Position numbers and translations under genes: made by a program
Source of the DNA: Saprospiraceae bacterium
GTDB lineage: Bacteria; Bacteroidota; Bacteroidia; Chitinophagales; Saprospiraceae
Direction: 5' to 3'
Length of the DNA: 64,000 nucleotides
Assembly (NCBI GenBank): GCA_020627535.1
Contig: JAHDGU010000007.1
Location: 62,001 to 126,000, forward strand
In this document: in pieces, positions 1 through 64,000 of the stretch
How positions within the stretch are numbered: position 1 is the stretch's first letter
Layout: every line of letters starts with the position of its first letter
The notes under the pieces: model-generated
What the model was told of the DNA's origin: nothing
Databases searched by the model: none
The model's input: the letters and a program-made list of their open reading frames with translations, nothing else

Positions 1-2040
1 GACACTCGTCAATTCAAAAGCAGAGAACATATCAAGACTCATGTCTTCAGGTCTGTAGTTTGACACATTCACGATGTCATGTTCATCTAGACCAAATCTC
101 TCTCTGATCGATTTGTAAAACTTGCTGTCGTCATTTAGATCATCTGTAAGCAGTGTATTGTAGATGTCAACCGTGTCTAGACCAATAATCTCAGTCCCAA
201 TTATATCGGTCGTGTCAATACCATTAATATTCACATTGGCAAACTGATCAGCCCTGAGCCACAGACTGAATGGACTGATGGAATAGCCACGCTCCACGCG
301 CTGCTCATACATTAGGCCAAATTCTATATTGTGCCTTCCTTTGTCCGATCCTCCGGGGAAAAGGTCAAAGTTGCTCTCAATGTTAAGCGTATATCGGTCT
401 TGCTCATTGTTGATCCATCGATTGTACACATTACCCGCAGGGCTCAAGAAGCCGTTCCAGACAGAAGGAATGGTCAGCAAACCGTTTTGTGCTAAAAATG
501 GTGCATCCACATTCTCAGGATCTCTGTATTGGTTATAGTTTTCAATAGCCGGATTAAAGCCTCCTGGGGTGTAGTTTAGCAGAGTATCCTGATAGTCCAC
601 ATGGGCAAAAATCGGTTGACCTATATCTGGATCGAAGCCTATTGGCGCAAAGTTTGGTCGAGTTTGGGTCTCAAATGTTCCAACGTATCCGTAGTCGAAG
701 AATCTATCTTCATGGATTTTATCTTGTCTCAACTGACTATTTCGTTCAAAACCTAGTTGAATACTGTAGGATACATTCCGCACCAAAGCAGAAGACGCTG
801 CTTCGCCTTCACTTGATAGCCCCGATCCACCGATGCGGTGTCTCAATCTAAAAGATGCTCTCAGAGATTCATCTTCGCCAAAAGGGTTTCTGTCATAGTT
901 GAGATGTCTCCAAGCCCCAGAGTTTGCACCAAATACGGTAGATCCTGCTCCAGGAACGAAATTGAAGTTTCTCCCTCTGTAAGCCCCTGTCAAGCTCAAG
1001 TTAATTGCATCACTTACTCTAAGATCAAGTCTTGCTGTACCAGTGAGAGAAGTGCTCTGCTCATTAGGTGTTTGTCTTGTCAAAAAGGCATTGTCAAAAG
1101 TTTCGCCTCTAGATATCTGGCTATTACCCACCAGGAACAGTGGGTTGCCTTCAAGGTCGGATATCGTGTTCTCCGGGAAGATGTAATGTCCTACATATCG
1201 GTAGGGATATTTCTGATTGACGTATTGACCAGACACTCTATAGCCAAGAATCGTTTTATCCGTTTCCTTGTTTTTGAGGATCGGTCCTGATAGTGAAGCA
1301 CGTGCTAGTGTTCTGTCAAATTCATCAAGTGGATTTGATGTCTCAGCTTCCAAAGACGCTCTGAACTTATTTGCAGGGCCCTTGGTCGTAATCGAGATGA
1401 CACCTCCCGTCACGTCACCATACTTGGCATCAAGACCACCCGTGAGCGTCTGAAGCTGCTCGATCTCGGAGTCAGGTATCAGGTTGGCACTCACACGGAC
1501 ACCATCGACATAGTAGTTCGTTGCTTCTGATCGCGCACCTCTGATGTTGAGATCTTGACCATCAATGGACGCCACACCGCCTGCAGTGGCTGCGATAGTG
1601 TTCACATTTCTCGTAGCGATCTGTCGGATATTCTCAGATGTCACAGTTCTACCACCACCAGTTTGATCCTTTTCAAAGAGTGGGGCCTTGTACTCGATGA
1701 TCTCTACTGTCGTCAGTGTGACACCTGGCTCGATTTCAAGATTCACTTCCACCGTCTTGCCTCCAATGATCAAGACACCCTCCATCCTTTGGGTCTTGTA
1801 ACCCACATAGCTGACCTCTACGTCGTATGTTCCTGGATTCAACCCATTGAAATTGTAATATCCATTAAAGTCTGTGTCTGTACCAGTGACTGGTATTCCT
1901 TCTTTCAATAGTGCTACCGTTCCGATGATAATCGGTTCGCCTGATTCCTTGTCGGTTACTGTTCCTTCAAGAGATCCTTGGGCATGAAGTCCCATTGCTG
2001 TTGCAAGCAACAGGCCTATAAATAGGGTAAACTGTCTCAT
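1..2040 (-). CDS. TonB-dependent receptor, C-terminus beyond window edge
   Basis: This is an outer-membrane receptor or transporter energised by TonB/ExbBD. The leftward frame opens at an ATG at 2040 with a signal peptide (about residues 1-20, ending GLHA before Q) and stays open for 680 codons to the window edge, so the barrel C-terminus is missing. Residues ~22-105 look like a carboxypeptidase-regulatory-like domain (EGTVTDKESGEPIIIGTVAL, later YKTQRMEGVLIIGG). Residues ~125-250 look like the plug domain (LNIRGARSEATNYYVDGVRV, then DAKYGDVTGGVISITTKGP). The rest is rich in aromatic and asparagine residues with alternating strands, as in Oar-like barrels. The substrate cannot be read from the sequence. 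The plug and N-domain make the family call secure. Confidence 0.9.
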   Translation of the reverse strand, partial: MRQFTLFIGLLLATAMGLHAQGSLEGTVTDKESGEPIIIGTVALLKEGIPVTGTDTDFNGYYNFNGLNPGTYDVEVSYVGYKTQRMEGVLIIGGKTVEVNLEIEPGVTLTTVEIIEYKAPLFEKDQTGGGRTVTSENIRQIATRNVNTIAATAGGVASIDGQDLNIRGARSEATNYYVDGVRVSANLIPDSEIEQLQTLTGGLDAKYGDVTGGVISITTKGPANKFRASLEAETSNPLDEFDRTLARASLSGPILKNKETDKTILGYRVSGQYVNQKYPYRYVGHYIFPENTISDLEGNPLFLVGNSQISRGETFDNAFLTRQTPNEQSTSLTGTARLDLRVSDAINLSLTGAYRGRNFNFVPGAGSTVFGANSGAWRHLNYDRNPFGEDESLRASFRLRHRIGGSGLSSEGEAASSALVRNVSYSIQLGFERNSQLRQDKIHEDRFFDYGYVGTFETQTRPNFAPIGFDPDIGQPIFAHVDYQDTLLNYTPGGFNPAIENYNQYRDPENVDAPFLAQNGLLTIPSVWNGFLSPAGNVYNRWINNEQDRYTLNIESNFDLFPGGSDKGRHNIEFGLMYEQRVERGYSISPFSLWLRADQFANVNINGIDTTDIIGTEIIGLDTVDIYNTLLTDDLNDDSKFYKSIRERFGLDEHDIVNVSNYRPEDMSLDMFSAFELTSV

Positions 2041-2148
2041 AGATGCATCTAGTTTTATAGCCGTGACATAGCTCTTCTGCTGCAATGTTATGAATTTCTT
2101 AAGAGCCCTCAAAAAAAATTAACCGCAGCGACGTGGCCAAAACATCAG

Positions 2149-3087
2149 CTATAAAAAACCTAGCTGTAGCAAGTATTTTTCTATTGTTTTCGCTATCCTT
2201 TCTTTGCTTTCGTGCGTCCATCCTGCCACATGTGGTGATAGGATGACGGCAGCGCTTTCGCGCAAATAGACCATGGTGTCAGACTCTAGTGCTGACTCAC
2301 TCTCGTCCTCAAAGACATCAAGACACGCCCCAGAGAGCATGCCACTTTCTAGTGCCTCGCACAGATATCTCTGATCTACCACTTTGCCTCTTGAAGTGTT
2401 GATCAGTATCAATCCTCGCTTGCACTGCTGCATAAATTCCCCGCCGAAGTAAGATCTTGTCTCTTCTGTCAGCGGTACATGGAAGCTGATCAAATCTGAT
2501 CGCTCACATAGCTCTTGTAACTCGACAACATCAGCAAAACGAAGGCCATGGTCAATCCGCTGCTTGTACTTGTCATATATTAAAACATGCACACCAAGAC
2601 CACTCAGCTTCTGGGCAAAGCGACTACCATTGTTACCATATCCGATGATCCCTACCGTGAGATCTTGCAGCTCCCGACCTCTATGAGTTTCTCGCAACCA
2701 CTCACCCTTGCGGATGGAAGCGTCTGCTAGATGTAGCTTGTGCATCAGCGACAAGAGCATGCCCAGAGCATGCTCCGCAACAGCATTGGCATTGGCCGCT
2801 GGTGTATTGATGACTGCTATGCCCCGGGACTTGGCGTAAACTTGATCGATGATTTCCATCCCACTTCCCAGTCTCGCCAACCACTTGAGTCGAGTGGCTA
2901 GTGCCAGCTGTGGCTCATGTAGTCTCGTTTTACTATTGATCACTATGCCCTCATAGGCAGCAATGATATCCTCTACTTCTGCCTGCTTGATATCCGGTCT
3001 ATAATCACATTGATATTTGGGCGAAAGCCCGCTCAAAAGACAAGGATGGACATCATCACAGATCAAGACTCTAGGCAGTTGAGACAT
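2149..3087 (-). CDS. D-2-hydroxyacid dehydrogenase (phosphoglycerate dehydrogenase-like)
   Basis: This is an NAD-dependent oxidoreductase of the D-isomer 2-hydroxyacid dehydrogenase family; 312 residues is the usual length for a form with no ACT domain. The Rossmann glycine motif is GYGNNGSRFA (~residue 150). The catalytic Arg lies in INTSRGKVVD, the Glu in ACLDVFEDE and the His in SPHVAGWT. It could be a 3-phosphoglycerate dehydrogenase-like or a 2-ketoacid reductase enzyme; the sequence does not decide. It stands alone on its strand, divergent from carB with 78 bp between the starts. Two copies of the dispersed GNAA hairpin lie inside it, one in each orientation. Confidence 0.88.
   Translation of the reverse strand: MSQLPRVLICDDVHPCLLSGLSPKYQCDYRPDIKQAEVEDIIAAYEGIVINSKTRLHEPQLALATRLKWLARLGSGMEIIDQVYAKSRGIAVINTPAANANAVAEHALGMLLSLMHKLHLADASIRKGEWLRETHRGRELQDLTVGIIGYGNNGSRFAQKLSGLGVHVLIYDKYKQRIDHGLRFADVVELQELCERSDLISFHVPLTEETRSYFGGEFMQQCKRGLILINTSRGKVVDQRYLCEALESGMLSGACLDVFEDESESALESDTMVYLRESAAVILSPHVAGWTHESKERIAKTIEKYLLQLGFL
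2252..2266 (-). repeat. GNAA hairpin motif, copy 1
   Basis: TTT then GCGC-GAAA-GCGC, read on the minus strand. It is in sense orientation inside the dehydrogenase gene, where it encodes L-R-E-S-A. Confidence 0.8.
3016..3030 (+). repeat. GNAA hairpin motif, copy 2
   Basis: TTT then GGGC-GAAA-GCCC. Antisense within the dehydrogenase N-terminus, where the gene strand encodes G-L-S-P-K. Confidence 0.8.
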
Positions 3088-3122
3088 ATTGATAAATAGT
3101 TAATTTGATAGCACGCATCATA

Positions 3123-3130
3123 TATCTTTG
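3123..3130 (+). promoter_or_regulatory. -7 promoter element for carB
   Basis: TATCTTTG is an exact match to the Bacteroidota -7 consensus TAnnTTTG, 35 nt before the carB ATG. A TTTG lies at 3104-3107 but only 15 nt upstream, closer than the usual 19-21 nt, so the -33 element is uncertain. Confidence 0.55.
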
Positions 3131-3165
3131 CGGCCGATCCAAAATTACTTAACGAACCACGTCTT

Positions 3166-5982
3166 ATGCCCAAGGACAACTCGATTCGCTCCGTACTGAT
3201 CATCGGTAGCGGTCCTATCATTATAGGTCAAGCTTGTGAGTTTGACTACTCAGGAAGTCAAGCCTCAAGATCTCTCAGAGAAGAAGGTATAGAAGTTTCG
3301 CTGATCAATAGCAATCCAGCTACGATCATGACTGATCCTGTCACTGCCGATCATATCTATCTCAAACCCTTGACGCCCGAGAGTATCATCGAGGTACTGG
3401 AGGAACGCCAGATCGATGCCGTACTTCCCACTATGGGTGGTCAAACCGCACTCAATCTTGCCATCGAAGCAGGAAAAATGGGCATCTGGGATAAGTACAA
3501 TATAAGATTGATTGGAGTAGACCTTGAGGCGATCGAACTGGCAGAAAACAGAGAGGCATTCAGAGAGCATGCACAAAAAATAGGGCTCAAAGTCGCACCA
3601 TCCAAGATCGCCAATTCATTTCTAGAGGGCATGGAAGCTGCTCAGAACATTGGCTTTCCGCTTGTCATCCGACCATCCTACACCCTTGGGGGCTACGGCG
3701 GTAGTTTCGTCCATACCAAAGAAGAGTTTGAAGAAGCACTCAAGCGTGGTCTCAATGCCTCTCCTACACACGAAGTCCTTGTAGAAAAGGCTGTCCTCGG
3801 ATGGAAAGAGTACGAGCTTGAGCTACTCAGGGATGCCAACGACAATGTCGTGATCATCTGCACAGTAGAAAATCTGGATCCAATGGGCATCCATACGGGA
3901 GATAGTATTACAGTTGCCCCAGCCATGACACTGGCTGATAGCACCTATCAACAAATGCGCAATGAGGGTATTCTTCTCATGCGCAGCATGGGCAACTTCG
4001 CTGGTGGCTGCAATGTCCAGTTTTCGATAGATCCTGTGACGGAGGAGATCATCGTCATCGAGATCAACCCTCGTGTATCGAGATCATCAGCACTTGCGAG
4101 CAAGGCCACTGGATACCCTATCGCCAAGATTGCCGCAAAGATGGCCATCGGCTATACCCTTGATGAGCTCAAAAATCAAATCACCAAGACCACCTCAGCC
4201 TACTTTGAGCCAACACTTGACTATGTCATCGTGAAGATGCCGAGATGGAACTTTGACAAGTTCAAAGGATCAGTCAATACGCTTGGTCTCCAAATGAAGT
4301 CTGTGGGCGAGGTCATGGCCATCGGTCGCAACTTCCTCGAAGCCCTCCAGAAGGCCTGTCAGTCTCAAGAAAACAATCGCATGGGTCTCGGTGCAGATAA
4401 AAAAGAGTGGATCCGAACCGATGACATCCTAGAGCGTCTAGAGAAGGTAGGCGATGACAGAATCTACCGTGTCAAGGATGCTCTGAGACTTGGTGTACCA
4501 GTCAAGAGCATCTGCAATATCACCAAAATCGATCCTTGGTACATCGAGCAGATCAAGCGCCTGGTTGATATAGAAAAAGAGCTCCTCAGATTCAATGTAG
4601 CGGAAGATATTCCAGAGTCGCTGATGCGTCAGCTCAAGACCATGGGCTACTCAGATGCCCAGATCGCGTGGATCATGCGCATTGAGGAGGATCAAGTGAG
4701 AGCTCACCGCAAAGCTCTAGGAATCCGTCGTACTTACAAGATGGTAGACACTTGTGCAGCAGAGTTTGAGGCAAAGACACCATACTTCTACTCCACATTT
4801 GACAATGAGAATGAGAGCATACCGACCGATCGCAAGAAGATCATCGTCCTCGGGTCAGGACCCAATCGCATCGGTCAAGGTATCGAATTTGACTACTGCT
4901 GTGTCCACGGCTTGATCGCTCTCAAAGAAGCCGGCTATGAAGCCATCATGATCAACTGCAATCCCGAGACAGTCTCTACAGACTTTGACATGGCAGACAA
5001 GCTCTACTTTGAGCCTGTATTCTGGGAGCATATTGAGGAAATCATCGAGCTTGAGAAGCCAGAAGGAGTCATCATACAGCTCGGCGGGCAAACGGCACTC
5101 AAGCTCGCAGAGAAGTTCCACGAGCACGGTATCAAGATCTTCGGCACTGACTTCAAGAATATGGACATGGCTGAGGACCGAGGAGCATTCAGCGACCTCC
5201 TCAAGGAGATGGACATACCATATCCTAAGTACGGAGTCGCTGAGACCATAGAAGAAGCACTGAAGATTGCCAATGAGGTAGGATATCCCGTACTCATACG
5301 TCCAAGCTATGTACTAGGTGGTCAGCGCATGAAGATCGTCATCAATGATCACGAACTCGAACGCCACGTACTTAGCATCTTCAAGCATCTCCCTGACAAC
5401 AAGGTCTTGATCGATCAATTTCTCGAGCGTGCCAAAGAAGCTGAGATCGACTCGATCTGCGATGGAGAAGACGTGCATATCATGGGAATCATGGAGCACA
5501 TAGAGCCTGCTGGCATACACTCTGGAGATTCATCAGCAGTACTGCCCACATATAGCTTGAGCGATCAAGTCATAGAGACGATGAAGGACTATACCAAGCG
5601 TCTCGCCCTCGCTCTCAAGACCAAAGGACTCATCAATATCCAGTTTGCCATCAAGGATGAGAAAGTCTATGTCATAGAAGCCAATCCGCGAGCATCTAGG
5701 ACCACACCTTTCATTGCAAAGGCATACCAAGTTCCATATCTCAACATCGCTACCAAGGTGATGATTGGAGCCAATAAGCTCAAGGACTTTGAGATGGTCA
5801 ATAATCTTGATGGATATGCCATCAAAGTGCCAGTCTTCTCTTTCAATAAATTCCCCAATGTAGACAAGCGACTGGGACCAGAGATGAAGTCAACAGGAGA
5901 GGCTATCAGATTTATCAAGGACCTCAATGATCCATTTTTCAGAGAGCTTGATCGCAATCGATCCTTGTATCTCTATCAATAG
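3166..5982 (+). CDS. carB: Carbamoyl-phosphate synthase large subunit, lacking the allosteric domain
   Basis: It forms carbamoyl phosphate from ammonia (supplied by CarA), bicarbonate and two ATP, for arginine and pyrimidine synthesis. The two homologous synthetase halves are both visible: the first starts LIIGSGPIIIGQACEFDYSG near residue 10, the second IIVLGSGPNRIGQGIEFDY near residue 563. Each has an ATP-grasp core (FPLVIRPSYTLGGYGGSF and YPVLIRPSYVLGGQRMKI). The protein is 938 residues, against about 1070 in enterobacteria. It stops right after the STGEAIRF segment, so the C-terminal methylglyoxal-synthase-like regulatory domain is absent; there is no frameshift, and short CarB proteins are, from memory, normal in this phylum. 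carA is not adjacent. It ends 3 bp from a convergent membrane-protein gene. Confidence 0.97.
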   Translation: MPKDNSIRSVLIIGSGPIIIGQACEFDYSGSQASRSLREEGIEVSLINSNPATIMTDPVTADHIYLKPLTPESIIEVLEERQIDAVLPTMGGQTALNLAIEAGKMGIWDKYNIRLIGVDLEAIELAENREAFREHAQKIGLKVAPSKIANSFLEGMEAAQNIGFPLVIRPSYTLGGYGGSFVHTKEEFEEALKRGLNASPTHEVLVEKAVLGWKEYELELLRDANDNVVIICTVENLDPMGIHTGDSITVAPAMTLADSTYQQMRNEGILLMRSMGNFAGGCNVQFSIDPVTEEIIVIEINPRVSRSSALASKATGYPIAKIAAKMAIGYTLDELKNQITKTTSAYFEPTLDYVIVKMPRWNFDKFKGSVNTLGLQMKSVGEVMAIGRNFLEALQKACQSQENNRMGLGADKKEWIRTDDILERLEKVGDDRIYRVKDALRLGVPVKSICNITKIDPWYIEQIKRLVDIEKELLRFNVAEDIPESLMRQLKTMGYSDAQIAWIMRIEEDQVRAHRKALGIRRTYKMVDTCAAEFEAKTPYFYSTFDNENESIPTDRKKIIVLGSGPNRIGQGIEFDYCCVHGLIALKEAGYEAIMINCNPETVSTDFDMADKLYFEPVFWEHIEEIIELEKPEGVIIQLGGQTALKLAEKFHEHGIKIFGTDFKNMDMAEDRGAFSDLLKEMDIPYPKYGVAETIEEALKIANEVGYPVLIRPSYVLGGQRMKIVINDHELERHVLSIFKHLPDNKVLIDQFLERAKEAEIDSICDGEDVHIMGIMEHIEPAGIHSGDSSAVLPTYSLSDQVIETMKDYTKRLALALKTKGLINIQFAIKDEKVYVIEANPRASRTTPFIAKAYQVPYLNIATKVMIGANKLKDFEMVNNLDGYAIKVPVFSFNKFPNVDKRLGPEMKSTGEAIRFIKDLNDPFFRELDRNRSLYLYQ

Positions 5983-5985
5983 GAA

Positions 5986-7389
5986 TTAGCGAGTCGACAA
6001 GGTGTAGAGATAGTAGTCTTCACTCTTCATACTTGGGCCGTCCCAAGATTTCCATGATTGGAGACCTGGATATGTCGCCTTGGGTAAAGGCCTATCGCTC
6101 AAGACAATCAGGCCCTCTCGCTTTCTGTACCTTGCATATAGCTCAAGTTCACTCTGGGGAGCGATGTAAATCTTTTCTAGCCACTGGAAGTAGGTCATTG
6201 ATTCGCCTTTCGGCAAAATGTTGATCTCCTTCCCGCTATAGCCGATCACTGGTGTCATCTCCATTGGATTGATACCGACAATAACGGCATCCTGCGGCAC
6301 ATTCTCCTTGAGAAATTGAGCGACATCGCGAGCATGGCTAAATGGCTCTCTGATCTCCCGCACGATCCCAATCATGCTATACACCAATTGGAGTGCTAGG
6401 AGAATGAGTATGGCTCGCTCGCGCCAATGGTCCTTGTCGACGACAAGCTGGTCAAAACTGAGGCAAATCAAGAAAAACCAAATCAAAAAATCTGAACCCC
6501 ATTGTCTCAAGCCACCCTGATAGATCAACCAAGAGAACAGCACAGATGCAAGTAGATATGCTCCAAGACTGATCAAAGCGATCCGATCTGCTCTCAGACT
6601 CGTATAGAGCAAGAGAAGCACGACCATGGCAGCCAATACAGAAAGTATAGGACTTGCTACAAGATTGGTCGCTGTGAGATATACCTCTGACAGGTGCGAC
6701 ACGACAGCATCAAACAAAGAACTGATCGATAACTCAGCAGAACGATATACAGCGTCTTGTTTGCCTGACAAGGCATCTCGAGGAAAAACCGACCACACAA
6801 ATACAGCACTTGATATCACAAAACCCATCACAGACAGCGACCAAAGCTTGATCTTGCCATGAAGAAATAAATAGAGCAATATCGTACCGCCCAGGAGCAC
6901 GCCGTATACCTCTGTCTGAACTAATAAGATGAGACAGGACACAAACATCCAGCTTCTATATCGCTCCGACTGAAGCTCCAGTACTATCAGTGTCAATAAA
7001 ATCAAGAGAAACACGTATGACCTACTGATGACGCCGTACTCGAAGATCACAAAGTAGCCACAGCAAAATAAAATCTTCCAGAGCCACGGCAGTTTGGTCT
7101 TGAGGAGGAGCAGGAAAAGAAATATGACGTAAGGGATACTGTGTGCCAACTTGAGTAGTAAGGACTCCGCTATCAGGGATCTCACGTAGGTCCAGCACTT
7201 GAGCCAGATGTACCATAGAGATCCGTGACCCTCATAATCAAGAAAAGACAGCATCTCAGACCATGACATATCTCTTGCGACCAGCCATGCTTGCCACTCG
7301 TCTTTCCACATTTCATGGAAACCAAACTTCATGATCAGATGAAATCCGGCCAAGAAAAGAAAACTGAGTAAGAGTCTGTGCTTTTTCAC
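5986..7389 (-). CDS. Multi-pass membrane protein, GT39/ArnT-like glycosyltransferase
   Basis: This 467-residue protein has about ten hydrophobic segments and a periplasmic C-terminal part. Near residues 25-40 it reads FHEMWKDEWQAWLVARD; the acidic pair between the first two membrane helices is the hallmark of lipid-linked-sugar glycosyltransferases of the PMT/ArnT (GT-C) fold. The acceptor and donor are unknown. It lies 25 bp after gldH on the same strand and is probably the last gene of a grpE-dnaJ-gldH transcript. A copy of the GNAA hairpin lies at 6215-6228. Confidence is high for the membrane topology and moderate for the enzyme family. Confidence 0.6.
   Translation of the reverse strand: MKKHRLLLSFLFLAGFHLIMKFGFHEMWKDEWQAWLVARDMSWSEMLSFLDYEGHGSLWYIWLKCWTYVRSLIAESLLLKLAHSIPYVIFLFLLLLKTKLPWLWKILFCCGYFVIFEYGVISRSYVFLLILLTLIVLELQSERYRSWMFVSCLILLVQTEVYGVLLGGTILLYLFLHGKIKLWSLSVMGFVISSAVFVWSVFPRDALSGKQDAVYRSAELSISSLFDAVVSHLSEVYLTATNLVASPILSVLAAMVVLLLLYTSLRADRIALISLGAYLLASVLFSWLIYQGGLRQWGSDFLIWFFLICLSFDQLVVDKDHWRERAILILLALQLVYSMIGIVREIREPFSHARDVAQFLKENVPQDAVIVGINPMEMTPVIGYSGKEINILPKGESMTYFQWLEKIYIAPQSELELYARYRKREGLIVLSDRPLPKATYPGLQSWKSWDGPSMKSEDYYLYTLSTR
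6215..6228 (-). repeat. GNAA hairpin motif, copy 3
   Basis: TTTT then GCC-GAAA-GGC, sense in the membrane glycosyltransferase gene, encoding L-P-K-G-E. Confidence 0.8.
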
Positions 7390-7414
7390 AAACTCAAAGA
7401 TGAGGCATCTTGGC

Positions 7415-7897
7415 TTAGTCCTGGCTCTCTGGCTGGTGATAATCTAGCATCAGGCCAATGGCAGAAATGCTCCTCAGAGGATTGGTACGCAGATGAGGTG
7501 TCACGGCAAATCTATAGGAGCCTGCTTGTCGGAAGCGAAAAGCTGACTGTAGCTCCGCCGCTACCTTGCACTGTGATCCTTGACACTTGGCATACCACTG
7601 TCCTATCTCATCAGCTAGATCGAAGTTGGTCTCATCGATTGATACTTTGCCATCGGGATACTCTGTCAGGATGCGCAGATACAAGTTCTCATAGGGGTGT
7701 AAATCAGTGTGCTCAATAAGCAAGCTGAGATCATACAAGGTATCTAGATCATCGATATTAATCCGAAAATCTATCGTATCACTCCAGTACCAGTCACCTC
7801 CTGCAATCTCCTGAGTGTCTTGATACACAGGCTGCCTTTCTTGACAAGAAAAACCAATGAGCGACATGATCATTGCTGTGACGGCGAGTCTACTCAC
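7415..7897 (-). CDS. gldH: Gliding motility lipoprotein GldH
   Basis: This is a 160-residue lipoprotein with a signal peptide and lipobox ending GFSC (Cys18). The rest fits GldH as I remember it: a WYWSDTIDFRINIDD segment, then LIEHTDLHPYENLYLRI and a GQWYAKCQGSQ segment. GldH belongs to the outer-membrane lipoproteins needed for gliding and T9SS function in Flavobacterium, though its exact role is not settled. The start is a GTG that shares its G with the dnaJ stop codon (TAGTG), so translation is probably coupled to dnaJ. A gldH in a GrpE/DnaJ operon suggests co-expression with chaperones. The assignment rests on pattern resemblance. Confidence 0.72.
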   Translation of the reverse strand: MSRLAVTAMIMSLIGFSCQERQPVYQDTQEIAGGDWYWSDTIDFRINIDDLDTLYDLSLLIEHTDLHPYENLYLRILTEYPDGKVSIDETNFDLADEIGQWYAKCQGSQCKVAAELQSAFRFRQAGSYRFAVTPHLRTNPLRSISAIGLMLDYHQPESQD

Positions 7898-9051
7898 TAG
7901 CTGAAGTATTCCTTCATTTTCTCAAAGAGTCCTTTGTCCCCAGTACCAGGATCAGGATTGAAGTTTGGCATTGTCCGCATCTTTTCTAGCAATTCCTTCT
8001 CTTCGCTATTGAGTTTCTTGGGAGTCCAGATATTGACATGTATGAGGAGGTCACCTCTACCATAGCTCTGCACACCTGGAAGACCCTTACCCTTAAGGCG
8101 AAATATTTTGCTGGACTGCGTACCTGCGGGAATCTTGATTTTGACCTTGCCATCTAGAGTCGTCACTTCTTTGCTTCCTCCAAGGGCTGCATCCGCAAAG
8201 TTTAGGTAGAGGTCATAAATGAGATTTTGACCATCTCGCTTCAGGAAGTCGTGCTTCTTCTCCTCGATGTGTATGATCAGATCACCAGCAGGACCGCCTC
8301 TGCGGCCTGTGTTTCCTTTGCCTCGCATCGACAGCTGCATACCATCTTCGACTCCTGCTGGGATATCAATCTCGATAGTCTCATCCTGTACAGAACGACC
8401 TTCTCCCTTGCAAGTCGGACAGCTGCTCTTGACTGATTTCCCAGTACCTGAGCAGTTGGGGCAAGTCGTCGTGGTCTGCATCTGCCCCATAAAGGTGCTC
8501 CGGATCTGACGGACATACCCTGCACCTCCACAAGTCCCGCAAGTGACGACATCATTGCTACTTTTTGCTCCACTTCCAGAACAGGTTTCACAAGTCCCCT
8601 GCTTCTTGATCTTGATCTTTTTGGTGACGCCCTTGGCGATTTCTTCCAGACTCAGGCTCACTTTGATCCGCAGATTGGAACCCCTTTCACCAGTGGCTCT
8701 TCCACCGCCTCCACCACCTCCAAAAAAGGTACTGAACGGAGATCCACTATCACCAAAGATATCTCCAAAGTGTCTGAAGATATCATCCATGTTCATGTTA
8801 CCAGAGAAGCCACCTGCACTCTGACCCTCAACACCTGCATGACCGTATCGATCATAGCGCGCTTTCTTGTCCGGGTCGCTAAGGACTCCATAGGCCTCTG
8901 CGGCTTCTTTGAATTTGGCTTCTGCCTCTTTGTCATCAGGATTGCGATCAGGATGGTACTTCATCGCTACCTTGCGATAAGCCTTTTTGATCGTATTGGC
9001 GTCATCCGACTTGGATACTCCCAAAATATCGTAGTAGTCTCTTTTGGACAT
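7897..9051 (-). CDS. dnaJ: Chaperone DnaJ
   Basis: This is the Hsp40 co-chaperone that delivers unfolded clients to DnaK and stimulates its ATPase. The order is canonical: J domain at residues 1-70 with HPD in KYHPDRNP, a Gly/Phe-rich linker with a GGGGGG run, then a zinc-binding domain of four CxxCxGxG repeats (CETCSGSGA, CGTCGGAGY, CPNCSGTGK, CPTCKGEGR), then the substrate-binding C-terminal region. The length of 384 residues is normal. It follows grpE by 8 bp and overlaps gldH by one base. dnaK is not in the window. Confidence 0.97.
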   Translation of the reverse strand: MSKRDYYDILGVSKSDDANTIKKAYRKVAMKYHPDRNPDDKEAEAKFKEAAEAYGVLSDPDKKARYDRYGHAGVEGQSAGGFSGNMNMDDIFRHFGDIFGDSGSPFSTFFGGGGGGGRATGERGSNLRIKVSLSLEEIAKGVTKKIKIKKQGTCETCSGSGAKSSNDVVTCGTCGGAGYVRQIRSTFMGQMQTTTTCPNCSGTGKSVKSSCPTCKGEGRSVQDETIEIDIPAGVEDGMQLSMRGKGNTGRRGGPAGDLIIHIEEKKHDFLKRDGQNLIYDLYLNFADAALGGSKEVTTLDGKVKIKIPAGTQSSKIFRLKGKGLPGVQSYGRGDLLIHVNIWTPKKLNSEEKELLEKMRTMPNFNPDPGTGDKGLFEKMKEYFS

Positions 9052-9059
9052 AGGTCTGA

Positions 9060-9590
9060 TTAGCTGCCGACGACCACCTTGGCGTGTCGGATGATTTTCT
9101 CATTGAGATAATAGCCTTTCTCTACTGTGTGGATGACTTTACCCTTCATGTCTTCACTGGGTGCAGGAGCATTGGTCACGGCGTCATGGAGCTCTGCGTC
9201 AAATACTTGCCCATCTGTTTCCATTGCTTTTAGTCCTTTTGACTCAAGGACGCTATACAGCTTGGAGTACACGAGCACAACGCCATCCGGCCATGTTTCA
9301 TCATTGTCTTCACTATCCACACTCTGCTTGGCCCGATCAAAGTCATCAAGTACTGGCAAGATCGACTTGAGCGTATCCATTGATGCATTCTTCAAAAAAT
9401 CCATCTTTTCCTTGACAGACCGCTTCTTGAAATTGTCAAACTCCGCATAGAGTCGGAGATATTTATCTTTCTGCTCTTCCAGTTCTTGCTCGAGTTCTAC
9501 ACATTTCTTTTCCCATTTCGTTTTGCGAGACTTTTTCATAGCCTTCTTGCTATTTTCCTCGACTTCTACGAGCTCTTCTTCTTTGCCCAT
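9060..9590 (-). CDS. grpE: Nucleotide exchange factor GrpE
   Basis: GrpE releases ADP from DnaK in the Hsp70 cycle. The 176-residue protein has a Lys/Glu-rich N-terminus and a long coiled coil (residues ~25-75), then the conserved dimer and beta domain containing FDNFKKRSVKEK, PVLDDFDRA and the terminal VEKGYYLNEKIIRHAKVVV. It is the first gene of the leftward grpE-dnaJ-gldH cluster. No CIRCE-type operator is visible upstream. A near-match -7 element (GAACTTTG) lies in the 78-bp gap, so heat-shock control by HrcA is not supported here. Confidence 0.95.
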   Translation of the reverse strand: MGKEEELVEVEENSKKAMKKSRKTKWEKKCVELEQELEEQKDKYLRLYAEFDNFKKRSVKEKMDFLKNASMDTLKSILPVLDDFDRAKQSVDSEDNDETWPDGVVLVYSKLYSVLESKGLKAMETDGQVFDAELHDAVTNAPAPSEDMKGKVIHTVEKGYYLNEKIIRHAKVVVGS

Positions 9591-9668
9591 TTTACACTAT
9601 TGTGATTGGTTGGATCTTATCTGTGTCAATTATTTTGCCACCCTCAAAGTTCCGACATTTTGTCAGGC

Positions 9669-10193
9669 TCATTTGATTCCTTCTTTCAAAATCTTCCGTA
9701 TATCCGCATCTGGAAGATTGACTCCAAGGATCTTGCCTTCTGGATTTATGAGAAAAGTCGCTGGAATATCTGTGACGCCATATAGAGAGGCCATCTTGGA
9801 CAATCGGACAAATTTGCTCTCATCGAGGGCATTGTACTTCCACTGCATATCGTAACGGTCTAGGGCTTTTTCCCACCTTTTACCATCTTTCTCAAGAGCG
9901 ATGGAGAAGACCTCAAATCCAGGACTACTACTTGTCTGGCTTCCGCCAAAATCTGCTTGAAGCTTCTTGACCTTTGGGATGTCTTTGAGACATGGCCCAC
10001 ACCAGCTGGCCCAAAAGTCAAGAAGTACATACTTCCCTTGGAGATCACTCAATGAGGCCAAAGAGCCATCTCGAAGTTCGATGCTAAAGTCCGGTGCTGC
10101 ACCCTCTCCCGGCTGTGGTCTGTGCAGTACTCCGAAATATACCCCTAGGGCAATGAGGGTAACGAGAGGGATGGCTAACTTTTTCATTTTCAA
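9669..10193 (-). CDS. TlpA-like thioredoxin-fold protein
   Basis: This is a periplasm-facing, membrane-anchored thiol-disulfide protein of 174 residues. Residues 1-22 form one hydrophobic anchor (LAIPLVTLIALGVYFGVL). The active site is WASWCGPC, and the cis-proline loop is TDIPATFLINPEGKI. Such proteins keep cysteines reduced during cytochrome c or outer-membrane protein maturation; the partner is not evident. It is divergent from the flavin reductase gene. It contains a sense copy of the GNAA hairpin at 9938-9951. Confidence 0.87.
   Translation of the reverse strand: MKMKKLAIPLVTLIALGVYFGVLHRPQPGEGAAPDFSIELRDGSLASLSDLQGKYVLLDFWASWCGPCLKDIPKVKKLQADFGGSQTSSSPGFEVFSIALEKDGKRWEKALDRYDMQWKYNALDESKFVRLSKMASLYGVTDIPATFLINPEGKILGVNLPDADIRKILKEGIK
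9938..9951 (-). repeat. GNAA hairpin motif, copy 4
   Basis: TTTT then GGC-GGAA-GCC, sense in the TlpA-like gene, encoding D-F-G-G-S. The second loop base is G rather than A. Confidence 0.75.
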
Positions 10194-10275
10194 ATCTTTG
10201 AATTATTCATGGCTCAAAACGCAGAGACGATTCTCTTAGTTTTATGGAGAAATCACAAACCAAGTCAATTGTCTT

Positions 10276-11124
10276 ATGGAAATGCTCGACATCATACCCG
10301 GCGAGATCGCCACACGAGATTTGCACCAGTTTCTCCTTGCATCTGTGGCACCTCGACCAATTGCCTTTGCCAGCACTGTAGACAAAGATGGTAATCCTAA
10401 TCTGGCACCGTACAGTTTCTTCAATGCTTTTAGCAGCAATCCTCCCATCCTTGTGTTCTCTTCAAATCGGCGTGTCCTTGACAACACTACCAAGGACACC
10501 TTAGCCAATATCGAGTCGACCAAAGAGGTCGTCATCAATGTGGTCAATCATGCGATCGTAAGACAGATGTCAATAGCCGCTATCGAATTTCCTTCAGAAA
10601 TTAGTGAATTTACCAAGGCTGGATTGACACCCATAGCTTCTGACCTGGTAAGGCCACATCGGGTCAAAGAGTCTCCTGTCCAGATGGAGTGCAAGGTAAA
10701 AGAAATCATAACACTAGGAGATCAGGGAGGAGCCGGACATCTCATCATATGTCATGTGGTCAAGATGCACATCGCCAAAGACGTCATTGATGATCGTAAT
10801 CGCATCGATCCTCACAAGATTGATCTCATGGGACGAATGGGCCGTAGTTACTACGTACGGGCTAGTGGAGAAGCTGTATCTACTCTCTTTCAACCAGTAA
10901 CCAAGATGTCCATCGGCTTTGACGCCCTACCTCAGCACGCCTTGCAGAGTGAGACCCTCACGGGTAATGAACTGGCGCAGATGGCTAGTCTGCATGATCT
11001 TCCAGCTCCTGCTCGACTAGCAGAGCCTCTAGGTACTGAAGAGTCGCATAGTAAGGCCAAGGCTCTTTTGGCTCAAGATCAGCCTTCAGAAGCTCTTGCC
11101 ATACTATTGGCAGCCTCTGCCTAA
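10276..11124 (+). CDS. Flavin reductase-like domain protein
   Basis: This is an FMN-binding split-barrel protein of the flavin-reductase/DIM6-NTAB type, 282 residues. The core ~15-200 shows ASVAPRPIAFASTVDKDGN, APYSFFNAFSSNPPILVFS and LGRMGRSYYVR-like segments expected for the FMN pocket. Residues ~230-282 form an Ala- and Leu-rich tail that may be helical. The substrate is unknown; relatives act as NAD(P)H:flavin oxidoreductases or oxidoreductases of unknown target. Two ATG codons lie close together (10276 and 10282); the first is used here. It faces the convergent membrane protein gene with 1 bp between them. Confidence 0.8.
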   Translation: MEMLDIIPGEIATRDLHQFLLASVAPRPIAFASTVDKDGNPNLAPYSFFNAFSSNPPILVFSSNRRVLDNTTKDTLANIESTKEVVINVVNHAIVRQMSIAAIEFPSEISEFTKAGLTPIASDLVRPHRVKESPVQMECKVKEIITLGDQGGAGHLIICHVVKMHIAKDVIDDRNRIDPHKIDLMGRMGRSYYVRASGEAVSTLFQPVTKMSIGFDALPQHALQSETLTGNELAQMASLHDLPAPARLAEPLGTEESHSKAKALLAQDQPSEALAILLAASA

Positions 11125-11125
11125 A

Positions 11126-12184
11126 TTAACCCCTGCGCATGACCTTCCTCAACCATCCAGGTATGATCAGCACACCCAATAGCAAGTAGGAGTAGTAGGT
11201 CAAGAGTCGCCAAATCCCCGCTACGATCGGCGCGATTCCAGAAGGCACAAAATCACTCAAAAATCCACCAAACAAATACTCTACAACTCCTGCCCCGCCC
11301 GGCGTAGGTATGAATAAAATGATGCTAAACATGGCTTGCAATCTACCATACAAGAATGCCAAATTGTAGCCGCTGAAGTCTAGGTCCTCCACAAATCCGA
11401 AGATCAGAAGAGCCACTGTTAAAAATCGAGTGGACCAAGCCACCATAGTGGCTAAGAAGCTCTTGAGGTGAAGGCTCCAAGGCTTGCTGCGATACTCATT
11501 GCTAGCAGTGACTATGTCCCTACCAATCTCCACCGCTTTTGCGCGAAAGCGCCTGGTCCAAGAGAACTTGGTCAACCATGCGAGGAACTGCTTGAATCTA
11601 TGTGGGCTTACAAAAAGTCCATAACTCAAAGTACCACCGTAGACGATCATGATCGTGTAGCTGATCAGAAACCATAGGCCATATTGATCCATGGAGGCAA
11701 AGTCTGTGATACCCGGTCTGATGATCATGGGACCAATCAAGAAGAACAGAAGTGGCAAGGAAACCAAAAAGAAGATCGTATCCTGTACGATGGTATAGAC
11801 CACGAGAGCGGCCGTCTTACCTCCTGGATAGTTTTCCTTGCTCAAGGCAAATAGTGCGACCAGCGCTCCACCTACCGATGAAGGTGACACAGCACTTGAA
11901 AACTCCCAGATCACAATGAGCTTCATACTCTTGCGAAATGAGAAGAAGCGCTCTGACAAGAGATGAAGTCGGTAGCTGTAGGCCAGATGCCGAAGCAGAA
12001 AAATCAAGACAGCAGCTCCACAAAAACTGACCAATCTCCAATTCCAGTGTATGGCTCGAAATTCCTCGAGATCAAACTGTCTGACGAGCAAATATCCTAC
12101 AACCAGCAGTCCCATGATGATCGGTAGGATCACACGAGATATACGAAGTTGATCTATTGCTTTGTCCTCTTGTCTTCTCTCCAC
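11126..12184 (-). CDS. Lysylphosphatidylglycerol synthase-like transmembrane protein
   Basis: This is an inner-membrane protein of 352 residues with about eight hydrophobic segments. It matches the transmembrane (flippase-like) domain of MprF-type proteins: IWEFSSAVSPSSVGGALVAL, a central VVYTIVQDTIFF segment and a C-terminal FIPTPGGAGVVEYLFGGFL. It has no soluble aminoacyl-transferase domain, so it probably translocates or modifies a lipid rather than making lysyl-phosphatidylglycerol. It sits just downstream of the BLUF gene on the same strand, 56 bp away. An antisense GNAA hairpin lies inside. Confidence 0.8.
   Translation of the reverse strand: MERRQEDKAIDQLRISRVILPIIMGLLVVGYLLVRQFDLEEFRAIHWNWRLVSFCGAAVLIFLLRHLAYSYRLHLLSERFFSFRKSMKLIVIWEFSSAVSPSSVGGALVALFALSKENYPGGKTAALVVYTIVQDTIFFLVSLPLLFFLIGPMIIRPGITDFASMDQYGLWFLISYTIMIVYGGTLSYGLFVSPHRFKQFLAWLTKFSWTRRFRAKAVEIGRDIVTASNEYRSKPWSLHLKSFLATMVAWSTRFLTVALLIFGFVEDLDFSGYNLAFLYGRLQAMFSIILFIPTPGGAGVVEYLFGGFLSDFVPSGIAPIVAGIWRLLTYYSYLLLGVLIIPGWLRKVMRRG
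11538..11552 (+). repeat. GNAA hairpin motif, copy 5
   Basis: TTT then GCGC-GAAA-GCGC, antisense in the LPG-synthase-like gene (gene strand F-R-A-K-A). Confidence 0.8.
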
Positions 12185-12240
12185 AGCTGTGCCACAAAGA
12201 TGAGGTAACGCGGGATACGTAAGAAGAGTTGTCTGAGTGA

Positions 12241-12702
12241 CTAGGCTTTTTCCTCTTCTATGAGTCCCTTGATCTCAGCGAAGATTTCGCGTCCAGTGTT
12301 CATTGACTTCCCTGATTGGATCAGCTTGTCTAAGTCAAATAGTCCTGTCTGGATGTCATCCTCTAGAGGTCTAGGTACCTGACTGAAACTGGTAGCACCA
12401 TACATGCTCCACTCTGAAAATGATCGAGTGTCGATAGCAGACTCCCAGATGATCTTGATTTTTTGGTGTCTATTGTCCGTGGAGATTCGATCCAACATCT
12501 CCATCACTTCGTACCGTGGACCTTCAAGCAGCTGGAGAAACTGCTGTTTCTGATAGATCAAACAACCGGTGAGCTGATGCTTTGGATTATATTCTCGAGC
12601 CACGTTCAGTATATCTTTGAGATCAGTCAATGTCATCTCCCTGGACTCTACCGAAGTATAGACCAATTCCCAGAGAGTCTCATCTTTGTCGCTATTTCCC
12701 AT
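12241..12702 (-). CDS. Stand-alone BLUF blue-light photoreceptor
   Basis: This is a 153-residue cytoplasmic flavin photoreceptor. The key BLUF residues are present at the spacing known from AppA: Tyr15 (LVYTS), Asn39 (EYNPKHQLTG), Gln57 (FLQLLEGP), Trp98 and Met100 (SEWSM). The 24- and 42-residue distances from the Tyr match Tyr21/Asn45/Gln63. FAD binding and blue-light switching of the Tyr-Gln hydrogen bonds follow from the family. No output domain is fused; about 50 C-terminal residues form the likely capping helices. The target is unknown. It lies upstream of the LPG-synthase-like gene and divergent from the HAD gene. Confidence 0.92.
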   Translation of the reverse strand: MGNSDKDETLWELVYTSVESREMTLTDLKDILNVAREYNPKHQLTGCLIYQKQQFLQLLEGPRYEVMEMLDRISTDNRHQKIKIIWESAIDTRSFSEWSMYGATSFSQVPRPLEDDIQTGLFDLDKLIQSGKSMNTGREIFAEIKGLIEEEKA

Positions 12703-12722
12703 GTACGCCGTGAGGTAGTTAA

Positions 12723-12730
12723 CAAATGTA
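12723..12730 (-). promoter_or_regulatory. -7 promoter element for the BLUF gene
   Basis: TACATTTG on the minus strand matches TAnnTTTG exactly and ends 20 nt before the BLUF ATG. No good -33 TTTG is seen at the usual distance. Confidence 0.5.
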
Positions 12731-12736
12731 ACGAAT

Positions 12737-13336
12737 ATGAAAAACTTGATTTGGGATCTAGGCGCAGTTCTGATTGACTGGAACCCCCGCTATCTGTACC
12801 ACAAACTACTGTCTGAAGATGAGACAGAACTATTTCTGGCAGAAATATGCACCATGGACTGGAATGAAGAACAGGACGCAGGGAGGCCTTTGGCGGAAGC
12901 CACCTCACTCCTCTGTACACGTTATCCTGATCAGTCAGAGCTGATCGAGGCTTACTATAGTCGATGGGAAGAGATGCTCTCAGGTCCCATCCAAGGCACT
13001 GTCGATATCTTATCAAAATGTAGGCAAGAGGGTAAATACGAACTCTATGCATTGACCAACTGGAGCGCAGAGACCTTTCCAATAGCTCAAGAGCGATTTG
13101 AATTCCTCCAGTGGTTCAAGGGTATCGTGGTTTCTGGAGAGGAAATGACACGCAAACCCCACCAGAAGATTTATGACATCCTTCTCGAGCGCTATGACCT
13201 CAAGGCTTCTGAGTGCCTATTTATAGATGATAATCTCAGAAATATTGAGGCGGCACAGGCACTAGGATTTCAGACCATACATTTTCAAGGACCAGAACAT
13301 TTGGCCGAAAGGCTCAAAGCACTGAGTCTTCTATAG
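12737..13336 (+). CDS. HAD-superfamily phosphatase (YihX-like)
   Basis: This is a soluble 199-residue haloacid-dehalogenase-like hydrolase, probably a sugar-phosphate phosphatase. Motif I is [11 protein letters not shown] (nucleophile Asp7), motif II is YALTNWS, the conserved Lys is in [10 protein letters not shown], and motif IV is [15 protein letters not shown]. The helical cap lies between motifs I and II, as in the YihX/haloacid dehalogenase group. Its 3' end overlaps the convergent rmlA gene by 6 bp. It is notable for carrying two sense GNAA hairpins (12889 and 13300). Confidence 0.85.
12889..12901 (+). repeat. GNAA hairpin motif, copy 6
   Basis: TTT then GGC-GGAA-GCC, sense in the HAD gene, encoding L-A-E-A. 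Confidence 0.75.
13300..13314 (+). repeat. GNAA hairpin motif, copy 7 (wobble stem)
   Basis: TTT then GGCC-GAAA-GGCT. The outer pair is G-T, a wobble in RNA. Sense near the HAD 3' end, encoding L-A-E-R-L. Confidence 0.65.
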
Positions 13337-14194
13337 ACTGAGTAGGCCCATCAAATACTCTCCATAACCGCTCTTCATGAACTTCTGCGCTCTGCGCTCA
13401 AGCCCCTCTGCATCGATGAATCCCATCTGATATGCAATCTCCTCTATACATCCGATCTTGAGGCCCTGTCGCTCTTCAATCACCTGGATGAACTGTCCGG
13501 CCTGGAGCAGAGACGTATGTGTCCCCGTATCGAGCCAAGCCACTCCACGACCTAATACTCCGACTTGTAGCTTGCCGGATTCCAAATAGTGCTTGTTGAC
13601 ATCCGTGATTTCATACTCACCTCGAGGACTTGGCTTGAGATTTTTGGCAACATCCACGACCGTATTGTCATAAAAGTAGAGTCCAGGTACGGCGTAGTTA
13701 GACTTGGGCTTAGCTGGTTTTTCTTCGATGGATATGGCTCTATGATTTGCGTCAAACTCTACGACTCCGTATCGCTCTGGATCTGCTACAGGATAGGCAA
13801 AGACGACTCCTCCATCCGGATTGTTGGCAGCTTGCATAGTCTGTTCAAGACCAGCACCATAAAATATATTATCACCTAGTATCAAAGCCGCACTGTCTCC
13901 ATCGATGAAGTCCTCACCGAGCACAAATGCTTGCGCAAGTCCATTAGGCTCATATTGTGGTACGTAGCTGAAATTGCAACCGATCTCAGATCCATCTCCG
14001 AGTAGCTTTTCAAAATTTGGCAGATCTTGCGGTGTCGAAATGATACAAACATCCCTGATTCCAGCACTCATCAGTGTGGACAGTGGATAGTAGATCATAG
14101 GCTTGTCGTAGACTGGCATCAGCTGCTTACTCACGGCCAGCGTAAGAGGATAGAGTCTCGTGCCGAGACCTCCTGCGAGGATTATTCCTTTCAT
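13331..14194 (-). CDS. rmlA: Glucose-1-phosphate thymidylyltransferase
   Basis: This enzyme makes dTDP-glucose from glucose 1-phosphate and dTTP, the first step towards dTDP-rhamnose and other deoxysugars for surface polysaccharide. The protein is 287 residues, the standard length, and starts [18 protein letters not shown] with the nucleotide-binding signature. [31 protein letters not shown] and [20 protein letters not shown] are all typical of RmlA. rmlB, rmlC and rmlD are not nearby. It lies 30 bp after a small gene of unknown function on the same strand, downstream of rlmD. Confidence 0.97.
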
Positions 14195-14224
14195 CGTTCG
14201 ATTAGGTGTTAGGTTTCGATAGAC

Positions 14225-14569
14225 TTAGATAGGGATGTACACAAAGGAGGCTCCCAATTCACTCAAGACAAAAATACACAACTGAGCGTCTGGATCTTTG
14301 TACACCTCACGAAACTGCTCGATCTTCTCAGGCAAGATGACGCTCTTAGCGACAAATTCCTCGAGACTGGATATGTTGATCGACCAGATGTATTTGCCCT
14401 CTCGAGCTTCGATAAGCTTGATACCAAGCTCGATCTCTTGTTTGTGCGCCACGAAGATGGGATACTCGCTCACATCATTATCTCGCATAGCTCTGGAGGC
14501 TTTGTCGAGTATCTCTCTATAGGTCTTGAGCTCCCGCTCTAGCTGTAGATATTTGGATAGTTTGCTCAT
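14225..14569 (-). CDS. Small conserved-looking protein of unknown function
   Basis: I do not recognise this 114-residue protein. Its first half is highly charged and probably helical (SKYLQLERELKTYREIL, then HKQEIELGIKLIEAREGKYI). The second half has a strand-rich region ending QLCIFVLSELGASFVYIPI. There is no signal peptide or membrane segment, so it is likely cytoplasmic. Its ATG overlaps the rlmD stop (ATGA), and rmlA follows after 30 bp, so it is co-transcribed and probably translationally coupled to rlmD. Confidence 0.7.
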   Translation of the reverse strand: MSKLSKYLQLERELKTYREILDKASRAMRDNDVSEYPIFVAHKQEIELGIKLIEAREGKYIWSINISSLEEFVAKSVILPEKIEQFREVYKDPDAQLCIFVLSELGASFVYIPI

Positions 14570-15975
14570 TGAATGTGCTCAAGTTGACATACGGCTTCGA
14601 CATGACTTGTCTGAGGAAACATATCTACTGGCGTACAAGAAATCAGACGATATCGATCGCTCATGAGTGCGAGATCTCGAGCCATTGTGGCAGGATTGCA
14701 GCTTACATACACAATACGCTTGGCACCGATGTGCTTGATAAAATCGACCACATCTGCGTGCATACCAGCTCTTGGTGGATCTGTAATGAGCACATCAGGA
14801 GTCCCGTGCTTTCGCACAAATGCTTCGTTGACGACTTGCTGAACATCTCCGACTTCAAAGTGGCAATGTACAAGTTGATTCAGCTTGGCATTTTGTCGTG
14901 CGTCCAAGATCGCTTCTGGTATCTCTTCGATGCCAACCATCTTGGCGCAGGCATCCGCTAAGAATATTCCGATACTGCCCGTGCCACAGTATAAGTCATA
15001 GACCACCTCAGATCCGGTAAGCTCGGCATAGTCCCTTACTTGTGTGTAGAGCTTCTCTGCTTGTCTACTATTGGTCTGAAAAAATGATCTTGCAGATATG
15101 AGGTACTCCTTATTTCCGAGCTTTTCTCGGATATGGCTTTCGCCAAAATACTCCTTGGCTTGGAGGCCATGGAGACTATCATTGAGCTTGTCATTCACGA
15201 TATACTGCCAGCTCGTGACCTGGGGAAACTCTTGGATCAAAGGCTTGAGAAGTCGATCTAGCACCTCAGGAATATCCGCAGAGATGATCAATACGACCAT
15301 GATCTCCTCCAAAGTAGTGTAGCGGATCATGAGATTGCGCAAAATTCCGATATGCGACTTCACGTCGTAGAAGCTGATATTGAGCTCCTTGGCGAGATAT
15401 AAGCAGCGATTGCGAATATCATTGTGCACTGAGGGCATATGATGGCATTCTGTGATCGGTAAGATCTTGTCAAATGCACCTGCCATGTGAAATCCCAGTG
15501 CTCTTCGATCAGGAAACTCAGCACCTGACTGCACTTCGTGTTCTGTCAGCCACCTTTTGGGGCTGAAGGTGAATTCTAACTTATTTCTATAGCCGTATGC
15601 CTGTTCACATGCCATCACAGGACGAGCATCATACTCTGTGATCTTGGCAATGCGCTGGATAGCGTCATGGACCTGTCGCTCTTTGAGCTCTGTCTGCCTA
15701 GTATAAGATAGGTCCTGCCATTTACATCCACCACAGTCCTCAAAGTGCTGACAAACTGCTTGGACACGATCAGGAGACGGCGTAGTGATTTCTGCCACAT
15801 CACCGAATGGCATTCCTTTTTTCTTGCGCCTAATGGTGGCAGTTACGACATCACCTGGCACACCACCTTTGAGCAGATACACCTGACCATCAGCATCTTT
15901 GGCGATACTCATTCCCTTGTGTCCTATATCTACGATCCGGAGCTTATCTACTGTCTTAGGCTTTCTCTTGGCCAC
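14566..15975 (-). CDS. rlmD: 23S rRNA (uracil-C5)-methyltransferase RlmD
   Basis: This is a SAM-dependent RNA methyltransferase of the TrmA/RlmD family, expected to make m5U in 23S rRNA. The protein is 469 residues with a TRAM domain at residues ~5-60, a [4Fe-4S] cluster motif (CQHFEDCGGCKW), the SAM motif VVYDLYCGTGSIGIFLA, and the catalytic cysteine in VYVSCNPATMARDL with ITDPPRAGMH before it. The start is a GTG at 15975. It contains two sense GNAA hairpins. The U1939 (RlmD) assignment rather than U747 is by overall resemblance. Confidence 0.93.
   Translation of the reverse strand: MAKRKPKTVDKLRIVDIGHKGMSIAKDADGQVYLLKGGVPGDVVTATIRRKKKGMPFGDVAEITTPSPDRVQAVCQHFEDCGGCKWQDLSYTRQTELKERQVHDAIQRIAKITEYDARPVMACEQAYGYRNKLEFTFSPKRWLTEHEVQSGAEFPDRRALGFHMAGAFDKILPITECHHMPSVHNDIRNRCLYLAKELNISFYDVKSHIGILRNLMIRYTTLEEIMVVLIISADIPEVLDRLLKPLIQEFPQVTSWQYIVNDKLNDSLHGLQAKEYFGESHIREKLGNKEYLISARSFFQTNSRQAEKLYTQVRDYAELTGSEVVYDLYCGTGSIGIFLADACAKMVGIEEIPEAILDARQNAKLNQLVHCHFEVGDVQQVVNEAFVRKHGTPDVLITDPPRAGMHADVVDFIKHIGAKRIVYVSCNPATMARDLALMSDRYRLISCTPVDMFPQTSHVEAVCQLEHIQ
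14806..14820 (-). repeat. GNAA hairpin motif, copy 8
   Basis: TTT then GTGC-GAAA-GCAC. The stem differs from the other copies yet stays fully paired. Sense in rlmD, encoding F-V-R-K-H. Confidence 0.8.
15135..15148 (-). repeat. GNAA hairpin motif, copy 9
   Basis: TTTT then GGC-GAAA-GCC, sense in rlmD, encoding F-G-E-S. Confidence 0.8.
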
Positions 15976-16005
15976 GTACTATGCGATTATCATTATGAGA
16001 GCCCG

Positions 16006-16013
16006 CAAAGGTA
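16006..16013 (-). promoter_or_regulatory. -7 promoter element for rlmD
   Basis: TACCTTTG on the minus strand matches TAnnTTTG exactly, 30 nt before the GTG start of rlmD. The -33 position has no clear TTTG. Confidence 0.5.
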
Positions 16014-16022
16014 CTGAGCACA

Positions 16023-17963
16023 CTAGTCAAGGACACGAAACTCTACACGACGATTTTGCGCTCGTCCTTCCTCAGTGGTATTTTCTGCTATCGGACGACT
16101 CTCTCCGTATCCGATAGCACTGAGTCTGGAAGATGAGATGCCACGAGAGATGAGATAGTCTGCTACCGACTGAGCACGATTCTGAGAGAGAAGGAGGTTG
16201 TCTTGGTCATCGCCGACATCATCTGTATGGCCGAGGATTTCGATACGGATGTCATCTCGTGCTTCCATGAGGCGTACGACACCATCGAGCTCAAGGAAAG
16301 AGGCCTCGAGCAGATCTGTGCTACCAGAGCGAAACCGCACGTTTTCAAGGATAATCGGATCTGGCTCGATGAGTATATCGTCGTACTCCTCGAGCTCTAC
16401 GGTCAGAATGTATGCATCTGATTCTTCTCTGACCTCCGCTAAGCTGAATGCTCTGGAATAGTCGCGATATCCCTCGGCAGAGATACTCATAGCATAGTCA
16501 TCGCCGAGAGGAAGGCAGACCAATATCTCTCCGTCGAGACCAGTGCGCGTGCTCAAAAAAGCATCGCGATCAGCATAGGCGTGCAAGTCGACGGCTGCAT
16601 CGATCAACTCTCGAGTCTTACGGTCTAGGACTAGCAATTTGACGAACGTCACAGACTGTGGCCTGATCACAGCGGGCATCTCAAAACTGAATAAGTCTAT
16701 ATCTCCTCTTGCATTGACGGCATCTGCCTTGAGACGCTCAGAAGCAAAATATGCGCGATCTCCCCGAAGGTTGACGATGAGCGATCCTTCATCGCGCTTG
16801 GTATTGATGGGACTACCAAGATTGATAGCCTCAGACCACCCCTCTTGACCTAATCGCGTCATGTATAGATCATATCCACCGTAGCCGGATCTGCCATCAG
16901 CTCTGAAATACAAGCTCAGACCATCAGGATGGAGAAATGGTGTCCCTTCGTTGCCGACGCCATTGACCTCAGAGCCAAGATTGACAGGGGCTGTCCACTG
17001 ATCCACATCGAGACGCTTAGAAATCCAAAGATCTCTACCACCCTGACCACCAGCTCTACTACTTGAAAAAATGAGAAACTTTCCATTTGCACTGAGACTC
17101 GGTTGACCTTCCCAGGCCTGCGTATTGATCGTAGAACCAAGATTCATCGGTACCGACCAGCCATCGGTTCTCAGCTCGGTGATGTACAGATCACAACTCC
17201 CGTATGAAGTCTCTTGATCACACTTTGTAAATATGATGGTCTTCCCATCTGCACTGAGGCAGTGTCCAGATTCGTTCTCTGCGGTATTGATATCACTGAG
17301 AGGAAGTGCGATGCCCCATGTACCATCTGCTTGCTTGCGACTGAGATAAAGATCTTCTTGTCCTTGGGATCTGCGCGTGAAGACCAGCATATCCTCCTCT
17401 GCATTGATGCTAGGTAGATACTCAAGCTCTGCTGTATTGACATTCTCTCCCAATGATGTCAGCTTTACTTGATTATGATTACTGGCTTTGTTTTGTAGGA
17501 AGTCAATATTGGAAAGCAGTTTTTCAGCCGTAGCACGGCTTCTCTGCGCTCTTGTATCCGTGGCCAGATATTCCTCTAGTCTGGTCCTAGCAAGCTCAAG
17601 TTCGTCAAGTTCATAGTAGGTCTTGCCTATCTCGAGAAGCAAGCCTGGTGATCTCGCTGCAGGTCCCATATCATAGACCTGTTGCAGGTCTGACAGTCGA
17701 CTAGGCCAGTCGAGCATATCAGCATAGACTTCGGCTCTGCCCAGTAGAAGCTCAGAATTTTTTGGATGTTTTTTGATAAGTCTAGCGTAGACGTCCAGTG
17801 CAGCCGTATATCTTCCTATGCCCGCATCCTCGTCCGCCTGCTTTTTGAGCATTGCAGATTTCTTGGGAAGGCTGGAGGGATTGATATCGGTAGCTGGTGC
17901 CGTAGTCTTACAGGCACAAAAGGCTATCAGAATCACAAATAGGGTCAGCCAGAGGCATCTCAC
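16023..17963 (-). CDS. PorE-like OmpA-family lipoprotein (TPR, PD40 propeller, CRD, OmpA)
   Basis: This is a 646-residue outer-membrane lipoprotein (lipobox Cys18 after IAFCA). The domain order is TPR repeats (~30-145), a beta-propeller of PD40 blades (~165-430; blade cores such as IFTKCDQETSYGSCDLYITE, RAGGQGGRDLWISK and RSGYGGYDLYMTR), a carboxypeptidase-regulatory-like domain (~445-510) and a C-terminal OmpA peptidoglycan-binding domain (ILGHTDDVGDDQDNLLLSQN, SAIGYGESRP, RAQNRRVEFR). This is the architecture of PorE, which links the T9SS to peptidoglycan. The start is a GTG. It follows a TPR gene by 22 bp in a leftward cluster. Other PD40-OmpA proteins share this layout, so PorE is a probable rather than certain name. 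Confidence 0.8.
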   Translation of the reverse strand: MRCLWLTLFVILIAFCACKTTAPATDINPSSLPKKSAMLKKQADEDAGIGRYTAALDVYARLIKKHPKNSELLLGRAEVYADMLDWPSRLSDLQQVYDMGPAARSPGLLLEIGKTYYELDELELARTRLEEYLATDTRAQRSRATAEKLLSNIDFLQNKASNHNQVKLTSLGENVNTAELEYLPSINAEEDMLVFTRRSQGQEDLYLSRKQADGTWGIALPLSDINTAENESGHCLSADGKTIIFTKCDQETSYGSCDLYITELRTDGWSVPMNLGSTINTQAWEGQPSLSANGKFLIFSSSRAGGQGGRDLWISKRLDVDQWTAPVNLGSEVNGVGNEGTPFLHPDGLSLYFRADGRSGYGGYDLYMTRLGQEGWSEAINLGSPINTKRDEGSLIVNLRGDRAYFASERLKADAVNARGDIDLFSFEMPAVIRPQSVTFVKLLVLDRKTRELIDAAVDLHAYADRDAFLSTRTGLDGEILVCLPLGDDYAMSISAEGYRDYSRAFSLAEVREESDAYILTVELEEYDDILIEPDPIILENVRFRSGSTDLLEASFLELDGVVRLMEARDDIRIEILGHTDDVGDDQDNLLLSQNRAQSVADYLISRGISSSRLSAIGYGESRPIAENTTEEGRAQNRRVEFRVLD

Positions 17964-17985
17964 AAGACGAAGATCTTTTGTGCGA

Positions 17986-18948
17986 CTATATCAATAGGCG
18001 GAACCGAGAATGATCGTACTCGGTCTCTGCCTTAAGATCAGATAGCGCATCCTGTATCTCTTGATCACTGATACCAGTAGCACTATTGTACCTCAGCGCT
18101 TCTTGAAGCTGAGCGGTAGCAGCGTCCATGTCTCCTTCTTTCCACAAGAGACAACCATATTGCACTAGACTCGCTCGTTTCCACTGGTAGTTGGGATCCT
18201 CTGGGAGATAGGTTCTCTTAGAGAAGAACTTCAACTCAAAAATGGCCTTATCCCATTCTTGCAGATTGAGATGTGCTTTGGCTTTGAGTCTACGAGCTTT
18301 CCAGAATACAGGCTGCATCGGTACTGCATACTTGAGCGTCTGAGTAAGATCCTCCTTGGCCTTTTCGTACTCAGCTTTTTCTATCCATACCCTTGCACGC
18401 CCAAGGTAAGCTTCGGGATTTTGAGGATAGTGTTCGATACTCTGACAGAAGTCCTTGCAGGCACCATCGATATCCTGGTTCATGAGCTTGGCATATGCAC
18501 GCTTCTCAAGTGCCAGACTGTGCTTCTCAAAAGTGTTTAGCGCTTTGTCAAATGCTTCTATGGCCTCATCTGCTTTTCCCTCTTGGTGCAGCTCTACTCC
18601 TTTTCTGTAGTTGATGATTGCAGCCTTATCACCTTCTGGCTCGATGTCGCTGCTCAGCAAGACCTGACCATTTTCGGTCATCCATGCCTGAACTTTGCCT
18701 GAAATCGCATACTGAGAGATATACTCTAGAAGCTGCACAGTATTTTTCCAGCTTTTTTCGGTGCCTTGACCGACATGCTTCGGGATGGTTATCGCACAGT
18801 TTTCTTCTTCGGTGATCTGATCCATACGAAAGAGAATATCATCCTTGTAAAAAGTCTCGATTCTCTGTTCGTAGAGGCCTTTCACTCTCTCAAAACTCTT
18901 AGAGTTTTTAAATTCCAACCGACCGTTGAAGATTGTTCGTTTGCTCAT
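17986..18948 (-). CDS. TPR-repeat protein of unknown function
   Basis: This is a soluble 320-residue protein; the ATG at 18948 (MSKRTIFNGRLEF) is preferred because the 28 codons upstream look non-coding. The N-terminal ~110 residues do not resemble a family I know (KSFERVKGLYEQRIETFYKD, then ISQYAISGKVQAWMTENGQ). From ~120 on there are three to four TPR units (YRKGVELHQEGKADEAIEAF, KRAYAKLMNQDIDGACKDF, ARVWIEKAEYEKAKEDLTQ), implying a protein-interaction role. It precedes the PorE-like gene by 22 bp and is probably co-transcribed with it. Confidence 0.72.
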   Translation of the reverse strand: MSKRTIFNGRLEFKNSKSFERVKGLYEQRIETFYKDDILFRMDQITEEENCAITIPKHVGQGTEKSWKNTVQLLEYISQYAISGKVQAWMTENGQVLLSSDIEPEGDKAAIINYRKGVELHQEGKADEAIEAFDKALNTFEKHSLALEKRAYAKLMNQDIDGACKDFCQSIEHYPQNPEAYLGRARVWIEKAEYEKAKEDLTQTLKYAVPMQPVFWKARRLKAKAHLNLQEWDKAIFELKFFSKRTYLPEDPNYQWKRASLVQYGCLLWKEGDMDAATAQLQEALRYNSATGISDQEIQDALSDLKAETEYDHSRFRLLI

Positions 18949-19042
18949 ATGAACATCAAAATTCTGTACGTTAAAAAACAATATGTGCTCAGGATTCCTC
19001 GGCGAAAGGCCTCTAAAAGTACTCGAAATCAATGAATTAACC

Positions 19043-20080
19043 CTAAATCACTCTAGATGGTTCTATCCACACCTTGCAACCTTCGGAGCAATTGGCACAG
19101 ATGTCTATTGATTTCCGATCATTGAAGATCTGAGCTCGCATAGATCTATATCGATTTCCATGCCATATTTTAACAAATGGCTCTTCGGCGATGTCCCCAA
19201 GGACGTGGGTAGCATCCTTGTCAAAGCAGCAAGGTACGACTTTGCCATCCCAGGTGATGACGGCGCTATGCCACATACGCCAGCATGCATTTTCCAAGTC
19301 GCTGATTATCTGTCGCTTATCTCCATCTACATGATAGCGTCGGAGTTGATCACTGTGAGGTAAGCGCTCGGTAGATTCCGGTCCGCCATAGACCTGAGCC
19401 GTCTTGATGATCCACTCATCTGCTCCCATATCTTTTGCAAGCTTGGAGATTTCCTCTAGTTCTGACTCATTTTGCCGAAAGGCAATTGTCTGCACGACGA
19501 TATGTGGTCCTCGCCCAAGCCTTTTTTTTGTTTCAGCTAGGAGGCGTGTCCCGTCAATTACCTTGGACAGCAGACCACCGATCCTGTACTGTTCATAGCT
19601 CTCCTGCGTAGCACCATCAAGAGAGATGATCAGTCTTGATAGACCAGATTTACAAATGTCAACACAGATTCTCTCCGAAAGGAAATGTCCATTGGTCGAA
19701 CTGATGGTGTAAATCTTCTTATCCGCTGCAAGCCTAACAAGATCGCAAAACTGAGGGTGTATCAATGGCTCTCCCTGGAAGTAAAGTGTGAGATATAGAA
19801 GTCGATCTCCAATCTGATCAAGCAGCTCTTGGTACATCTTGAGATCGGCATTGCCTGTAGGCCTAGAAAAAGATCTGAGTCCAGAAGGACATTCTGGACA
19901 TCGCAGATTACATGCTGTCGTAGGCTCCACCGATATAGCCAACGGAAAACCTGAGATCTCGGGGACTGCTCCAGACCTAGCTTTTTGATAAGATCGTCTG
20001 AGCAAGTAGTAGTTGTGCAAGCGCTTTTTACTCAGGCATCGCACAAAGGACTTGGAGTCTGACCAAGAGGGTAGTCTCAC
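19043..20080 (-). CDS. Radical SAM/SPASM-domain protein
   Basis: This is a 345-residue [4Fe-4S] radical SAM enzyme. The SAM cluster motif is TTACNLRCPECPSG (CxxxCxxC), followed by LYFQGEPLIHP and LIISLDGATQESYEQYRIGG. A C-terminal SPASM region supplies further cysteines (CWRMWHS, VVPCCFDKD, ICANCSEGC), so an auxiliary cluster is likely. Relatives modify peptides or act as dehydrogenases; no peptide substrate gene is visible next to it. Translation starts at a GTG overlapping the dinB stop (GTGA), so the two are coupled. An antisense GNAA hairpin sits at 19470. Confidence 0.9.
   Translation of the reverse strand: MRLPSWSDSKSFVRCLSKKRLHNYYLLRRSYQKARSGAVPEISGFPLAISVEPTTACNLRCPECPSGLRSFSRPTGNADLKMYQELLDQIGDRLLYLTLYFQGEPLIHPQFCDLVRLAADKKIYTISSTNGHFLSERICVDICKSGLSRLIISLDGATQESYEQYRIGGLLSKVIDGTRLLAETKKRLGRGPHIVVQTIAFRQNESELEEISKLAKDMGADEWIIKTAQVYGGPESTERLPHSDQLRRYHVDGDKRQIISDLENACWRMWHSAVITWDGKVVPCCFDKDATHVLGDIAEEPFVKIWHGNRYRSMRAQIFNDRKSIDICANCSEGCKVWIEPSRVI
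19470..19483 (+). repeat. GNAA hairpin motif, copy 10
   Basis: TTT then TGCC-GAAA-GGCA (the final A is at 19484), antisense in the radical SAM gene (gene strand A-F-R-Q-N). Confidence 0.8.
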
Positions 20081-20589
20081 AAGTACTTTTCATTGAGGAC
20101 TTGATAGTGATGTGTGGTATGGCCTGCAATCACATACATCAATGTGCGTACGCTCATCGGTGCTCCACTTATCACAGCCTTGCGGAGCAGCTCCTCATCG
20201 GTCAGATGTTGAAAAAAGCTCATTGTAGACCTTCTCTGCGCACTGTACTCGATAAGAAAGCTCTCTGGGCTATATCGACTGGCATCTGCATAGACAGCAA
20301 ATGCATCCTGATCAAAACCCGGCTGCTCAAGCGTAGAACCGCGTGCAACCCATAGTGCTCTGCTCATCATGATCCTCTCTGTATCCAAGACATGGAGATA
20401 GACCTCGCCGATCGTCCATTTTCCTTCAGCATAGCGATAGGACCACTGCTCCGCTGTCAAATTCTGTAGCATGAGATACTCTGATTCCGACTGATGCTCA
20501 AGATGTACTATGGGATGAGCCTCTTGGACAAGAGAGATGTAGTGTCGCTGATATGGGTGAACTTCGTCTTCCTGAAGATTGTAATACAT
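20077..20589 (-). CDS. DinB-family metal-dependent protein
   Basis: This is a 170-residue four-helix-bundle protein of the DinB/YfiT-like superfamily. Typical landmarks are GKWTIGEVYLHVLDTERIM, the LEQPGFDQDAFAVYAD segment and the C-terminal GHTTHHYQVLNEKYL; the His residues in the first and last of these are the usual metal ligands. Some relatives are bacillithiol or mycothiol transferases; the substrate here is unknown. It heads the leftward dinB - radical SAM - TPR - PorE-like cluster and overlaps the radical SAM gene by 4 bp. Confidence 0.88.
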   Translation of the reverse strand: MYYNLQEDEVHPYQRHYISLVQEAHPIVHLEHQSESEYLMLQNLTAEQWSYRYAEGKWTIGEVYLHVLDTERIMMSRALWVARGSTLEQPGFDQDAFAVYADASRYSPESFLIEYSAQRRSTMSFFQHLTDEELLRKAVISGAPMSVRTLMYVIAGHTTHHYQVLNEKYL

Positions 20590-20614
20590 GGTCTTAGATT
20601 TGCGGCTTCAATAA

Positions 20615-20622
20615 CAAAAGTA
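20615..20622 (-). promoter_or_regulatory. -7 promoter element for the dinB cluster
   Basis: TACTTTTG on the minus strand matches TAnnTTTG exactly, 25 nt before the dinB-family ATG. Confidence 0.5.
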
Positions 20623-20633
20623 ACCGATCGCAA

Positions 20634-21269
20634 GTGTCACTCCGAAGAATATTCGACTGGTTGAGATCTAGCGCAGATCGTGATGCGAAATATGCTTTTG
20701 ATCCTATGAAATACTTGATTGTTGGCTTGGGGAATATCGGTGCCAAGTATGACGGCACACGACACAATATTGGCTTTGATGTACTGGACAAGCTCGCAGC
20801 CGAGAAAGGAGCCGAATGGGAAACAGTCCAACTGGGTGAAATCACAGAAATCAAGCACAAGGGCCGTAAGATCTATCTCCTCAAGCCGAATACATACATG
20901 AATCTGAGTGGAAAAGCTGTCAGATACTGGTCTCAAAAGCATAATGTCCCCTCTACTCACTTTATGATCATTGTGGATGATCTCAATCTGGAGCTTGGAG
21001 TGAGGCGCTTGCGCGCAAAAGGATCAGATGGTGGACACAATGGTCTCAAGGATATCCAATCCAAGCTAGGCACGACCAATTATCCAAGACTGAGACTAGG
21101 AATCGGCAGCAAATTTGGCAAAGGGCAGCAGGTTGATTTTGTCCTTGGACGATGGTCAACAGAGGAGCGACCTGTCGTCGATGAGATGATTGACAAGGCG
21201 GCTGAGTGCGTCAAGGACTTTTGCAGCCTCGAGTTCAAATACGCACTGAATAAGTGCAATGGGCGTTGA
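20634..21269 (+). CDS. pth: Peptidyl-tRNA hydrolase
   Basis: Pth releases tRNA from peptidyl-tRNA that drops off the ribosome. The core starts at MKYLIVGLGNIGAKYDGTRH (catalytic His in TRHNIGF). Other active-site segments are KPNTYMNLSGKAV, IIVDDLNLELG and GSDGGHNGLKDI. The frame is open upstream to a GTG at 20634, giving 24 extra N-terminal residues; similar extensions occur, from memory, in this phylum. A shorter start at the ATG at 20706 is equally possible. It is divergent from the dinB-family gene. An antisense GNAA hairpin with a GCAA loop lies at 21005. Confidence 0.94.
   Translation: MSLRRIFDWLRSSADRDAKYAFDPMKYLIVGLGNIGAKYDGTRHNIGFDVLDKLAAEKGAEWETVQLGEITEIKHKGRKIYLLKPNTYMNLSGKAVRYWSQKHNVPSTHFMIIVDDLNLELGVRRLRAKGSDGGHNGLKDIQSKLGTTNYPRLRLGIGSKFGKGQQVDFVLGRWSTEERPVVDEMIDKAAECVKDFCSLEFKYALNKCNGR
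21005..21019 (-). repeat. GNAA hairpin motif, copy 11
   Basis: TTT then GCGC-GCAA-GCGC. The loop's second base is C. Antisense in pth (gene strand R-L-R-A-K-G). Confidence 0.75.
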
Positions 21270-22319
21270 TCATAATCCTATCTCTGACAATGCCTGATCC
21301 AGGAGCCACGAGGTCTCTAGAGGATCAAAAACTGATGAATCCTGCATAAGATCGAGTATATCTGCCTTCTGCAGTTCTCTCTGAAGACTTGTTGCAAAGC
21401 GCTTTGAACGTTCATGGTATGATGCGAGATATTCTTGCTCTGGCTGATCAGGTGTGGGAATCAACAAAGCATGCTGGCCTAGTGCCATCAAGTCCATGAT
21501 ACTAGAGTACCCAGAGCGACAAACGATGTGCCGAGAGCGAGACATTAGCGCACTGAGATCTCCCGACCCGAGAAAGTCAATGATTTCTAACTGCTCAGGT
21601 ATGCTCTTAGCAGCTGACATGGTCAATTGAGTGCCCCTCACGAGGACGATTTTGCGAGCAGTATCTGAGAAAGTGACTAGGTCGATCAATATTTCTTCCA
21701 ATTCAGTCCTATGAGGTTCAGGACCCGATAGAACCATAAGTAGATCGATATCATATGATGACTCCAATGGCTCCAGGCTGCTGAGCAATCCTACGTAGGT
21801 CGCTCTAGAGTCAGAAAGGTAGGATAGTTCTCCACTGGCAAGGCGATCAGAGGTATCAGGTATCCAAATATGATCATAGCCTCGGGTCAAAGCCCGTGTC
21901 ATTGTCTGCAAGATCTGACCATGTAGACCGTAAATTGATGTATTCCACTGGTGATTAATGAAAACAGATGTCTGACGTACATTTTGGCGAAAGCCACAAA
22001 TGCCTGGACGTGCATCCGAAATGATATAGTCATAGTCACCTGAAAGTGCAGAAAAGGCTTGACGATCTCGACGATACTGGTCGTAGAGCTGCCAAGCAAT
22101 CCTCACACGACTACTCCAAGGAGAGCCATCATATCGAAAATCAATATGAGGTGCATCAAGCCAAGTCAGATCAGGGTGCTGCGTCTGCAAATAGCTGAGT
22201 GCTAGCCCACTGGAGTATAGAGTAAGCTGATGTCCTCTCTCTTGTAATCGGGTGATGATGGCTGAGCTCCTAGTAGCATGTCCAAGTCCCCAGTCTTGGA
22301 TAGCAAATAGGATAGTCAT
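21270..22319 (-). CDS. Glycosyltransferase family 28/UDP-sugar transferase-like protein
   Basis: This is a 349-residue GT-B fold glycosyltransferase related to MurG/GT28. The N-terminal motif is FAIQDWGLGHATRSSAIITR (glycine-rich acceptor-side loop), and the C-terminal donor-side motif is IVCRSGYSSIMDLMALGQHA followed by LLIPTPDQPEQEYLA. There is no signal peptide, so it acts in the cytoplasm, perhaps at the membrane. Donor and acceptor are unknown. It lies 27 bp downstream of rng on the same strand and is convergent with pth (adjacent stops). A GNAA hairpin (antisense) lies at 21982. Confidence 0.83.
   Translation of the reverse strand: MTILFAIQDWGLGHATRSSAIITRLQERGHQLTLYSSGLALSYLQTQHPDLTWLDAPHIDFRYDGSPWSSRVRIAWQLYDQYRRDRQAFSALSGDYDYIISDARPGICGFRQNVRQTSVFINHQWNTSIYGLHGQILQTMTRALTRGYDHIWIPDTSDRLASGELSYLSDSRATYVGLLSSLEPLESSYDIDLLMVLSGPEPHRTELEEILIDLVTFSDTARKIVLVRGTQLTMSAAKSIPEQLEIIDFLGSGDLSALMSRSRHIVCRSGYSSIMDLMALGQHALLIPTPDQPEQEYLASYHERSKRFATSLQRELQKADILDLMQDSSVFDPLETSWLLDQALSEIGL
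21982..21995 (+). repeat. GNAA hairpin motif, copy 12
   Basis: TTT then TGGC-GAAA-GCCA (the last A is at 21996), antisense in the glycosyltransferase gene (gene strand G-F-R-Q-N). Confidence 0.8.
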
Positions 22320-22346
22320 ATGAGTGCGAGTTGATCAGCTGATAAG

Positions 22347-23894
22347 CTACACATGGATCTCATCATCCATGTCATCATAAAACTTGAAGTTGTTGAATGG
22401 GAAGTCGGCATTTTCTTGGACCTTGACACGCTTGCCGAGCTTAAAATACCATTGACGTGGTTTGTTCCAGATGCCCTTGGTCAGATAAGCCTTGACGTAT
22501 GGATGCACCACCAGTCTGAACTTGTTGAGACTAGTGTTTTCGATAAGATGCTCTAGATTTTTTTCGATCTCGTCAGCGATTAAAATACTCGGAGCGACTT
22601 TGCCCGTGCCATTGCAGGCCGAACAGAGTTCTGCTGTATTGATCTGAATCTCAGGCTTGACTCGCTGTCTTGTGATCTGCATGAGTCCAAATCGGCTCAA
22701 CTGCAATATGGTATGCTGGGCACGATCTCCCTCCATAAATTTCTTCATGGAAGTGTAGAGCTTCTGCTTGTTGTCCCGATTGCGCATATCGATGAAATCG
22801 ATGATAATCAGACCACCAAGATCTCTCAGTCGGAGCTGTCTCGCGATTTCTTCTGCTGCCTCAAGATTGACAGTGATAGCAGCCTCTTCTTGATCGGAGC
22901 GTTTTGTCTTTGGGCCGCTATTGACATCGATGACATGCATAGCTTCAGTTGCCTCGATGACGAGATAAGCTCCACTGCCCATCGTCGGCGTCTTGGTAAA
23001 TGCTGCCTTGATCTGTCTCTTCACATCGTGTTGTTCGAAGATGTGCTTCTTGCCGGTGTAGTGCGAGACATTTTTGGAATTTCCCCCAGAAATCTTCTTC
23101 ACATAGGCGTCAAGATTCTGGTAAAGGTCCTTGTCATTGACAATGATCTTATTGAAGCTGCCTGATACAGCATCTCTGAGAAAGCTATTGGTCCTGTCGA
23201 TCTCCGTGAGGACTCTGGACGGGACATCAGCGGACTTTATATTGCGCTTAAGCTGCTCCCACTTTTCTTGGAGACCTAGCAGTTCTTCATGCAGCTCTGC
23301 TACCTTCTTCCCTTTGGCAGCCGTACGTATGATCACCCCAAAGTTGGATGGTCTGATACTCTCTATGAGTTTTTTGAGCCGGTTGCGCTCTTCTGATTCT
23401 GTAACTTTCTTGCTGACTGTAATGATCTCTGTGAAGGGCAGCAAAACAAGATTGTGGCCAGGGATGGTAATCTCACAGGTGAGGCGAGGCCCTTTGGTAC
23501 TGATTGGCTCCTTGAGTACCTGTACGAGGATGTGTTGCTTTTTCTTAAGGACTTGGTCGATCTTTCCTTTTTTATCGATGTCAGGCAAGATTCTAAACCC
23601 TTCTAGGCCTGGAGCCTTTTGTTGGCCTTGCATAGCCATCTTGGTATAAGCGGCTACAGACTTGAGCTTGGGGCTGAGATCTGTGTAGTGAAGGAACGCA
23701 TCCTTGGGGTGTCCAATATTCACGAATGCGGCATTGAGTCCTGGCGACATACGCTTGACGGTACCTAAGTATATATCGCCTACCTGAAACTGATCATCGA
23801 GCTTTTGCTCGTGTAGCTCCATAAGCTTACCATCCTCGAGGAGTGCAAGACTCACTGAGTTCTTAGCTTGATGTATGACCAGCTCTTTGTTCAC
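22347..23894 (-). CDS. rng: Ribonuclease G (Rne/Rng family)
   Basis: This is an endoribonuclease of the RNase E/G family that matures rRNA and decays mRNA, 515 residues, i.e. the short RNase G form without an RNase E scaffold tail. It has an S1 domain (~residues 35-125; YLGTVKRMSPGLNAAFVNIG). The catalytic acidic residues are in MHVIDVNSGPK and GGLIIIDFIDMR, and the zinc-link cysteines are in LCSACNGTGKV. The start is a GTG at 23894. It follows HU, a TPR gene and a 30-residue ribosomal microprotein on the same strand, a grouping I recall from other Bacteroidota. Confidence 0.95.
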   Translation of the reverse strand: MNKELVIHQAKNSVSLALLEDGKLMELHEQKLDDQFQVGDIYLGTVKRMSPGLNAAFVNIGHPKDAFLHYTDLSPKLKSVAAYTKMAMQGQQKAPGLEGFRILPDIDKKGKIDQVLKKKQHILVQVLKEPISTKGPRLTCEITIPGHNLVLLPFTEIITVSKKVTESEERNRLKKLIESIRPSNFGVIIRTAAKGKKVAELHEELLGLQEKWEQLKRNIKSADVPSRVLTEIDRTNSFLRDAVSGSFNKIIVNDKDLYQNLDAYVKKISGGNSKNVSHYTGKKHIFEQHDVKRQIKAAFTKTPTMGSGAYLVIEATEAMHVIDVNSGPKTKRSDQEEAAITVNLEAAEEIARQLRLRDLGGLIIIDFIDMRNRDNKQKLYTSMKKFMEGDRAQHTILQLSRFGLMQITRQRVKPEIQINTAELCSACNGTGKVAPSILIADEIEKNLEHLIENTSLNKFRLVVHPYVKAYLTKGIWNKPRQWYFKLGKRVKVQENADFPFNNFKFYDDMDDEIHV

Positions 23895-23992
23895 GAAGCG
23901 TACGATGAATACAGGCGAGCACTCTTGAAGAGGCTCAAGAGGCTCAAGATCTCATGTATGATCACACTAGATCATGTGTGACCTATAGAAGA

Positions 23993-24085
23993 TTACTTCT
24001 TCTTCTTGTGTCTGTTTTTTCTGAGACGCTTCTTTCTTTTGTGTGTAGAGATCTTATGTCTCTTTCTTTTCTTACCGCAAGGCAT
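23993..24085 (-). CDS. 30-residue mS38/bS22-like (AURKAIP1/COX24-domain) ribosomal microprotein
   Basis: A short leftward frame from the ATG at 24085 to the TAA at 23993 encodes 30 residues that begin MPCGKKRKRHKISTHKRKKR and end in four lysines. More than half of them are Lys or Arg. This matches the AURKAIP1/COX24-domain family, homologous to mitochondrial mS38 and mycobacterial bS22, which bind the small ribosomal subunit. It lies between the TPR gene (6 bp away) and rng, in the same orientation. No other gene explains the stretch. It is too short for ordinary ORF thresholds, which is why it is easily missed. Confidence 0.9.
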   Translation of the reverse strand: MPCGKKRKRHKISTHKRKKRLRKNRHKKKK

Positions 24086-24091
24086 AGTTTA

Positions 24092-24883
24092 CTATTTTAA
24101 TTCCTCCGAGAAGGATTTACATTTTAATTTATACTCTTCCATGAGCTCTGTCTTTCCCAGAGCTGCATAGACCTCTGGCAACATACAAGTCGCTTTGAGG
24201 TTTTTTGGTTCCAGAATGATGGCTTGACCCAGTCTTTCTTCAGCTTTTTCCCACTGAGATGTCTGGATAGCAAGTCGTGCAAGTTGGACTAGCACTGGCA
24301 CATTGTCAGGATATTGCTTATTGAGATCTACCAGCATGAGGATGCCTTTCATAGGCTGTGCCTCCAGTGGCTTGTAGACATAGCTCAGAGCAAGATTGAT
24401 TCTGTGATCCACATTCTCCGGCTCTATCGATATAGCATTTTCAAAGGCGCGGGCCGCTTGATCTCGGCAGTGCTCACCAAGCTCAGAGTCCTCTACTTGA
24501 GCGCACAGCACATAGCTCGTACCTGCTATACTCCAGCTGGCAGCATCATCTTGAACCTTTGCGATCTCCTCTGCATAGTGAGCTGCTAATCCTCGCACAC
24601 CTTGCTGATACCAGAATCCGCTTAGATCCTTCATCATGCTGATCGCACGAAGGGTATCTTTTTCTGCTTTGATCGCAGCTTGCGCCGAAATCGCATATGA
24701 CCTCGTCTCTGGAGGCAATGCTTGCAAAGATTCTTGCACGAGTCCTTGAATGTCAAATGTTTCAAAGTTGAGCGAGCGCGACTTTTCGGCTTGCTTGATA
24801 TCCTGTGGCACCCTGTCAAATCCCCAATAAAACAAGGCAAATAAAGCCATGCACGCGAGGAGAAGATAGAGTGGACCTTTCAT
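24092..24883 (-). CDS. Membrane-anchored TPR protein
   Basis: This 263-residue protein has one N-terminal membrane helix (YLLLACMALFALFYWGF) and then about four TPR units (e.g. ARAFENAISIEPENVDHRINLA, LVQLARLAIQTSQWEKAEERL, AIILEPKNLKATCMLPEVYA). It is probably an inner-membrane protein with the TPR domain in the periplasm. Its function is not known; the steady HU - TPR - microprotein - RNase G order suggests a conserved context rather than a specific activity. It lies 2 bp after the HU gene. Confidence 0.78.
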   Translation of the reverse strand: MKGPLYLLLACMALFALFYWGFDRVPQDIKQAEKSRSLNFETFDIQGLVQESLQALPPETRSYAISAQAAIKAEKDTLRAISMMKDLSGFWYQQGVRGLAAHYAEEIAKVQDDAASWSIAGTSYVLCAQVEDSELGEHCRDQAARAFENAISIEPENVDHRINLALSYVYKPLEAQPMKGILMLVDLNKQYPDNVPVLVQLARLAIQTSQWEKAEERLGQAIILEPKNLKATCMLPEVYAALGKTELMEEYKLKCKSFSEELK

Positions 24884-24885
24884 GA

Positions 24886-25185
24886 TTATTCCTCAGGCAT
24901 TGACTTGACGTTAGTCTTTACCTGCTCGACGAATACTTTGGCTGGCTTGAATACTGGTATGTAGTGCTCTGGAATCTCGATAGCTACATTTTGCTTGATG
25001 TGTCTACCGATTTTCTTGGCTCTTTTCTTGATCACAAATGATCCAAATCCCCTGATGTAAACATTTTCACCTTCGGACAATGAGCCTTTCACTTCTTTGA
25101 AGAACATCTCTAGTGCTACCAGAACATCCACCTTCGGAACACCAGTCTTCTCAGATATAGAAGCTACAAGATCAGCTTTTCTCAT
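24886..25185 (-). CDS. HU/IHF-family DNA-binding protein
   Basis: This is a 99-residue nucleoid protein that bends DNA as a dimer. It starts MRKADLVASISEKTG and has the beta-arm region around VYIRGFGSFVIKKRAKKIGR, with the Pro of the arm tip in EIPEHYIPVFKPAK. The KKRAKKIGRH segment is basic, as needed for minor-groove contact. It is the first gene of the leftward HU - TPR - microprotein - rng group, divergent from yicC. Confidence 0.93.
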   Translation of the reverse strand: MRKADLVASISEKTGVPKVDVLVALEMFFKEVKGSLSEGENVYIRGFGSFVIKKRAKKIGRHIKQNVAIEIPEHYIPVFKPAKVFVEQVKTNVKSMPEE

Positions 25186-25358
25186 ACATCCTTGGTTTTA
25201 AGCCAGTTATAAAAATTTGGAGCGCAAAGATCGACAATTTTGTCATACTTGAAAATATTTTGCGAAATAATTGTGAATCAAGCATTTAGAGCTCATTCAG
25301 AGCCCATATTCACAGGTAATCGGCCGTGGTCATATCTTCGCGCTTTCAAAGCCACTAT

Positions 25359-26234
25359 ATGCTCTATTCAATGACCGGATATGGCTTGTGTCGCACAAGC
25401 ATTGATCAACTTCAATACCTCACAGAGGTCAAGACACTCAATAGTCGTACGCCTGATATCAGAATAAAATTGCCTAGCAGCTTCCGAGAGCTCGAGCCTG
25501 AGATCAGAAAACTTATCCAGCAGACTACTGTCAGGGGAAAAGTGGACTTTTCCATTTCCCTCGAAGGAGCAAGCACAGAAGAGCACTATTCTCTAAATCA
25601 TAAGATGCTTCAAGACTACCATACTCAGCTCCAAGAGTTTGCCAAGAGTCGAGGCATCAACTTTTCAGATCCGATCACATCACTGGTCAGATTGCCCAAC
25701 ATCTATTCAGCTACTCAGCTTCAGCTAGATGATCGTCTCAGAGAGTCTCTGCTCGGAAGCACACGGCAAGCTCTTGAGCTCCTTCAAGAGTATAGAAAGA
25801 CGGAAGGCGAGGCCACCTACCACTTTCTAGATGGGCAGATCAAGAAAATCAAAGAACTCAAGCTAGAGGCTGACAAACTAGACCCGCATCGTATCGAAAA
25901 AATACGATCACGCATTCACAAAAATCTCAAGTCTCTTGGCAACGAGCTCACAGTCGATCAAAATCGTCTTGAGCAAGAACTCATCTACTACATCGAGAAG
26001 ATTGACTACTCAGAAGAAAGCCAAAGACTAGATCAACACTGTGACTACTTTGAGCAAGTCCTTCACAATCAAGACGAGACTAAGGGACGGAAGCTCAATT
26101 TCATCTCGCAGGAGATAGGGAGAGAGATCAATACTATGGGATCCAAAGCGCAGGATGCCCCTGTGCAGAAAGTCGTGGTCAATATGAAAGATGAGCTAGA
26201 AAAGATCAAAGAACAACTCGCCAATATCCTGTGA
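25359..26234 (+). CDS. YicC-family endoribonuclease
   Basis: This is a 291-residue protein of the YicC/YloC family, RNases that cleave small RNAs. It starts MLYSMTGYG, the conserved family N-terminus, so the ATG at 25359 is used and the upstream in-frame codons are discarded. Other landmarks are VKTLNSRTPDIRIKLPSSFR and the C-terminal GRKLNFISQEIGREINTMGSKA. A near-match -7 element (TATCTTCG, 25333-25340) lies 18 nt before the start. It overlaps gmk by 4 bp (GTGA), a pairing common in many bacteria. Confidence 0.92.
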   Translation: MLYSMTGYGLCRTSIDQLQYLTEVKTLNSRTPDIRIKLPSSFRELEPEIRKLIQQTTVRGKVDFSISLEGASTEEHYSLNHKMLQDYHTQLQEFAKSRGINFSDPITSLVRLPNIYSATQLQLDDRLRESLLGSTRQALELLQEYRKTEGEATYHFLDGQIKKIKELKLEADKLDPHRIEKIRSRIHKNLKSLGNELTVDQNRLEQELIYYIEKIDYSEESQRLDQHCDYFEQVLHNQDETKGRKLNFISQEIGREINTMGSKAQDAPVQKVVVNMKDELEKIKEQLANIL

Positions 26235-26824
26235 GCAAAGATCCACATACAAGCCCTCAGCTCTTGGTAGTGACCGCTCCAAGTGGCAGTGGTAAAACCA
26301 CTGTCGTAAGACATCTGACAAGCATCTTTGACTTTCTTAAGTTTTCGGTATCTGCGACCACACGTGATGCCAGGCCGAATGAGGTCAATGGCAAAGACTA
26401 TCACTTTCTCACACAAGAAGAATTTCATGGGAAAGTGAACAGTCAAGAATTCGTCGAATGGGAAGAGGTCTATACCGACCAGTACTATGGTACCCTCAAA
26501 TCAGAAGTCCAAAAGATCATAGATGCTGATGCAGTAGCCGTCTTTGATATTGAAGTCAATGGTGCAGCCAATATCAAGCGTCAATACAAGGATCAAGCAC
26601 TCTGCGTGTATATAGCACCGCCTAGCCTTAGTGAACTAGAAAGTCGTCTAAGAAACCGCGGTACGGAGACCGAAGCCTCTATCCAAAAACGACTGCGGCG
26701 AGCAAAACAAGAGCTCGAGCGACTGGACGAATTTGATCTGGTCCTCATCAATGACGATCTTCCTCGTGCCCTCAAGCAGGCAGAGAAAATACTGCGCAAA
26801 AATTTCCATCAGCATCTCAGCTAG
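26231..26824 (+). CDS. gmk: Guanylate kinase
   Basis: This enzyme phosphorylates GMP to GDP with ATP. The 197-residue protein has the P-loop VTAPSGSGKTTVVRHL, the GMP-site segment FSVSATTRDARPNEVNGKDY and FVEWEEVYTDQYYGT, and the lid RNRGTETEASIQKRLRRA. It starts with GTG at 26231, overlapping the yicC stop, so translation is probably coupled. Confidence 0.97.
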   Translation: MSKDPHTSPQLLVVTAPSGSGKTTVVRHLTSIFDFLKFSVSATTRDARPNEVNGKDYHFLTQEEFHGKVNSQEFVEWEEVYTDQYYGTLKSEVQKIIDADAVAVFDIEVNGAANIKRQYKDQALCVYIAPPSLSELESRLRNRGTETEASIQKRLRRAKQELERLDEFDLVLINDDLPRALKQAEKILRKNFHQHLS

Positions 26825-26891
26825 CCACAGTTGTAGCCTCTTCAGATGAACCAAACCATTTGATAGATGATTAAGTCTATACTGAAGAAGT

Positions 26892-27278
26892 ATGGACGTA
26901 GCAATTACGAATGGCATTGAGATCTCTGTAGAGGCTTTTTACCAGGCTGTGCATAGCAATGTAGAGCAGTGCAAATACGTACATGCCTATCGCATCAAAA
27001 TCACCAATCTCAACCCTTTTGATGTGCAACTCCTAGAGAGACACTGGGATATCTGGGATTCCTCCTCACAACTCAAAGTGGTGGATGGAGAAGGTGTCAT
27101 CGGAGAGCAACCTATCATCAAGAGCAATGACTATCATGAGTACATGTCTTGGTGTCCTCTTACCACAGATCTAGGCTACATGAGCGGGTACTATCGCATG
27201 GTCAATGTGCTTACGCAGGAGGATTTTCTAGTCCAGATCCCACGCTTCCGGCTCATGGCTGACTTCAGGAAAAACTAA
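26892..27278 (+). CDS. apaG: ApaG-family protein
   Basis: This is a small immunoglobulin-like fold protein of 128 residues, with family segments YRIKITNLNPFDVQLLERHW, the GEGVIGEQPIIKSN loop and MSGYYRMVN. ApaG has been linked to Co2+/Mg2+ efflux in enterobacteria, but its biochemical role is not settled. It stands alone on the plus strand, 67 bp after gmk, and its 3' end overlaps the convergent MGMT gene by 14 bp. Confidence 0.93.
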   Translation: MDVAITNGIEISVEAFYQAVHSNVEQCKYVHAYRIKITNLNPFDVQLLERHWDIWDSSSQLKVVDGEGVIGEQPIIKSNDYHEYMSWCPLTTDLGYMSGYYRMVNVLTQEDFLVQIPRFRLMADFRKN

Positions 27279-27741
27279 AAAGATCTGGCCCTCTGCTCGC
27301 TGATTCCAAGTCAAGGAGTCTTCTCTTCATATCAAGCCCATAGAAATAACCTCCAAGTTTCCCACCGCTTCCCACTACCCTATGACATGGCACGATGATG
27401 GCAATAGGGTTCTTCGCATTTGCGGTGCCGACCGCTCGCTCTGCGCCCTGCTTGCCCAGAGTCCTAGCGATTGCTCCATAGCTCGTCACTCTCCCAAAAG
27501 GAATCGTGAGCAAGTGGCGCCACACCGATAGCTGAAACTCGGAATCAGAACTAAGCCCTATGGGCACATCAAAGTCTTTGAGACTTCCGTCAAAATAGGC
27601 ATGGAGCTGATCCTGAACTTGCTTGTGTACATGATGACTCGCAGGAGCAAGTGCTTCGTCCGTCATCCTGAGCTCGACGAGACGATCTTCCTGCACATTT
27701 GCGCGAAAGCGCCCCCAAGATGTGTCGAACACGGTAAGCAT
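27265..27741 (-). CDS. ogt: Methylated-DNA--[protein]-cysteine S-methyltransferase
   Basis: This is a suicide DNA-repair protein that takes the methyl group from O6-methylguanine. The 158-residue protein has the acceptor Cys119 in IIVPCHRVVGSGGKLGGY and the helix-turn-helix segment PFGRVTSYGAIARTLGKQGA. The length fits the Ogt type without an Ada regulatory domain. It lies after the hppA terminator on the same strand. An antisense GNAA hairpin with a GCGC stem lies near its N-terminus. Confidence 0.94.
   Translation of the reverse strand: MLTVFDTSWGRFRANVQEDRLVELRMTDEALAPASHHVHKQVQDQLHAYFDGSLKDFDVPIGLSSDSEFQLSVWRHLLTIPFGRVTSYGAIARTLGKQGAERAVGTANAKNPIAIIVPCHRVVGSGGKLGGYFYGLDMKRRLLDLESASRGPDLFSFS
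27698..27712 (+). repeat. GNAA hairpin motif, copy 13
   Basis: TTT then GCGC-GAAA-GCGC, antisense at the ogt N-terminus (gene strand R-F-R-A-N). Confidence 0.8.
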
Positions 27742-27756
27742 GAAGCTCTAAAATAC

Positions 27757-27788
27757 AAAAGCCCAGAGCTAAGTGCTCCGGGCTTTTT
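27757..27788 (-). terminator. Rho-independent terminator after hppA
   Basis: A stem of GCCC/GGGC extended by GAGC/GCTC is flanked by AAAA on one side and TTTTT on the other, so it can work on both strands. It separates hppA from ogt. Confidence 0.8.
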
Positions 27789-27810
27789 ATGATTATCTAT
27801 TTCTATTCGA

Positions 27811-29991
27811 CTAGATGAATGGTGCAATGACGAGTGCCACAACAGACATCAGCTTGAGAAGAATATTCAATGATGGACCAGAAGTATCCTTGAATGGATC
27901 TCCTACCGTGTCACCTACGACTGTCGCCTTGTGTGCATCAGATCCTTTGTAGTACATCTGTCCTTGGATCTCAACACCTTCTTCAAACATCTTCTTGGCA
28001 TTATCCCAAGCTCCACCAGCATTGGACTGGAAGATTGCCATGAGCACACCACACACTGTCACACCTGCAAGGAGTCCACCAAGCATTTCTGCTCCACCGA
28101 CAAAACCTACAAGGACAGGAGAGATCACGGCGATGAGTCCAGGTAGGATCATCTCTCGGATCGAAGCCTTGGTAGAGATTTCAACACACTTGTCATACTC
28201 TGCCTTGCCGTCAGCACTGTTGAATGCTGCCTGATCCGCAGCACTCCACTGATCAAACTCTTTGCCTTCATTCTTATTCATGGCATTGAGTGCGGCCTTG
28301 AGCTCAGGAATAGACTTGAACTGACGTCTGACCTCTGTGATCATATCCATCGCCGCGCGACCCACAGCATTCATACTGAGCGCTGAAAATAGGAAAGGAA
28401 GCATACCTCCGACAAGGAGAGCTGCCATGACACGAGGATTCATGATATTGATACCTGTAAGCTGCTCAGCTGCTGGCTTTCCAAGATTGTATGCTGTGAT
28501 GAAAGCAGCAAATAATGCCAGAGTCGTCAATGCCGCAGATCCAATGGCAAATCCTTTACCGATGGCTGCCGTCGTGTTCCCTACTGCATCTAGCTTATCT
28601 GTTTTTTTGCGTACATCTTTCTCCAGCTCTGCCATCTCCGCAATACCACCAGCGTTATCTGCAATCGGTCCGTAAGCGTCTACTGCTAGCTGGATACCCG
28701 TGTTTGAAAGCATACCCACAGCTGCGATGGCAATACCAAATAGACCAGCAAAGTGATGAGCACCGATGATGGCAGCTCCGAGGATCAAAATTGGAATTGC
28801 AGTTGATTGCATACCTACTCCAAGACCTGCGATGATATTGGTCGCACTACCCGTGAGTGATTGATTGACAATGGAGGTGACAGGCTTGGTGCCAGTACCC
28901 GTATAGAACTCCGTCACTATGCCAATAAGCAAACCAGCGGCAAGACCAAACAAAACAGCAAAAAAGACTCCAAGGGACGTATACTCGAATCCTTCATGTG
29001 CCCATGATTCTGGAAGCATCCACTTGACCACGAGAAATGTCAAAACCAGCATCAGTCCTGCTGAGATGAACTCCCCAAGATTGAGTGCTTTTTGCGGATC
29101 ACCGCCTTCTTTCACTTTGACAAAGAATGTACCGATGATAGAAGTGACGATACCCAGTCCTGCTAGCACGAGGGGAAGCAGCACTGCATTCAATCCACCA
29201 AAGCTATTACTGTCCTCAAACCCTGCAACATTAATGAACACTGCACCAAGAACCATCGTAGAGATGATCGATCCCACGTACGACTCAAAGAGATCTGCTC
29301 CCATACCAGCAACATCACCGACATTGTCACCCACGTTATCTGCGATCGTAGCAGGATTGAGTGGGTGGTCTTCAGGAATCCCAGCTTCTACTTTTCCCAC
29401 GAGATCTGCTCCCACATCTGCAGCCTTAGTGTAGATACCACCACCTACACGTGCAAAGAGTGCAATCGATGATGCACCAAATGAAAAGCTGGTCACTACG
29501 GTAATGACCTTATTAATATCCCATCCGAGACTGCTGTAAAAGACGAATAGCGATCCAAGCCCCAATACACCTAGACCGACAACACCCATACCCATCACCG
29601 CTCCGCCTCCAAAAGCGACTTCCAAGGCCTTTCCAAGACCGGTACGAGCAGCATTCGTAGTACGCACATTTGCCTTGGTGGCTACTCTCATCCCGATGAA
29701 TCCAGCCAGTGCCGAACAAATAGCACCTAGTACAAATGAGAGTGCTACAAGTGGAGAAGATCCTTCTGTATTTCCGCTGATTGCCATAAGGATTGCCACA
29801 GCAATGACGAATATTGAGAGGACTTTGTACTCTGCTTTGAGAAATGCCATAGCTCCATCTGCAATATTCTTGGCGATGACTGCCATGCGATCAGTGCCAA
29901 CTTCTTGCTTGCCAACCCAGCTCGATTTCCAGAAGGCATAGAGGAGTGCAAGCACCCCGAAGAGAGGTATGAAATAATGAAGATTTTCCAT
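27811..29991 (-). CDS. hppA: K+-dependent membrane-bound ion-translocating pyrophosphatase
   Basis: This is an integral membrane pump that couples hydrolysis of pyrophosphate to H+ or Na+ export. The 726-residue protein has about 16 hydrophobic segments. The catalytic signature is [19 protein letters not shown] followed by [20 protein letters not shown], with a second acidic cluster near the C-terminus ([15 protein letters not shown]). In [16 protein letters not shown] the position that separates the two subtypes is Ala (K+-dependent) rather than Lys (K+-independent). Whether it moves Na+ or H+ cannot be read with confidence. It is a single-gene unit with its own terminator. Confidence 0.95.
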
Positions 29992-30034
29992 TTTGTATTT
30001 CTTTTGGTTTTGTTACTTGCTTCAAAAAGCGCTG

Positions 30035-30042
30035 CAAAGTTA
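30035..30042 (-). promoter_or_regulatory. -7 promoter element for hppA
   Basis: TAACTTTG on the minus strand matches TAnnTTTG exactly, 43 nt before the hppA ATG. Confidence 0.5.
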
Positions 30043-30139
30043 GCGTAATTACCCAAGTTCTAACATCTCCAAGGATCAATTGAGCTCCAGAAACTGGCCT
30101 TGCCTTGTGAGGCCACCAAGTCAATCAATGAGAAATATT

Positions 30140-30147
30140 TAAGTTTG
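30140..30147 (+). promoter_or_regulatory. -7 promoter element for mntR
   Basis: TAAGTTTG matches TAnnTTTG exactly, 19 nt before the mntR start. It overlaps a short inverted repeat GTTTG-CC-CAAAC (30143-30154). Confidence 0.5.
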
Positions 30148-30159
30148 CCCAAACAAATC

Positions 30160-30175
30160 TTTAGACTTGTCTAAA
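30160..30175 (+). promoter_or_regulatory. DtxR/MntR-type operator overlapping the mntR start
   Basis: TTTAGACTTGTCTAAA is an inverted repeat with two perfect 7-bp arms and a 2-bp centre, like the TTTAGG-type operators of DtxR-family manganese/iron repressors. It covers the TTG start codon of mntR itself, suggesting autorepression when metal is abundant. The site type is established knowledge of the family; binding here is inference. Confidence 0.7.
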
Positions 30176-30844
30176 AACAACAGTCGGAGCGAGGAAGACT
30201 ATATCAAAAGTGTCTACATGCTCACCGAAAATGCTTCTACCCGTGTCCAGACCAATCAGATTGCTGATCGCCTGCATACATCTGCGGCATCCGTGACGGA
30301 TATGATCAAGAAGCTGTCCCAAAAAGGCATGCTCGAATATGCCCCCTACAAAGGCGTCAAACTGACCTCAGAAGGTCACAAAGCTGCCACTGCACTGGTC
30401 AGAAGTCATCGTCTCTGGGAAGTATTTCTTGTGGAAAAACTAGGGTACGACTGGGCGGATGTCCATGATATTGCCGAGCAGCTCGAACACATCAAGTCCG
30501 ATGATCTCACAGATCGACTTGCTCACTTCCTAGGGAATCCTCATTTTGATCCTCATGGAGATCCGATTCCAGATGCCAACGGCAAATACCGCCTTGTCAA
30601 TCGCGCTGCACTCAACTCCATTTTGCCGAAAGGCAGGTACATTCTTACAGGTGTAAAAACCCATGACAAAGATTTTCTACTGATGTTAGAAAGTTACAAG
30701 ATTCGCCTAGGCACCGAAATGGATCTGATCGAGAGGCTGGACTTTGACAATTCAGTGCGCGTTGCCATCGCCGATCGCGTGACCATCATGCCTAGTACCA
30801 TAGCTTCCAATCTTCTTGTCGCCAAAGCAAGACAACAATCATGA
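30167..30844 (+). CDS. mntR: DtxR-family metal-dependent repressor (MntR-like)
   Basis: This is a metal-sensing transcription repressor, 225 residues. It has an N-terminal winged helix (RSEEDYIKSVYMLTEN, ADRLHTSAASVTDMIKKL), a dimerisation helix (WEVFLVEKLGYDWADVHDIA, EQLEHIKS) and a C-terminal FeoA/SH3-like domain (~residues 140-225). The likely start is a TTG at 30167, unusual, lying inside its own operator. It overlaps the binding-protein gene by 4 bp (ATGA), so regulator and transporter are one transcript. An internal GNAA hairpin encodes L-P-K-G-R. Confidence 0.88.
   Translation: MSKNNSRSEEDYIKSVYMLTENASTRVQTNQIADRLHTSAASVTDMIKKLSQKGMLEYAPYKGVKLTSEGHKAATALVRSHRLWEVFLVEKLGYDWADVHDIAEQLEHIKSDDLTDRLAHFLGNPHFDPHGDPIPDANGKYRLVNRAALNSILPKGRYILTGVKTHDKDFLLMLESYKIRLGTEMDLIERLDFDNSVRVAIADRVTIMPSTIASNLLVAKARQQS
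30621..30634 (+). repeat. GNAA hairpin motif, copy 14
   Basis: TTT then TGCC-GAAA-GGCA (the last A is at 30635), sense in mntR. Confidence 0.8.
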
Positions 30845-31845
30845 AACATCTCTCATATACTTTATTATTCTGTCTATTGGTTTCTTTGAGGGCTTTCGCC
30901 CAAATGGATGAGAAGCCATTGGTCGTTGCCTCTGCATCTATGATCCACGACATGCTCGAAGTGATTGGCGGAGAATACATTGAGACCGCTACGATCGTGC
31001 CGATTGGCTCGGATCCACACTTGTACGAACCTACACCATCTGATGTACAGCTCACCTCGGATGCTCAGCTCATCTTGGTCAATGGACTCACCTTTGAGGG
31101 ATGGCTCAATGAGCTCATTGACAACTCAGGCACTAAGGCAAAGACGATCCGAGTCACCGAAGGTGTCAATGCCATCGCCAGTGAAGAATATGCCAATAGT
31201 GCAGATCCACATGCATGGATGGACGTACAGAATGCCATGATCTATGCTGACAACATCCGAAAAGCTCTCAGTGAGCTCATCCCTGAAGAGGCAGAGACAT
31301 TCCAGTTCAACTATAATGTCTACAAGTCCCAACTCCAAGATCTTGACATCTATGTCCAAGAGCAAATAGCCACCATACCAGAGACTCAGCGCATACTCGT
31401 TACTTCTCACGATGCATTTTCCTATTATGGGAGGCGATATGGCCTCAAGCTAGAAGCCCTTGCAGGCTTCTCTACCGAGGCAGATCCTAGGACCAGTGAT
31501 GTCATCCGCGTCAACAAGGTGATCTCAGAGCATAAGCTCCCTGCTATATTCATGGAAAGCACGATCAATCCAAAGCTCCTTCAACAGCTAGCCAAGGACA
31601 ATGACATCAAGATCGGTGGCAAGCTCTATGCTGATAGTCTCGGCGATAAAGATGGACCCGCGGGCAGCTATATCAAGATGATACGACATAATACCGACGT
31701 GATCGTGACTGCTCTCAAGCAAACGATCGACAGCAGAGACATTCAAGGTGGTCAGAAATCAGCAAAAACTTATCTCTGGCTACTGATACCGATCGGCTGC
31801 TTCATCCTGGGATATGTCCTTGCCAAGTTGCTCAAGAAGTCCTGA
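30841..31845 (+). CDS. Metal ABC transporter substrate-binding protein, Mn/Zn cluster A-I type
   Basis: This is a 334-residue periplasmic metal-binding protein with a signal peptide ending AFA before Q21. The predicted metal ligands are His60 (DPHLYEP), His124 (DPHAWMD), Glu239 (FMESTINP) and Asp265 (YADSLGD), the two-His, one-Glu, one-Asp set of manganese/iron-binding members. There is no His-rich loop as in zinc-specific ZnuA. Unusually, a hydrophobic helix (LWLLIPIGCFILGYVLAKLL) and a short basic tail at the C-terminus would tether it to the inner membrane. It lies between mntR and the ATPase. Confidence 0.9.
   Translation: MKHLSYTLLFCLLVSLRAFAQMDEKPLVVASASMIHDMLEVIGGEYIETATIVPIGSDPHLYEPTPSDVQLTSDAQLILVNGLTFEGWLNELIDNSGTKAKTIRVTEGVNAIASEEYANSADPHAWMDVQNAMIYADNIRKALSELIPEEAETFQFNYNVYKSQLQDLDIYVQEQIATIPETQRILVTSHDAFSYYGRRYGLKLEALAGFSTEADPRTSDVIRVNKVISEHKLPAIFMESTINPKLLQQLAKDNDIKIGGKLYADSLGDKDGPAGSYIKMIRHNTDVIVTALKQTIDSRDIQGGQKSAKTYLWLLIPIGCFILGYVLAKLLKKS
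30890..30904 (-). repeat. GNAA hairpin motif, copy 15
   Basis: TTT then GGGC-GAAA-GCCC, antisense at the signal-peptide end of the binding protein (gene strand R-A-F-A-Q). Confidence 0.8.
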
Positions 31846-32576
31846 TGTCTCTTGCGATCCAGATAGAAGCTCTTACAGTCTCCTACGGCAGCAAAATGAT
31901 CTTGCGCAATGTCTATCTCGACATCCAAGCCGGGCAGATTTACGGTATCCTTGGGCCCAATGGAGCAGGTAAATCCACTCTCTTTAAGGCCATCCTAGAG
32001 CTGATAGAACCCAATAGAGGAGAGATCAAAGTCTTCGGTGAGTCTCTCGATGATGTGCGCAATCGAGTGGCCTATATCCCACAGAAGGATGAAGTAGACT
32101 GGAGCTTTCCTGCCACTGTACAGGATGTAGTCCTTATGGGTCGCTATCCCTACAAGAAGTTTTACCAAGTGATCAACAAGAAGGACCGTGCCATCGCTGA
32201 TCGCGTCATGGATCAGATTGGTATCAGTCACTTACGCTCTCGGCAGATCGGTCAGCTCTCCGGCGGCCAGCAGCAGCGAGTGTTCATCGCTAGGGCGCTA
32301 GCCCAGGAAGCAGACATTATGTTTTTGGATGAGCCCTTTGTCGGTGTCGATGCGACGACTGAGGCACATATTATGGATCTCCTCAGATCTCAAGCGGCGG
32401 AGGGAAAAACTTTTCTCATGATCCACCATGACCTCTCCAAAGTGGATGAGTACTTTGACCAGATTGTCTTATTGAACAAGCGGATAGCTGCTGTCGGACC
32501 CAGTTCAACTACCTTCACCGAGGAAAATATCAAGCGCACCTACGGACCGCAGAGTAAACTTCTGGACATTGACTGA
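31845..32576 (+). CDS. Metal ABC transporter ATP-binding protein
   Basis: This is a 243-residue ABC ATPase of the Mn/Zn (cluster A-I) family. It has Walker A GILGPNGAGKSTLFKAI, Q-loop YIPQKDEVDWSFPAT, signature LSGGQQQRVFIARALAQE, Walker B IMFLDEPFVGVD and the switch His in MIHHDLS. Its ATG overlaps the binding-protein stop by one base. The next gene to the right is on the other strand and starts directly at this stop, so the operon ends here and no permease gene is present. Confidence 0.95.
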   Translation: MSLAIQIEALTVSYGSKMILRNVYLDIQAGQIYGILGPNGAGKSTLFKAILELIEPNRGEIKVFGESLDDVRNRVAYIPQKDEVDWSFPATVQDVVLMGRYPYKKFYQVINKKDRAIADRVMDQIGISHLRSRQIGQLSGGQQQRVFIARALAQEADIMFLDEPFVGVDATTEAHIMDLLRSQAAEGKTFLMIHHDLSKVDEYFDQIVLLNKRIAAVGPSSTTFTEENIKRTYGPQSKLLDID

Positions 32577-33896
32577 TCAAAATCTCAGATTGAGCCCAGA
32601 CATGATCGAAAACTGATTGGCCTTGTCTATGGCAAAGATGCTATTGACATGGTGCGTCTGGAAGAAGATAGACATCGGTCCTAAAAACATTCTGGTGTGG
32701 AATCCGATATTGGCAAAATTCTCATAGCGATAAGAGCTTGACAAACCAAGTACCACCCAACTCGCCGGCTGGTAATTGACCCATACATCTGCTCGCACGT
32801 CATCGCGCAAGCTCCGATCGATCATCTGCACAGCTCCTCCCACAGTCAGCGCTGGCGTGAGTCCTACTTGACCATGAACAACAAGTCTCATCGGCAGATC
32901 TGTACGAAATCCCTCGAGATCTTCTTGTTGAATATTGAGTACCTGCTCCACACTATCATCAATCCTGATGAGATTGATATCCTCGATATCTAGCAGATCA
33001 TCAAGGCGTATACCTTCATAGGCTCGATTGACCCTGCTGGTAAGCCTTTCTGTATTCTTATCCCAAGTGATACCGCCTAGGTCCAATAGACTCACACCCA
33101 CATGGGTCCGCTCTCCAAACTGCATTGTCGCTCCCAGATCAAAAGCCCAGCCTTGGTTACCATTAAAGATTCTTTGCAAATCAAGGAAACTTCCTTCCCA
33201 GGATAGATCCGTGATACCGTTGTAATCTAGAACTGAACTATTGATGAGCGAATAGTCATTATCAAACTCAAGTGCAAAGTCTGTCTCTCGGGTCGTGAGA
33301 CGCATCCTGCTACTCTCAGTGCGTAGATAGTTTACGCCACTCAGAGATTTGATACTAGCTCCTAGTCGCACCGGTCCGACTTGTCGATTCACAGTGACAA
33401 ATAGCTCAACGAAGTTAATCAAGTCGACTTCTGAATCCAGTGTGAGTGTCTCCCCGATCAATGGACCGTTGCCTTTCCAAAGCACAGCTGCCAAGTCACG
33501 CGAATACGTCAGATCACTCTGAGTACGAAGTGTATTACCAAGTTGGAAAAACCAATCTCCTTTGGCATATCCGACCATCAGAGACTGCAGCATCATGTCT
33601 ATGGAGATAGTCTCCATATCATTTTCCATGGCGTCTGCAAGCTCGCCTAGATTGAGCAATCTCTTGCTGCCCACTTGTCGTCGGCTCACATCGTCGAGTG
33701 TAGGACCTGTATGATCTAGTCCAAACTGTACAGTGGGAAGCGATATAAATACGCCAGAGTCAATGGGATTCCATGCCGGATTGACCATCGTCTGTTGTTG
33801 CAATTTTGGTAGGAAGAGGAAACCTACGTTGTCTTGGGCACTGGCCGCTGTCGCAAAAATGAAAAGACAGCTGATATATGTGATTATTCTTTTCAT
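32577..33896 (-). CDS. Outer-membrane beta-barrel protein (DUF5723-like)
   Basis: This is a 439-residue protein with signal peptide FIFATAASAQ and no membrane helices after it. The rest has alternating strands with frequent Gly/Phe/Tyr, a conserved-looking MVNPAWNP near the N-terminus and a terminal LNLRF, typical of an outer-membrane barrel. It resembles the DUF5723 family as I remember it; the function is unknown. It follows a lipoprotein gene by 2 bp, and the pair is probably translated together, suggesting a barrel with its lipoprotein partner. Confidence 0.68.
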   Translation of the reverse strand: MKRIITYISCLFIFATAASAQDNVGFLFLPKLQQQTMVNPAWNPIDSGVFISLPTVQFGLDHTGPTLDDVSRRQVGSKRLLNLGELADAMENDMETISIDMMLQSLMVGYAKGDWFFQLGNTLRTQSDLTYSRDLAAVLWKGNGPLIGETLTLDSEVDLINFVELFVTVNRQVGPVRLGASIKSLSGVNYLRTESSRMRLTTRETDFALEFDNDYSLINSSVLDYNGITDLSWEGSFLDLQRIFNGNQGWAFDLGATMQFGERTHVGVSLLDLGGITWDKNTERLTSRVNRAYEGIRLDDLLDIEDINLIRIDDSVEQVLNIQQEDLEGFRTDLPMRLVVHGQVGLTPALTVGGAVQMIDRSLRDDVRADVWVNYQPASWVVLGLSSSYRYENFANIGFHTRMFLGPMSIFFQTHHVNSIFAIDKANQFSIMSGLNLRF

Positions 33897-33898
33897 TC

Positions 33899-35455
33899 TT
33901 AGTTGGCTTCTGTGATGAGCGCACTGAGATTGGTCTTGAGTACTTGATCGCCACTAATACTGACAGGGACACTAGCATTGTTACTCGTACTGAAGTTGGC
34001 AAAAATCGTGAGCTCTTGTGCTTCATAAAATGCCGTAAGTTGAGCTCCTTCAAGCTCGATGATAAGCTTGTTGGTGGCGACTCCTGTTACATTTCCACTC
34101 CCATCTACAGGTGCTGCTTCAACGATGAGGCTGCCAGCTGGCAAGAGTTCTGTATTGAGCTGTGTACCGCCGAATCTGCTGACGAAGATCTGGCCAGTAA
34201 TTCCGATAGGCATCTCATTTTCACTGTATAGATGAAGTTCAATCTTCCTTGGTCGTGTTGCAACTTCCCCAGGTTCTGGATTCGGGTCCAAGGACGTAAT
34301 ATCAACATCAAATACTGTCATAGCCGCAAACTGGTCTGCTGTACCCTTGACAGGAATCTCGACACCTACTACGATACCAAGTACAGATGAGTCAGCAATC
34401 CAGCCACGGACATCAGGGAGATCATCCGGGTTGACATTGAGGTCTAGTGCATACTCTACTCGCTTCGCCTTGGCATTGAAGACATCCACAAGATTGCTAT
34501 TGCTCATATCAAAGATGATGGTCGTATCCTTGATATCAGTATACTCTTCTGTAAGATCCGGAAATGGAAAGTCAATCCCGGCATCTAGGATGGGACTAGT
34601 AATCGCAAGCTCTTCATCATCGACCGTCACGACTTGAAAGAGTGGTAATTCACCTCTCACGGGGACCCCAAAGCTGTTGGTGAATTTTGCAATGATCCTT
34701 GGATCTAAGATCTCTAGATTCCCTGAGAGAAACTGGTCGTACAGATCAATGACGATGGTATCTCTTCCGCCTTCAAATCGATTGTTGCTCCAGATACCCT
34801 CAAGATAAGTGAAGTCAAGACGCTTGCTGATCAAGAAGACCACACTCGCCAGTTCTACATCTGCACCTGATGCAGTCTTCGCGGTGTATCCTATCTCGAT
34901 GGTTCCGTCTGGAATACTGAGAGTATAGCCAGCAAGATCAAAGCTCTCGATGGAGCCCACAGTCGGACTAGTTCCCTCATACACAAGTGTATCCTTGATC
35001 ATGAGTGTCTCACCCTCTAGGCTAAGCTCTGTGATATAAAACTCTAGGAAGACATCTTCCTCTTCATCAGAAGAAAAAGTCAGAAATAGCTCTTCTCCAC
35101 TCAGGACCGCCCTTTCGAGGATGACCTCTCCAGGAAGAGGTAAAGGCAGCACTGTAGGATTGGTCGGGAGAGCTATCGGGATATTGAGGTCGATCGGATC
35201 AATCACGTCCGCGGCATATCTGAGGACAGGTCTAGCCTCGTAGCGGATCGTCGCGACATTGTCCTCATCGATGAAGACACTCGTTGCATTTTGACTTGAT
35301 TGAAAAAAGTCTTCAAATGTAGATTCTGACTCGAAGAGCGGAACAGCAAATGACCTCAATGCCTCTTCAAACTCTAGCTCGGTGAAGTCAGAACAACTAA
35401 TACCGAGAGCAAGTGCTGCCATGAGGAGCAGCACAATGTGCTTAGGTGTTTTCAT
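33899..35455 (-). CDS. Large surface lipoprotein of unknown function
   Basis: This is a 518-residue lipoprotein: signal peptide and lipobox LALGISC, then an acidic strand-rich body with no recognised domain. Segments such as EVILERAVLSGEELFLTFSS, FDLAGYTLSIPDGTIEIGYT and FVSRFGGTQLNTELLPAGS suggest repeated beta-sandwich modules. The gene starts only 5 nt after a perfect -7 promoter element, so its transcript is probably leaderless. It is followed after 2 bp by the DUF5723-like barrel gene. I cannot assign a function. Confidence 0.72.
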   Translation of the reverse strand: MKTPKHIVLLLMAALALGISCSDFTELEFEEALRSFAVPLFESESTFEDFFQSSQNATSVFIDEDNVATIRYEARPVLRYAADVIDPIDLNIPIALPTNPTVLPLPLPGEVILERAVLSGEELFLTFSSDEEEDVFLEFYITELSLEGETLMIKDTLVYEGTSPTVGSIESFDLAGYTLSIPDGTIEIGYTAKTASGADVELASVVFLISKRLDFTYLEGIWSNNRFEGGRDTIVIDLYDQFLSGNLEILDPRIIAKFTNSFGVPVRGELPLFQVVTVDDEELAITSPILDAGIDFPFPDLTEEYTDIKDTTIIFDMSNSNLVDVFNAKAKRVEYALDLNVNPDDLPDVRGWIADSSVLGIVVGVEIPVKGTADQFAAMTVFDVDITSLDPNPEPGEVATRPRKIELHLYSENEMPIGITGQIFVSRFGGTQLNTELLPAGSLIVEAAPVDGSGNVTGVATNKLIIELEGAQLTAFYEAQELTIFANFSTSNNASVPVSISGDQVLKTNLSALITEAN

Positions 35456-35460
35456 ACTTA

Positions 35461-35468
35461 CAAAGCTA
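35461..35468 (-). promoter_or_regulatory. -7 promoter element of the lipoprotein gene (leaderless)
   Basis: TAGCTTTG on the minus strand matches TAnnTTTG exactly; the ATG follows after 5 nt (TAAGT). A partial -33 (TTTA) lies 19 nt upstream. With transcription starting about 7 nt after the element there would be no 5' leader. Confidence 0.6.
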
Positions 35469-35488
35469 TTGTAATCAGTCTATAACAT

Positions 35489-35526
35489 AAAAAAAGGGAG
35501 CCTCCTCCTATTGGGTGGCTCCCTTT
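35489..35526 (-). terminator. Rho-independent terminator after tonB
   Basis: On the minus strand GGGAGCC pairs with GGCTCCC across a loop of about 13 nt, followed by a run of seven T. It ends the tonB transcript just upstream of the lipoprotein promoter. Confidence 0.85.
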
Positions 35527-35548
35527 CCAGCTTGGGATATCTTGGCGA

Positions 35549-36460
35549 CTAGCCTGCCAGTCGGAATCTGACGGGAAGTGTGAATTCCACTTTCACTGGA
35601 CGTCCTCTCTGCTTGCCAGGGCTCCACTTAGTCGGCATATTATTCATGCTTTCGACAACACGCAGGGCTTCAGCCCCACATCCAGCACCTGGATCTTTTG
35701 CGATTCTAGCTCCCGATATCGAGCCATCTTTCTCTACGACAAACTGGATGACGCAGAGTCCTTCGATATTGTTTTCACGAGCGATGACAGGGTACTTGAT
35801 ATTCTTGTACATGTAAGCTAGGAGTTTGTCCTGAGCGCACTTGTCTTTCTCAGCATTGGTGGCAAGATCATCACAGCCTGGAAATCTCGGCATGTCTTCA
35901 ACACGCTTAAAGATTTCTTCCACTTCTGGTGGCGGTGGTGGCGGTGGTGGCGGTGGTGGTGGTGCTTCTTCTACCGGCTCCGGTGTATCCATGACCACCT
36001 CTTCGTCGATACTTTGATCTTCAAAGACTGGTTCCTCTTCTTCTTCGATTTCTTCTTCAGGCACCTCCTCGATCACCGGTGGTGGTGGTGGTGGCGGTGG
36101 TGGTGGTGGTTCTTTGGTACGTGGCGGAAGCTGCTCAATTTCTTCGTCGAGGCTCACATCTTCCCATTCGTAGCTCTTGATCTCTTCTTTCTCCGTGAAG
36201 TTGAAGGCCATGACCACGGTAGCAAGACTCGCAACCAGACCAAATAGCCACATGGTACGAGACCACTTGAAAGCATCTACCTCTGGAAACTTACTTCTTG
36301 CGGCCAATCCTCCTAGACCAGATGCCGCGTACTTTTCAGCCAGGCTGTCTGGTGACTTCGATCGGAAGTTGGATCTGAGCCATAAGACGATCAACACACC
36401 TAGTCCGATCAAGATCAGACCGTAGATGATCACTTCTTTTAATTCAAATTCTAGACCCAT
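35549..36460 (-). CDS. tonB: TonB energy transducer with two poly-proline tracts
   Basis: This inner-membrane protein spans the periplasm to energise TonB-dependent receptors. The ATG at 36460 (MGLEFELKE) is preferred over an upstream TTG. The 303-residue protein has two predicted membrane helices (VIIYGLILIGLGVLIVLWL and TMWLFGLVASLATVVMAF), unusual for TonB, which normally has one. Acidic stretches and proline runs of 11 and 12 residues follow. The C-terminal domain has a four-cysteine insert (FPGCDDLATNAEKDKCAQDK) and KYPVIARENNIEGLCVIQFV, with GAGCGAEALRVVESM near the end. A paralogue lies upstream. Confidence 0.9.
   Translation of the reverse strand: MGLEFELKEVIIYGLILIGLGVLIVLWLRSNFRSKSPDSLAEKYAASGLGGLAARSKFPEVDAFKWSRTMWLFGLVASLATVVMAFNFTEKEEIKSYEWEDVSLDEEIEQLPPRTKEPPPPPPPPPPPVIEEVPEEEIEEEEEPVFEDQSIDEEVVMDTPEPVEEAPPPPPPPPPPPPEVEEIFKRVEDMPRFPGCDDLATNAEKDKCAQDKLLAYMYKNIKYPVIARENNIEGLCVIQFVVEKDGSISGARIAKDPGAGCGAEALRVVESMNNMPTKWSPGKQRGRPVKVEFTLPVRFRLAG
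35928..35963 (-). repeat. In-frame proline-codon repeat in tonB (12 Pro)
   Basis: Twelve CCA/CCG/CCx codons in a row form a GGT/GGC-type trinucleotide repeat on the plus strand; such tracts can change in length by slippage in whole codons. Confidence 0.8.
36078..36110 (-). repeat. In-frame proline-codon repeat in tonB (11 Pro)
   Basis: Eleven proline codons, nearly pure CCA repeats, precede the acidic segment between the two tracts of the periplasm-spanning region. Confidence 0.8.
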
Positions 36461-36480
36461 AGTGAAAATGTTTGTAGTCC

Positions 36481-36497
36481 TAAGCCACAAAGGCTTA
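36481..36497 (-). promoter_or_regulatory. Small inverted repeat in the tonB leader
   Basis: TAAGCC-TTTGT-GGCTTA on the minus strand lies about 20 nt before the tonB ATG. It could be a leader hairpin or operator; the signal is weak. Confidence 0.3.
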
Positions 36498-36553
36498 AGA
36501 CCGTAATATTAATTAATAACTCCTTTTTCTGCAAAAAATCTGTATCATCTTTC

Positions 36554-37396
36554 TCATTCTAGTGTAAACTTGATCGGTACACGTAGCCTCACCGACACCG
36601 GGCGACTGCCATTGAATCCAGGAATCCACGGTTCATCGAGATCTCGCAGCTTCGCGAGTGCCCCCAGTACTTCTGCACCACATCCACCCCCAATATCTCT
36701 GAGGATGACAATATCCTTGATGCGGCCATCACGATCTACGACAAATTCACCGACGACATGTCCTTGTATACCATTGCTCCGTGCTATGGGAGGATAGTCT
36801 ATGTGCTGATACATAAACTCTAGTAGCTTCTCTTCTGAGCAAGCTGCTCGCTGAGCAAAGGCAAGGTCTTCACAAACTGGAAATCGAGGCATCTGCTGTG
36901 CCCGCAGCACGATCTCTTCTGGCTCCTCCTCTGTAGGTAGCGGCGATGGTGCGGGAGGTACAGGTGGCGTCGGATCCGATACAGCTGCGACAGCAGGCAA
37001 GTCCTCGATCTCATGGCTTTTGAGCTCGGTCTCGATGAGCTCAGGACTATCATCGATTTCAATCATCTGATTCTGAAGGATCTTCTTTTCTTCCTTGACT
37101 GGTTCTGGATCAGGCTCAGGAATATCTGGCTTCTCTAGATGAGCTTGTTGTGTCTCTAGAGTGATGAGCGCAGGCTGCTCACTGTGGTAGATCTCACTGA
37201 TATCAAGTTTGACTTCTGTTTCCCAATTGAGGACAGTGATGACAGCTGCAAGGGCTGTATTGAGCCCGATGAGCCGTAGACTGATGAGGAGTTTGTGCGG
37301 GCTTTCGCCCAAATGTCTCAATCTCCAAAATAAGAAGATACTGACTGCGCTAAGTGCGCTGATGATGATCCAGATGTGCGTGTGTCCGTCTAGCAT
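36554..37396 (-). CDS. TonB-like energy transducer, second paralogue
   Basis: This is a 280-residue TonB-like protein with an N-terminal membrane helix pair (IWIIISALSAVSIFLFW and LRLIGLNTALAAVITVLNW), a Glu/Pro-rich spacer and a TonB C-terminal domain (IDYPPIARSNGIQGHVVGEF, then GGGCGAEVLGALAKLRD). It shares the same cysteine insert as its neighbour (FPVCEDLAFAQRAACSEEK), so the two arose by duplication. It has no long proline runs. Its start overlaps the vanZ-like gene by 47 bp. Two specialised transducers may serve different receptor sets. Confidence 0.86.
   Translation of the reverse strand: MLDGHTHIWIIISALSAVSIFLFWRLRHLGESPHKLLISLRLIGLNTALAAVITVLNWETEVKLDISEIYHSEQPALITLETQQAHLEKPDIPEPDPEPVKEEKKILQNQMIEIDDSPELIETELKSHEIEDLPAVAAVSDPTPPVPPAPSPLPTEEEPEEIVLRAQQMPRFPVCEDLAFAQRAACSEEKLLEFMYQHIDYPPIARSNGIQGHVVGEFVVDRDGRIKDIVILRDIGGGCGAEVLGALAKLRDLDEPWIPGFNGSRPVSVRLRVPIKFTLE
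37299..37313 (-). repeat. GNAA hairpin motif, copy 16
   Basis: TTT then GGGC-GAAA-GCCC, sense near the start of the second tonB-like gene, encoding L-G-E-S-P. Confidence 0.8.
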
Positions 37397-37778
37397 GAGC
37401 CTGAGATTGATGTCTTACAATGAGCGCACCGATGAGTGCGCCGATTCCATTGAAGATCATGTCCCAGAAGTCATTTGTCCTGCCATGTGACAAATGCTCT
37501 TGTCCGTACTCCAGTGCTACACCAAGAAATGTCGCTATCAAAAACAGTAGTAGCCACCAGTGCGACAGCACATTTTGCCGAAAGGCGGATCCTATGAGCC
37601 AGACCCAGATCAGATACATCACCAGATGAGCGAGCTTATCCAAGTGATATCTGCTCAATATGCTCAGACCTGAGACCTCCGAGCCTGGGGCTAGAGAAAG
37701 GTATAGAAGCACGACCGTCCAGATGATGGCCGCTATGACACTTTTGCCGACTTGCCATCCATGATCTTTCATAGACAT
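37350..37778 (-). CDS. VanZ-like membrane protein
   Basis: This is a small inner-membrane protein of about 142 residues with four hydrophobic segments and the VanZ-like signatures YHLDKLAHLVMYLIWVWL and EYGQEHLSHGRTNDFWDMIFN, which place polar residues at helix ends. VanZ-type proteins are linked to teicoplanin resistance in one case, but most have unknown roles. The start is uncertain: ATG at 37778 or 37772, or TTG at 37793. The His/Arg-rich tail is produced by the 47-bp overlap with the next gene and may not be conserved. Confidence 0.78.
   Translation of the reverse strand: MSMKDHGWQVGKSVIAAIIWTVVLLYLSLAPGSEVSGLSILSRYHLDKLAHLVMYLIWVWLIGSAFRQNVLSHWWLLLFLIATFLGVALEYGQEHLSHGRTNDFWDMIFNGIGALIGALIVRHQSQAHARRTHAHLDHHQRT
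37573..37586 (+). repeat. GNAA hairpin motif, copy 17
   Basis: TTTT then GCC-GAAA-GGC, antisense in the vanZ-like gene (gene strand A-F-R-Q-N). Confidence 0.8.
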
Positions 37779-37797
37779 AGATGCAAGTGACAAGACA

Positions 37798-37811
37798 TTT
37801 TGGCGTAAGCC
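37798..37811 (+). repeat. GNAA hairpin motif, copy 18 (intergenic)
   Basis: TTTT then GGC-GTAA-GCC in the short gap between gcvH and the vanZ-like gene, 2 nt after the gcvH stop in transcription direction. Loop second base T. Confidence 0.75.
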
Positions 37812-37813
37812 TC

Positions 37814-38215
37814 TTAAGAAATCAGATCCTGGTAGCTTGATGCCTCGAGCAAATCAGTCAGATGTGACTCATCCGCGATGGCAATCTTGACAATCCATCC
37901 ATCACCGTATGGATCTTCATTGAGCAATGCAGGATTGTCACCTTCGCTCTCATCCAGAGCGGGATTGAACTCCAGAATTTCACCCTCTACCGGCAGATAC
38001 AGATCACTAGTCGTCTTGACTGCCTCAACTGTCCCAAAGACCTCATCTTTTCCGATCGTCTCACCGACTGTCTCTACCTCTACATAGACAATCTCTCCGA
38101 GTTCACCTTGCGCAAAATCCGTAATACCAACGTATGCTACGAGACCATCATCCGTCTTCTCTGTGCGGATCCATTCGTGCTCTTTAGTGTACTTGAGATT
38201 TTCAGGTATATTCAT
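37814..38215 (-). CDS. gcvH: Glycine cleavage system H protein
   Basis: This is the lipoyl carrier of glycine cleavage, shuttling the aminomethyl group between the P, T and L proteins. The 133-residue protein has the lipoylated Lys67 in [18 protein letters not shown] and the surrounding [20 protein letters not shown] start. The P and T protein genes are not in the window. It lies 6 bp after citrate synthase on the same strand. Confidence 0.97.
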
Positions 38216-38221
38216 GTTCGC

Positions 38222-39535
38222 CTAGCTATTTGACTTGATAAATTCTTTGATCCACTCCGAGGTGACTGACTTGGGTCTCTCAAGCGGAAATCCGAGGGCT
38301 CTGGACCAGCAAAGTGCTGCGAGCACTCCGAGAGCTCTTGACACGCCGAAGAGAACGGTGTAGTAGCTGTACTCCGTGAGACCGTAGTGACAGAGAATCG
38401 CACCTGAGTGCGCATCCACATTGGGCCACGGGTTCTTGACCTTGCCAAGTCCCTGAAGGATCGGAGGCACGACATCAAAGATCTTCCAGATGGTCTGTAC
38501 GAGATTGGAGTCAGGTATATACTCTTCTGCGAAGATGCGCTGTGCTGTAAATCTTGGGTCTGGCTGGCGCAATACAGCGTGGCCATAGCCAGGAATTACT
38601 TTTCCAGCAGCAAGCGTGTCATTGACGTATTGTGCTATTTGCTCTTTGGATGGTGTTTCAGTACCAAGAGAATCAAGCATCTCAAAGACCCATTTGATGA
38701 CTTCTTGATTGGCAAGACCATGCAATGGCCCAGCCAGGCTGTTCATCCCAGAGGCAAATGACAGGTAGGCATCGCTGAGGGTAGATCCTACAAGATGTAC
38801 AGTATGAGCAGATGCATTCCCACCTTCATGATCAGCATGTATGGTGAGATAAAGTCTCATGAGTTTTTTAAAGTCTTCTTGATCAGAGCAGCCAAGCATG
38901 TGTGCATAGTTGCCAGCCCAGTCCAGAGAGTGATCTGGCTCAATATGCTCTCCCTTATGGTATGTCCTTCTGTAGATGTATGCAGCAATCCTTGGCAGGC
39001 AAGCAATGAGGTTCATCGCATCCTCATATGTCGCGTCCCAGTAGTCGAGTTTGCTCATGCCAGATGCATATCGACGCGCGAAGACACTATTGGATTGTAG
39101 GCTAGCTATGGCTATGCTAAACTGCGTCATAGGATGCGTATCAGCACTCAGTGTATTGAGCACGCTGAATGTGTGATCCGGAATCTCACTGCGGCGTTCC
39201 CATTCGTCCGAGAGCCACTCTACATCTTCTTGAGTCGGAATCTCGTCGACCAACATCAGCCAAAAGAGACCCTCTGGCTGAGGCTCTTTACCACCCTGAA
39301 ACTTGGGTAACTTCTCTCGCAACTCTGGAATGGTATATCCGCGAAATCTAATCCCTTCCATAGCGTCAAGATTGGATGTTTCCCAGATCATGCTTTTGAC
39401 GCCGCGCATCCCACCGAAGACCTGTCCGAGCTTGACATCTCCGACTGTCTTATCACCATGCTCTTTGATGAGCGATCTCAGCTCTGTACGCAGAGCAGAG
39501 GATTTTTCTCTGAATTTATCTTTGAGTCTGTCCAT
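38222..39535 (-). CDS. gltA: Citrate synthase, mitochondrial (eukaryote-like) type
   Basis: It condenses oxaloacetate and acetyl-CoA to citrate. The sequence resembles mitochondrial citrate synthases rather than the usual hexameric bacterial GltA: TIHADHEGGNASAHTVHLVG, SLAGPLHGLANQEVIKWV, KVIPGYGHAVLRQPDPRF and WPNVDAHSGAILCHYGLTEY. The catalytic His residues lie in GPLHGLANQE and PGYGHAVLR, and the Asp in NVDAHSG. The preferred start is the ATG at 39535 (MDRLKDKFREK, 437 residues); the upstream in-frame ATG at 39589 would add 18 residues. It is the first gene of a cluster with gcvH. Confidence 0.95.
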   Translation of the reverse strand: MDRLKDKFREKSSALRTELRSLIKEHGDKTVGDVKLGQVFGGMRGVKSMIWETSNLDAMEGIRFRGYTIPELREKLPKFQGGKEPQPEGLFWLMLVDEIPTQEDVEWLSDEWERRSEIPDHTFSVLNTLSADTHPMTQFSIAIASLQSNSVFARRYASGMSKLDYWDATYEDAMNLIACLPRIAAYIYRRTYHKGEHIEPDHSLDWAGNYAHMLGCSDQEDFKKLMRLYLTIHADHEGGNASAHTVHLVGSTLSDAYLSFASGMNSLAGPLHGLANQEVIKWVFEMLDSLGTETPSKEQIAQYVNDTLAAGKVIPGYGHAVLRQPDPRFTAQRIFAEEYIPDSNLVQTIWKIFDVVPPILQGLGKVKNPWPNVDAHSGAILCHYGLTEYSYYTVLFGVSRALGVLAALCWSRALGFPLERPKSVTSEWIKEFIKSNS

Positions 39536-39625
39536 CTTGCTTGTTTGCTGTGGTTTAGGTTTCCAGTGTTCTCTCTTGGAGAGCTGCAAATAACCTACTA
39601 TTTTCTTGTATACTTAGACTACCCA

Positions 39626-40213
39626 ATGGAAAAAATGTTGATCATCGATGACAAATTAATCTCCTCAGAAATCATGGAGGAGAATTTTGTCTGTGCCCTT
39701 GATAGTTGCAAGGGTGCGTGCTGCTGGAAAGGTGACTATGGAGCACCACTAACGGAAGCTGAAGCTGAACTGCTAGAAGAGGTCACGCCTTCGATGACCG
39801 AGCTTCTTACTCCACGTAGTCAGGTCACTCTGAGCAGCAAGCCTGCCACGAGCTATTATCCTGATCTGCACCAAAGAGGAACCACGCTCAATCCAGACGG
39901 CTCATGCGTGTACATGGTATGGGAGAATGGCATAGCCGCTTGCGCCTTAGAAAAGCTTCATGAGGAAGACTCTAGCCGGCCACCAAAACCCCTGAGCTGC
40001 AAGCTATATCCGATCCGCGTGAGTGTCAATCATCAAAACCAGATGGAGCTCCTCGAGTACGACAAATGGGAAATATGCTCAGCGGCTTGCGCCAAAGGGG
40101 AACGCCTGAAGGTTCCAGTCTTCAGATTTGTCAAAGAAGGACTAGTGAGAGCATATGGCGAATCATTTTATGCTCGACTTGAAGACATCTATCAAGATCA
40201 AAACAAGGGGTAA
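39626..40213 (+). CDS. DUF3109 cysteine-rich protein
   Basis: This is a soluble 195-residue protein with eight Cys in two groups (FVCALDSCKGACCWKGDYG and the later ISCKLYPI-like SCKLYPIRV and WEICSAACAKG), fitting DUF3109, a family probably binding a metal or iron-sulfur cluster. The ATG at 39626 is preferred; a longer frame to the left overlaps the citrate synthase start and has no support. Function unknown. A GNAA hairpin lies antisense near the C-terminus. Confidence 0.82.
   Translation: MEKMLIIDDKLISSEIMEENFVCALDSCKGACCWKGDYGAPLTEAEAELLEEVTPSMTELLTPRSQVTLSSKPATSYYPDLHQRGTTLNPDGSCVYMVWENGIAACALEKLHEEDSSRPPKPLSCKLYPIRVSVNHQNQMELLEYDKWEICSAACAKGERLKVPVFRFVKEGLVRAYGESFYARLEDIYQDQNKG
40084..40096 (-). 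repeat. GNAA hairpin motif, copy 19
   Basis: TTT then GGC-GCAA-GCC, antisense in the DUF3109 gene (gene strand A-C-A-K-G). Confidence 0.75.
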
Positions 40214-40256
40214 AGCTCAGGCATCAGTGATGCACCGATCGAATGAGCAGAAATAG

Positions 40257-40264
40257 TAACTTTG
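40257..40264 (+). promoter_or_regulatory. -7 promoter element for the PpiD-like gene
   Basis: TAACTTTG matches TAnnTTTG exactly, 34 nt before the ATG at 40299. Confidence 0.5.
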
Positions 40265-40298
40265 CCCCACTTTTTGCTACAGCTAAAATGACAATGAA

Positions 40299-42401
40299 AT
40301 GGCGCTGATTCAGAAAATCAGAAAAAATAGTTGGATACTCATCATCTTCATCGGACTAGCACTCTTTGCTTTCCTCCTGATGGACATGGGTGGTGGACAG
40401 CCCAACTTGGGAGACCAGTTTACTCTTGGTAAAGTCAATGGGAAGGTCGTGGACAATCGTGAGTTTCAACAAGCTCAACAGACACTTTATAGAAACCAGC
40501 CCAATGAGTTTTCTGCCAAAAAAGATCTCTGGGATTACTTCTTGCAGAAATCGCTCTTGCAGGATGAGGCAAAGCAGCTTGGTCTCGGTGTGGGTGAACT
40601 TGAGATGGAAAGCATGCTTTATGGACCAGAATACAGCCCATTTATACGCCGGCAATTCAGCAATCCATCAACGGGTCAACTCGATGTCAATCAGCTCAAT
40701 AGCATCAAGGCAGGAATTGATGCCGGGGACCTGCCAAAGGAACAAGAACAGCAGTGGAATTTCCTCGCAAAGTTTGCTGAAGAAGAACGTGTGCAAGCCA
40801 AAGTCATCGGCATGATGGGCAAAGGACTTTACACTCCTTCATGGCTCGTCGAGGACAACTACATGGATGAGAATACCACTATGACTGCTGAGTATGTCAA
40901 GATTCCTTACAGTGAGATTTCTGCTAGTGGTATCAGCGTCACAGATAATGATATCAAGGCCTACATCAATCAGCACCAAGCCGAGTATACAAGAGCAGAG
41001 GAAGAAAGAGTAGCTGAGTACATCGTATTTGAAGTAAGTCCTACATCAGCGGACAGTGCAGCTCTGCGTAGTGAACTCGATACGATCAAATCAAGATGGT
41101 CAGTCACTGACAATGACTCCAGCTTTGCCTTGATCAATCGAGGTATCTTCAACCAAGTATATATCAAAGAAGATCAACTAGATCCTGAGATCTCTGCCGC
41201 ACTGACGACTGCAGATGCTGGTACTACCTTCGGGCCTTACTACAAAAACGGCTACTATAAGCTGACCAAACTGATTGACAAAAAGGTACTAGCTGACTCT
41301 GTCAGATATCGACACATCCTGCTCAGTGTCAATCCAAATGATGCGAATAGCATCGCTGCCGCCGATGCGCGCGCAGATAGTCTTATCGGTGTGCTGGAAG
41401 CAGGTGCTGAGAGATTTGACACACTCGCAGCCCGATTTAGCGGAGACCAGACTGCCAGTACTGGTGGTGATATGGGATACGTCGCAAGTGTGCCTTGGAG
41501 TCCTGACATCAACAATCTCATTTTGTACCGAGCAGAACGTGGTAAATACTACAAGAGCTTCTCACGCTTTGGTATTCACGTCGTAGAAGTCACTGGTGAG
41601 AAGATGGGAGCAAGAGACATGGGATACAAGATCGCCAGCATTGCACGCATCATCATCCCGAGTCAAAACACGCAAGAAGCCGTATTCCGAAAAGCAAATG
41701 ATTTTCTCTTTGACAATAGAGACATTGAAAAAATGCGTGCTTCTGCCAAAGAACTTGGAATGACGGTTTCTACTTCCAAGCCTAAAGGCATCAATGACTA
41801 CACCTTCGGTCCACTCGGTGAGAGTCAGACTTCTCGAAAACTTGTCAAAGACCTATTTGACGAAGATCTCAAAGTTGGTGAAGTCAATGCAGAGATTGGC
41901 GACTACAGCGACCCAACGAACTACTACAGAAAGTACTGTATCGTCTCTGCTCTCAAAGAGATCAGAAGTCCTGGCCTCGCGTCAGTAGAGAATGTGAGAT
42001 CAGAAGTAGAACCTATCTTGCTCAACCGTGCAAAGGCCGAATCTGCAAAGGCCGAAATCGCGGCGATGGGTCTTGAGGCAGCGGCCAACAAATATGGTAG
42101 TACCGTCCTCACCCAAGACAACATCTCTTTTGGCTCGAGCATCATTCCTGTCATCGGTGAAGAGCCAGCTGTAGCTGCGGCACTGAGTCAGCTCAACAAT
42201 GGAGAAACGACAGTCGTAGGAGGCAACAATGCGATCTACTATCTCAAACTCAATGAAAAACAAGCTGCTGTCCCCGCTACAAATATCCCGCAGTTGCGAA
42301 GCACTGCAAACCAAGCAGCTCAAAGCTTGATACCAAATGCGGTGATTCAAGCAATGCGTGATGGCGCCGAAGTAGAAGACAAGAGATCTGTATTCTTCTA
42401 G
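40299..42401 (+). CDS. PpiD-like periplasmic peptidyl-prolyl isomerase
   Basis: This is an inner-membrane-anchored foldase of 700 residues. One N-terminal helix (SWILIIFIGLALFAFLLMDM) is followed by a SurA/PpiD-type helical region (GKVNGKVVDNREFQQAQQTL). A parvulin domain follows at ~345-440 (VRYRHILLSVNPNDANS, FSGDQTASTGGDMGYV, SFSRFGIHVVEVTGEK). The C-terminal third is another helical chaperone part. It helps outer-membrane and secreted proteins fold. The gene ends in a strong terminator at 42427-42457. Confidence 0.93.
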   Translation: MALIQKIRKNSWILIIFIGLALFAFLLMDMGGGQPNLGDQFTLGKVNGKVVDNREFQQAQQTLYRNQPNEFSAKKDLWDYFLQKSLLQDEAKQLGLGVGELEMESMLYGPEYSPFIRRQFSNPSTGQLDVNQLNSIKAGIDAGDLPKEQEQQWNFLAKFAEEERVQAKVIGMMGKGLYTPSWLVEDNYMDENTTMTAEYVKIPYSEISASGISVTDNDIKAYINQHQAEYTRAEEERVAEYIVFEVSPTSADSAALRSELDTIKSRWSVTDNDSSFALINRGIFNQVYIKEDQLDPEISAALTTADAGTTFGPYYKNGYYKLTKLIDKKVLADSVRYRHILLSVNPNDANSIAAADARADSLIGVLEAGAERFDTLAARFSGDQTASTGGDMGYVASVPWSPDINNLILYRAERGKYYKSFSRFGIHVVEVTGEKMGARDMGYKIASIARIIIPSQNTQEAVFRKANDFLFDNRDIEKMRASAKELGMTVSTSKPKGINDYTFGPLGESQTSRKLVKDLFDEDLKVGEVNAEIGDYSDPTNYYRKYCIVSALKEIRSPGLASVENVRSEVEPILLNRAKAESAKAEIAAMGLEAAANKYGSTVLTQDNISFGSSIIPVIGEEPAVAAALSQLNNGETTVVGGNNAIYYLKLNEKQAAVPATNIPQLRSTANQAAQSLIPNAVIQAMRDGAEVEDKRSVFF

Positions 42402-42426
42402 TAGAGAATTATGGATTTGATACAAG

Positions 42427-42457
42427 AAAAAGCTCGTCAGTTTGGCGAGCTTTTTTT
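42427..42457 (+). terminator. Rho-independent terminator after the PpiD-like gene
   Basis: AAAAAGCTCG pairs with CGAGCTTTTT around a short TCAGTTTGG-type loop, with seven T following. Confidence 0.9.
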
Positions 42458-42499
42458 GTTTGATCTCATACGAGCCTTCTTAAGAATACGTTAAAGACA

Positions 42500-43123
42500 A
42501 TGATGAAACACATCGCTCTACTGCTCTGCTCATCAGCAATACTGTTCCTGTCCTGTCAATCTACCGAGCTGGTGGAGCTCAAAGATGACGATGGAAAAGT
42601 CATTCTACGTTTTGAAGTTCAAAAAGGAACTGATATCAAGCATGGCCAGGAAGAAAGCTATGCCGAGGACGGTACACTTGCTTCGATCTCTCACTACAAA
42701 GACGGAAATCTAGATGGCAGCAAGATCTTTTTTGATGCCAATGGTGATACCACGATCGTAGAGCACTATGATCAGGGCATCTTTCATGGAGAATATCTGA
42801 GCTATCATGAAGGCGGTGGCTTACGCCAAAAAGGTCAGTACATCGATGGCAAAATGCAGGGTGATTGGCTGAAATACTATGCAAACGGTCAATTGGAAGA
42901 GCGCGTCCCATTCGTCGACAATAATGAGAACGGTGACTTCATAGAATATCATGAAAATGGCAATCTGAAAGCCAGAGGCAGCTATAAGGACGGAGACCAT
43001 GAACACGGCCCTCTCGAAATCTTTGATGAAGCCGGTGAGCTGATTCGCAAGATGGAGTGCGATATGGGCGTCTGCAGGACGATATGGCGCAAAGAAAAAG
43101 ACGAAGTAATCAATGAAGGCTAG
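42500..43123 (+). CDS. MORN-repeat lipoprotein
   Basis: This is a 207-residue lipoprotein (lipobox LFLSC, Cys19) built from MORN-type repeats such as GTLASISHYKDGNLDGSKIF, GQYIDGKMQGDWLKYYANG and GNLKARGSYKDGDHEHGPLE, each with the xxGxxxGxxxxYxxxG pattern. Many Bacteroidota annotate such genes as 'YwqK-family antitoxin', but no toxin partner is present. It overlaps porQ by 11 bp, so it may act with T9SS at the outer membrane. A sequence copy of the GNAA hairpin (GTAA) lies inside. Confidence 0.8.
   Translation: MMKHIALLLCSSAILFLSCQSTELVELKDDDGKVILRFEVQKGTDIKHGQEESYAEDGTLASISHYKDGNLDGSKIFFDANGDTTIVEHYDQGIFHGEYLSYHEGGGLRQKGQYIDGKMQGDWLKYYANGQLEERVPFVDNNENGDFIEYHENGNLKARGSYKDGDHEHGPLEIFDEAGELIRKMECDMGVCRTIWRKEKDEVINEG
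42818..42831 (-). repeat. GNAA hairpin motif, copy 20
   Basis: TTTT then GGC-GTAA-GCC, antisense in the MORN gene (gene strand G-L-R-Q-K). Confidence 0.75.
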
Positions 43124-44168
43124 ATATGTACTATGTGCTCTGGCTCTGATGAGTCTATGGGCCCTAGAGGGACAGATCGGAGGAGACTACAGCTATCAGT
43201 TTCTCCAATTGAGCCCCTCAGCAAGAGCCACAGCACTTGGATCTGCGGTGCCCGCTGTAAGAGATCATGATCTTGCGATGGCTTACTATCAGCCAGCCAT
43301 GCTCGATGAAGAGACTCATCAAGCTATCAGCTTCAATCACAGCTTTTACCTCAGTGATATCTCCCACGGACTTTTCAGTTATGGACATCGCGTAAAGTCT
43401 GCGGAAATTAATCTGCAGGCCGGTATCCAGTATATCAACTATGGACAATTTGAGGGCTTTGATGCCATAGGACAAGCAACAACAAGCTTTGATGCAGCAG
43501 AGTACGCCATCTTTGTCGGAGCCAGTCGCAAGATCTATGACAAGCTGAGCGCTGGAGCCAATCTCAAATTGATACTCTCCAGCTTGGGAAACGTCAACAG
43601 CACGGCTGTCGCGGCAGATCTTAGTTTCTTGTACTATGATGAAGAACCAGGATTGGGGCTATCTCTTCTTGTGCGCAATGTGGGAGTACAACTCTCTGTC
43701 TATGACGAGGTCGATGAGGAACTCCCTCTAGACATACAGCTGAGTCTGACCAAAAGACTGAAGTACCTACCTTTTCGTCTAGGAGTGGTCGTCCACAGCC
43801 TCAATCGCTGGGATCTGAGCTTTGATGACCCACGGCTAGATGAGGCCGGATCTCTTTTTGGCGAGGAAGAATCAACTGGCGAGCTTAACTTTTTCAATAA
43901 TCTGAGTAGACACTTTGTTTTCAGCGGAGAATTTCTACTTGGACCTAAGGATAATTTCAATCTGCGCTTCGCCTACAGCAATCAACGGAGAGCAGAGTTA
44001 CAGGTAGCTTCCTTCAGGAGCTTGTCAGGGTTTTCTTTTGGTATCGGCTTCAGGGCCAATCGATTTAAGATCGACTATGGCATGGGCGCATATCATGTCG
44101 CTGGTGCGGCACATCACCTCTCGTTCTCGACCAATATCAATAAGTTTAAAAAAGATCGTGAGCTCTAA
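43113..44168 (+). CDS. porQ: T9SS protein PorQ
   Basis: This is a 351-residue outer-membrane protein of the PorV/PorQ family with a signal peptide (LMSLWALEGQ). It has the FLQLSPSARATALGSAVPAVRDHD start that marks PorQ/PorV, followed by barrel strands (GLGLSLLVRNVGVQLSVYDE, FNLRFAYSNQRRAELQVASF). In characterised T9SS, PorQ is in the attachment complex with PorU, PorV and PorZ. It overlaps the MORN-repeat gene by 11 bp and ends near a shared terminator. Confidence 0.9.
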   Translation: MKARYVLCALALMSLWALEGQIGGDYSYQFLQLSPSARATALGSAVPAVRDHDLAMAYYQPAMLDEETHQAISFNHSFYLSDISHGLFSYGHRVKSAEINLQAGIQYINYGQFEGFDAIGQATTSFDAAEYAIFVGASRKIYDKLSAGANLKLILSSLGNVNSTAVAADLSFLYYDEEPGLGLSLLVRNVGVQLSVYDEVDEELPLDIQLSLTKRLKYLPFRLGVVVHSLNRWDLSFDDPRLDEAGSLFGEEESTGELNFFNNLSRHFVFSGEFLLGPKDNFNLRFAYSNQRRAELQVASFRSLSGFSFGIGFRANRFKIDYGMGAYHVAGAAHHLSFSTNINKFKKDREL

Positions 44169-44206
44169 AAAAAGAAACCCGGTAAGCCAAGAGCTCACCA
44201 GGTTTC
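44167..44206 (-). terminator. Terminator between porQ and the PDZ gene (both strands)
   Basis: GAAACC pairs with GGTTTC and GGT with ACC inside. On the minus strand it is followed by seven T, so it mainly ends the PDZ gene; the plus-strand side has only a few A/T. Confidence 0.75.
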
Positions 44207-44241
44207 AATCCTAATCTAAAAGAATTGTTTCTTCGCGACCC

Positions 44242-45246
44242 CTAGAGGCGTCTAAGCTTCTTTGGTCTATACTCTTTTGGTTTTTCAAACTTAAGATTGG
44301 CAGTCATGAGCTTGTCATTTCGCTCAAAGTCAATCTGTGTCTCTTGATCCCAGGTCTGCTCGTCCAATGCTTCAACAAGGTCATCGACCTCGTCGACTGG
44401 AATGTTCCCTAGTTGCTTGATGACATCTCCTTGCTTTAGACCAGATTTGTCTGCCACAGAACCTTCTTTGACAGAGAGTACTTCGACACCTGCCTGCGGA
44501 TGGTTTTGAACTGTCGCTCCGAGTCTTGGCTTATCAAGATCCATGTGCGACATCCATCCATCACCATGGTGCCACTGGAACTTGTCTTGACCCCATCTTG
44601 GACGATTTTCGTCGTCAAAGAACTGTCTGAACTGGAAGCTATTGCCGTCAGAGAAGTTATCAAAACCAAAAGCATTCGTCGTCTTTCCAGCGATGATCGC
44701 CTCAGTACTCTTGTCCTTTCCTTCACGCTGATACTCGATGGATACTACATCGTTGATTTCTCTCTTGGAAATCAGTTGGACTACTTCATTTGCCGTACCG
44801 ATTGCTTCACCGTCTATGCTCAAGATGATGTCACCTTCCTCTAGACCTGCAGTTTGAGCCGGGCTGTCTTCCACAACATCCATGACCTTGACACCTTCGT
44901 CCGAGTCTGTCATGCGGATACCTAGAAATGGCCTTTCCTTTCCCATGGGCTCGAACAAGTACTCGCTGCCCTCAAAGAACTGACTGAGGCCATCTGGGTC
45001 CATAATGATGGTATTGCCATCCTTGTGAAGAAATTCATCGATGTCGAAGCCTTCAGGCAGCTGATCCCTCAGGATGTCGTCCATCTCTTCGGAGCTGTCC
45101 CATTCTTTGACAGTTTTCTTGGTTTGCTTTTCACCGTTTTCGTCAATGTACTCCTCGACAATGATCACTTGGTTTTTTTGCGCCAGGATAGCAGCGTGAG
45201 TGAAACCGATCATCAGTGCGAGTGCAACCAGTGATTTGAAATTCAT
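44242..45246 (-). CDS. Periplasmic protein with two PDZ domains
   Basis: This is a 334-residue protein with a signal peptide (LVALALMIGFTHAAILA) and no protease domain. Two PDZ domains are visible: residues ~105-185 (PFLGIRMTDSDEGVKVMDVV, AGLEEGDIILSIDGEAIG) and ~235-320 (LGATVQNHPQAGVEVLSVKE, SGLKQGDVIKQLGNIPVDEV). Residues ~25-100 are acidic. The PDZ carboxylate loops look intact, so it probably binds peptide C-termini. It is divergent from the histidine kinase gene, 190 bp apart, but shared control is only a guess. Confidence 0.83.
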   Translation of the reverse strand: MNFKSLVALALMIGFTHAAILAQKNQVIIVEEYIDENGEKQTKKTVKEWDSSEEMDDILRDQLPEGFDIDEFLHKDGNTIIMDPDGLSQFFEGSEYLFEPMGKERPFLGIRMTDSDEGVKVMDVVEDSPAQTAGLEEGDIILSIDGEAIGTANEVVQLISKREINDVVSIEYQREGKDKSTEAIIAGKTTNAFGFDNFSDGNSFQFRQFFDDENRPRWGQDKFQWHHGDGWMSHMDLDKPRLGATVQNHPQAGVEVLSVKEGSVADKSGLKQGDVIKQLGNIPVDEVDDLVEALDEQTWDQETQIDFERNDKLMTANLKFEKPKEYRPKKLRRL

Positions 45247-45362
45247 GATAAATTGATTTTGAGTGAATAAGTCTATTGAGCTAGAAATCTATGCGCTCAA
45301 AGCAAATTTACCAGGACGGAATAAGGAAGTATTTTATCAAAAAGTTAATCGATCGTTAAAAG

Positions 45363-45370
45363 TACATTTG
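45363..45370 (+). promoter_or_regulatory. -7 promoter element for the histidine kinase, overlapping hairpin copy 21
   Basis: TACATTTG matches TAnnTTTG exactly, 66 nt before the kinase ATG. Its TTTG is the TTTG at the start of the GNAA hairpin that follows. Confidence 0.5.
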
Positions 45371-45381
45371 GGCGAAAGCCC
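45367..45381 (+). repeat. GNAA hairpin motif, copy 21 (intergenic)
   Basis: TTT then GGGC-GAAA-GCCC, in the leader of the histidine kinase gene and overlapping its predicted -7 element. Confidence 0.8.
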
Positions 45382-45436
45382 GGCCGATATCAAGCTTGAG
45401 TGCTTCAAGAGAATAGAGCTAATTTCACCAGTAGCG

Positions 45437-46846
45437 ATGAAAAAAAGGACCATCAACATTATCATCATTCTGATGTCGATCGCTTTGATAGGCACGGCGG
45501 TCGTGCAATCATTCTGGATCAGGCAGAGCGTCATCGATCTCGAGAAGCGCTTTGATGATAATGTCTATCGCGTCCTGCAAAATGCCACAGAATACCTCGA
45601 AAGAGAAAAGAAAAAAATCGAAGAGGAGGAGGCTAAAGATATCAGCATCTTCTCGCAGACCAACGCCTACGGATTCACCCGAGAGGAGGTCAATAGTGGA
45701 GAGTTTCGTGCAACAAAGAACTACGTGAATCGCCTCAGCCTTGAAAATCTCATTGACAAAGAAGCATTGTACGATTTCATCAAGAAAGAGATGGTGAGCC
45801 TCGGCATCACGGCAGAATATCACTACTGCATCTTCAGTCTCAAAAATCAAAACTGTGTCATTACGGATGACTACTACAATATCGAAGTCAAGCCAAATAA
45901 TAATAGTAGTCCGGCATTTGTCGATCCGCCCAAGGAGCTAGATTTTCACGATAAGAATACCTATGAGCGTGGTTTTTTTGGCACACTCAAGCAGCCCCGA
46001 TTTGAGATCAGGATGTATTTCCCCAATCGCAGACAGTTCATCTGGAAAAAGGCGCTGCCCTTCATGCTTCTGGTATTCCTCTTTTTGCTCCTGATACTCG
46101 CATGTTTCATCTACACGATCTGGGAGATCCTGAGACAGAAGAAAGTCTCCGAAATGAAGACTGACTTCATCAATAATATGACGCATGAGTTCAAAACTCC
46201 AATAGCAACCATATCCCTGGCTACAGATAGTATCACTTCCAAAAAAGTCATTGAGTCTCCTGATCGCATCAAGCGTTTTGCGCAGATCATCAAGCAAGAA
46301 AATGGTCGTATGCTCTCACAAGTAGAGAAGGTGCTACAGATGGCATTGATCGATAAAAGCAACTTTGAGCTGAAGATCGCAGATCTGGATCTCAATGAGA
46401 TCATCACACAGGCAGTAGGAGACTCTCGGCTAAAGGTTGAGAAGCGCGGAGGTACAGTAGAGCTCAAGCTAGATGCTGAGAATCATATCATAGAAGGTGA
46501 TCGCACACATATCATGAATATGATCTACAATCTCCTCGACAATGCCAATAAGTACACTCCACAGGAGCCAAAAATCATCGTATCTACTGCGAACAAGCCC
46601 AATGGCGTAGCGGTGAGCATTGAAGACAATGGCATCGGGATGAGTAGTGATGCCAAGAAGCACATCTTCGACAAGTTTTACCGTGTGCATACGGGCAATC
46701 TACATGATGTGAAAGGCTTTGGGCTTGGACTCAGCTACGTGAAGAGCCTGATGACAGCACACAAGGGGCAGATTACAGTTAAGAGTGAGTTAAATAAGGG
46801 AAGCAAGTTCACACTATTTTTTCCATTTAAACAAAATCCCGCCTAA
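45437..46846 (+). CDS. Sensor histidine kinase (RprX-like)
   Basis: This is a 469-residue membrane sensor kinase. The ATG at 45437 (MKKRTINIIIILMS) is chosen because the first 58 upstream codons include the intergenic hairpin and no conserved feature. It has membrane helices at ~7-28 and ~205-228, a periplasmic sensor between them, and the H-box FINNMTHEFKTPIATISL (phospho-His). The catalytic domain follows with NMIYNLLDNANKYTP, DNGIGMSSDAKKHIFDKF and GFGLGLSYVKSLMT. It pairs with the response regulator 37 bp downstream. The signal is unknown. Confidence 0.94.
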   Translation: MKKRTINIIIILMSIALIGTAVVQSFWIRQSVIDLEKRFDDNVYRVLQNATEYLEREKKKIEEEEAKDISIFSQTNAYGFTREEVNSGEFRATKNYVNRLSLENLIDKEALYDFIKKEMVSLGITAEYHYCIFSLKNQNCVITDDYYNIEVKPNNNSSPAFVDPPKELDFHDKNTYERGFFGTLKQPRFEIRMYFPNRRQFIWKKALPFMLLVFLFLLLILACFIYTIWEILRQKKVSEMKTDFINNMTHEFKTPIATISLATDSITSKKVIESPDRIKRFAQIIKQENGRMLSQVEKVLQMALIDKSNFELKIADLDLNEIITQAVGDSRLKVEKRGGTVELKLDAENHIIEGDRTHIMNMIYNLLDNANKYTPQEPKIIVSTANKPNGVAVSIEDNGIGMSSDAKKHIFDKFYRVHTGNLHDVKGFGLGLSYVKSLMTAHKGQITVKSELNKGSKFTLFFPFKQNPA

Positions 46847-46847
46847 C

Positions 46848-46879
46848 TTAGATTTTAACATTTAAGACCTAAAATCTAA
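46848..46879 (+). promoter_or_regulatory. Perfect 10-bp inverted repeat between kinase and regulator genes
   Basis: TTAGATTTTA and TAAAATCTAA are perfect reverse complements separated by 12 bp, filling the gap and ending 4 nt before the regulator ATG. It could be an operator bound by the regulator or a leader hairpin that sets the kinase:regulator ratio. AT-rich stem, no T run. Confidence 0.6.
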
Positions 46880-46883
46880 CACC

Positions 46884-47606
46884 ATGGCGAATAACAGAAT
46901 ACTCCTTGTCGAGGACGACCAGAACTTCGGTGATGTCCTATGCTCTTATCTCGAGATGAATGACTATGAGGTCACCTGGGCCATGGATGGCATAGAGGGC
47001 TATCAGAAATTCAGACAGAACGAATATGATCTCTGCATCTTCGATGTGATGATGCCAAAGAAAGATGGGTTTTCACTGGCCAAAGATGTTCGTGAAAATG
47101 ACCAAGAGACGCCCATCATCTTCTTGACGGCTAAAAACCTCAAGGAGGATGTCGTGGAGGGATTCCGTATCGGTGCTGATGACTATATCAGTAAGCCATT
47201 CAACAGTGAAGAGCTGCTGATGCGTGTACAAGCCATCCTCAAGCGCAGCCAGAAAGCCAAGGATCCTCGAGAGGATATCAAGGAATTTGAGCTTGGAAGT
47301 TATCACTTCAACTTTCCCCTCCGCATTCTCAGCTTCACTGATAGCGCGGGAGAGGTCGAAAAAGACAAGCTATCTCCCAAGGAGGCTCAGCTCTTGAGGC
47401 TCTTCTGTATGTACAAAAACGAGGTGCTTGAGCGATCCATCGCACTGAAGAAGATCTGGGGCGAGGACAATTACTTCACCGCTCGCAGTATGGATGTCTT
47501 CGTTACTAAGCTCAGAAAGTACTTGGCCAAAGACGACAAGCTCGAGATCGTGAATATCCATGGCAATGGATTCCGCCTTGTAGATCGGAGGGAAGTAGAG
47601 GACTGA
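46884..47606 (+). CDS. OmpR/PhoB-family response regulator (RprY-like)
   Basis: This is a 240-residue transcription regulator. The receiver domain has the phospho-acceptor Asp54 (LCIFDVMMPKKDG), acidic pocket DD11-12, Thr82 and Lys104 (YISKPFN). The C-terminal winged-helix DNA-binding domain includes DKLSPKEAQLLRLFCMYKNE, SMDVFVTKLRKYLA and IVNIHGNGFRLV. It is the partner of the upstream histidine kinase and its start is abutted by a perfect inverted repeat. Confidence 0.95.
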   Translation: MANNRILLVEDDQNFGDVLCSYLEMNDYEVTWAMDGIEGYQKFRQNEYDLCIFDVMMPKKDGFSLAKDVRENDQETPIIFLTAKNLKEDVVEGFRIGADDYISKPFNSEELLMRVQAILKRSQKAKDPREDIKEFELGSYHFNFPLRILSFTDSAGEVEKDKLSPKEAQLLRLFCMYKNEVLERSIALKKIWGEDNYFTARSMDVFVTKLRKYLAKDDKLEIVNIHGNGFRLVDRREVED

Positions 47607-47634
47607 TGCCCAGTAAAGTTTCTAATTCTAGTCT

Positions 47635-49635
47635 CTAGGCCTTTTCGTCAGAACTGGCCTCACCTAGTATGTCACTCGGCGTCCCGCCTTCGGCTTCTGC
47701 TGACTTCTGGGCAGCCAGTTCACTCGCTCGAATAGGCTCTGCAAAAGGTCGCTTACCGATCAACTCTTCCACATCAGACTTGACGATCACCTCACGCTCA
47801 AGTAATGCTTGTGCGAGGGTCTCAAGCTTATCTCTGTGCTGGGTGAGTAGCTTGATAGCACGCTGGTACTGCGACTCCACCAGATTGCGCACTTCACTGT
47901 CTATCAGCGATGCTGTCTGATCAGAGTATGGCTTCTGAAACTGATCTTGCTGCATTCCGTAGAAGGACACATTACCGACCTTTTCATTCATCCCATAGAT
48001 GGCGATCATGCTATAGGCCATCTTGGTGACCTGATCCAGGTCACTTTGAGCACCTGTACTGATCTTGTCAAAGATGATCTTCTCTGCCGCTCTACCTCCA
48101 AATGTCATGCACATGCGATCTAGGAGTGCCTCGGTACGTGTAATATATTCTTCCTTGGGAAGGTACTGAGCGTATCCGAGTGTGCCAATTCCTCGTGGTA
48201 CGATAGTCACTTTAACCAATGGGCTCGCGTGCTCGAGCATCCAACCAGCTACTGCGTGACCAGCCTCATGATATGCAATCACTTTTTTCTCCTCAGGAGA
48301 GATGAGTTTGTTCTTTTTCTCTAGTCCACCGATGACTCGATCGAGAGCAAAATTGAAATCATCCATATCGATCTCCTTCTTGTCTCGTCGCGCAGCGATC
48401 AGAGCTGCCTCATTACACACATTGGCGATATCCGCTCCGGCAAATCCTGGCGTCATCTCAGCTAGCACAACAGAGTTGACATCTGGTCCATTTTTGATAC
48501 CCTTGAGATGCACATCAAAGATGGCTTGTCGACCCTGCAGATCAGGAAGATCCACACCGATCTGTCGATCAAATCTACCAGGTCTCAGCAGGGCAGAGTC
48601 CAAGACATCAGGACGATTGGTAGCGGCCATAAGGATTACACCTTTGTCGGTACTAAATCCGTCCATCTCTACAAGGAGCTGATTGAGCGTATTTTCTCTC
48701 TCATCATTACCACCTTGAATATTGCTTTTGCCACGTGCTCGTCCTATCGCATCGATCTCATCGATGAAGACGATACATGGCGCTTTTTCTCTTGCTTGAC
48801 GAAAAAGATCTCTCACTCTTGAAGCTCCCACACCGACAAACATCTCGACGAAGTCGGATCCCGATATGGAGAAAAATGGTACTCCAGCTTCCCCAGCAAC
48901 AGCTTTCGCCAAAAGAGTTTTACCAGTACCCGGAGGGCCTACCAGCAGAACACCCTTCGGTATTTTTCCTCCGAGTGATGTGTACTTTTTAGGTTTCTTG
49001 AGGAAGTCTACGACTTCCATCACCTCTTCTTTAGCCTCATCTAGGCCTGCCACGTCTTGGAAAGTCACATTGACTTTGGTATTGGCATCAAAGAGAGTGG
49101 CTTTGCTCTTGCCGATATTGAAAATCTGAGCACCCGGACCAGCTCCTCCTTGCCCGACTCTACGCAGAATAAACATCCACAAGAAGATCAAAAGAAGTAA
49201 AGGGATTGCAATCGTAGTCAACTGAGGCAACCAACTCACACGTTTGATATAGTCAAGCTCAATCTGCTTATCAGCCGGAAGCTCATCATTGATCGCAGTG
49301 ACCTTTGCGGAGAATGCCTCTGGCGGTCCGATATTGAATGCAAAGTCTGCCTTGGGCGCACTCAGCATGGGTCTGGTCGTGTTGCTCGATCCACCTTCAC
49401 TCTGAGAGCTCTTGAGATAGACATATGCCATCTCATGATTGACGATCTCAAGCTTCTCGATCTCAGCATTGCGTGCCAGCTGTTCAAATTTGTTGACGCT
49501 GATCGTCTCCTTGGTGTTTCCAGCATGGCTAGCAAGCTGAAATGCTAGCAAAACGAGTATCAGCGCACCATAGATCCACCAGCTATTGATGTTGAATCTT
49601 GGTCGATTATTATCTTTTTTTGGATCTTTTTCCAT
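47635..49635 (-). CDS. ftsH: ATP-dependent zinc metalloprotease FtsH
   Basis: This is an inner-membrane AAA+ protease that degrades membrane and regulatory proteins. The order is: two membrane helices ([17 protein letters not shown] and [18 protein letters not shown]) flanking a periplasmic region, Walker [17 protein letters not shown], Walker [13 protein letters not shown], the second region of homology [18 protein letters not shown] and the zinc motif [10 protein letters not shown]. The ATG at 49635 (MEKDPKK) is chosen; an ATG at 49674, overlapping rsfS, is an alternative. Copy 22 of the GNAA hairpin, with a G-T wobble, lies close to Walker A. Confidence 0.97.
48901..48914 (-). repeat. GNAA hairpin motif, copy 22 (wobble stem)
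   Basis: TTTT then GGC-GAAA-GCT, sense in ftsH (L-L-A-K-A). The last pair is a G-T wobble, so this copy is weaker; the gene is strongly conserved and this may be chance. Confidence 0.55.
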
Positions 49636-49666
49636 CCTGGTTGTCTTGTGTAGTTTTCTGAGAGAG

Positions 49667-50056
49667 TCAGACATCTGCGTACTCTGTGATCTTGGCATCC
49701 GACCAGAGATCTTCGAGGGCATAGAACTCGCGCGTCTCGGGATAAAAAATGTGCACGACCACGTCAAAATAGTCAAGCAATATCCACTGCGCCTGTTGTG
49801 TCCCTTCTACATGACTGGCGTACAGACCAGCTTCTCTCTTGAGGCGTATCTGTACGTTGTCTGCGATGGACTTCACCTGCGTCACCGAGTTGCCTGAGCA
49901 AACGATGAAGGTCCTGCAAGGAGCTTCGTCGAGCTCACTCATATCTAGCTTTACAATGTTCGATCCTTTGATCTCTTGTATGCTGTCGATCACCAGTTCA
50001 TTGATCGACTGTGACTCTGAAATATCTGCTTTCTTTGCAGCGCCTTGTACTTCCAA
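49667..50056 (-). CDS. rsfS: Ribosomal silencing factor RsfS
   Basis: It binds the large subunit to block subunit joining during starvation. The 129-residue form has INELVIDSIQEIKGSNIVKL, FIVCSGNSVTQVKSIADNVQ, SHVEGTQQAQWILLDYFDVV and HIFYPETREFYALEDLWSDA, the family landmarks. The in-frame TTG at 50083 lies inside the predicted -7 element, so the TTG at 50056 is preferred; a start at 50083 would add 9 residues. It lies ahead of ftsH and is divergent from birA, a common grouping. Confidence 0.92.
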   Translation of the reverse strand: MEVQGAAKKADISESQSINELVIDSIQEIKGSNIVKLDMSELDEAPCRTFIVCSGNSVTQVKSIADNVQIRLKREAGLYASHVEGTQQAQWILLDYFDVVVHIFYPETREFYALEDLWSDAKITEYADV

Positions 50057-50080
50057 ATAGATAGTGTTTAATGTCTCTAT

Positions 50081-50088
50081 CAAAGTTA
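50081..50088 (-). promoter_or_regulatory. -7 promoter element for rsfS-ftsH
   Basis: TAACTTTG on the minus strand matches TAnnTTTG exactly. It covers the first in-frame TTG of rsfS, which argues that translation begins downstream. Confidence 0.5.
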
Positions 50089-50152
50089 GTCATTCACTCC
50101 ATGAGCCAAATCTCTCCTGAGCCATGACTAGGACTGAAAGAACGTCAATCAC

Positions 50153-50890
50153 ATGAGGAAAGTTTTCCACCTTCTTGATCAAGTGTCGTCGACGCAGACT
50201 TTTTGCAAGTCACTCCGGTCTAGCAAAAGACCTGAGGTGATTGACATCGTAGTTGCTGATGGCCAGTCGGCAGGGAAGGGTCAAGCCCAAAAGTCTTGGT
50301 ACTTTTCGAAGGACAGTTCGATTGCGCTGAGTGTCGGCATTGCTCAACTCAAGATCCCTGTGGCTCAAGCTTTTGGTCTTCACTGCATCGTCACGCGAGC
50401 AGTAGGACGTGTGCTATCTGCACACTATCCAGATATTTCGCTGAAATTAAAATGGCCTAATGATCTCTATGTCGAACACCAAAAAATCGGAGGCATCCTT
50501 ACCTATAATGTCATCCAAGGCAAGGAGATCACTGAGACTGTCATCGGTCTAGGGCTCAATGTAAAAGCCATACAATTCCCATCATCGCTGCCCAATCCCG
50601 GCTCCATTGAAGACTTCAGCGCGCAAACATGCGAGATTACTGATCTCAGAGTGCATTTGGCGGAAGCCATCCTTCAAGACTTGCAAGAAAAAACACCCTC
50701 ATGGGACGCACTCCTCCGTGAATACAATCAGCTGCTCTATCGCAGGGGTGAAGAGGTAGAGCTTTTGTATCAAGGGAATAAGATCTCTGCCATCGTCAAT
50801 GGAGTATGTGGCAATGGTCGGCTAGAGGTACTTCATAATGAACAACTACGACAATTTGACTTTGGAGAAGTAAGTTGGATACTCACATGA
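50153..50890 (+). CDS. birA: Biotin--[acetyl-CoA-carboxylase] ligase
   Basis: It attaches biotin to the carboxylase carrier protein through biotinyl-AMP. The 245-residue protein has the ligase core QSAGKGQAQKSWYFSKDSS (the glycine-rich adenylate loop) and LKWPNDLYVEHQKIGGILTY, with VIGLGLNVKA after it. There is no N-terminal helix-turn-helix, so it is the ligase-only class. It overlaps cinA by 4 bp (ATGA) and contains the GNAA hairpin at 50656. Confidence 0.92.
   Translation: MRKVFHLLDQVSSTQTFCKSLRSSKRPEVIDIVVADGQSAGKGQAQKSWYFSKDSSIALSVGIAQLKIPVAQAFGLHCIVTRAVGRVLSAHYPDISLKLKWPNDLYVEHQKIGGILTYNVIQGKEITETVIGLGLNVKAIQFPSSLPNPGSIEDFSAQTCEITDLRVHLAEAILQDLQEKTPSWDALLREYNQLLYRRGEEVELLYQGNKISAIVNGVCGNGRLEVLHNEQLRQFDFGEVSWILT
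50656..50668 (+). repeat. GNAA hairpin motif, copy 23
   Basis: TTT then GGC-GGAA-GCC, sense in birA, encoding L-A-E-A. Confidence 0.75.
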
Positions 50891-52116
50891 AAGCAACACT
50901 GATCAGTATAGGAGACGAACTCCTTAATGGTATGACGACCAACACCAATGCGACGTGGATCGGCAAATTTTTGCATGAGCGTGGCATAAAGCTGGATTCT
51001 GTCGTTACCATCTCAGACGATGACCAGGCCATATTCTCAGCCTTGGATCAAGCTCATAAAGTCACGGATCTTATCATAATCACTGGTGGGCTGGGACCAA
51101 CCAAGGATGATATCACCAAACACTCCATTTGCCGATGGCTTGGAGATCGTATGAGTTTTGATGAGACAAGCTATGAGCGGATCGTACAGGCTTTCGCCAA
51201 AAGGAATATCCCTCTCACAGAAGCGCATAAACAACAGTGCTACTTCCCGTCATCCGCTATGCTCATAGCCAATGATATGGGAACAGCACCTGGGATGCTC
51301 TTCCGAAAGGACGAAGTGGACATCATGAGTTTTCCTGGAGTGCCGTATGAAATGAAGCACTTGATGGCAGAACAGTTGCAGGACTATTGGACGAAGCACT
51401 CCGCTTCCGCACCACATATCCACACATGGAGTACTGCAGGGATGGGTGAGACCTCGATACATAAGCTGATCGTGGATATTGAAGATGACTTTCCTGAGAC
51501 CTATCAACTCGCCTATCTTCCAAGCGCCGGAACCGTGAGAGTTCAACTCAAGGCGATGGCACCTGATATGCATCAATTTGATGAATTTGCAGAGCGAATT
51601 AGGGTCGCTTTGGGTCAGCTTGTATTTAGCGAAAGCGGAGAAAGTCTCGCAGAGGCTCTAGGTGGATTGCTCGTCCAAAGAAATGAAATGATGATCAGCT
51701 GCGAGAGCTGCACTGGAGGAAGTATCGCCAAGATGATCACCTCCAATCCGGGCAGCAGTCGGTACTACTTCGGATCATTTGTCAGCTATCACAATGACTT
51801 CAAGACGGAGATCGTAGGGGTAGATAGCACGGCGATCGATGATCACGGTGCCGTCAGCGAAGAGGTGGTCAGACAAATGCTCGTGCGGAGTCTTCATCGA
51901 TCTGGCGTCAAGTATGGTGTAGCCACATCGGGAATCGCAGGACCTGGTGGAGGATCTACTGAAAAGCCCGTTGGCACTTTTTGGGTCAGTTGGGGCAGTA
52001 GAGATCATATACGGACCAAAAGGCTCTTGGTGCAAAGAGAGCGACTGATCAATATTCGCTATATCAGTAATTTTGCATTGAATTCTCTAAGGAATTTCAT
52101 TCTCAAGGAAGACTGA
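50887..52116 (+). CDS. cinA: CinA-family nicotinamide-nucleotide amidohydrolase
   Basis: This is a two-domain protein of 409 residues: an N-terminal molybdopterin-binding-like domain (LISIGDELLNGMTTNTNATW, ITGGLGPTKDDITK) and a C-terminal NMN deamidase (PncC) domain (ISCESCTGGSIAKMIT, SGIAGPGGGSTEKPVGTFWV). The second domain recycles NMN to NaMN; a link to competence is historical. The ATG at 50887 overlaps the birA stop; E2 follows after 3 bp. It contains copy 24 of the GNAA hairpin. Confidence 0.94.
   Translation: MKATLISIGDELLNGMTTNTNATWIGKFLHERGIKLDSVVTISDDDQAIFSALDQAHKVTDLIIITGGLGPTKDDITKHSICRWLGDRMSFDETSYERIVQAFAKRNIPLTEAHKQQCYFPSSAMLIANDMGTAPGMLFRKDEVDIMSFPGVPYEMKHLMAEQLQDYWTKHSASAPHIHTWSTAGMGETSIHKLIVDIEDDFPETYQLAYLPSAGTVRVQLKAMAPDMHQFDEFAERIRVALGQLVFSESGESLAEALGGLLVQRNEMMISCESCTGGSIAKMITSNPGSSRYYFGSFVSYHNDFKTEIVGVDSTAIDDHGAVSEEVVRQMLVRSLHRSGVKYGVATSGIAGPGGGSTEKPVGTFWVSWGSRDHIRTKRLLVQRERLINIRYISNFALNSLRNFILKED
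51189..51202 (-). repeat. GNAA hairpin motif, copy 24
   Basis: TTTT then GGC-GAAA-GCC, antisense in cinA (gene strand Q-A-F-A-K). Confidence 0.8.
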
Positions 52117-52119
52117 CCT

Positions 52120-53493
52120 ATGGCCCACGTTGAACTGATCATGCCCAAGATGGGGGAATCCATCATTGAAGCCACCATACTCAAGTGGCTAAAGCAGCCC
52201 GGAGACAGTGTGTCAGAGGACGAGACGATCCTTGAAATTGCTACGGACAAAGTGGATTCAGAGATTCCTTCCCCTGTAGATGGAGTGATCAAAGAGATTC
52301 TCTTCCCAGAAGATACTGTGGTCGAGATCGGCAAGGTCATTGCCATCATCTCTACAGGAGCTACGGCGGATAGCGAAGCACCAAGTACCGAGCCTGAAGC
52401 AGCAAGTACCTTGGCCGAGCCATCGAGTGCACAGACCGCCATCGCGACGGCTCCGGCCGTAAAGACCACTCCAGCCGCAGCCAGCCCTGCCACGAGCTCC
52501 AATGGTAGCATGAGCGCCAGTCAAGCCAATAGGTTTTACTCTCCGCTTGTCCGGAGTATCGCTCAAGAAGAAGGAATCAGTGCACAAGAGCTCGATAGCG
52601 TAACAGGCACTGGACTCAATGGCCGAGTCACTAAGAAAGATATCCTCGCGTACATCAAGACGCGGTCCAGTGCACCAGTAGTTGCGGTAGCTAATCCGTC
52701 AGCCGCGGCAGCCACCGTCAAGTCAACCAGTGCTGCAACAGCCGCGCCGAAGGCTGCAGAGCCCGCGGCCATATCTCTCAATGCTGGAGAAGAAATCATA
52801 GAGATGGATCGTATGCGCAAGCTCATCGCCGATCATATGGTGCATAGCAAGCATACTTCTCCTCATGTCACCAGTATGGTGGAGGCAGATGTGACGAGCA
52901 TGGTGCAGTGGCGCAACAAGGTCAAGAAAGACTACCTCTCTAAATATGGAGAGAAAATCACCTTCACACCACTTCTCATGGAGGCGGTCATCAAGGCAAT
53001 CAGAGACTTTCCGATGATCAATATCTCGCTACATGGAGACAAGATCATCAAGAAAAACTATATCAATCTTGGTATGGCGACGGCACTCCCTAGTGGCAAT
53101 CTGATCGTGCCTGTGATCAAAAATGCAGATCACTACAATCTGCAGGGCCTCACTCACGCTGTCAATGATCTGGCAGACAGAGCAAGAGCCAATAAACTTA
53201 AACCTGAAGAAATACAAGGCGGTACATATACAGTGACGAATGTGGGTACGTTTGGAAATGTAATGGGTACACCAATCATCAACCAGCCTCAAGTTGCTAT
53301 CCTTGCCATGGGTGCGATCCGCAAGAGGCCTGCCGTCTTGGAGACTGACGAGGGCGACGTGATCGCCATACGTCACATGATGTTTCTCAGCCACTCCTAC
53401 GACCATCGCGTCGTAGATGGATATCTCGGTGGGTCATTTGTACGCAGGGTAGCAGACTACCTTGAGGCATTTGACACCTCTCGCGAGATCTGA
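52120..53493 (+). CDS. 2-oxo acid dehydrogenase E2 (dihydrolipoamide acyltransferase)
   Basis: This is the core of a 2-oxoacid dehydrogenase complex. The 457-residue protein has one lipoyl domain (lipoylated Lys44 in EIATDKVDSEIP), Ala/Pro/Thr-rich flexible linkers, a peripheral subunit-binding domain (FYSPLVRSIAQEEGI, GRVTKKDILAYIK) and an acyltransferase domain with catalytic HRVVDG in SHSYDHRVVDGYLGG. Whether the substrate is pyruvate, 2-oxoglutarate or a branched-chain acid is unclear; the resemblance to branched-chain E2 is only my impression. It overlaps the next gene by one base (TGATG). Confidence 0.94.
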   Translation: MAHVELIMPKMGESIIEATILKWLKQPGDSVSEDETILEIATDKVDSEIPSPVDGVIKEILFPEDTVVEIGKVIAIISTGATADSEAPSTEPEAASTLAEPSSAQTAIATAPAVKTTPAAASPATSSNGSMSASQANRFYSPLVRSIAQEEGISAQELDSVTGTGLNGRVTKKDILAYIKTRSSAPVVAVANPSAAAATVKSTSAATAAPKAAEPAAISLNAGEEIIEMDRMRKLIADHMVHSKHTSPHVTSMVEADVTSMVQWRNKVKKDYLSKYGEKITFTPLLMEAVIKAIRDFPMINISLHGDKIIKKNYINLGMATALPSGNLIVPVIKNADHYNLQGLTHAVNDLADRARANKLKPEEIQGGTYTVTNVGTFGNVMGTPIINQPQVAILAMGAIRKRPAVLETDEGDVIAIRHMMFLSHSYDHRVVDGYLGGSFVRRVADYLEAFDTSREI

Positions 53494-55619
53494 TGAATAT
53501 CCTACGTCTTACACTTATCATATTTCTTTCGAGTTGGGTGATCGAGCTCCCAGCTCAGGATCTTGAATCTGCAAAGTGGCTCTATGATCAAGGGGAATAT
53601 GAGGACTGTCTCTCCACGATCAATTCCTTGGTTGAATGTGATAAGGAATGTATGACCCTCATCTTGGATGCACACTTTGCTCTTGGTGAGGTAGAGACTT
53701 GTTTGACGCTCATGGACTCTCTAGAGGCTTCCGCCAAAAAGATCAGCGACCATCAAGTGTATCTCCGCGCTCGATGCCTCCATCTGCTCGGACGCTATGC
53801 CGAAGCCATCGAATCATACAAAGCATATCTCACACGCATACGTCAGTCCTCTGACGAATACCAGCGAACCATCGAGCGAATCAGTCGATGTCTGGCAGGG
53901 ATCAATCTCCGTCTGTTGGGCACCGAGTCACATTATATTGCAGATCCTGGCAGGGTTCTCAACTCCAAGAAAAACGATTTTCATCTAGTTAACTCTCCTG
54001 ATGATCCCGAGCTCTTCTATTTCAGCAGTAATCGCTTTGGTCTTGGGCAAGATGAGATTTTCTTTAAAGGCAAGACAGAGACCTATGACATCTTCATGAT
54101 CGAACGCGTCAATGGTGAATGGCAAAGAGCCACTTTGCTCAATCGGGAAATCAACAGTCCACTTGCTGAGCATGCCATCGATATCAAGGATGATGAACTC
54201 ATCTTTGAGCGACGGAGCCTCGAGCCTCCGGCAAGCCTGTTTTGGACAGCTGACCGCTTTGATCCAAATACTGAGGTGAGTAGCTATCGGACAGACTGGC
54301 CCTATCAACAGGATGTGGATGACATCAATCTCAATTTTGTCCGTGATGACATGATCATCTTCTCCAGTGACAAGCGTGGTGGCTATGGAGGATATGACCT
54401 CTACTTCTCCATATATGGTCAGGGTTCTTGGACGCCACCGATCAACTTCGGTCCACTTGTGAATAGTCCTTTCGATGAGTTCTATGGTGACATGGATTCT
54501 AGTAAGACCCTTTACTTTTCTTCAGATCGTGCAAGCAGCATTGGAGGCTTTGACATATTCGTCAGTGGATACGATGAGGTCACTCAAGATTGGCAGCAAG
54601 CAGAAAATGCAGGCAGCCCGATCAATAGTCCTGGAGACGAGCTTTACTTCAACATCAGTGATCAGGACTACTTTGCTAGTCTCAGCTCCGACCGACTCGG
54701 TGGCCAAGGGCAGCAGGATATCTACTTTGTATATGACCGCAAGTTGCAAGGAGAAGAGCTTGTCAGACCTCAGTTTTTTGCAGTGCAAGACAGGTCAGCA
54801 GCCCCAGTCAGTGCAGAAGAAGCGGTCACAAGTATTAGTAGCTCAGACTCCATCTCTCTTACCAATGAGGCACCCAAGCCCTCAGAGGCCTACCTCAGTC
54901 CATTATTCTACAAGGCGATCAAAGATCTCGAGCTGCCTGTCAATGCCAAAGAGGTCCAAAATGTGAGAGACCTTATGCTGATGGATAGCAGCCTGCACTT
55001 GCTCATTCAAGTATTTGCTCAGAGAGGTCAAGATCGAGCAGGTGACTTGTTTTTTTCCTATAAACCAGGTCTACCGATCTACCGCAAGTTGAAATCAGAG
55101 GGTATCAAAGAGGATAGGATGAGCATTCAGGGCTTTGGATCCTATTCTCCTATTATATCACCCAATAAGATCAGTGGCGAACTTATCGACTATGCGGATA
55201 AAATGAATAGTCACATTATTTTGAGACTCATTGGCGCAGATGACATGCCTATCTACTATCGATCCATAGATGTGAGATCTGATCTGCGTGATCCACGACA
55301 TGACGAAGTCCAACAAAAAAATCAAGGCGTGTCATTTCGCATCGAGCTCTTCCAGGATGCAGCACAGGCTGTACATCCATACCTAGAGAAAATGCCTCGA
55401 GGCATGATCGAAAAACAAGCTGACGGCTACAGCTATCTCTCAGGACACTTCAAATCATATCGACAAGCATCAGATCAGATGAATAGTCTCATCAAAAACG
55501 GATTACAATACTGCACGCTTGTTGCTTATCATGATGGCAAGCGATTATCCATTGAAGAAGCTCTAGAGCTATCCAAGACTTTTCCTGATCTCCTAGACCA
55601 TATACAGGCAAACCGATAA
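53493..55619 (+). CDS. PD40-propeller/SPOR-like envelope protein
   Basis: This is a 708-residue exported protein (signal peptide to PAQ22). TPR units lie at ~25-140. A PD40 beta-propeller follows at ~145-425 with blades such as FYFSSNRFGLGQDEIFF, IFSSDKRGGYGGYDLYF and YFSSDRASSIGGFDIFV. A degenerate OmpA-like region follows (~460-575; KSEGIKEDRMSIQGFGSYS keeps the topology but the peptidoglycan-binding residues are not evident). The C-terminus (~620-708) resembles a SPOR domain (YLSGHFKSYRQASDQMNSLI). It is translationally coupled to the E2 gene, an unexpected partner. Copy 25 of the GNAA hairpin lies inside. Confidence 0.72.
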   Translation: MNILRLTLIIFLSSWVIELPAQDLESAKWLYDQGEYEDCLSTINSLVECDKECMTLILDAHFALGEVETCLTLMDSLEASAKKISDHQVYLRARCLHLLGRYAEAIESYKAYLTRIRQSSDEYQRTIERISRCLAGINLRLLGTESHYIADPGRVLNSKKNDFHLVNSPDDPELFYFSSNRFGLGQDEIFFKGKTETYDIFMIERVNGEWQRATLLNREINSPLAEHAIDIKDDELIFERRSLEPPASLFWTADRFDPNTEVSSYRTDWPYQQDVDDINLNFVRDDMIIFSSDKRGGYGGYDLYFSIYGQGSWTPPINFGPLVNSPFDEFYGDMDSSKTLYFSSDRASSIGGFDIFVSGYDEVTQDWQQAENAGSPINSPGDELYFNISDQDYFASLSSDRLGGQGQQDIYFVYDRKLQGEELVRPQFFAVQDRSAAPVSAEEAVTSISSSDSISLTNEAPKPSEAYLSPLFYKAIKDLELPVNAKEVQNVRDLMLMDSSLHLLIQVFAQRGQDRAGDLFFSYKPGLPIYRKLKSEGIKEDRMSIQGFGSYSPIISPNKISGELIDYADKMNSHIILRLIGADDMPIYYRSIDVRSDLRDPRHDEVQQKNQGVSFRIELFQDAAQAVHPYLEKMPRGMIEKQADGYSYLSGHFKSYRQASDQMNSLIKNGLQYCTLVAYHDGKRLSIEEALELSKTFPDLLDHIQANR
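53726..53739 (-). repeat. GNAA hairpin motif, copy 25
   Basis: TTTT then GGC-GGAA-GCC, antisense in the PD40 gene (gene strand E-A-S-A-K). Confidence 0.75.
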
Positions 55620-55661
55620 GCATCTACTCGTAACTTTACCAAACCAATAAAACCTATAATT

Positions 55662-57041
55662 ATGATACGACTACTCAGTCTCGTAACACTCCTTTTCTGT
55701 ATTTCCCTCTCTCCTGCAGAAGCCCAATTTCTCAAAAAGCTCAAGAAGAACGCAGAGCAAGCGGCAGAAGATGCTGTAATGCGTAAAACGAGGGAAAAAA
55801 CTCGGAAAAAAGTTGAAGGCACCATCGACGACGCCACAGACGGTAAGAGCAACTCCAAGGACAATAATGCTCAAGGAACAAGTGCTACGGATGACGCACG
55901 AGGCAATCTCGAGGACAAAGACGGTCCTAGCACCAATCAGCCTACCACCACTGGCCAGACTACCACTCAAGAAGCGAATGACCTGACGGAAGCCGAAAGC
56001 TTTGAGGTATACTCTAAGTATGACTTTGTCGCGGGAGAAAAGGTCATTCACTACGAAAACTTTGAGCGCGCTGAGATCGGCGACTTCCCTACTGGTTGGA
56101 ATACCTTGACCTCTGCAGAAGTTGTCAGCACCAATGGCATAGAAGGCAAGTGGCTCAAACTAAGCGAATCCACCCAAGGACTGGTGCCCTATCAATTCAC
56201 GGAGTTTCCAGAGAACTTCACTTTTGAGTTTGACATGATCTACTTCACTCATGATGACTATGCCTATCAGCGAAATCTCAATGTGATCTTTACAGATATC
56301 GCTGATCCTGAAGTGAGACTCAACACATGGTCTCCTGGAAAAAACACGCTGAAGTTTGGATTCCAAGGTGGAGTGACACAGTTCAACTCTAGCTCCAATA
56401 TGTACAAGCGCAAAGAAGGTAGTGACCAGACCAGCTCCACGGGCAATGACATCAAGGCTCATATCAATGCTGCCGGTATCGGTAATCCAGTGCATGTTTC
56501 CATGTGGAAACAAGGAAGTCGATTCCGCGTGTACCTGGATGAAGAAAAGATTTATGACATTCCACTCGCGTGGAATATGACAGTACCAATTGGTGCTGTG
56601 AGATTTCTATCTGAGATATCCAGAGAAGATGAATACTACCTCATCAGCAATCTCCGCCTTGCTGTGGGTAAACCTGACATGCGCTCCAAGCTCATCACAG
56701 AAGGTAAACTCGTCACCTATGGGATCACCTTCGAGACCAACTCGGATGTCGTCAAGGCTTCCAGCCACGGTACTCTCAAGAAAATCGCCCAAGTGCTCAA
56801 TGAAAATCCTGATGTGCAGGTCTTGATTACAGGTCACACCGATGCCGACGGACAAGATGACTACAATATGGAGCTTAGCTCTAAGCGTGCCATGAGTGTC
56901 AAGTCCGCTCTTGTCACACACTTCGCTGTATCATCTGATCAGCTGCAGACAGCAGGCGCAGGTGAATCAAAGCCCATCGGTGATAATAGCACGCCTGAGG
57001 GTAAGGCACAGAATCGCCGTGTGGAGTTTACGAAGATGTAG
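55662..57041 (+). CDS. OmpA-family protein with an N-terminal helical region
   Basis: This is a 459-residue exported protein (signal peptide to AEAQ). Residues ~23-60 are Lys/Glu-rich and helical (FLKKLKKNAEQAAEDAV), followed by a Thr/Asn/Gly-rich spacer and a central lectin-like beta-sandwich (~115-330, e.g. GDFPTGWNTLTSAEVVSTNG). The C-terminal OmpA domain has ITFETNSDVVKASSHGTLKK, VLITGHTDADGQDDYNMELS and AGAGESKPIGDNSTPEGKAQ, so it binds peptidoglycan. A near-match -7 element (TAACTTTA) lies 23 nt before the start. It is convergent with the T9SS cargo gene. Confidence 0.85.
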   Translation: MIRLLSLVTLLFCISLSPAEAQFLKKLKKNAEQAAEDAVMRKTREKTRKKVEGTIDDATDGKSNSKDNNAQGTSATDDARGNLEDKDGPSTNQPTTTGQTTTQEANDLTEAESFEVYSKYDFVAGEKVIHYENFERAEIGDFPTGWNTLTSAEVVSTNGIEGKWLKLSESTQGLVPYQFTEFPENFTFEFDMIYFTHDDYAYQRNLNVIFTDIADPEVRLNTWSPGKNTLKFGFQGGVTQFNSSSNMYKRKEGSDQTSSTGNDIKAHINAAGIGNPVHVSMWKQGSRFRVYLDEEKIYDIPLAWNMTVPIGAVRFLSEISREDEYYLISNLRLAVGKPDMRSKLITEGKLVTYGITFETNSDVVKASSHGTLKKIAQVLNENPDVQVLITGHTDADGQDDYNMELSSKRAMSVKSALVTHFAVSSDQLQTAGAGESKPIGDNSTPEGKAQNRRVEFTKM

Positions 57042-57050
57042 ATCTCTGAC

Positions 57051-58730
57051 TTACTGCTTGATCACTTTGATGGATTGAAATCGATCTTGATATCTAAGGC
57101 TCAAGACGTAGATACCAGCTTGTAGGCTGCTCAGATCAATCCTTGATCCAATGCCTGAGCTTTGTGTCTTTGAGTCCATGGAAATTATTTGCCAATTCAT
57201 CTTTTCTTGATCATATGCCCCTTCGATCTGTAGGACATCACTAACTGGATTGGGACTGACAGAAAATGCATCTGTCCTGACTGTCTCCACTGATGTCGTC
57301 ACTGGCAATTCAAACTCTTTTTGATTATCATCTGAGAGGAAATCAAATCTGTGATTGGGTCCCAAGACAGCCGCGGCAAAGTGGAAGCTGTCTGTGAGCT
57401 GATAGTAGGTGTACATCCAGATAGAAGTTTCTATTTCTATGTTACTACCAGGCACAAAATCCCCTTCTACATAGTGATGAGTATACTCATAGCATCTTGG
57501 ATGCTCATCAAGATGACCGGTGGTAAAACTGAATGAATGGATGGTATCTGTACCAGAATTACTTATCGTTGCACGGATGACAAGAGGCGTATCGTCCTTT
57601 TCAAGTATATCCCTCGAGCCGTCGAATACGACCTCGAAAGTAGGAAACGATAGAATCTCGACATCAATCACTTCGAGGTTTTCAAAACCCTCATTGATCG
57701 CCTCTCCTCGATTCCAGATCCTCGTGTACTCATGCACTTGGGGAAAAAGTGAGACATCTCCGTGCAGATAGATCTTGTCATGGTCAAAATGTAGCTCCTT
57801 GAGAGTTGCACTTGTCTTTGGCTCAATATTATTGCTGAGCATGGCTCCAGAAGCCAAGTCATATATGGTCACGTCTTTCTCCTCTTCCTCCTCATAAGAG
57901 TCTGCAATCAATATATCGTCTCCATTCGTAGATATCAATGGATGTGTATACAACTTATCCGTCACAAATGAGTCTTGATCAGTCGTGTAGATATCTTGCC
58001 AGTAGATCTTCCCACTACTATAGCGAATAACCTTGTCTTGATGGAATGATACTGTCTCTGCTGATGCAACATTCTCCTCTCCTAGCTTGCTGAGCTCTGA
58101 CGAATAGCGCAAGAGTTTGTCATGTGATAAGAGAATAATCTCACCTGCTGTAGCCACGAAAAGCTCAAAACTTCCAGTCTGATCTTCTATGTCAACCCGG
58201 CTCAATTCTCCTGCTTCATAATCATAGACCCGAAGCTCTGCTGGTCCATTGTAGTTCTGTGAATAAATCACAAATGAGGAATCTGTCAATGAGCTCTCTT
58301 GTAATCTATGTGAAAGATTAAACTCTCCTTCAGTAAATCGAATATCTTTCAGTACCTCACCTGACTCATCAAGAATCAATAGATACTCTCCAGTTTCAGG
58401 CCATAGATCATCCCAATCTCCTCGATAAACAGGCATGACATATTTCTGATTGAGTTCATCATATCTGTAGGAGTGGATTTCTTCCACTTTCACGACATCC
58501 AGCCCTGACCCTGAATCATCAAAAAATAAGATCGGCTCTCCATCTTCTCCAAGTCTATACAAATCGGCACTGGCACATATGGCAGGCCTAGTCGTCAACC
58601 ACAGATCATCGTGCGTGTGGTACATTTTGACCTCACGACCGCGGTGCCACTCTGTGAGGACATACTCAGGACGCTGGGCTAAGAGCGCAGTCGGTAAGAA
58701 TAGAATAAGGAAAGTGGAAAATCTCATCAT
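57051..58730 (-). CDS. Secreted protein with T9SS type A sorting domain
   Basis: This is a 559-residue protein with a signal peptide (LILFLPTALLA) and a C-terminal T9SS type A domain (FSVSPNPVSDVLQIEGAYDQ, then LQAGIYVLSLRYQDRFQSIK, ending KVIKQ), which directs export by T9SS and cell-surface attachment. The middle ~480 residues have beta-propeller-like repeats (e.g. LSHDKLLRYSSELSKLG) with no catalytic motif I recognise. It is convergent with the OmpA gene, 9 bp apart. Function unknown. Confidence 0.85.
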   Translation of the reverse strand: MMRFSTFLILFLPTALLAQRPEYVLTEWHRGREVKMYHTHDDLWLTTRPAICASADLYRLGEDGEPILFFDDSGSGLDVVKVEEIHSYRYDELNQKYVMPVYRGDWDDLWPETGEYLLILDESGEVLKDIRFTEGEFNLSHRLQESSLTDSSFVIYSQNYNGPAELRVYDYEAGELSRVDIEDQTGSFELFVATAGEIILLSHDKLLRYSSELSKLGEENVASAETVSFHQDKVIRYSSGKIYWQDIYTTDQDSFVTDKLYTHPLISTNGDDILIADSYEEEEEKDVTIYDLASGAMLSNNIEPKTSATLKELHFDHDKIYLHGDVSLFPQVHEYTRIWNRGEAINEGFENLEVIDVEILSFPTFEVVFDGSRDILEKDDTPLVIRATISNSGTDTIHSFSFTTGHLDEHPRCYEYTHHYVEGDFVPGSNIEIETSIWMYTYYQLTDSFHFAAAVLGPNHRFDFLSDDNQKEFELPVTTSVETVRTDAFSVSPNPVSDVLQIEGAYDQEKMNWQIISMDSKTQSSGIGSRIDLSSLQAGIYVLSLRYQDRFQSIKVIKQ

Positions 58731-58813
58731 GTAGGGTGTTGAATATCAACTAAATATGCACCCAATTCCTCAGAAAAGCAAGGAAGAAGGAGGCATTTAT
58801 CAGGTAGAGCCGA

Positions 58814-59890
58814 CTATGTCGACATAGATTGGATCCTCAACTGAAGCTCATTGATCTCACTCAATTCTTGTTCAAAACGGTGGCTCTCACTGCTATACTG
58901 ATCGGATCGATAGTTTTTGTGCATCTGCATGTAGTCATCGAGCTTTCGCTCAAATGTCTCAGTAAAAGGAAGACCAATCCTGTGACAGAGGTCCTCAATA
59001 TTATCCTTACCAGTGATCAACTCCTTGTAGGACATGGTCATGATGGGAATCCTCATTTGGACGACAGTCCGATATAAGGTCTCTGTCATTTCTCGGTATA
59101 TGCCCAGTGCAGCCTGCTCTAGCTCTTGGCGGTCATAATCTTCCAAGCTTGTAATCGGTAAAACTCGATCATAGGTCTTGATCGTGGACGCGAAGACATC
59201 TTTTGGATCACGATACAGATAGATGAATCGCGCAGCTGGCCATCGCTCAAGGATCTTCGCAATCCGAATGGTATTGCAAGGAGATTTGGAGACAAAATTT
59301 AATCTGCATTTGCGCGAAAGCGCCTTACCCATCGCAAGAGATAAGCTATCGACAAAGGCTGTCTGTGACTCTGCTGTCTGACACCATGTCCAGATCTCTC
59401 TGATCTGTGTCGGCCAATAGTGTACGCGATAAAAACTCTGGAGATCCTGATGTAAGGTGAGCAAGTCATCCTCCTGTGGTAGGTCCATCTGCACCGACAT
59501 CCTGTCCATGGGACGCGTCCTGGGACTCAACAGTGAGACGAGGCTCTTCACGGGATGCCAACTGAGACATGCCTCTGGCGAAAATCCTTGCCAATAGTCG
59601 ATATATGCCAGATCCTCATGAAGGCTGAGGAGATTGTGCAGGTGAGTCGTCCCTGATCGCCAATGACCCAGGATGAAAATTGGGTCTGAGGGCAACTCGA
59701 CTTCTTGAGACTTCTGAGGCCAGCTGCGCGCCTCGGCAGCAACCCACGGTCGGTTGAGTTGAGAAAAGAGCTTGGTCCGCCAGAGCTTTCGGGTATACTT
59801 CCCTCTCTGCACTGAGCCGAGCTCAGCTATTCCCTTGACGACTTTGGGATGAGCAGCTAAGCATGGATAAAGTATCTGGTCAGCTCTCAT
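58814..59890 (-). CDS. Sulfotransferase-family protein
   Basis: This is a 358-residue enzyme of the PAPS-dependent sulfotransferase superfamily. The 5'-phosphosulfate loop is FILGHWRSGTTHLHNLLSLH, and the 3'-phosphate-binding region is FVSKSPCNTIRI with IYLYRDPKDVFASTIK. A membrane helix is not evident, so it acts in the cytoplasm. The acceptor could be a lipid, sugar or peptide. The ATG at 59890 overlaps the stop of the upstream GHMP kinase (ATGA); translation is coupled, and the two enzymes may act on one substrate. Two GNAA hairpins lie inside. Confidence 0.85.
   Translation of the reverse strand: MRADQILYPCLAAHPKVVKGIAELGSVQRGKYTRKLWRTKLFSQLNRPWVAAEARSWPQKSQEVELPSDPIFILGHWRSGTTHLHNLLSLHEDLAYIDYWQGFSPEACLSWHPVKSLVSLLSPRTRPMDRMSVQMDLPQEDDLLTLHQDLQSFYRVHYWPTQIREIWTWCQTAESQTAFVDSLSLAMGKALSRKCRLNFVSKSPCNTIRIAKILERWPAARFIYLYRDPKDVFASTIKTYDRVLPITSLEDYDRQELEQAALGIYREMTETLYRTVVQMRIPIMTMSYKELITGKDNIEDLCHRIGLPFTETFERKLDDYMQMHKNYRSDQYSSESHRFEQELSEINELQLRIQSMST
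58940..58954 (-). repeat. GNAA hairpin motif, copy 27
   Basis: TTT then GAGC-GAAA-GCTC. A stem not seen in other copies, still fully paired. Sense in the sulfotransferase gene (F-E-R-K-L). Confidence 0.75.
59309..59323 (+). repeat. GNAA hairpin motif, copy 26
   Basis: TTT then GCGC-GAAA-GCGC, antisense in the sulfotransferase gene (gene strand A-L-S-R-K). Confidence 0.8.
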
Positions 59891-60732
59891 GATTGCCTCA
59901 ATGGAATCAGATCTGGGATGGCCTCTTGATGATCTGCACAGACAAGAAAGAAGCCGCCACCACCGGCACCACAAAGCTTCATGCTATAGGTACCGAGACC
60001 CAAGCCTGCAGTCCAGAGCTCTTTGACCGCGCTAGGGATCATTTCTGCAAACAGCTGCAGCTGTAATTGAGACAGATGCTGCATCGAAGCCTTTTCCAGG
60101 ATTCCTCGAGTAGACAGCTGCCCTATCATGGATTCCACCAAAGGCAGGTACGCAGTACTCCATGGCTCCCAGAACTCTCCTTTCTTCAACTTCTCACGAT
60201 GTATTGCAATCAGAGCGGCACTTCTCCGCTCCAATCCACTATCCCAGAGATAGAGATTGTCCAATGGCAGATCTTGGACCGCGCTGACCAGACCGTCCTT
60301 GATCAGGATCGGTCGATCGGTATAGCTGACGAGAGGATCGATCCCTGAGCTCGTACTGTGAAACGTGGCTTCTAGCGCTCTGAGATCCGAGCGCAGCTCG
60401 ACTAAGTCCTCGGCTTTGTCAATGGCATATTGATCATAAATCGCCGCACAGAAAGCACCACTGCTGCCGAGACCATAGCCTATAGGAATATCTGTATCGA
60501 TGTATCTACCACTGGCGAAGTCGACACGCAATCTCTGATCATCCAATAGGCCAGAGTTGCAGATGGGATCCAGATACTGTGACATGAGTGCTCTGAGATC
60601 ATTGTCTTCATTCTCATCAAGCTGAGTAAATCGTGCTGTGTAGGTTGACATTGGCACAGCAAGTGCCTGCCCATGTGTCAGTACACTGTACTCGCCTAGA
60701 AGAATGACCTTGGCTGGATAGCTACGATTCAC
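59887..60732 (-). CDS. GHMP kinase (mevalonate kinase-like)
   Basis: This is a 281-residue sugar/mevalonate kinase of the GHMP superfamily. It has the N-terminal motif PAKVILLGEYSVLTHGQALA, the ATP loop IPIGYGLGSSGAFCAA, an Asp-bearing segment EATFHSTSSGIDPLVSY and the C-terminal glycine loop KLCGAGGGGFFLVC. The closest fit is mevalonate kinase, which some Bacteroidota use for isoprenoids, but homoserine or galactose kinase cannot be excluded. It is coupled to the sulfotransferase gene by a 4-bp overlap. Confidence 0.83.
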   Translation of the reverse strand: MNRSYPAKVILLGEYSVLTHGQALAVPMSTYTARFTQLDENEDNDLRALMSQYLDPICNSGLLDDQRLRVDFASGRYIDTDIPIGYGLGSSGAFCAAIYDQYAIDKAEDLVELRSDLRALEATFHSTSSGIDPLVSYTDRPILIKDGLVSAVQDLPLDNLYLWDSGLERRSAALIAIHREKLKKGEFWEPWSTAYLPLVESMIGQLSTRGILEKASMQHLSQLQLQLFAEMIPSAVKELWTAGLGLGTYSMKLCGAGGGGFFLVCADHQEAIPDLIPLRQS

Positions 60733-60747
60733 AAGGCGAATCTACGA

Positions 60748-61629
60748 TCAGCCCATCAGATCGCAGATATGCTTGGCAACTCTTTCTGGTTCTTCCTCAG
60801 TGACAAAATGTGAGACGTCCTCCAATTTGATGATGCGCTCTTCCTTCATTCCGAGCTCGGAGATCATCAGTGGAATCTGCTTTTCACCAATCAGGATATC
60901 GTCCTCCATCCCCCAGATCGATCCGATATTGATACCATGATCCGTGCTTTCAAGGAAGGAATGAAACTCTTCGGCCTCTGATCTCATCTTGTCGAGATGT
61001 CCAAAGAAGTAGCGAATTGCCGCATCAGATCCTTGCTTGAGGTTGTGCCAGTACCCACGACGCTCTTGGCGCTTCAACTTGTGCTTGCTAGTGCCTTGCT
61101 TGAGTGTGCTATTGACGATGAGCTTCCCAAAAGTGCCTGACTCATACAGCTCTCCTAGGAGCTTGACGAAAAAGGATCCTCCCTTGGGATTGATCGGTGG
61201 ATTGAAGCCTTCAGGAAAGAGAATGGTATTGAGGAAAACCAGATTGTCGATCTGCTTGTGTCGCTCCTTGATCATGTCATAGCTCCATGGTCCACCAGCA
61301 TCATGGACCACCACTGAGAACCTATCAAGTTTGAGCGCATCCACGAGCTCGCCCAGTCGATGGCTGTGCATCTCAGGCGCATAACTACTCTCAAGATCTG
61401 GCTTGTCACTCGCTCCAAAACCTAGCATATCTGGAACGATGACACGGTGCCCTTGACTTACCAGTGGATTGACCAAGTCTCTGTAAAGCCAAGAATTGGT
61501 CGGGATGCCATGAATCAATAGAATGGGATCTCCTTTACCCTCGTCTAGGAAGGCGATCTTTCCGGTGGTTGCTGTCAGCCTGTAGAGCTGAGCTTGATGC
61601 TCTTCGATTTTGCTTGCTTGGTAGGACAT
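60748..61629 (-). CDS. Alpha/beta hydrolase with Asp nucleophile (dehalogenase/epoxide-hydrolase-like)
   Basis: This is a soluble 293-residue alpha/beta hydrolase. The oxyanion region is LLIHGIPTNSWLYRDLVNPL. The nucleophile elbow is VVHDAGGPWSYD, so the nucleophile is Asp as in haloalkane dehalogenases and epoxide hydrolases. The Trp that usually follows this Asp in dehalogenases is Ala here, so halide binding is doubtful. The catalytic His is in EDVSHFVTEEEPERV. The ATG at 61629 (MSYQASKIEEH) is preferred because the frame upstream runs through a GC-rich repeat. Confidence 0.83.
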   Translation of the reverse strand: MSYQASKIEEHQAQLYRLTATTGKIAFLDEGKGDPILLIHGIPTNSWLYRDLVNPLVSQGHRVIVPDMLGFGASDKPDLESSYAPEMHSHRLGELVDALKLDRFSVVVHDAGGPWSYDMIKERHKQIDNLVFLNTILFPEGFNPPINPKGGSFFVKLLGELYESGTFGKLIVNSTLKQGTSKHKLKRQERRGYWHNLKQGSDAAIRYFFGHLDKMRSEAEEFHSFLESTDHGINIGSIWGMEDDILIGEKQIPLMISELGMKEERIIKLEDVSHFVTEEEPERVAKHICDLMG

Positions 61630-61648
61630 GGTGATTGTATTTGACGAG

Positions 61649-61671
61649 CTCGGCGCTGGAGGGCACGCGAG
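61649..61671 (+). repeat. GC-rich hairpin repeat, copy A
   Basis: CTCG, then GCGC-TGGA-GGGC-type bases, then CGAG. A 23-nt palindromic unit also found at 61806 and 63681. The inner stem is imperfect here. Confidence 0.55.
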
Positions 61672-61710
61672 AATAAGAAATGATGTGCAGTGAAGATAGC
61701 AAGGGCAATC

Positions 61711-61834
61711 TGTCAATGACAATGAATCTGTGACTAGGTCGGCGCGGGGACCTGCCAACCGCAGGCGGGCAGCGCTCGACAAGCACCATAGGTGTGTCTA
61801 GCTTATTCGGCGCCGGAAGGCGCACGAGAAACAG
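61711..61834 (+). repeat. Imperfect direct repeat downstream of hipA (copy 1)
   Basis: This 124-bp stretch matches 63607-63709 at most positions, beginning TGTCAATGACAATGAATCTG and ending with the hairpin and GAGAAACAG. It contains an extra segment, ACCTGCC...GGCGGGCAG, with its own inverted repeat CCTGC-CAACC-GCAGG. With the second copy it brackets hipBA. Confidence 0.7.
61806..61828 (+). repeat. GC-rich hairpin repeat, copy B
   Basis: TTCG then GCGCC-GGAA-GGCGC, A, CGAG. The inner stem is 5 bp with a GGAA (GNRA-type) loop; an outer 4-bp stem extends it. Confidence 0.7.
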
Positions 61835-61868
61835 AAAGTCAGATTGATTGCGAAAACGACGATGCGGT

Positions 61869-63119
61869 CTAAAATCTAAATGCACTCTCCATTTGTCGTA
61901 GTTCTCTCTTAGGTACAGCTAAGTTTTTCGCCAACTGATGCCACTCCGAAATCTCACTTTTCACATTGATAATATAGTTCTTGGCCTCATCCATAGGCCA
62001 TCGAAAATATTGAGCTACTTCTAGGCACAAATCGTAATCCAATGAATTGTCATCCTCTGAAATATTTAGGCTCAAACCAATACCTTTTTCATTGGGGTTG
62101 ATATCATAGGCAGGAGATAGTTTCCAGCCTTTTCTTGTCAGGATAAAACCATGATTTCGCAAATGATCATCGGTATTTGAGACACCGACCGAGAACACAA
62201 TTCGTTTCCAGAGCTCCCTTATATCATCCTCAGGATTGGCACCATATCTTTCAATCAACTCAAGCAAATCTAGATAAGTGCCGCCATCCTTATGACCGTG
62301 CCCATCCTTGTATCCTAGCAAGGTCATAGCCGACGCAAAGTGGCGACGATCATTGTGTGTAGATCTATCAAATCTCTTGGTCAAAAATGTATGTTGTTTT
62401 TGCGAATGTCTGGCCACTTTGGCATCTGCTACATTGATATCACATTTCCTCGCCAGTTGATTGACTACAAACTCCCAAAGTCCTGTGTCTTTGTCGTCAT
62501 TTTTACTTGGAAACTTGGCAATCCACAAGCTCTGATCTGTATCACGAACATTGGCTTTGGGCCTAGCACCACCCAATGATGATCCGGGAACTAGGAGCAT
62601 CTGCAACCACTTTCTTGCGTCACTATCTTCAAAAAAGTCATCATCTTCGATTCTCCTTGTTGCTTCCTCCAACTCTCGAATACTTGAGACAGGCGGGACT
62701 TTTTCGTCAGAGTCGTACGCTAAGAATTCTCCGTGTTCTTCAAGCTTAAATCTGAGCGCACCCATTCTTGTCTCGTCGTGAATTCGCAGAAGAAAGTCTG
62801 ATTCAACAAGCTTCTTTGGCTTGGTGCTTTTTGCCCTTGCACGGATTGCTTCTCTTCTTGTGATCAACATCCTTCCCCACCGATCTGGTGATGAATCCAA
62901 GAACAATCCAAAATTGGGCTTATCGTCCCCCAGATATTGAGGCCCTCTGTATAGCCTCAAATCAGGATCTAATTCTTGAGCTAAACCACTTTTGAGCCAG
63001 TCCGAATCGTATTCAAATGAAAAGACTTCTTCACCCTTGACGAGTTGCGCTCGAAGCTTACCTAAGAAGCTTCTTTGTGGAAATTCTACCCAATCCGCAT
63101 AAACCAAAATCTCTTTCAT
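61869..63119 (-). CDS. hipA: HipA-family serine/threonine kinase toxin
   Basis: This is a toxin kinase of 416 residues; in E. coli HipA phosphorylates glutamyl-tRNA synthetase and induces persistence. The N-subdomain has the family segment NFGLFLDSSPDRWGRMLI. The glycine-rich loop is PGSSLGGARPKANV. The catalytic residues lie in SVGVSNTDDHLRNHGFIL (Asp in TDDH) and KLSPAYDINP. It overlaps hipB by 4 bp (ATGA) and is translated from the same mRNA. Base composition looks slightly AT-richer than nearby genes, which with the flanking repeats hints at acquisition. Confidence 0.93.
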   Translation of the reverse strand: MKEILVYADWVEFPQRSFLGKLRAQLVKGEEVFSFEYDSDWLKSGLAQELDPDLRLYRGPQYLGDDKPNFGLFLDSSPDRWGRMLITRREAIRARAKSTKPKKLVESDFLLRIHDETRMGALRFKLEEHGEFLAYDSDEKVPPVSSIRELEEATRRIEDDDFFEDSDARKWLQMLLVPGSSLGGARPKANVRDTDQSLWIAKFPSKNDDKDTGLWEFVVNQLARKCDINVADAKVARHSQKQHTFLTKRFDRSTHNDRRHFASAMTLLGYKDGHGHKDGGTYLDLLELIERYGANPEDDIRELWKRIVFSVGVSNTDDHLRNHGFILTRKGWKLSPAYDINPNEKGIGLSLNISEDDNSLDYDLCLEVAQYFRWPMDEAKNYIINVKSEISEWHQLAKNLAVPKRELRQMESAFRF

Positions 63120-63433
63120 CTGAGATTCTTCTTTGAAGCCCTTTTGCCGATGCTCAATTCTGCATCTTGAATCTTACGACCAAGGCTATCGTCTTTGGCC
63201 AATAGCAGCAAATCATCTCCTAAGCCATACACAGCTAGCACACTCAGCAAGATAGACACAGAGGATGACAGCCTTCCAGATTCCATATTCCAGAGAGTTG
63301 TCCGACTGATGCCAGCTCTTTCTGCAACCATCTCTGCAGATAGTCTTCTTCGCAAGCGCGCCAGACGAAGATTTTCACCCAACTGATCTAGAATCCTCTT
63401 CTCTTTTGGAAGAAGCGTTGATGATTTTGACAT
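63116..63433 (-). CDS. hipB: HipB-family antitoxin (helix-turn-helix)
   Basis: This is a 105-residue antitoxin and autorepressor. The ATG at 63433 (MSKSSTLLPKEKR) is used; the longer upstream frame translates the operator region. The Xre-type helix-turn-helix is at ~15-65 (LGENLRLARLRRRLSAEMVA, ERAGISRTTLWNMESG). The Lys/Arg-rich tail GKRASKKNLR ends it. It forms a complex with HipA and, by analogy, represses its own promoter at the inverted repeats just upstream. Confidence 0.93.
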   Translation of the reverse strand: MSKSSTLLPKEKRILDQLGENLRLARLRRRLSAEMVAERAGISRTTLWNMESGRLSSSVSILLSVLAVYGLGDDLLLLAKDDSLGRKIQDAELSIGKRASKKNLR

Positions 63434-63434
63434 A

Positions 63435-63454
63435 ATGTTCAAATATACGAACAT
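63435..63454 (-). promoter_or_regulatory. HipB operator candidate
   Basis: ATGTTC and GAACAT form an inverted repeat with an 8-bp spacer, directly upstream of hipB and covering its -7 element. Further ATGTTC half-sites lie at 63467 and 63497, spaced by about 30-32 bp, so several dimers may bind. Confidence 0.65.
63440..63447 (-). promoter_or_regulatory. -7 promoter element of hipBA (leaderless)
   Basis: TATATTTG on the minus strand matches TAnnTTTG exactly; only AACATT separates it from the ATG. No TTTG is found 19-21 nt upstream. Confidence 0.6.
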
Positions 63455-63606
63455 AATTAATATTAAATGTTCATAATATTTAACATTAAAATCCTCATGT
63501 TCGAATCTGAGCTGCATTCAACGCACAGACAACAGCTCGGCATTTTGTTTGCTCTGCGCGTCCCACGCCAGCTCTTTACACAAGCAGGTCGGCGTTGAGA
63601 CGCGTA

Positions 63607-63709
63607 TGTCTATGACAATGATTCTGTGAGTGGTCGGCGCAAGGATGCGCTCGACAAGCACCATGGGTATATCTAGCTTACTCGGCGCCGGAAGGCGCGC
63701 GAGAAACAG
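63607..63709 (+). repeat. Imperfect direct repeat upstream of hipB (copy 2)
   Basis: This 103-bp stretch matches 61711-61834 (TGTCTATGACAATGATTCTG at the start, CTCGACAAGCACCAT in the middle, GAGAAACAG at the end) but lacks the ACCTGCC insertion. It is in the same orientation as copy 1. Confidence 0.7.
63681..63703 (+). repeat. GC-rich hairpin repeat, copy C
   Basis: CTCG then GCGCC-GGAA-GGCGC, G, CGAG. It is the best-paired of the three copies, an almost perfect 9-bp hairpin with one bulged base and a GGAA loop. Confidence 0.75.
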
Positions 63710-63801
63710 CTCGAGCGGAACAATAGCGTGAAGCGGGAAACAAATCAGCCGCTGTGACACTTCTTTATACTTGGTAATCTTGCCGTAGTCGCACTATGAC
63801 A

Positions 63802-63809
63802 TACTTTTG
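63802..63809 (+). promoter_or_regulatory. -7 promoter element of mfd (leaderless)
   Basis: TACTTTTG matches TAnnTTTG exactly; CTTG lies 19 nt upstream, a near-consensus -33. The GTG start follows after 5 nt. Confidence 0.65.
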
Positions 63810-63814
63810 CCGCC

Positions 63815-64000
63815 GTGGAGAATTTGGAGAGCATTCATCAGCTCTATGCAGAGGATGAAAGAATCGCGGATCTCTCGTCACATCTGGAGATCATCGATAG
63901 TGCAAAGGTCCAGCTGACTGGACTGAGTGGGGCGAGCTATGCCTTTTCGATACTGGCGGCTGTCGCCAAAATACCTGGCACACATCTCATCATCGAGGAT
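63815..64000 (+). CDS. mfd: Transcription-repair coupling factor Mfd, N-terminal fragment at window edge
   Basis: Mfd removes RNA polymerase stalled at DNA lesions and recruits UvrA. Only the first 62 codons are present. From a GTG at 63815 the frame reads NLESIHQLYAEDERIADL, then VQLTGLSGASYAFSILAAVA and PGTHLIIED, which fits the start of the N-terminal UvrB-like domain (the TGLSGxxxA loop). No ATG in this frame lies near enough to be the start. The call is from pattern memory and the fragment is short. Confidence 0.72.
   Translation, partial: MENLESIHQLYAEDERIADLSSHLEIIDSAKVQLTGLSGASYAFSILAAVAKIPGTHLIIED

Follow-up and report, generated by a model that had tools for sequence, protein, structure and literature searches.

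What is the short hairpin-forming sequence that recurs along this stretch of a Saprospiraceae chromosome, and what could be reading it? The window, i.e., the whole 64-kb stretch analysed (G000:C5:62001-126000), belongs to a genome of 4.09 Mb that is 99.7% complete, called G000 below where it has to be told apart from its relatives. An initial annotation had listed 27 copies of a T-tract followed by a GNAA-capped hairpin, and all 27 are present. A strict scan, initially defined as TTT, a perfect stem of at least 3 bp and a GNAA loop, returned 26 sites in the window, comprising 25 of the listed copies and one that had been overlooked at 27582-27594. The other two listed copies (13300 and 48901) carry the outer G-T pair that had been ascribed to them and are treated as relaxed matches. 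With the loop corrected to GNMA (M = A or C), the strict set grows to 29 through the addition of 48559, 59056 and 63958. Among the listed copies only 37799 and 40084 are intergenic, as had been stated. The sites in the window are as follows.

2252-2266, minus strand: TTTGCGCGAAAGCGC, strict match
3016-3030, plus strand: TTTGGGCGAAAGCCC, strict match
6205-6217, minus strand: TTTGCCGAAAGGC, strict match
9937-9951, minus strand: TTTTGGCGGAAGCCA, strict match
11538-11552, plus strand: TTTGCGCGAAAGCGC, strict match; intact at the orthologous place in G001
12889-12901, plus strand: TTTGGCGGAAGCC, strict match; G001 aligns gap-free, without the motif
13300-13314, plus strand: TTTGGCCGAAAGGCT, relaxed match; outer G-T pair
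14806-14820, minus strand: TTTGTGCGAAAGCAC, strict match; G001 aligns gap-free, without the motif
15134-15148, minus strand: TTTTGGCGAAAGCCA, strict match; G001 aligns gap-free, without the motif
19470-19484, plus strand: TTTTGCCGAAAGGCA, strict match
21005-21019, minus strand: TTTGCGCGCAAGCGC, strict match
21982-21996, plus strand: TTTTGGCGAAAGCCA, strict match
27582-27594, minus strand: TTTGACGGAAGTC, strict match; the overlooked copy
27698-27712, plus strand: TTTGCGCGAAAGCGC, strict match
30621-30635, plus strand: TTTTGCCGAAAGGCA, strict match
30890-30904, minus strand: TTTGGGCGAAAGCCC, strict match
37299-37313, minus strand: TTTGGGCGAAAGCCC, strict match
37574-37586, plus strand: TTTGCCGAAAGGC, strict match
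37799-37811, plus strand: TTTGGCGTAAGCC, strict match; intergenic
40084-40096, minus strand: TTTGGCGCAAGCC, strict match; intergenic
42817-42831, minus strand: TTTTGGCGTAAGCCA, strict match
45367-45381, plus strand: TTTGGGCGAAAGCCC, strict match
48559-48573, minus strand: TTTGATCGACAGATC, strict match; GACA loop; kept in G001, and as a GTCA loop in G030; newly added
48901-48913, minus strand: TTTGGCGAAAGCT, relaxed match; outer G-T pair
50656-50668, plus strand: TTTGGCGGAAGCC, strict match
51189-51201, minus strand: TTTGGCGAAAGCC, strict match; G001 carries TTTGGGCGAAAGCC here, in a shifted register
53726-53738, minus strand: TTTGGCGGAAGCC, strict match
58940-58954, minus strand: TTTGAGCGAAAGCTC, strict match
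59056-59070, plus strand: TTTGGACGACAGTCC, strict match; GACA loop; newly added
59309-59323, plus strand: TTTGCGCGAAAGCGC, strict match
63958-63970, minus strand: TTTGGCGACAGCC, strict match; GACA loop; newly added

The hairpin motif is real, genome-wide and far above chance. Two samples of the own genome were scanned (464 kb and 1.23 Mb), with genes called by a simple codon-usage method in our own script. The larger sample holds 467 strict sites (0.38 per kb), corresponding to about 1,550 per genome by extrapolation rather than by a full count. When synonymous codons were permuted inside genes, such that the proteins and the per-gene codon usage were retained, about one tenth of the sites were kept, i.e., 17.8 ± 2.1 vs. 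178 real strict sites in 464 kb, and 2.8 (maximum 6 in 100 shuffles) vs. 29 in the window. Mirror-image stems were found 4 times vs. 216 on the same count in 464 kb, and AAA in place of TTT gave 2. Genome-wide, TTTNGGCGNMAGCC occurs 721 times and the reversed pattern 0 times, while ACATTTTGGCGAAAGCC with up to three mismatches gives 789 vs. 3. The same hairpins following upstream triplets that are not T-rich number 5.5 per 1.23 Mb, or about 0.3 per window, close to the chance estimate of about 0.2 per window offered by the initial annotation. Neither the excess over shuffles that preserve codon usage nor the genome-wide density, the two checks it had named, is near chance. Thus, chance or codon usage as the origin of the motif is ruled out by the synonymous shuffles together with the mirror controls.

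The element consists of TTT, a stem of 3-4 bp with a C-G closing pair, and the loop G-N-[A/C]-A, and these 14-15 bases are all that the copies have in common, with no longer repeat flank. Upstream of the stem, TTT is usually accompanied by a further T or A and almost never by G. Altering one T lowers the count from 568 to 4-16 (background 5.5), with the exception of TTG, which reflects a shifted register, and one-letter-off variants are barely in excess. The closing pair is also specific (568 for C-G vs. 10-50 for other closings), as is the third base of the loop (A 480, C 88, G 2, T 3). This last result is at odds with the view that every loop is of the GNRA type, since GNRA would permit G and forbid C at the third position, whereas here GNGA is nearly absent and GNCA frequent. 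Calculated DNA folding energies could not tell GNMA apart from the remaining GNNA loops, the model assigning equal energy to all of them.

The stem behaves differently, in that pairing is kept rather than letters, as had been proposed. The innermost variable position is paired in 148 of 170 cases vs. 80 expected, with A-T, C-G and T-A each 5-9 times above expectation, and left arms GG, GA, GC and CG are answered by right arms CC, TC, GC and CG in 176/199, 34/49, 40/47 and 20/27 cases, respectively. In the relative G027 the stem is nearly free in its letters (TGC, TCC, GGC, CCC, TAC, etc.), and all three pairs nevertheless form in 204 of 1047 anchored sites vs. 23.8 after shuffling of the right arms. 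Conserved pairing with free letters needs both arms of one strand to meet, which a duplex reader cannot explain, suggesting that the reader of the element has to encounter either a single strand that has folded or a hairpin that is extruded.

Most sites lie inside genes: 164 of 178 (92%) in 464 kb, 77 on the strand of the gene and 87 opposite to it, in all frames, and 89% in 1.23 Mb, with 188 gene-sense and 229 antisense. The use of all frames and both orientations upholds the earlier conclusion that a protein motif is not the cause. Positions along genes are uniform, and an intragenic position bias of the kind reported for the uptake signal sequence, USS (PMC2346458), was not seen among the G000 sites. 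Where sites are missing over the longest distances (10-16 kb), the genes are those for giant secreted-type proteins or of glycan/polysaccharide type, as judged by gene size and N-termini, which is as expected for variable regions. When aligned with orthologs of at least 50% amino-acid identity, 30 of 34 sites were free of indels throughout, and thus new copies come about by substitution. Conservation is lower for the residues at sites than for the genes that contain them (0.43 vs. 0.59, P = 8e-4). Few sites are common to G000 and the other genus member, G001 (11538 and 48559 intact, 51189 in a shifted register), and turnover between species is high; single positions are therefore disposable, and it is the population of sites that is kept.

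The strongest clue, one that is absent from the initial annotation, is a strand-specific avoidance over about 4 kb. In the 1.23-Mb sample, neighbouring sites alternate in strand in 297 of 464 cases vs. 232.5 ± 10.6 expected (z = 6). Between 300 bp and 4 kb, same-strand pairs occur at about 0.45-0.8 of the expected frequency, returning to normal at larger distances, and opposite-strand pairs are at or above expectation. Neighbours less than 4 kb apart comprise 114 same-strand and 251 alternating pairs, vs. 53 and 46 at 4 kb or more. The effect reaches significance on C10 (z = 5.7) and on C5, which holds the window (z = 2.9), and points the same way on C16 (z = 1.5), and alternation also holds between different genes (222/350). 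It replicates less strongly in the relative G029 (46/69, P about 0.005-0.008), falls short of significance in G001 (n = 73) and is not seen in G027 (n = 223 sites, z = 0.6), suggesting a property of some lineages rather than a universal one. Deletion between direct repeats was ruled out as its source, as pairs with identical stems are not more depleted. No replication-strand bias was detected by local GC skew (225 vs. 242, P = 0.46); this balance rules out a replication-strand signal and speaks against a role tied to the lagging strand. The gaps between all sites have a coefficient of variation of about 1, so coverage is uneven. The reach of about 4 kb on one strand suggests that a site serves its own strand only.

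In a sample of 60 family members, the G000 form is clearly in excess in roughly 15, and many show no excess. The positives include G001, G004, G027, G029, G030, G031, G038, G043, G044 and G053, and no hidden dialect of TTT plus GNMA was found in 60 kb each of the negatives G007, G026, G006 and G042. Positive genera vary in stem length, stem letters and loop, and these dialects resemble those of neisserial uptake sequences (PMC3630211). Most relatives whose H+-pyrophosphatase is at least 81% identical to that of G000 have the motif, and most of the remotest ones lack it; presence of the motif thus follows descent loosely. Outside the Saprospiraceae, density is near background. A mild excess of TTTCGGCGNMAGCC was seen in the genus g107 outside the family, and is not taken as the same element. 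A search of the open-licence literature found no description matching the hairpin element.

ComEC and DprA occur in the own genome, and equally in motif-free relatives; PDDEXK_1 proteins of about 1,040 aa (AddB size) occur in the own genome, and PDDEXK_1 matches were found in all relatives tested, so that the presence of any of these is uninformative. Y1_Tnp has 0 matches in G000, G029, G044 and G053, and in the own genome nothing scored above the cut-off for T2SSE, the family of PilB/PilT ATPases. Y1 transposases and pilus ATPases, to which similar signals are known to belong, are therefore missing there. Among the candidate families looked for, none could be assigned as the recognising protein.

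Several familiar kinds of dispersed element can be weighed against these data. A structured RNA element had been offered as one possibility, and in transcripts it could be a protein-bound GNRA hairpin or a processing signal; GAAA and GGAA are of the GNRA type, and the hairpin would also fold as RNA. However, sites show no sense preference (slightly more are antisense), the loop follows the opposite of the GNRA rule, and the avoidance range crosses genes, and this reading is rejected on the strand and loop data as highly improbable. REP-like hairpins moved by a RAYT/Y1 transposase are given just as little credence. REP elements combine a 5' foot with a small hairpin behind it, the layout seen here, and RAYT recognition is strand-specific on single strands. 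However, the sites here are genic rather than intergenic and born by substitution without indels, their sharing stops at 14-15 bases, and the absence of Y1_Tnp from the own genome and from three positive relatives led us to reject the RAYT/REP origin. A HIP1-like, nucleoid or methylation mark kept by a duplex-binding protein or a methyltransferase would account for thousands of genic copies on both strands with no bias relative to the gene strand. HIP1 of cyanobacteria is likewise very frequent and genome-wide; however, it is a fixed palindromic octamer, GCGATCGC, tied to methyltransferases (PMC4390886), whereas the present element is an oriented TTT with a variable-stem hairpin and a GNMA loop. 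A duplex reader would be blind to complementarity between variable arms, and strand-specific avoidance would be unexpected of it. The duplex mark is therefore improbable; a nucleoid-protein site, which had also been suggested, is not supported since recognition depends on pairing within one strand, and neither a HIP1-like nor a classical DUS-like identity fits arbitrary stem letters in a genome without a type IV pilus ATPase.

Two further readings share the logic of the spacing. A Chi-like hotspot, at which an oriented site would switch an AddAB/RecBCD-type helicase-nuclease or load recombinase on one resected strand, would need sites in each orientation every few kb, so that orientation-specific spacing is equally expected. 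Chi is itself orientation-specific, genic and present about once per few kb, and AddB-sized candidates for the enzyme are at hand. However, Chi is a fixed sequence read linearly inside the enzyme, and in E. coli it is biased to one replication strand, whereas here a hairpin covaries, its stem letters are nearly free and strand bias is missing; moreover, the nuclease is universal and the motif is patchy. This reading is unlikely, if the least so of the rivals. Somewhat less likely again is a site for single-strand priming or restart (ssi/PAS/sso-like, or a promoter of the Frpo or N4 virion RNA polymerase type) on exposed or imported DNA, required once per strand every few kb. The strand-separate spacing over about 4 kb fits, and known single-strand and N4 promoters use short DNA hairpins; at N4 virion RNA polymerase promoters, the closing C-G and the G and A of the loop are required and aid hairpin extrusion (PMC4496689). 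That small DNA hairpin, recognised by a protein on one strand, is close in form to ours; however, N4 has three phage promoters with 3-base loops, whereas the present element is chromosomal and dispersed. In addition, a priming role would go poorly with the missing lagging-strand bias and the uneven coverage, and patchiness within one family would be odd for a basic replication function. Both readings have more difficulty with the free stem, the lack of strand bias or the patchy occurrence than the one favoured below. A second precedent for a DNA hairpin in which the loop matters and the stem letters do not is the diversity-generating retroelement of phage BPP-1, where stem composition rather than sequence counts and function depends critically on a loop of four bases (GRNA consensus, GAAA; PMC3240598). 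It differs in having one hairpin per target, with a stem of 8-10 bp adjoining a variable repeat, compared with about 1,500 dispersed hairpins with stems of 3-4 bp.

The reading we tentatively prefer, at somewhat less than an even chance, is that homologous DNA exchange has spread an orientation-specific signal, one recognised on single-stranded DNA in its folded state; it would resemble uptake sequences while standing outside that family. An uptake or recombination-type site had been among the initial suggestions and is the best class of explanation. Like USS in Pasteurellaceae and DUS in Neisseriaceae, the element occurs in hundreds to thousands of short, largely genic copies in both orientations, and its substitution origin, weakly conserved positions and absence from variable clusters are what drive by uptake predicts; together with the patchy dialects, these features fit spread by homologous exchange. 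There are differences as well. Uptake sequences usually come with many near-misses, whereas near-miss copies are few here. USS and DUS are fixed duplex sequences whose uptake is linked to a pilus, whereas here stem letters are free and pairing is kept, and type IV pilus-based uptake is rejected for the own genome on account of its lack of a T2SSE ATPase. Uptake in H. influenzae is orientation-independent (PMC1939737), whereas same-strand sites avoid each other here.

In mechanistic terms, recognition would take place on a strand that is single and has folded, presenting a 5' T-tract and then a small hairpin capped by C(GNMA)G, and the effect of each site would be confined to its own strand, with a range of about 4 kb. 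New sites would come from point substitutions, and biased homologous exchange would then build up their number: a single strand with a hairpin may be favoured when it is imported or recombines, and the hairpin would thereby spread. A second site on the same strand within reach would add little, and a site on the opposite strand would serve the other strand. The likeliest carrier process may be natural transformation, with ComEC delivering one strand at a time, in which case the hairpin would be an analogue of an uptake sequence recognised as folded single-stranded DNA, not as a duplex by a pilus. To our knowledge, transformation has not been described for any Saprospiraceae. Bacteroidota can be competent via ComEA and ComEC (PMC11532111). 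Against the exchange reading stand the equal presence of ComEC and DprA in motif-free relatives, the absence of alternation in G027 and the scarcity of near-misses, and the spacing is compatible with any process in which each strand is used on its own, DNA import being just one of them. The data themselves show the fold and its specificity, the excess across the genome, the origin by substitution, the avoidance on one strand, the patchy occurrence and the dialects; recognition on a single strand, drive by exchange and the tie to transformation are inferred. On balance, the combined evidence leans, with confidence just below the halfway mark, toward a signal that works on single-stranded DNA in the course of transformation or of related recombination.

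The known dispersed signals, i.e., USS, DUS, HIP1 and Chi, are fixed sequences, whereas the conserved thing here is base pairing within one DNA strand. Since this intrastrand pairing is scattered through genes and comes with a strand-specific distance, some protein would have to meet folded single-stranded chromosomal DNA routinely. A fuller version of the preferred reading, which we put forward a shade more cautiously, is that about 1,500 hairpins defined by structure may serve this family as a mark of its own DNA, each strand being read by itself as folded single-stranded DNA with a reach of about 4 kb; this would be a signal for self-recognition or gene exchange, independent of type IV pili, in which drive acts on the fold and not on the sequence. 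About 1,500 tiny, mostly genic hairpins that are kept for their fold and avoid one another on the same strand over about 4 kb suggest a previously unknown signal on folded single-stranded DNA, most likely acting during gene exchange or recombination. Such a signal would provide a testable handle on DNA exchange or repair in Bacteroidota without type IV pili, and the avoidance length of about 4 kb would directly read out the length of the single strands involved.

Among neighbouring hairpin sites that lie on opposite strands in the window's own genome (contigs C10, C16 and C5), the order of the two strands varied with the gap between them. At gaps below 750 bp, divergent pairs (minus, then plus) outnumbered convergent ones, 48 vs. 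27, whereas at larger gaps convergent pairs were slightly ahead, 121 vs. 101. This shift with gap size may be a sign that the reach of each site is directional. Strand alternation was absent in the 330 kb read of another Saprospiraceae genome, G027, despite the highest hairpin density seen (0.67 per kb); its sites there have 3-bp stems that are nearly sequence-free and GNAA loops.

Outside the family, the pattern TTTNGGCGNMAGCC was mildly but consistently over-represented in whole-genome counts of several members of genus g107, G302 and G472 among them; this genus belongs to a different family (f25) of the same class. The pattern occurred 50 times in G472 vs. 3 for its reversed form, and 25 times vs. 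0 in G302, with the N position frequently C in g107 genomes. This excess may reflect a weak relative of the hairpin element, or something else.

Two genes were considered alongside the motif:

G017:C49:324363-325472, clear type IV pilus/type II secretion ATPase
Window 50875-52116, plus strand, CinA (competence/damage-inducible) gene

A clear ATPase of this type was found in 1 of the 30 family members tested, namely G017, where the hairpin showed no clear excess (31 vs. 39 for the control). One hairpin site, at 51189, lies within the CinA gene, which is probably a coincidence.

Two regions of the window's own genome are nearly devoid of hairpin sites:

G000:C5:32400-44300, glycan/polysaccharide-type gene cluster
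G000:C10:92100-102100, glycan/polysaccharide-type gene cluster

These site-poor clusters look like variable or acquired regions.

Follow-up and report, generated by a model that had tools for sequence, protein, structure and literature searches.

A putative metal ABC importer operon of a Saprospiraceae bacterium and its probable distant permease, which carries a DtxR-type domain

We examined an operon for a metal ABC transporter that seemed to lack a permease gene. The window, i.e. the whole analysed stretch of 64,000 nucleotides from a Saprospiraceae bacterium (assembly GCA_020627535.1, contig JAHDGU010000007.1, positions 62,001 to 126,000), contains genes for a repressor, a metal-binding protein and an ATPase, and no permease gene adjoins them. 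The initial annotation left two options: either the permease is encoded elsewhere, or the transporter has been lost and the binding protein has a new job. The first option was right, as the sole ABC-3 permease of the genome was found on contig 8. Judged from sequence, the permease gene has very probably been relocated, and the transporter would be complete and co-regulated.

The operon and its products

The genes mntR, for the binding protein and for the ATPase form one tight operon, as first described, and their coordinates (Table 1) confirm overlaps of 4 bp between mntR and the binding protein gene (ATGA) and of 1 bp between the latter and the ATPase gene (TGATG). The operon has no adjacent permease gene, because the ATPase stop, ending at 32576, directly abuts the end of a convergent DUF5723 gene at 32577. 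Both the convergent gene and the absence of a permease from the neighbourhood of 30167-32576 had thus been described correctly.

Table 1. Coordinates of the operon, the distant permease gene and the associated elements (window positions unless a contig is given)
Feature	Position	Strand	Remarks
TAAGTTTG, Bacteroidota-type promoter element TAnnTTTG	30140-30147	+	20 bp before the mntR palindrome
Palindrome TTTAGACTTGTCTAAA, predicted MntR operator	30160-30175	.	perfect 7-2-7 inverted repeat; overlaps the mntR TTG start
mntR, DtxR-family repressor, 225 aa	30167-30844	+	TTG start; HTH, metal/dimerisation and FeoA domains intact
ZnuA/cluster A-I metal-binding protein, 334 aa	30841-31845	+	PF01297; N-terminus resembles a signal peptide, membrane anchor at the C-terminus
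C-terminal transmembrane helix of the binding protein, about residues 313-331	31777-31833	+	hydropathy
ABC ATPase, 243 aa	31845-32576	+	PF00005; motifs intact
DUF5723 gene	32577-33896	-	convergent, outside the transporter; occupies the permease place of relatives with an intact operon
Palindrome TTTAGGCAACTCTAAA ahead of the permease gene	C8:172028-172043		pattern shared with the mntR site
ABC-3 permease, 495 aa	G000:C8:172046-173533 = L001:1465-2952	+	outside the window

The mntR product was identified as a full DtxR/MntR repressor by domain search (Fe_dep_repress, Fe_dep_repr_C and FeoA, i.e. HTH, metal/dimerisation and FeoA domains), and a palindromic predicted operator accompanies its gene. 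It belongs to the same regulator family as PgMntR of Porphyromonas gingivalis and MntR of Bacillus subtilis. Metal ligands of Bacillus MntR are Asp8, His77, Glu99, Glu102 and His103 (PMC4805248). Their counterparts in the window MntR are D11, H81, E104, E107 and H108, whereas the place of Bacillus Glu11 is taken by Lys14. The position equivalent to Asp8 is occupied by Asn in 28 of the 29 MntR proteins examined and by Asp in the window protein.

The binding protein matched ZnuA (PF01297, E 1e-81) and the ATPase matched ABC_tran (PF00005, E 1.8e-34); the nearest NCBIfam models were of the MntC/AztC and MntA/AztA kind, respectively. The ATPase has intact motifs, which we take to be Walker A (GPNGAGKST), the signature (LSGGQQQR), Walker B (IMFLDEP) and the H-loop. 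Domain match and motifs together argue for an ABC ATPase of functional type. In an alignment of 39 binding-protein sequences the putative metal ligands H60, H124, H190 and D265 were invariant, in keeping with a cluster A-I binding protein of ZnuA type with buried metal ligands.

The name "manganese" chosen in the initial annotation is tentative: the regulator and the permease resemble Mn-type systems, but the third ligand of the binding protein is His190. The binding protein does not have the His-His-Glu-Asp ligand set of PsaA, MntC and YfeA. Its third ligand lies in TSHDAF, as in the zinc protein AztC, whereas Glu (TSEGAF) occupies this position in the Mn/Fe proteins MntA and YfeA of the alignment. 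The third ligand of TroA is also His. TroA of T. pallidum is reported to bind Mn with a Kd of 7.1 nM and Zn with a Kd of 22 nM (PMC3851752), and therefore Mn transport would be possible despite His190. For AztC, the zinc ligand is given as His204 (PMC7463823). Mn is our first guess for the imported metal and is somewhat favoured; Zn, our second guess, seems doubtful. Since the source genome also encodes two Nramp proteins, the importer is probably not the only route for Mn or Fe.

The distant permease gene and its occurrence in relatives

The search of the rest of the genome proposed in the initial annotation (4.09 Mb, 25 contigs, 99.67% complete) gave one cluster A-I permease. It was the single ABC-3 match of the family search (contig 8, E 4.9e-70), adjoined none of the other transporter genes, and had PsaB as the nearest solved structure by sequence (7kyo, E 1.6e-47). 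The window binding protein was likewise the single match to PF01297 in the genome. The two genes are truly separate, because both lie well inside their contigs: the binding protein gene is 92.9 kb into a contig of 230.6 kb, and the permease gene 172.1 kb into one of 218.8 kb. A contig break as the origin of the split was thereby ruled out for this genome. The window thus appears to hold two thirds of a cluster A-I metal importer, with the last third, the permease, elsewhere on the chromosome.

We analyzed 62 Saprospiraceae genomes and observed both the permease and the binding protein in 46, neither in 16, and only one of them in none. The two genes were unlinked in 38 of the 46 genomes (called split-type below), each of which has exactly one of each, and the remaining 8, in which they are linked, have a two-permease operon. 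On the single 7.5-Mb contig of one genome (G170) the distance between them was 2.79 Mb. Among named permease loci (the 80 best of 518 relatives, a set that overlaps with the genome set), no binding protein was present in the flank examined in 76 cases, and it was present in 4; where at least 4 kb of flank was available on both sides, 48 of 50 loci had no flanking binding protein. The relatives include Lewinella cohaerens, Portibacter lacus, Portibacter marinus, Flavilitoribacter nigricans and many MAGs.

A split common to the whole phylum was ruled out. A binding protein passed the cut-off in 91 of 198 Bacteroidota-wide genomes, and in 85 of the 91 the permease lay at a distance of at most 3 kb. 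This count leaves aside weak permease matches (which, with one exception, scored below about 35 bits), the majority of second permeases in two-permease operons, and a binding-protein match of 21.7 bits, under the family cut-off. The six exceptions were four Saprospiraceae and two genomes with the binding protein only.

The comparison of gene order, also proposed at the outset, revealed four relatives (L128, L172, L194 and G005) with the order mntR, binding protein, ATPase, permease. Their permease gene sits where the window has the convergent DUF5723 gene. In a quick FastTree tree the four intact operons were grouped, with a support of 0.95, inside the family; this grouping would fit an ancestral order as well as a re-joining, and repeated splitting and re-joining are alike in this respect. 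The intact operons also bear on whether the contig 8 permease might serve another ATPase and the window proteins use another membrane partner. Such a pairing is suggested by the location of the genes on different contigs, but we consider it very improbable, as the four operons join mntR, binding protein, ATPase and this type of permease in one place, and each split-type genome offers a single candidate on either side.

The C-terminal membrane helix of the binding protein had been considered unusual and had been connected with a new job. The helix was real in terms of hydropathy (Kyte-Doolittle mean 2.06, followed by a basic tail KLLKKS), but it is not a sign of a new job. We observed a C-terminal hydrophobic segment reaching the threshold of 1.6 in 36 of 38 split-type binding proteins, the window one included, and the other two scored close to it (1.55 and 1.38). 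Binding proteins from two-permease operons mostly end before the helix, and several have a lipobox-like motif instead (by a crude motif test, with some of these sequences incomplete at the end of the stretch examined). Three relatives (G005, G134 and G242) have a single open frame of about 590 aa in which the helix leads without a break into the ATPase, and these frames would set the topology, with the binding domain outside and the ATPase inside. They indicate that binding protein and ATPase should be regarded as one functional unit; we know of no other single chain of this kind. We take the helix to anchor a component of the importer throughout the clade.

Palindromes ahead of both transcription units

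The operon and the permease gene are each preceded by a palindrome (Table 1). The joint pattern TTTAGRCNNNTCTAAA had exact matches at these two sites only in 4.09 Mb, and no site with one mismatch was found in this genome. A broad MntR regulon was therefore not retained, as no further site was listed genome-wide up to one mismatch. Since the pattern was derived from the two sites themselves, the genome-wide count alone is an unfair test, and conservation is the fair one.

For the analysis of conservation, we took the best 16-mer within at most 150 bp upstream of a gene and demanded at least 9 of 10 matches to TTTAG/CTAAA. The palindrome was detected ahead of mntR in 29 of 29 cases (of the 38 split-type genomes, 29 have mntR in the stretch examined), and ahead of the permease in 28 of 37 (the region of G234 is truncated at a contig end). 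Markov controls gave 1-3% overall, with about 3% for mntR and 2-3% for mntR and permease taken together. Nine of the 37 permease genes had no site at the threshold used. Ahead of the binding protein and of the ATPase the palindrome was found in 2/38 and 0/34 cases, respectively. In the named set we observed it ahead of 58 of 74 unlinked permeases (control 2.2%; windows inside the gene 2/74; two of the 76 loci, at contig ends, were omitted), and 16 of the 74 had no site at that threshold. The two tests are not independent, because their loci overlap.

In genus g5, no mntR was found adjoining the binding protein, and the site reads GTTAG..CTAAC. It was present ahead of the binding protein in G129, G167 and G226 and ahead of the permease in G079, G167, G216 and G226, i.e. 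ahead of both in two genomes (G167 and G226). The four intact operons have a palindrome ahead of mntR and none ahead of the permease. In L200 the two units are close but separate, and a palindrome precedes each of them. The number of operators thus tracks the number of transcription units, being one when the operon is whole and mostly two when it is split.

Both units of the source genome also have a TAnnTTTG element, which we take to be the Bacteroidota promoter consensus, exactly 20 bp before the palindrome (TAAGTTTG for mntR and TATATTTG for the permease gene). Near the palindrome in relatives, the element was detected upstream of mntR in 11 of 29 cases and upstream of the permease in 6 of 28, compared with about 4% after shuffling, which suggests modest support outside the source genome.

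The shared and conserved palindromes suggest that the operon and the permease gene are co-regulated. A co-regulated permease elsewhere in the genome had been named in the initial annotation as the case against an operon truly without its permease; a distant permease with matching conserved sites was found, and from these sites we infer the co-regulation. A co-regulated relocation, stable across Saprospiraceae, would explain the missing permease. We give hardly any credence to a defunct transporter with a re-purposed binding protein, and this option of the initial annotation was rejected. It was suggested by the absence of a permease next to the operon, and one relative (G206, an assembly of about 490 contigs) has a membrane-anchored binding protein alone, without an adjacent ATPase or a fused permease, so that loss may happen. 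Against it are an intact permease behind the same kind of site, the perfect co-occurrence of permease and binding protein in the 62 genomes, and the intact motifs of the ATPase.

The DtxR-type domain of the permease

C-terminal to its ABC-3 part, the permease has a DtxR metal/dimerisation domain followed by a FeoA domain. By sequence, the fused domain resembles the solved SloR, ScaR, MtsR and IdeR. In a structural model (pLDDT 83.9, pTM 0.71) the fold of the membrane part matched PsaBC and that of the fused domain matched SloR. The DtxR metal/dimerisation domain was present at the C-terminus of all 37 fused members of the Pfam set, which consists of 36 aligned domains and G005, with the domainless G190 and the truncated G234 outside it. 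FeoA was recognised in 12 of the 37, and many members end before it.

We compared the conservation of 36 fused domains and 29 MntR proteins from the same genome set (G190 and G234 were left out). The metal part had a mean column conservation of 0.69 in the fused domains and 0.77 in MntR, while the recognition helix had 0.36 and 0.81, respectively. The Pfam HTH model PF01325 matched none of the 37 fused proteins and all 29 MntR; a few fused members matched generic winged-helix models (HTH_24 in three). The residues equivalent to the five Bacillus MntR ligands named above were D296 (36/36), H361 (36/36), E384 (30/36), E387 (36/36) and H388 (36/36). The position of Bacillus Glu11 (site A) is Lys in the fused domain as well as in MntR, which makes the metal site an incomplete copy of the Bacillus one. 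In the model a single helix (278-303), on which D296 is located, connects the region just past the last membrane span with the domain, so that a mechanical relay of metal binding would be possible.

We lean towards the view that the fused domain does not act as a repressor but senses metal allosterically as part of the importer, and it would presumably bind the metal that is imported. YtgCR of Chlamydia trachomatis (CT069), part of a cluster A-I importer, is likewise an ABC-3 permease with a C-terminal DtxR-type domain, and in that protein the domain is a DNA-binding one that is released by cleavage, whereas in the Saprospiraceae fusion the recognition helix is unconserved. The Saprospiraceae protein shares with YtgCR the position of the domain on the permease, but lacks the DNA-binding HTH in terms of PF01325; in addition, there is a separate MntR whose HTH is intact, and the permease gene no longer belongs to the operon. 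The fused domain might still be a true repressor, tethered to the membrane or cleaved off like YtgR, which helps MntR at both promoters. YtgCR, with the same architecture, is reported to be cleaved and to repress its own operon (PMC5599777, PMC6504234), the fused domain keeps a winged-helix fold in the model, and several members have basic residues in the recognition helix. We find this unlikely, given a recognition helix so poorly conserved in spite of conserved operators and the lack of PF01325 matches; moreover, 29 of the 38 split-type genomes have an MntR with intact HTH beside the binding protein, whereas YtgR is described as the sole identified iron-dependent regulator of Chlamydia (PMC6504234).

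It is improbable as well that the domain is an idle remnant, or a mere scaffold for dimerisation, which does not sense metal. The permease of G190 (328 aa) has lost the domain, no separate sensor gene was found downstream of it in the stretch read, and the sensor must be dispensable there. FeoA is rarely recognised, as given above, and the two-permease operons of G182, G052 and G206 have a winged-helix tail only, without the metal part. However, the metal ligands are among the most conserved positions, four of the five being kept in 36/36, and the metal part is conserved nearly as well as in MntR.

With a metal sensor as the preferred reading, the importer could work as follows. When metal is plentiful, metal-loaded MntR on both palindromes would shut both units. 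Two permease copies per importer would bring two fused domains, which retain the dimerisation core as well as the metal ligands, together under the membrane, where bound cytosolic metal would lock their dimer. The locked dimer would act through the helix that follows on from the last membrane span and bring the ATPase cycle to a halt (trans-inhibition). The C-terminal helix of the binding protein would tether that protein to the membrane. The chances seem to us evenly balanced that a DtxR repressor fused to an ABC-3 permease has lost its DNA-reading surface and now gauges metal from within the transporter molecule so as to stop import, with transcription left to the unfused MntR and the binding protein tied to the ATPase side by its helix, or joined with it in one chain in some species. 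The best explanation as a whole, i.e. co-regulated relocation together with a sensor-bearing permease, is in our opinion very probable.

Components of known systems (PsaBCA, MntABC, TroABCD and AztABC) share the families of the binding protein, the ATPase and the permease. They differ from the importer described here, which has two loci, a binding protein anchored by a C-terminal helix and a sensor-like domain on the permease. In MetNI and ModBC a cytosolic C-terminal regulatory domain is reported to sense the substrate and stop the pump (PMC10710835); that domain belongs to the ATPase and has other folds, whereas the Saprospiraceae domain is located on the permease and is of DtxR origin, and its inhibitory role is predicted. 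A review (PMC5599777) reports that Thompson et al. 2012 detected permease-DtxR fusions in 11 phyla, so the fusion as such is already known. No published description of the Saprospiraceae system was found among openly licensed papers, and what appears to set it apart from the known fusions is a recognition helix that has decayed next to an MntR that is intact.

In summary, a gene that is missing from an operon can represent a stable, co-regulated relocation. The sensor-like DtxR domain and the chains of binding protein, helix and ATPase are features that merit the attention of specialists. Permease-DtxR fusions have been discussed, after the example of Chlamydia, as repressors awaiting release. 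If the DNA-reading part has decayed in Saprospiraceae and the metal site has been retained, a part of this class would be better regarded as self-regulating transporters.

Gene fusions and departures among relatives

Three genomes carry the binding protein and the ATPase as one open frame of about 590 aa, in which the C-terminal membrane helix of the binding protein forms the junction to the ATPase. One genome (G206) has a membrane-anchored binding protein alone, with neither an adjoining ATPase nor a fused permease. A separate two-permease operon is present elsewhere in this genome, and true loss is possible behind the lone binding protein. In the split-type genome G190, the permease is 328 aa long and lacks the DtxR domain, whose place is taken by an unrelated long frame, presumably decarboxylase-like. 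In three genomes there are two-permease operons whose permeases both end in a winged-helix-like tail that lacks the DtxR metal domain.

Loci discussed in this section and the next
Feature	Locus	Genome
Binding protein-ATPase fusion	L123:2199-3980	G005
Binding protein-ATPase fusion	L075:1429-3198	G134
Binding protein-ATPase fusion	L057:1429-3201	G242
Lone binding protein	L125 (C203)	G206
Permease without DtxR domain	L107 (C80)	G190
Two-permease operon, winged-helix-like tails	L126	G182
Two-permease operon, winged-helix-like tails	L124	G206
Two-permease operon, winged-helix-like tails	L035	G052
Third DtxR-family protein	L086:1246-1902 (C9)	G000
Nramp-family transporter	L208 (C22)	G000
Nramp-family transporter	L209 (C16)	G000
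Two TonB-like proteins	window 35549-37396 (-)	G000

Other proteins of the window's genome

This genome (G000) encodes a third DtxR-family protein, of 218 aa, whose HTH appeared regular by eye. Two Nramp-family transporters are possibly further Mn/Fe routes. Two neighbouring TonB-like proteins in the window are both proline-rich, with C-terminal domains judged alike by eye.

mntR start and metal ligands

The predicted operator encloses the TTG start of mntR (window 30167); before residue 18, no other in-frame ATG, GTG or TTG was found. The third metal ligand of the window binding protein (30841-31845) is His190, within TSHDAF. The zinc protein AztC likewise has His at this position, whereas Mn/Fe binding proteins have Glu. 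Judged from sequence, 'manganese' is a putative label for this protein.
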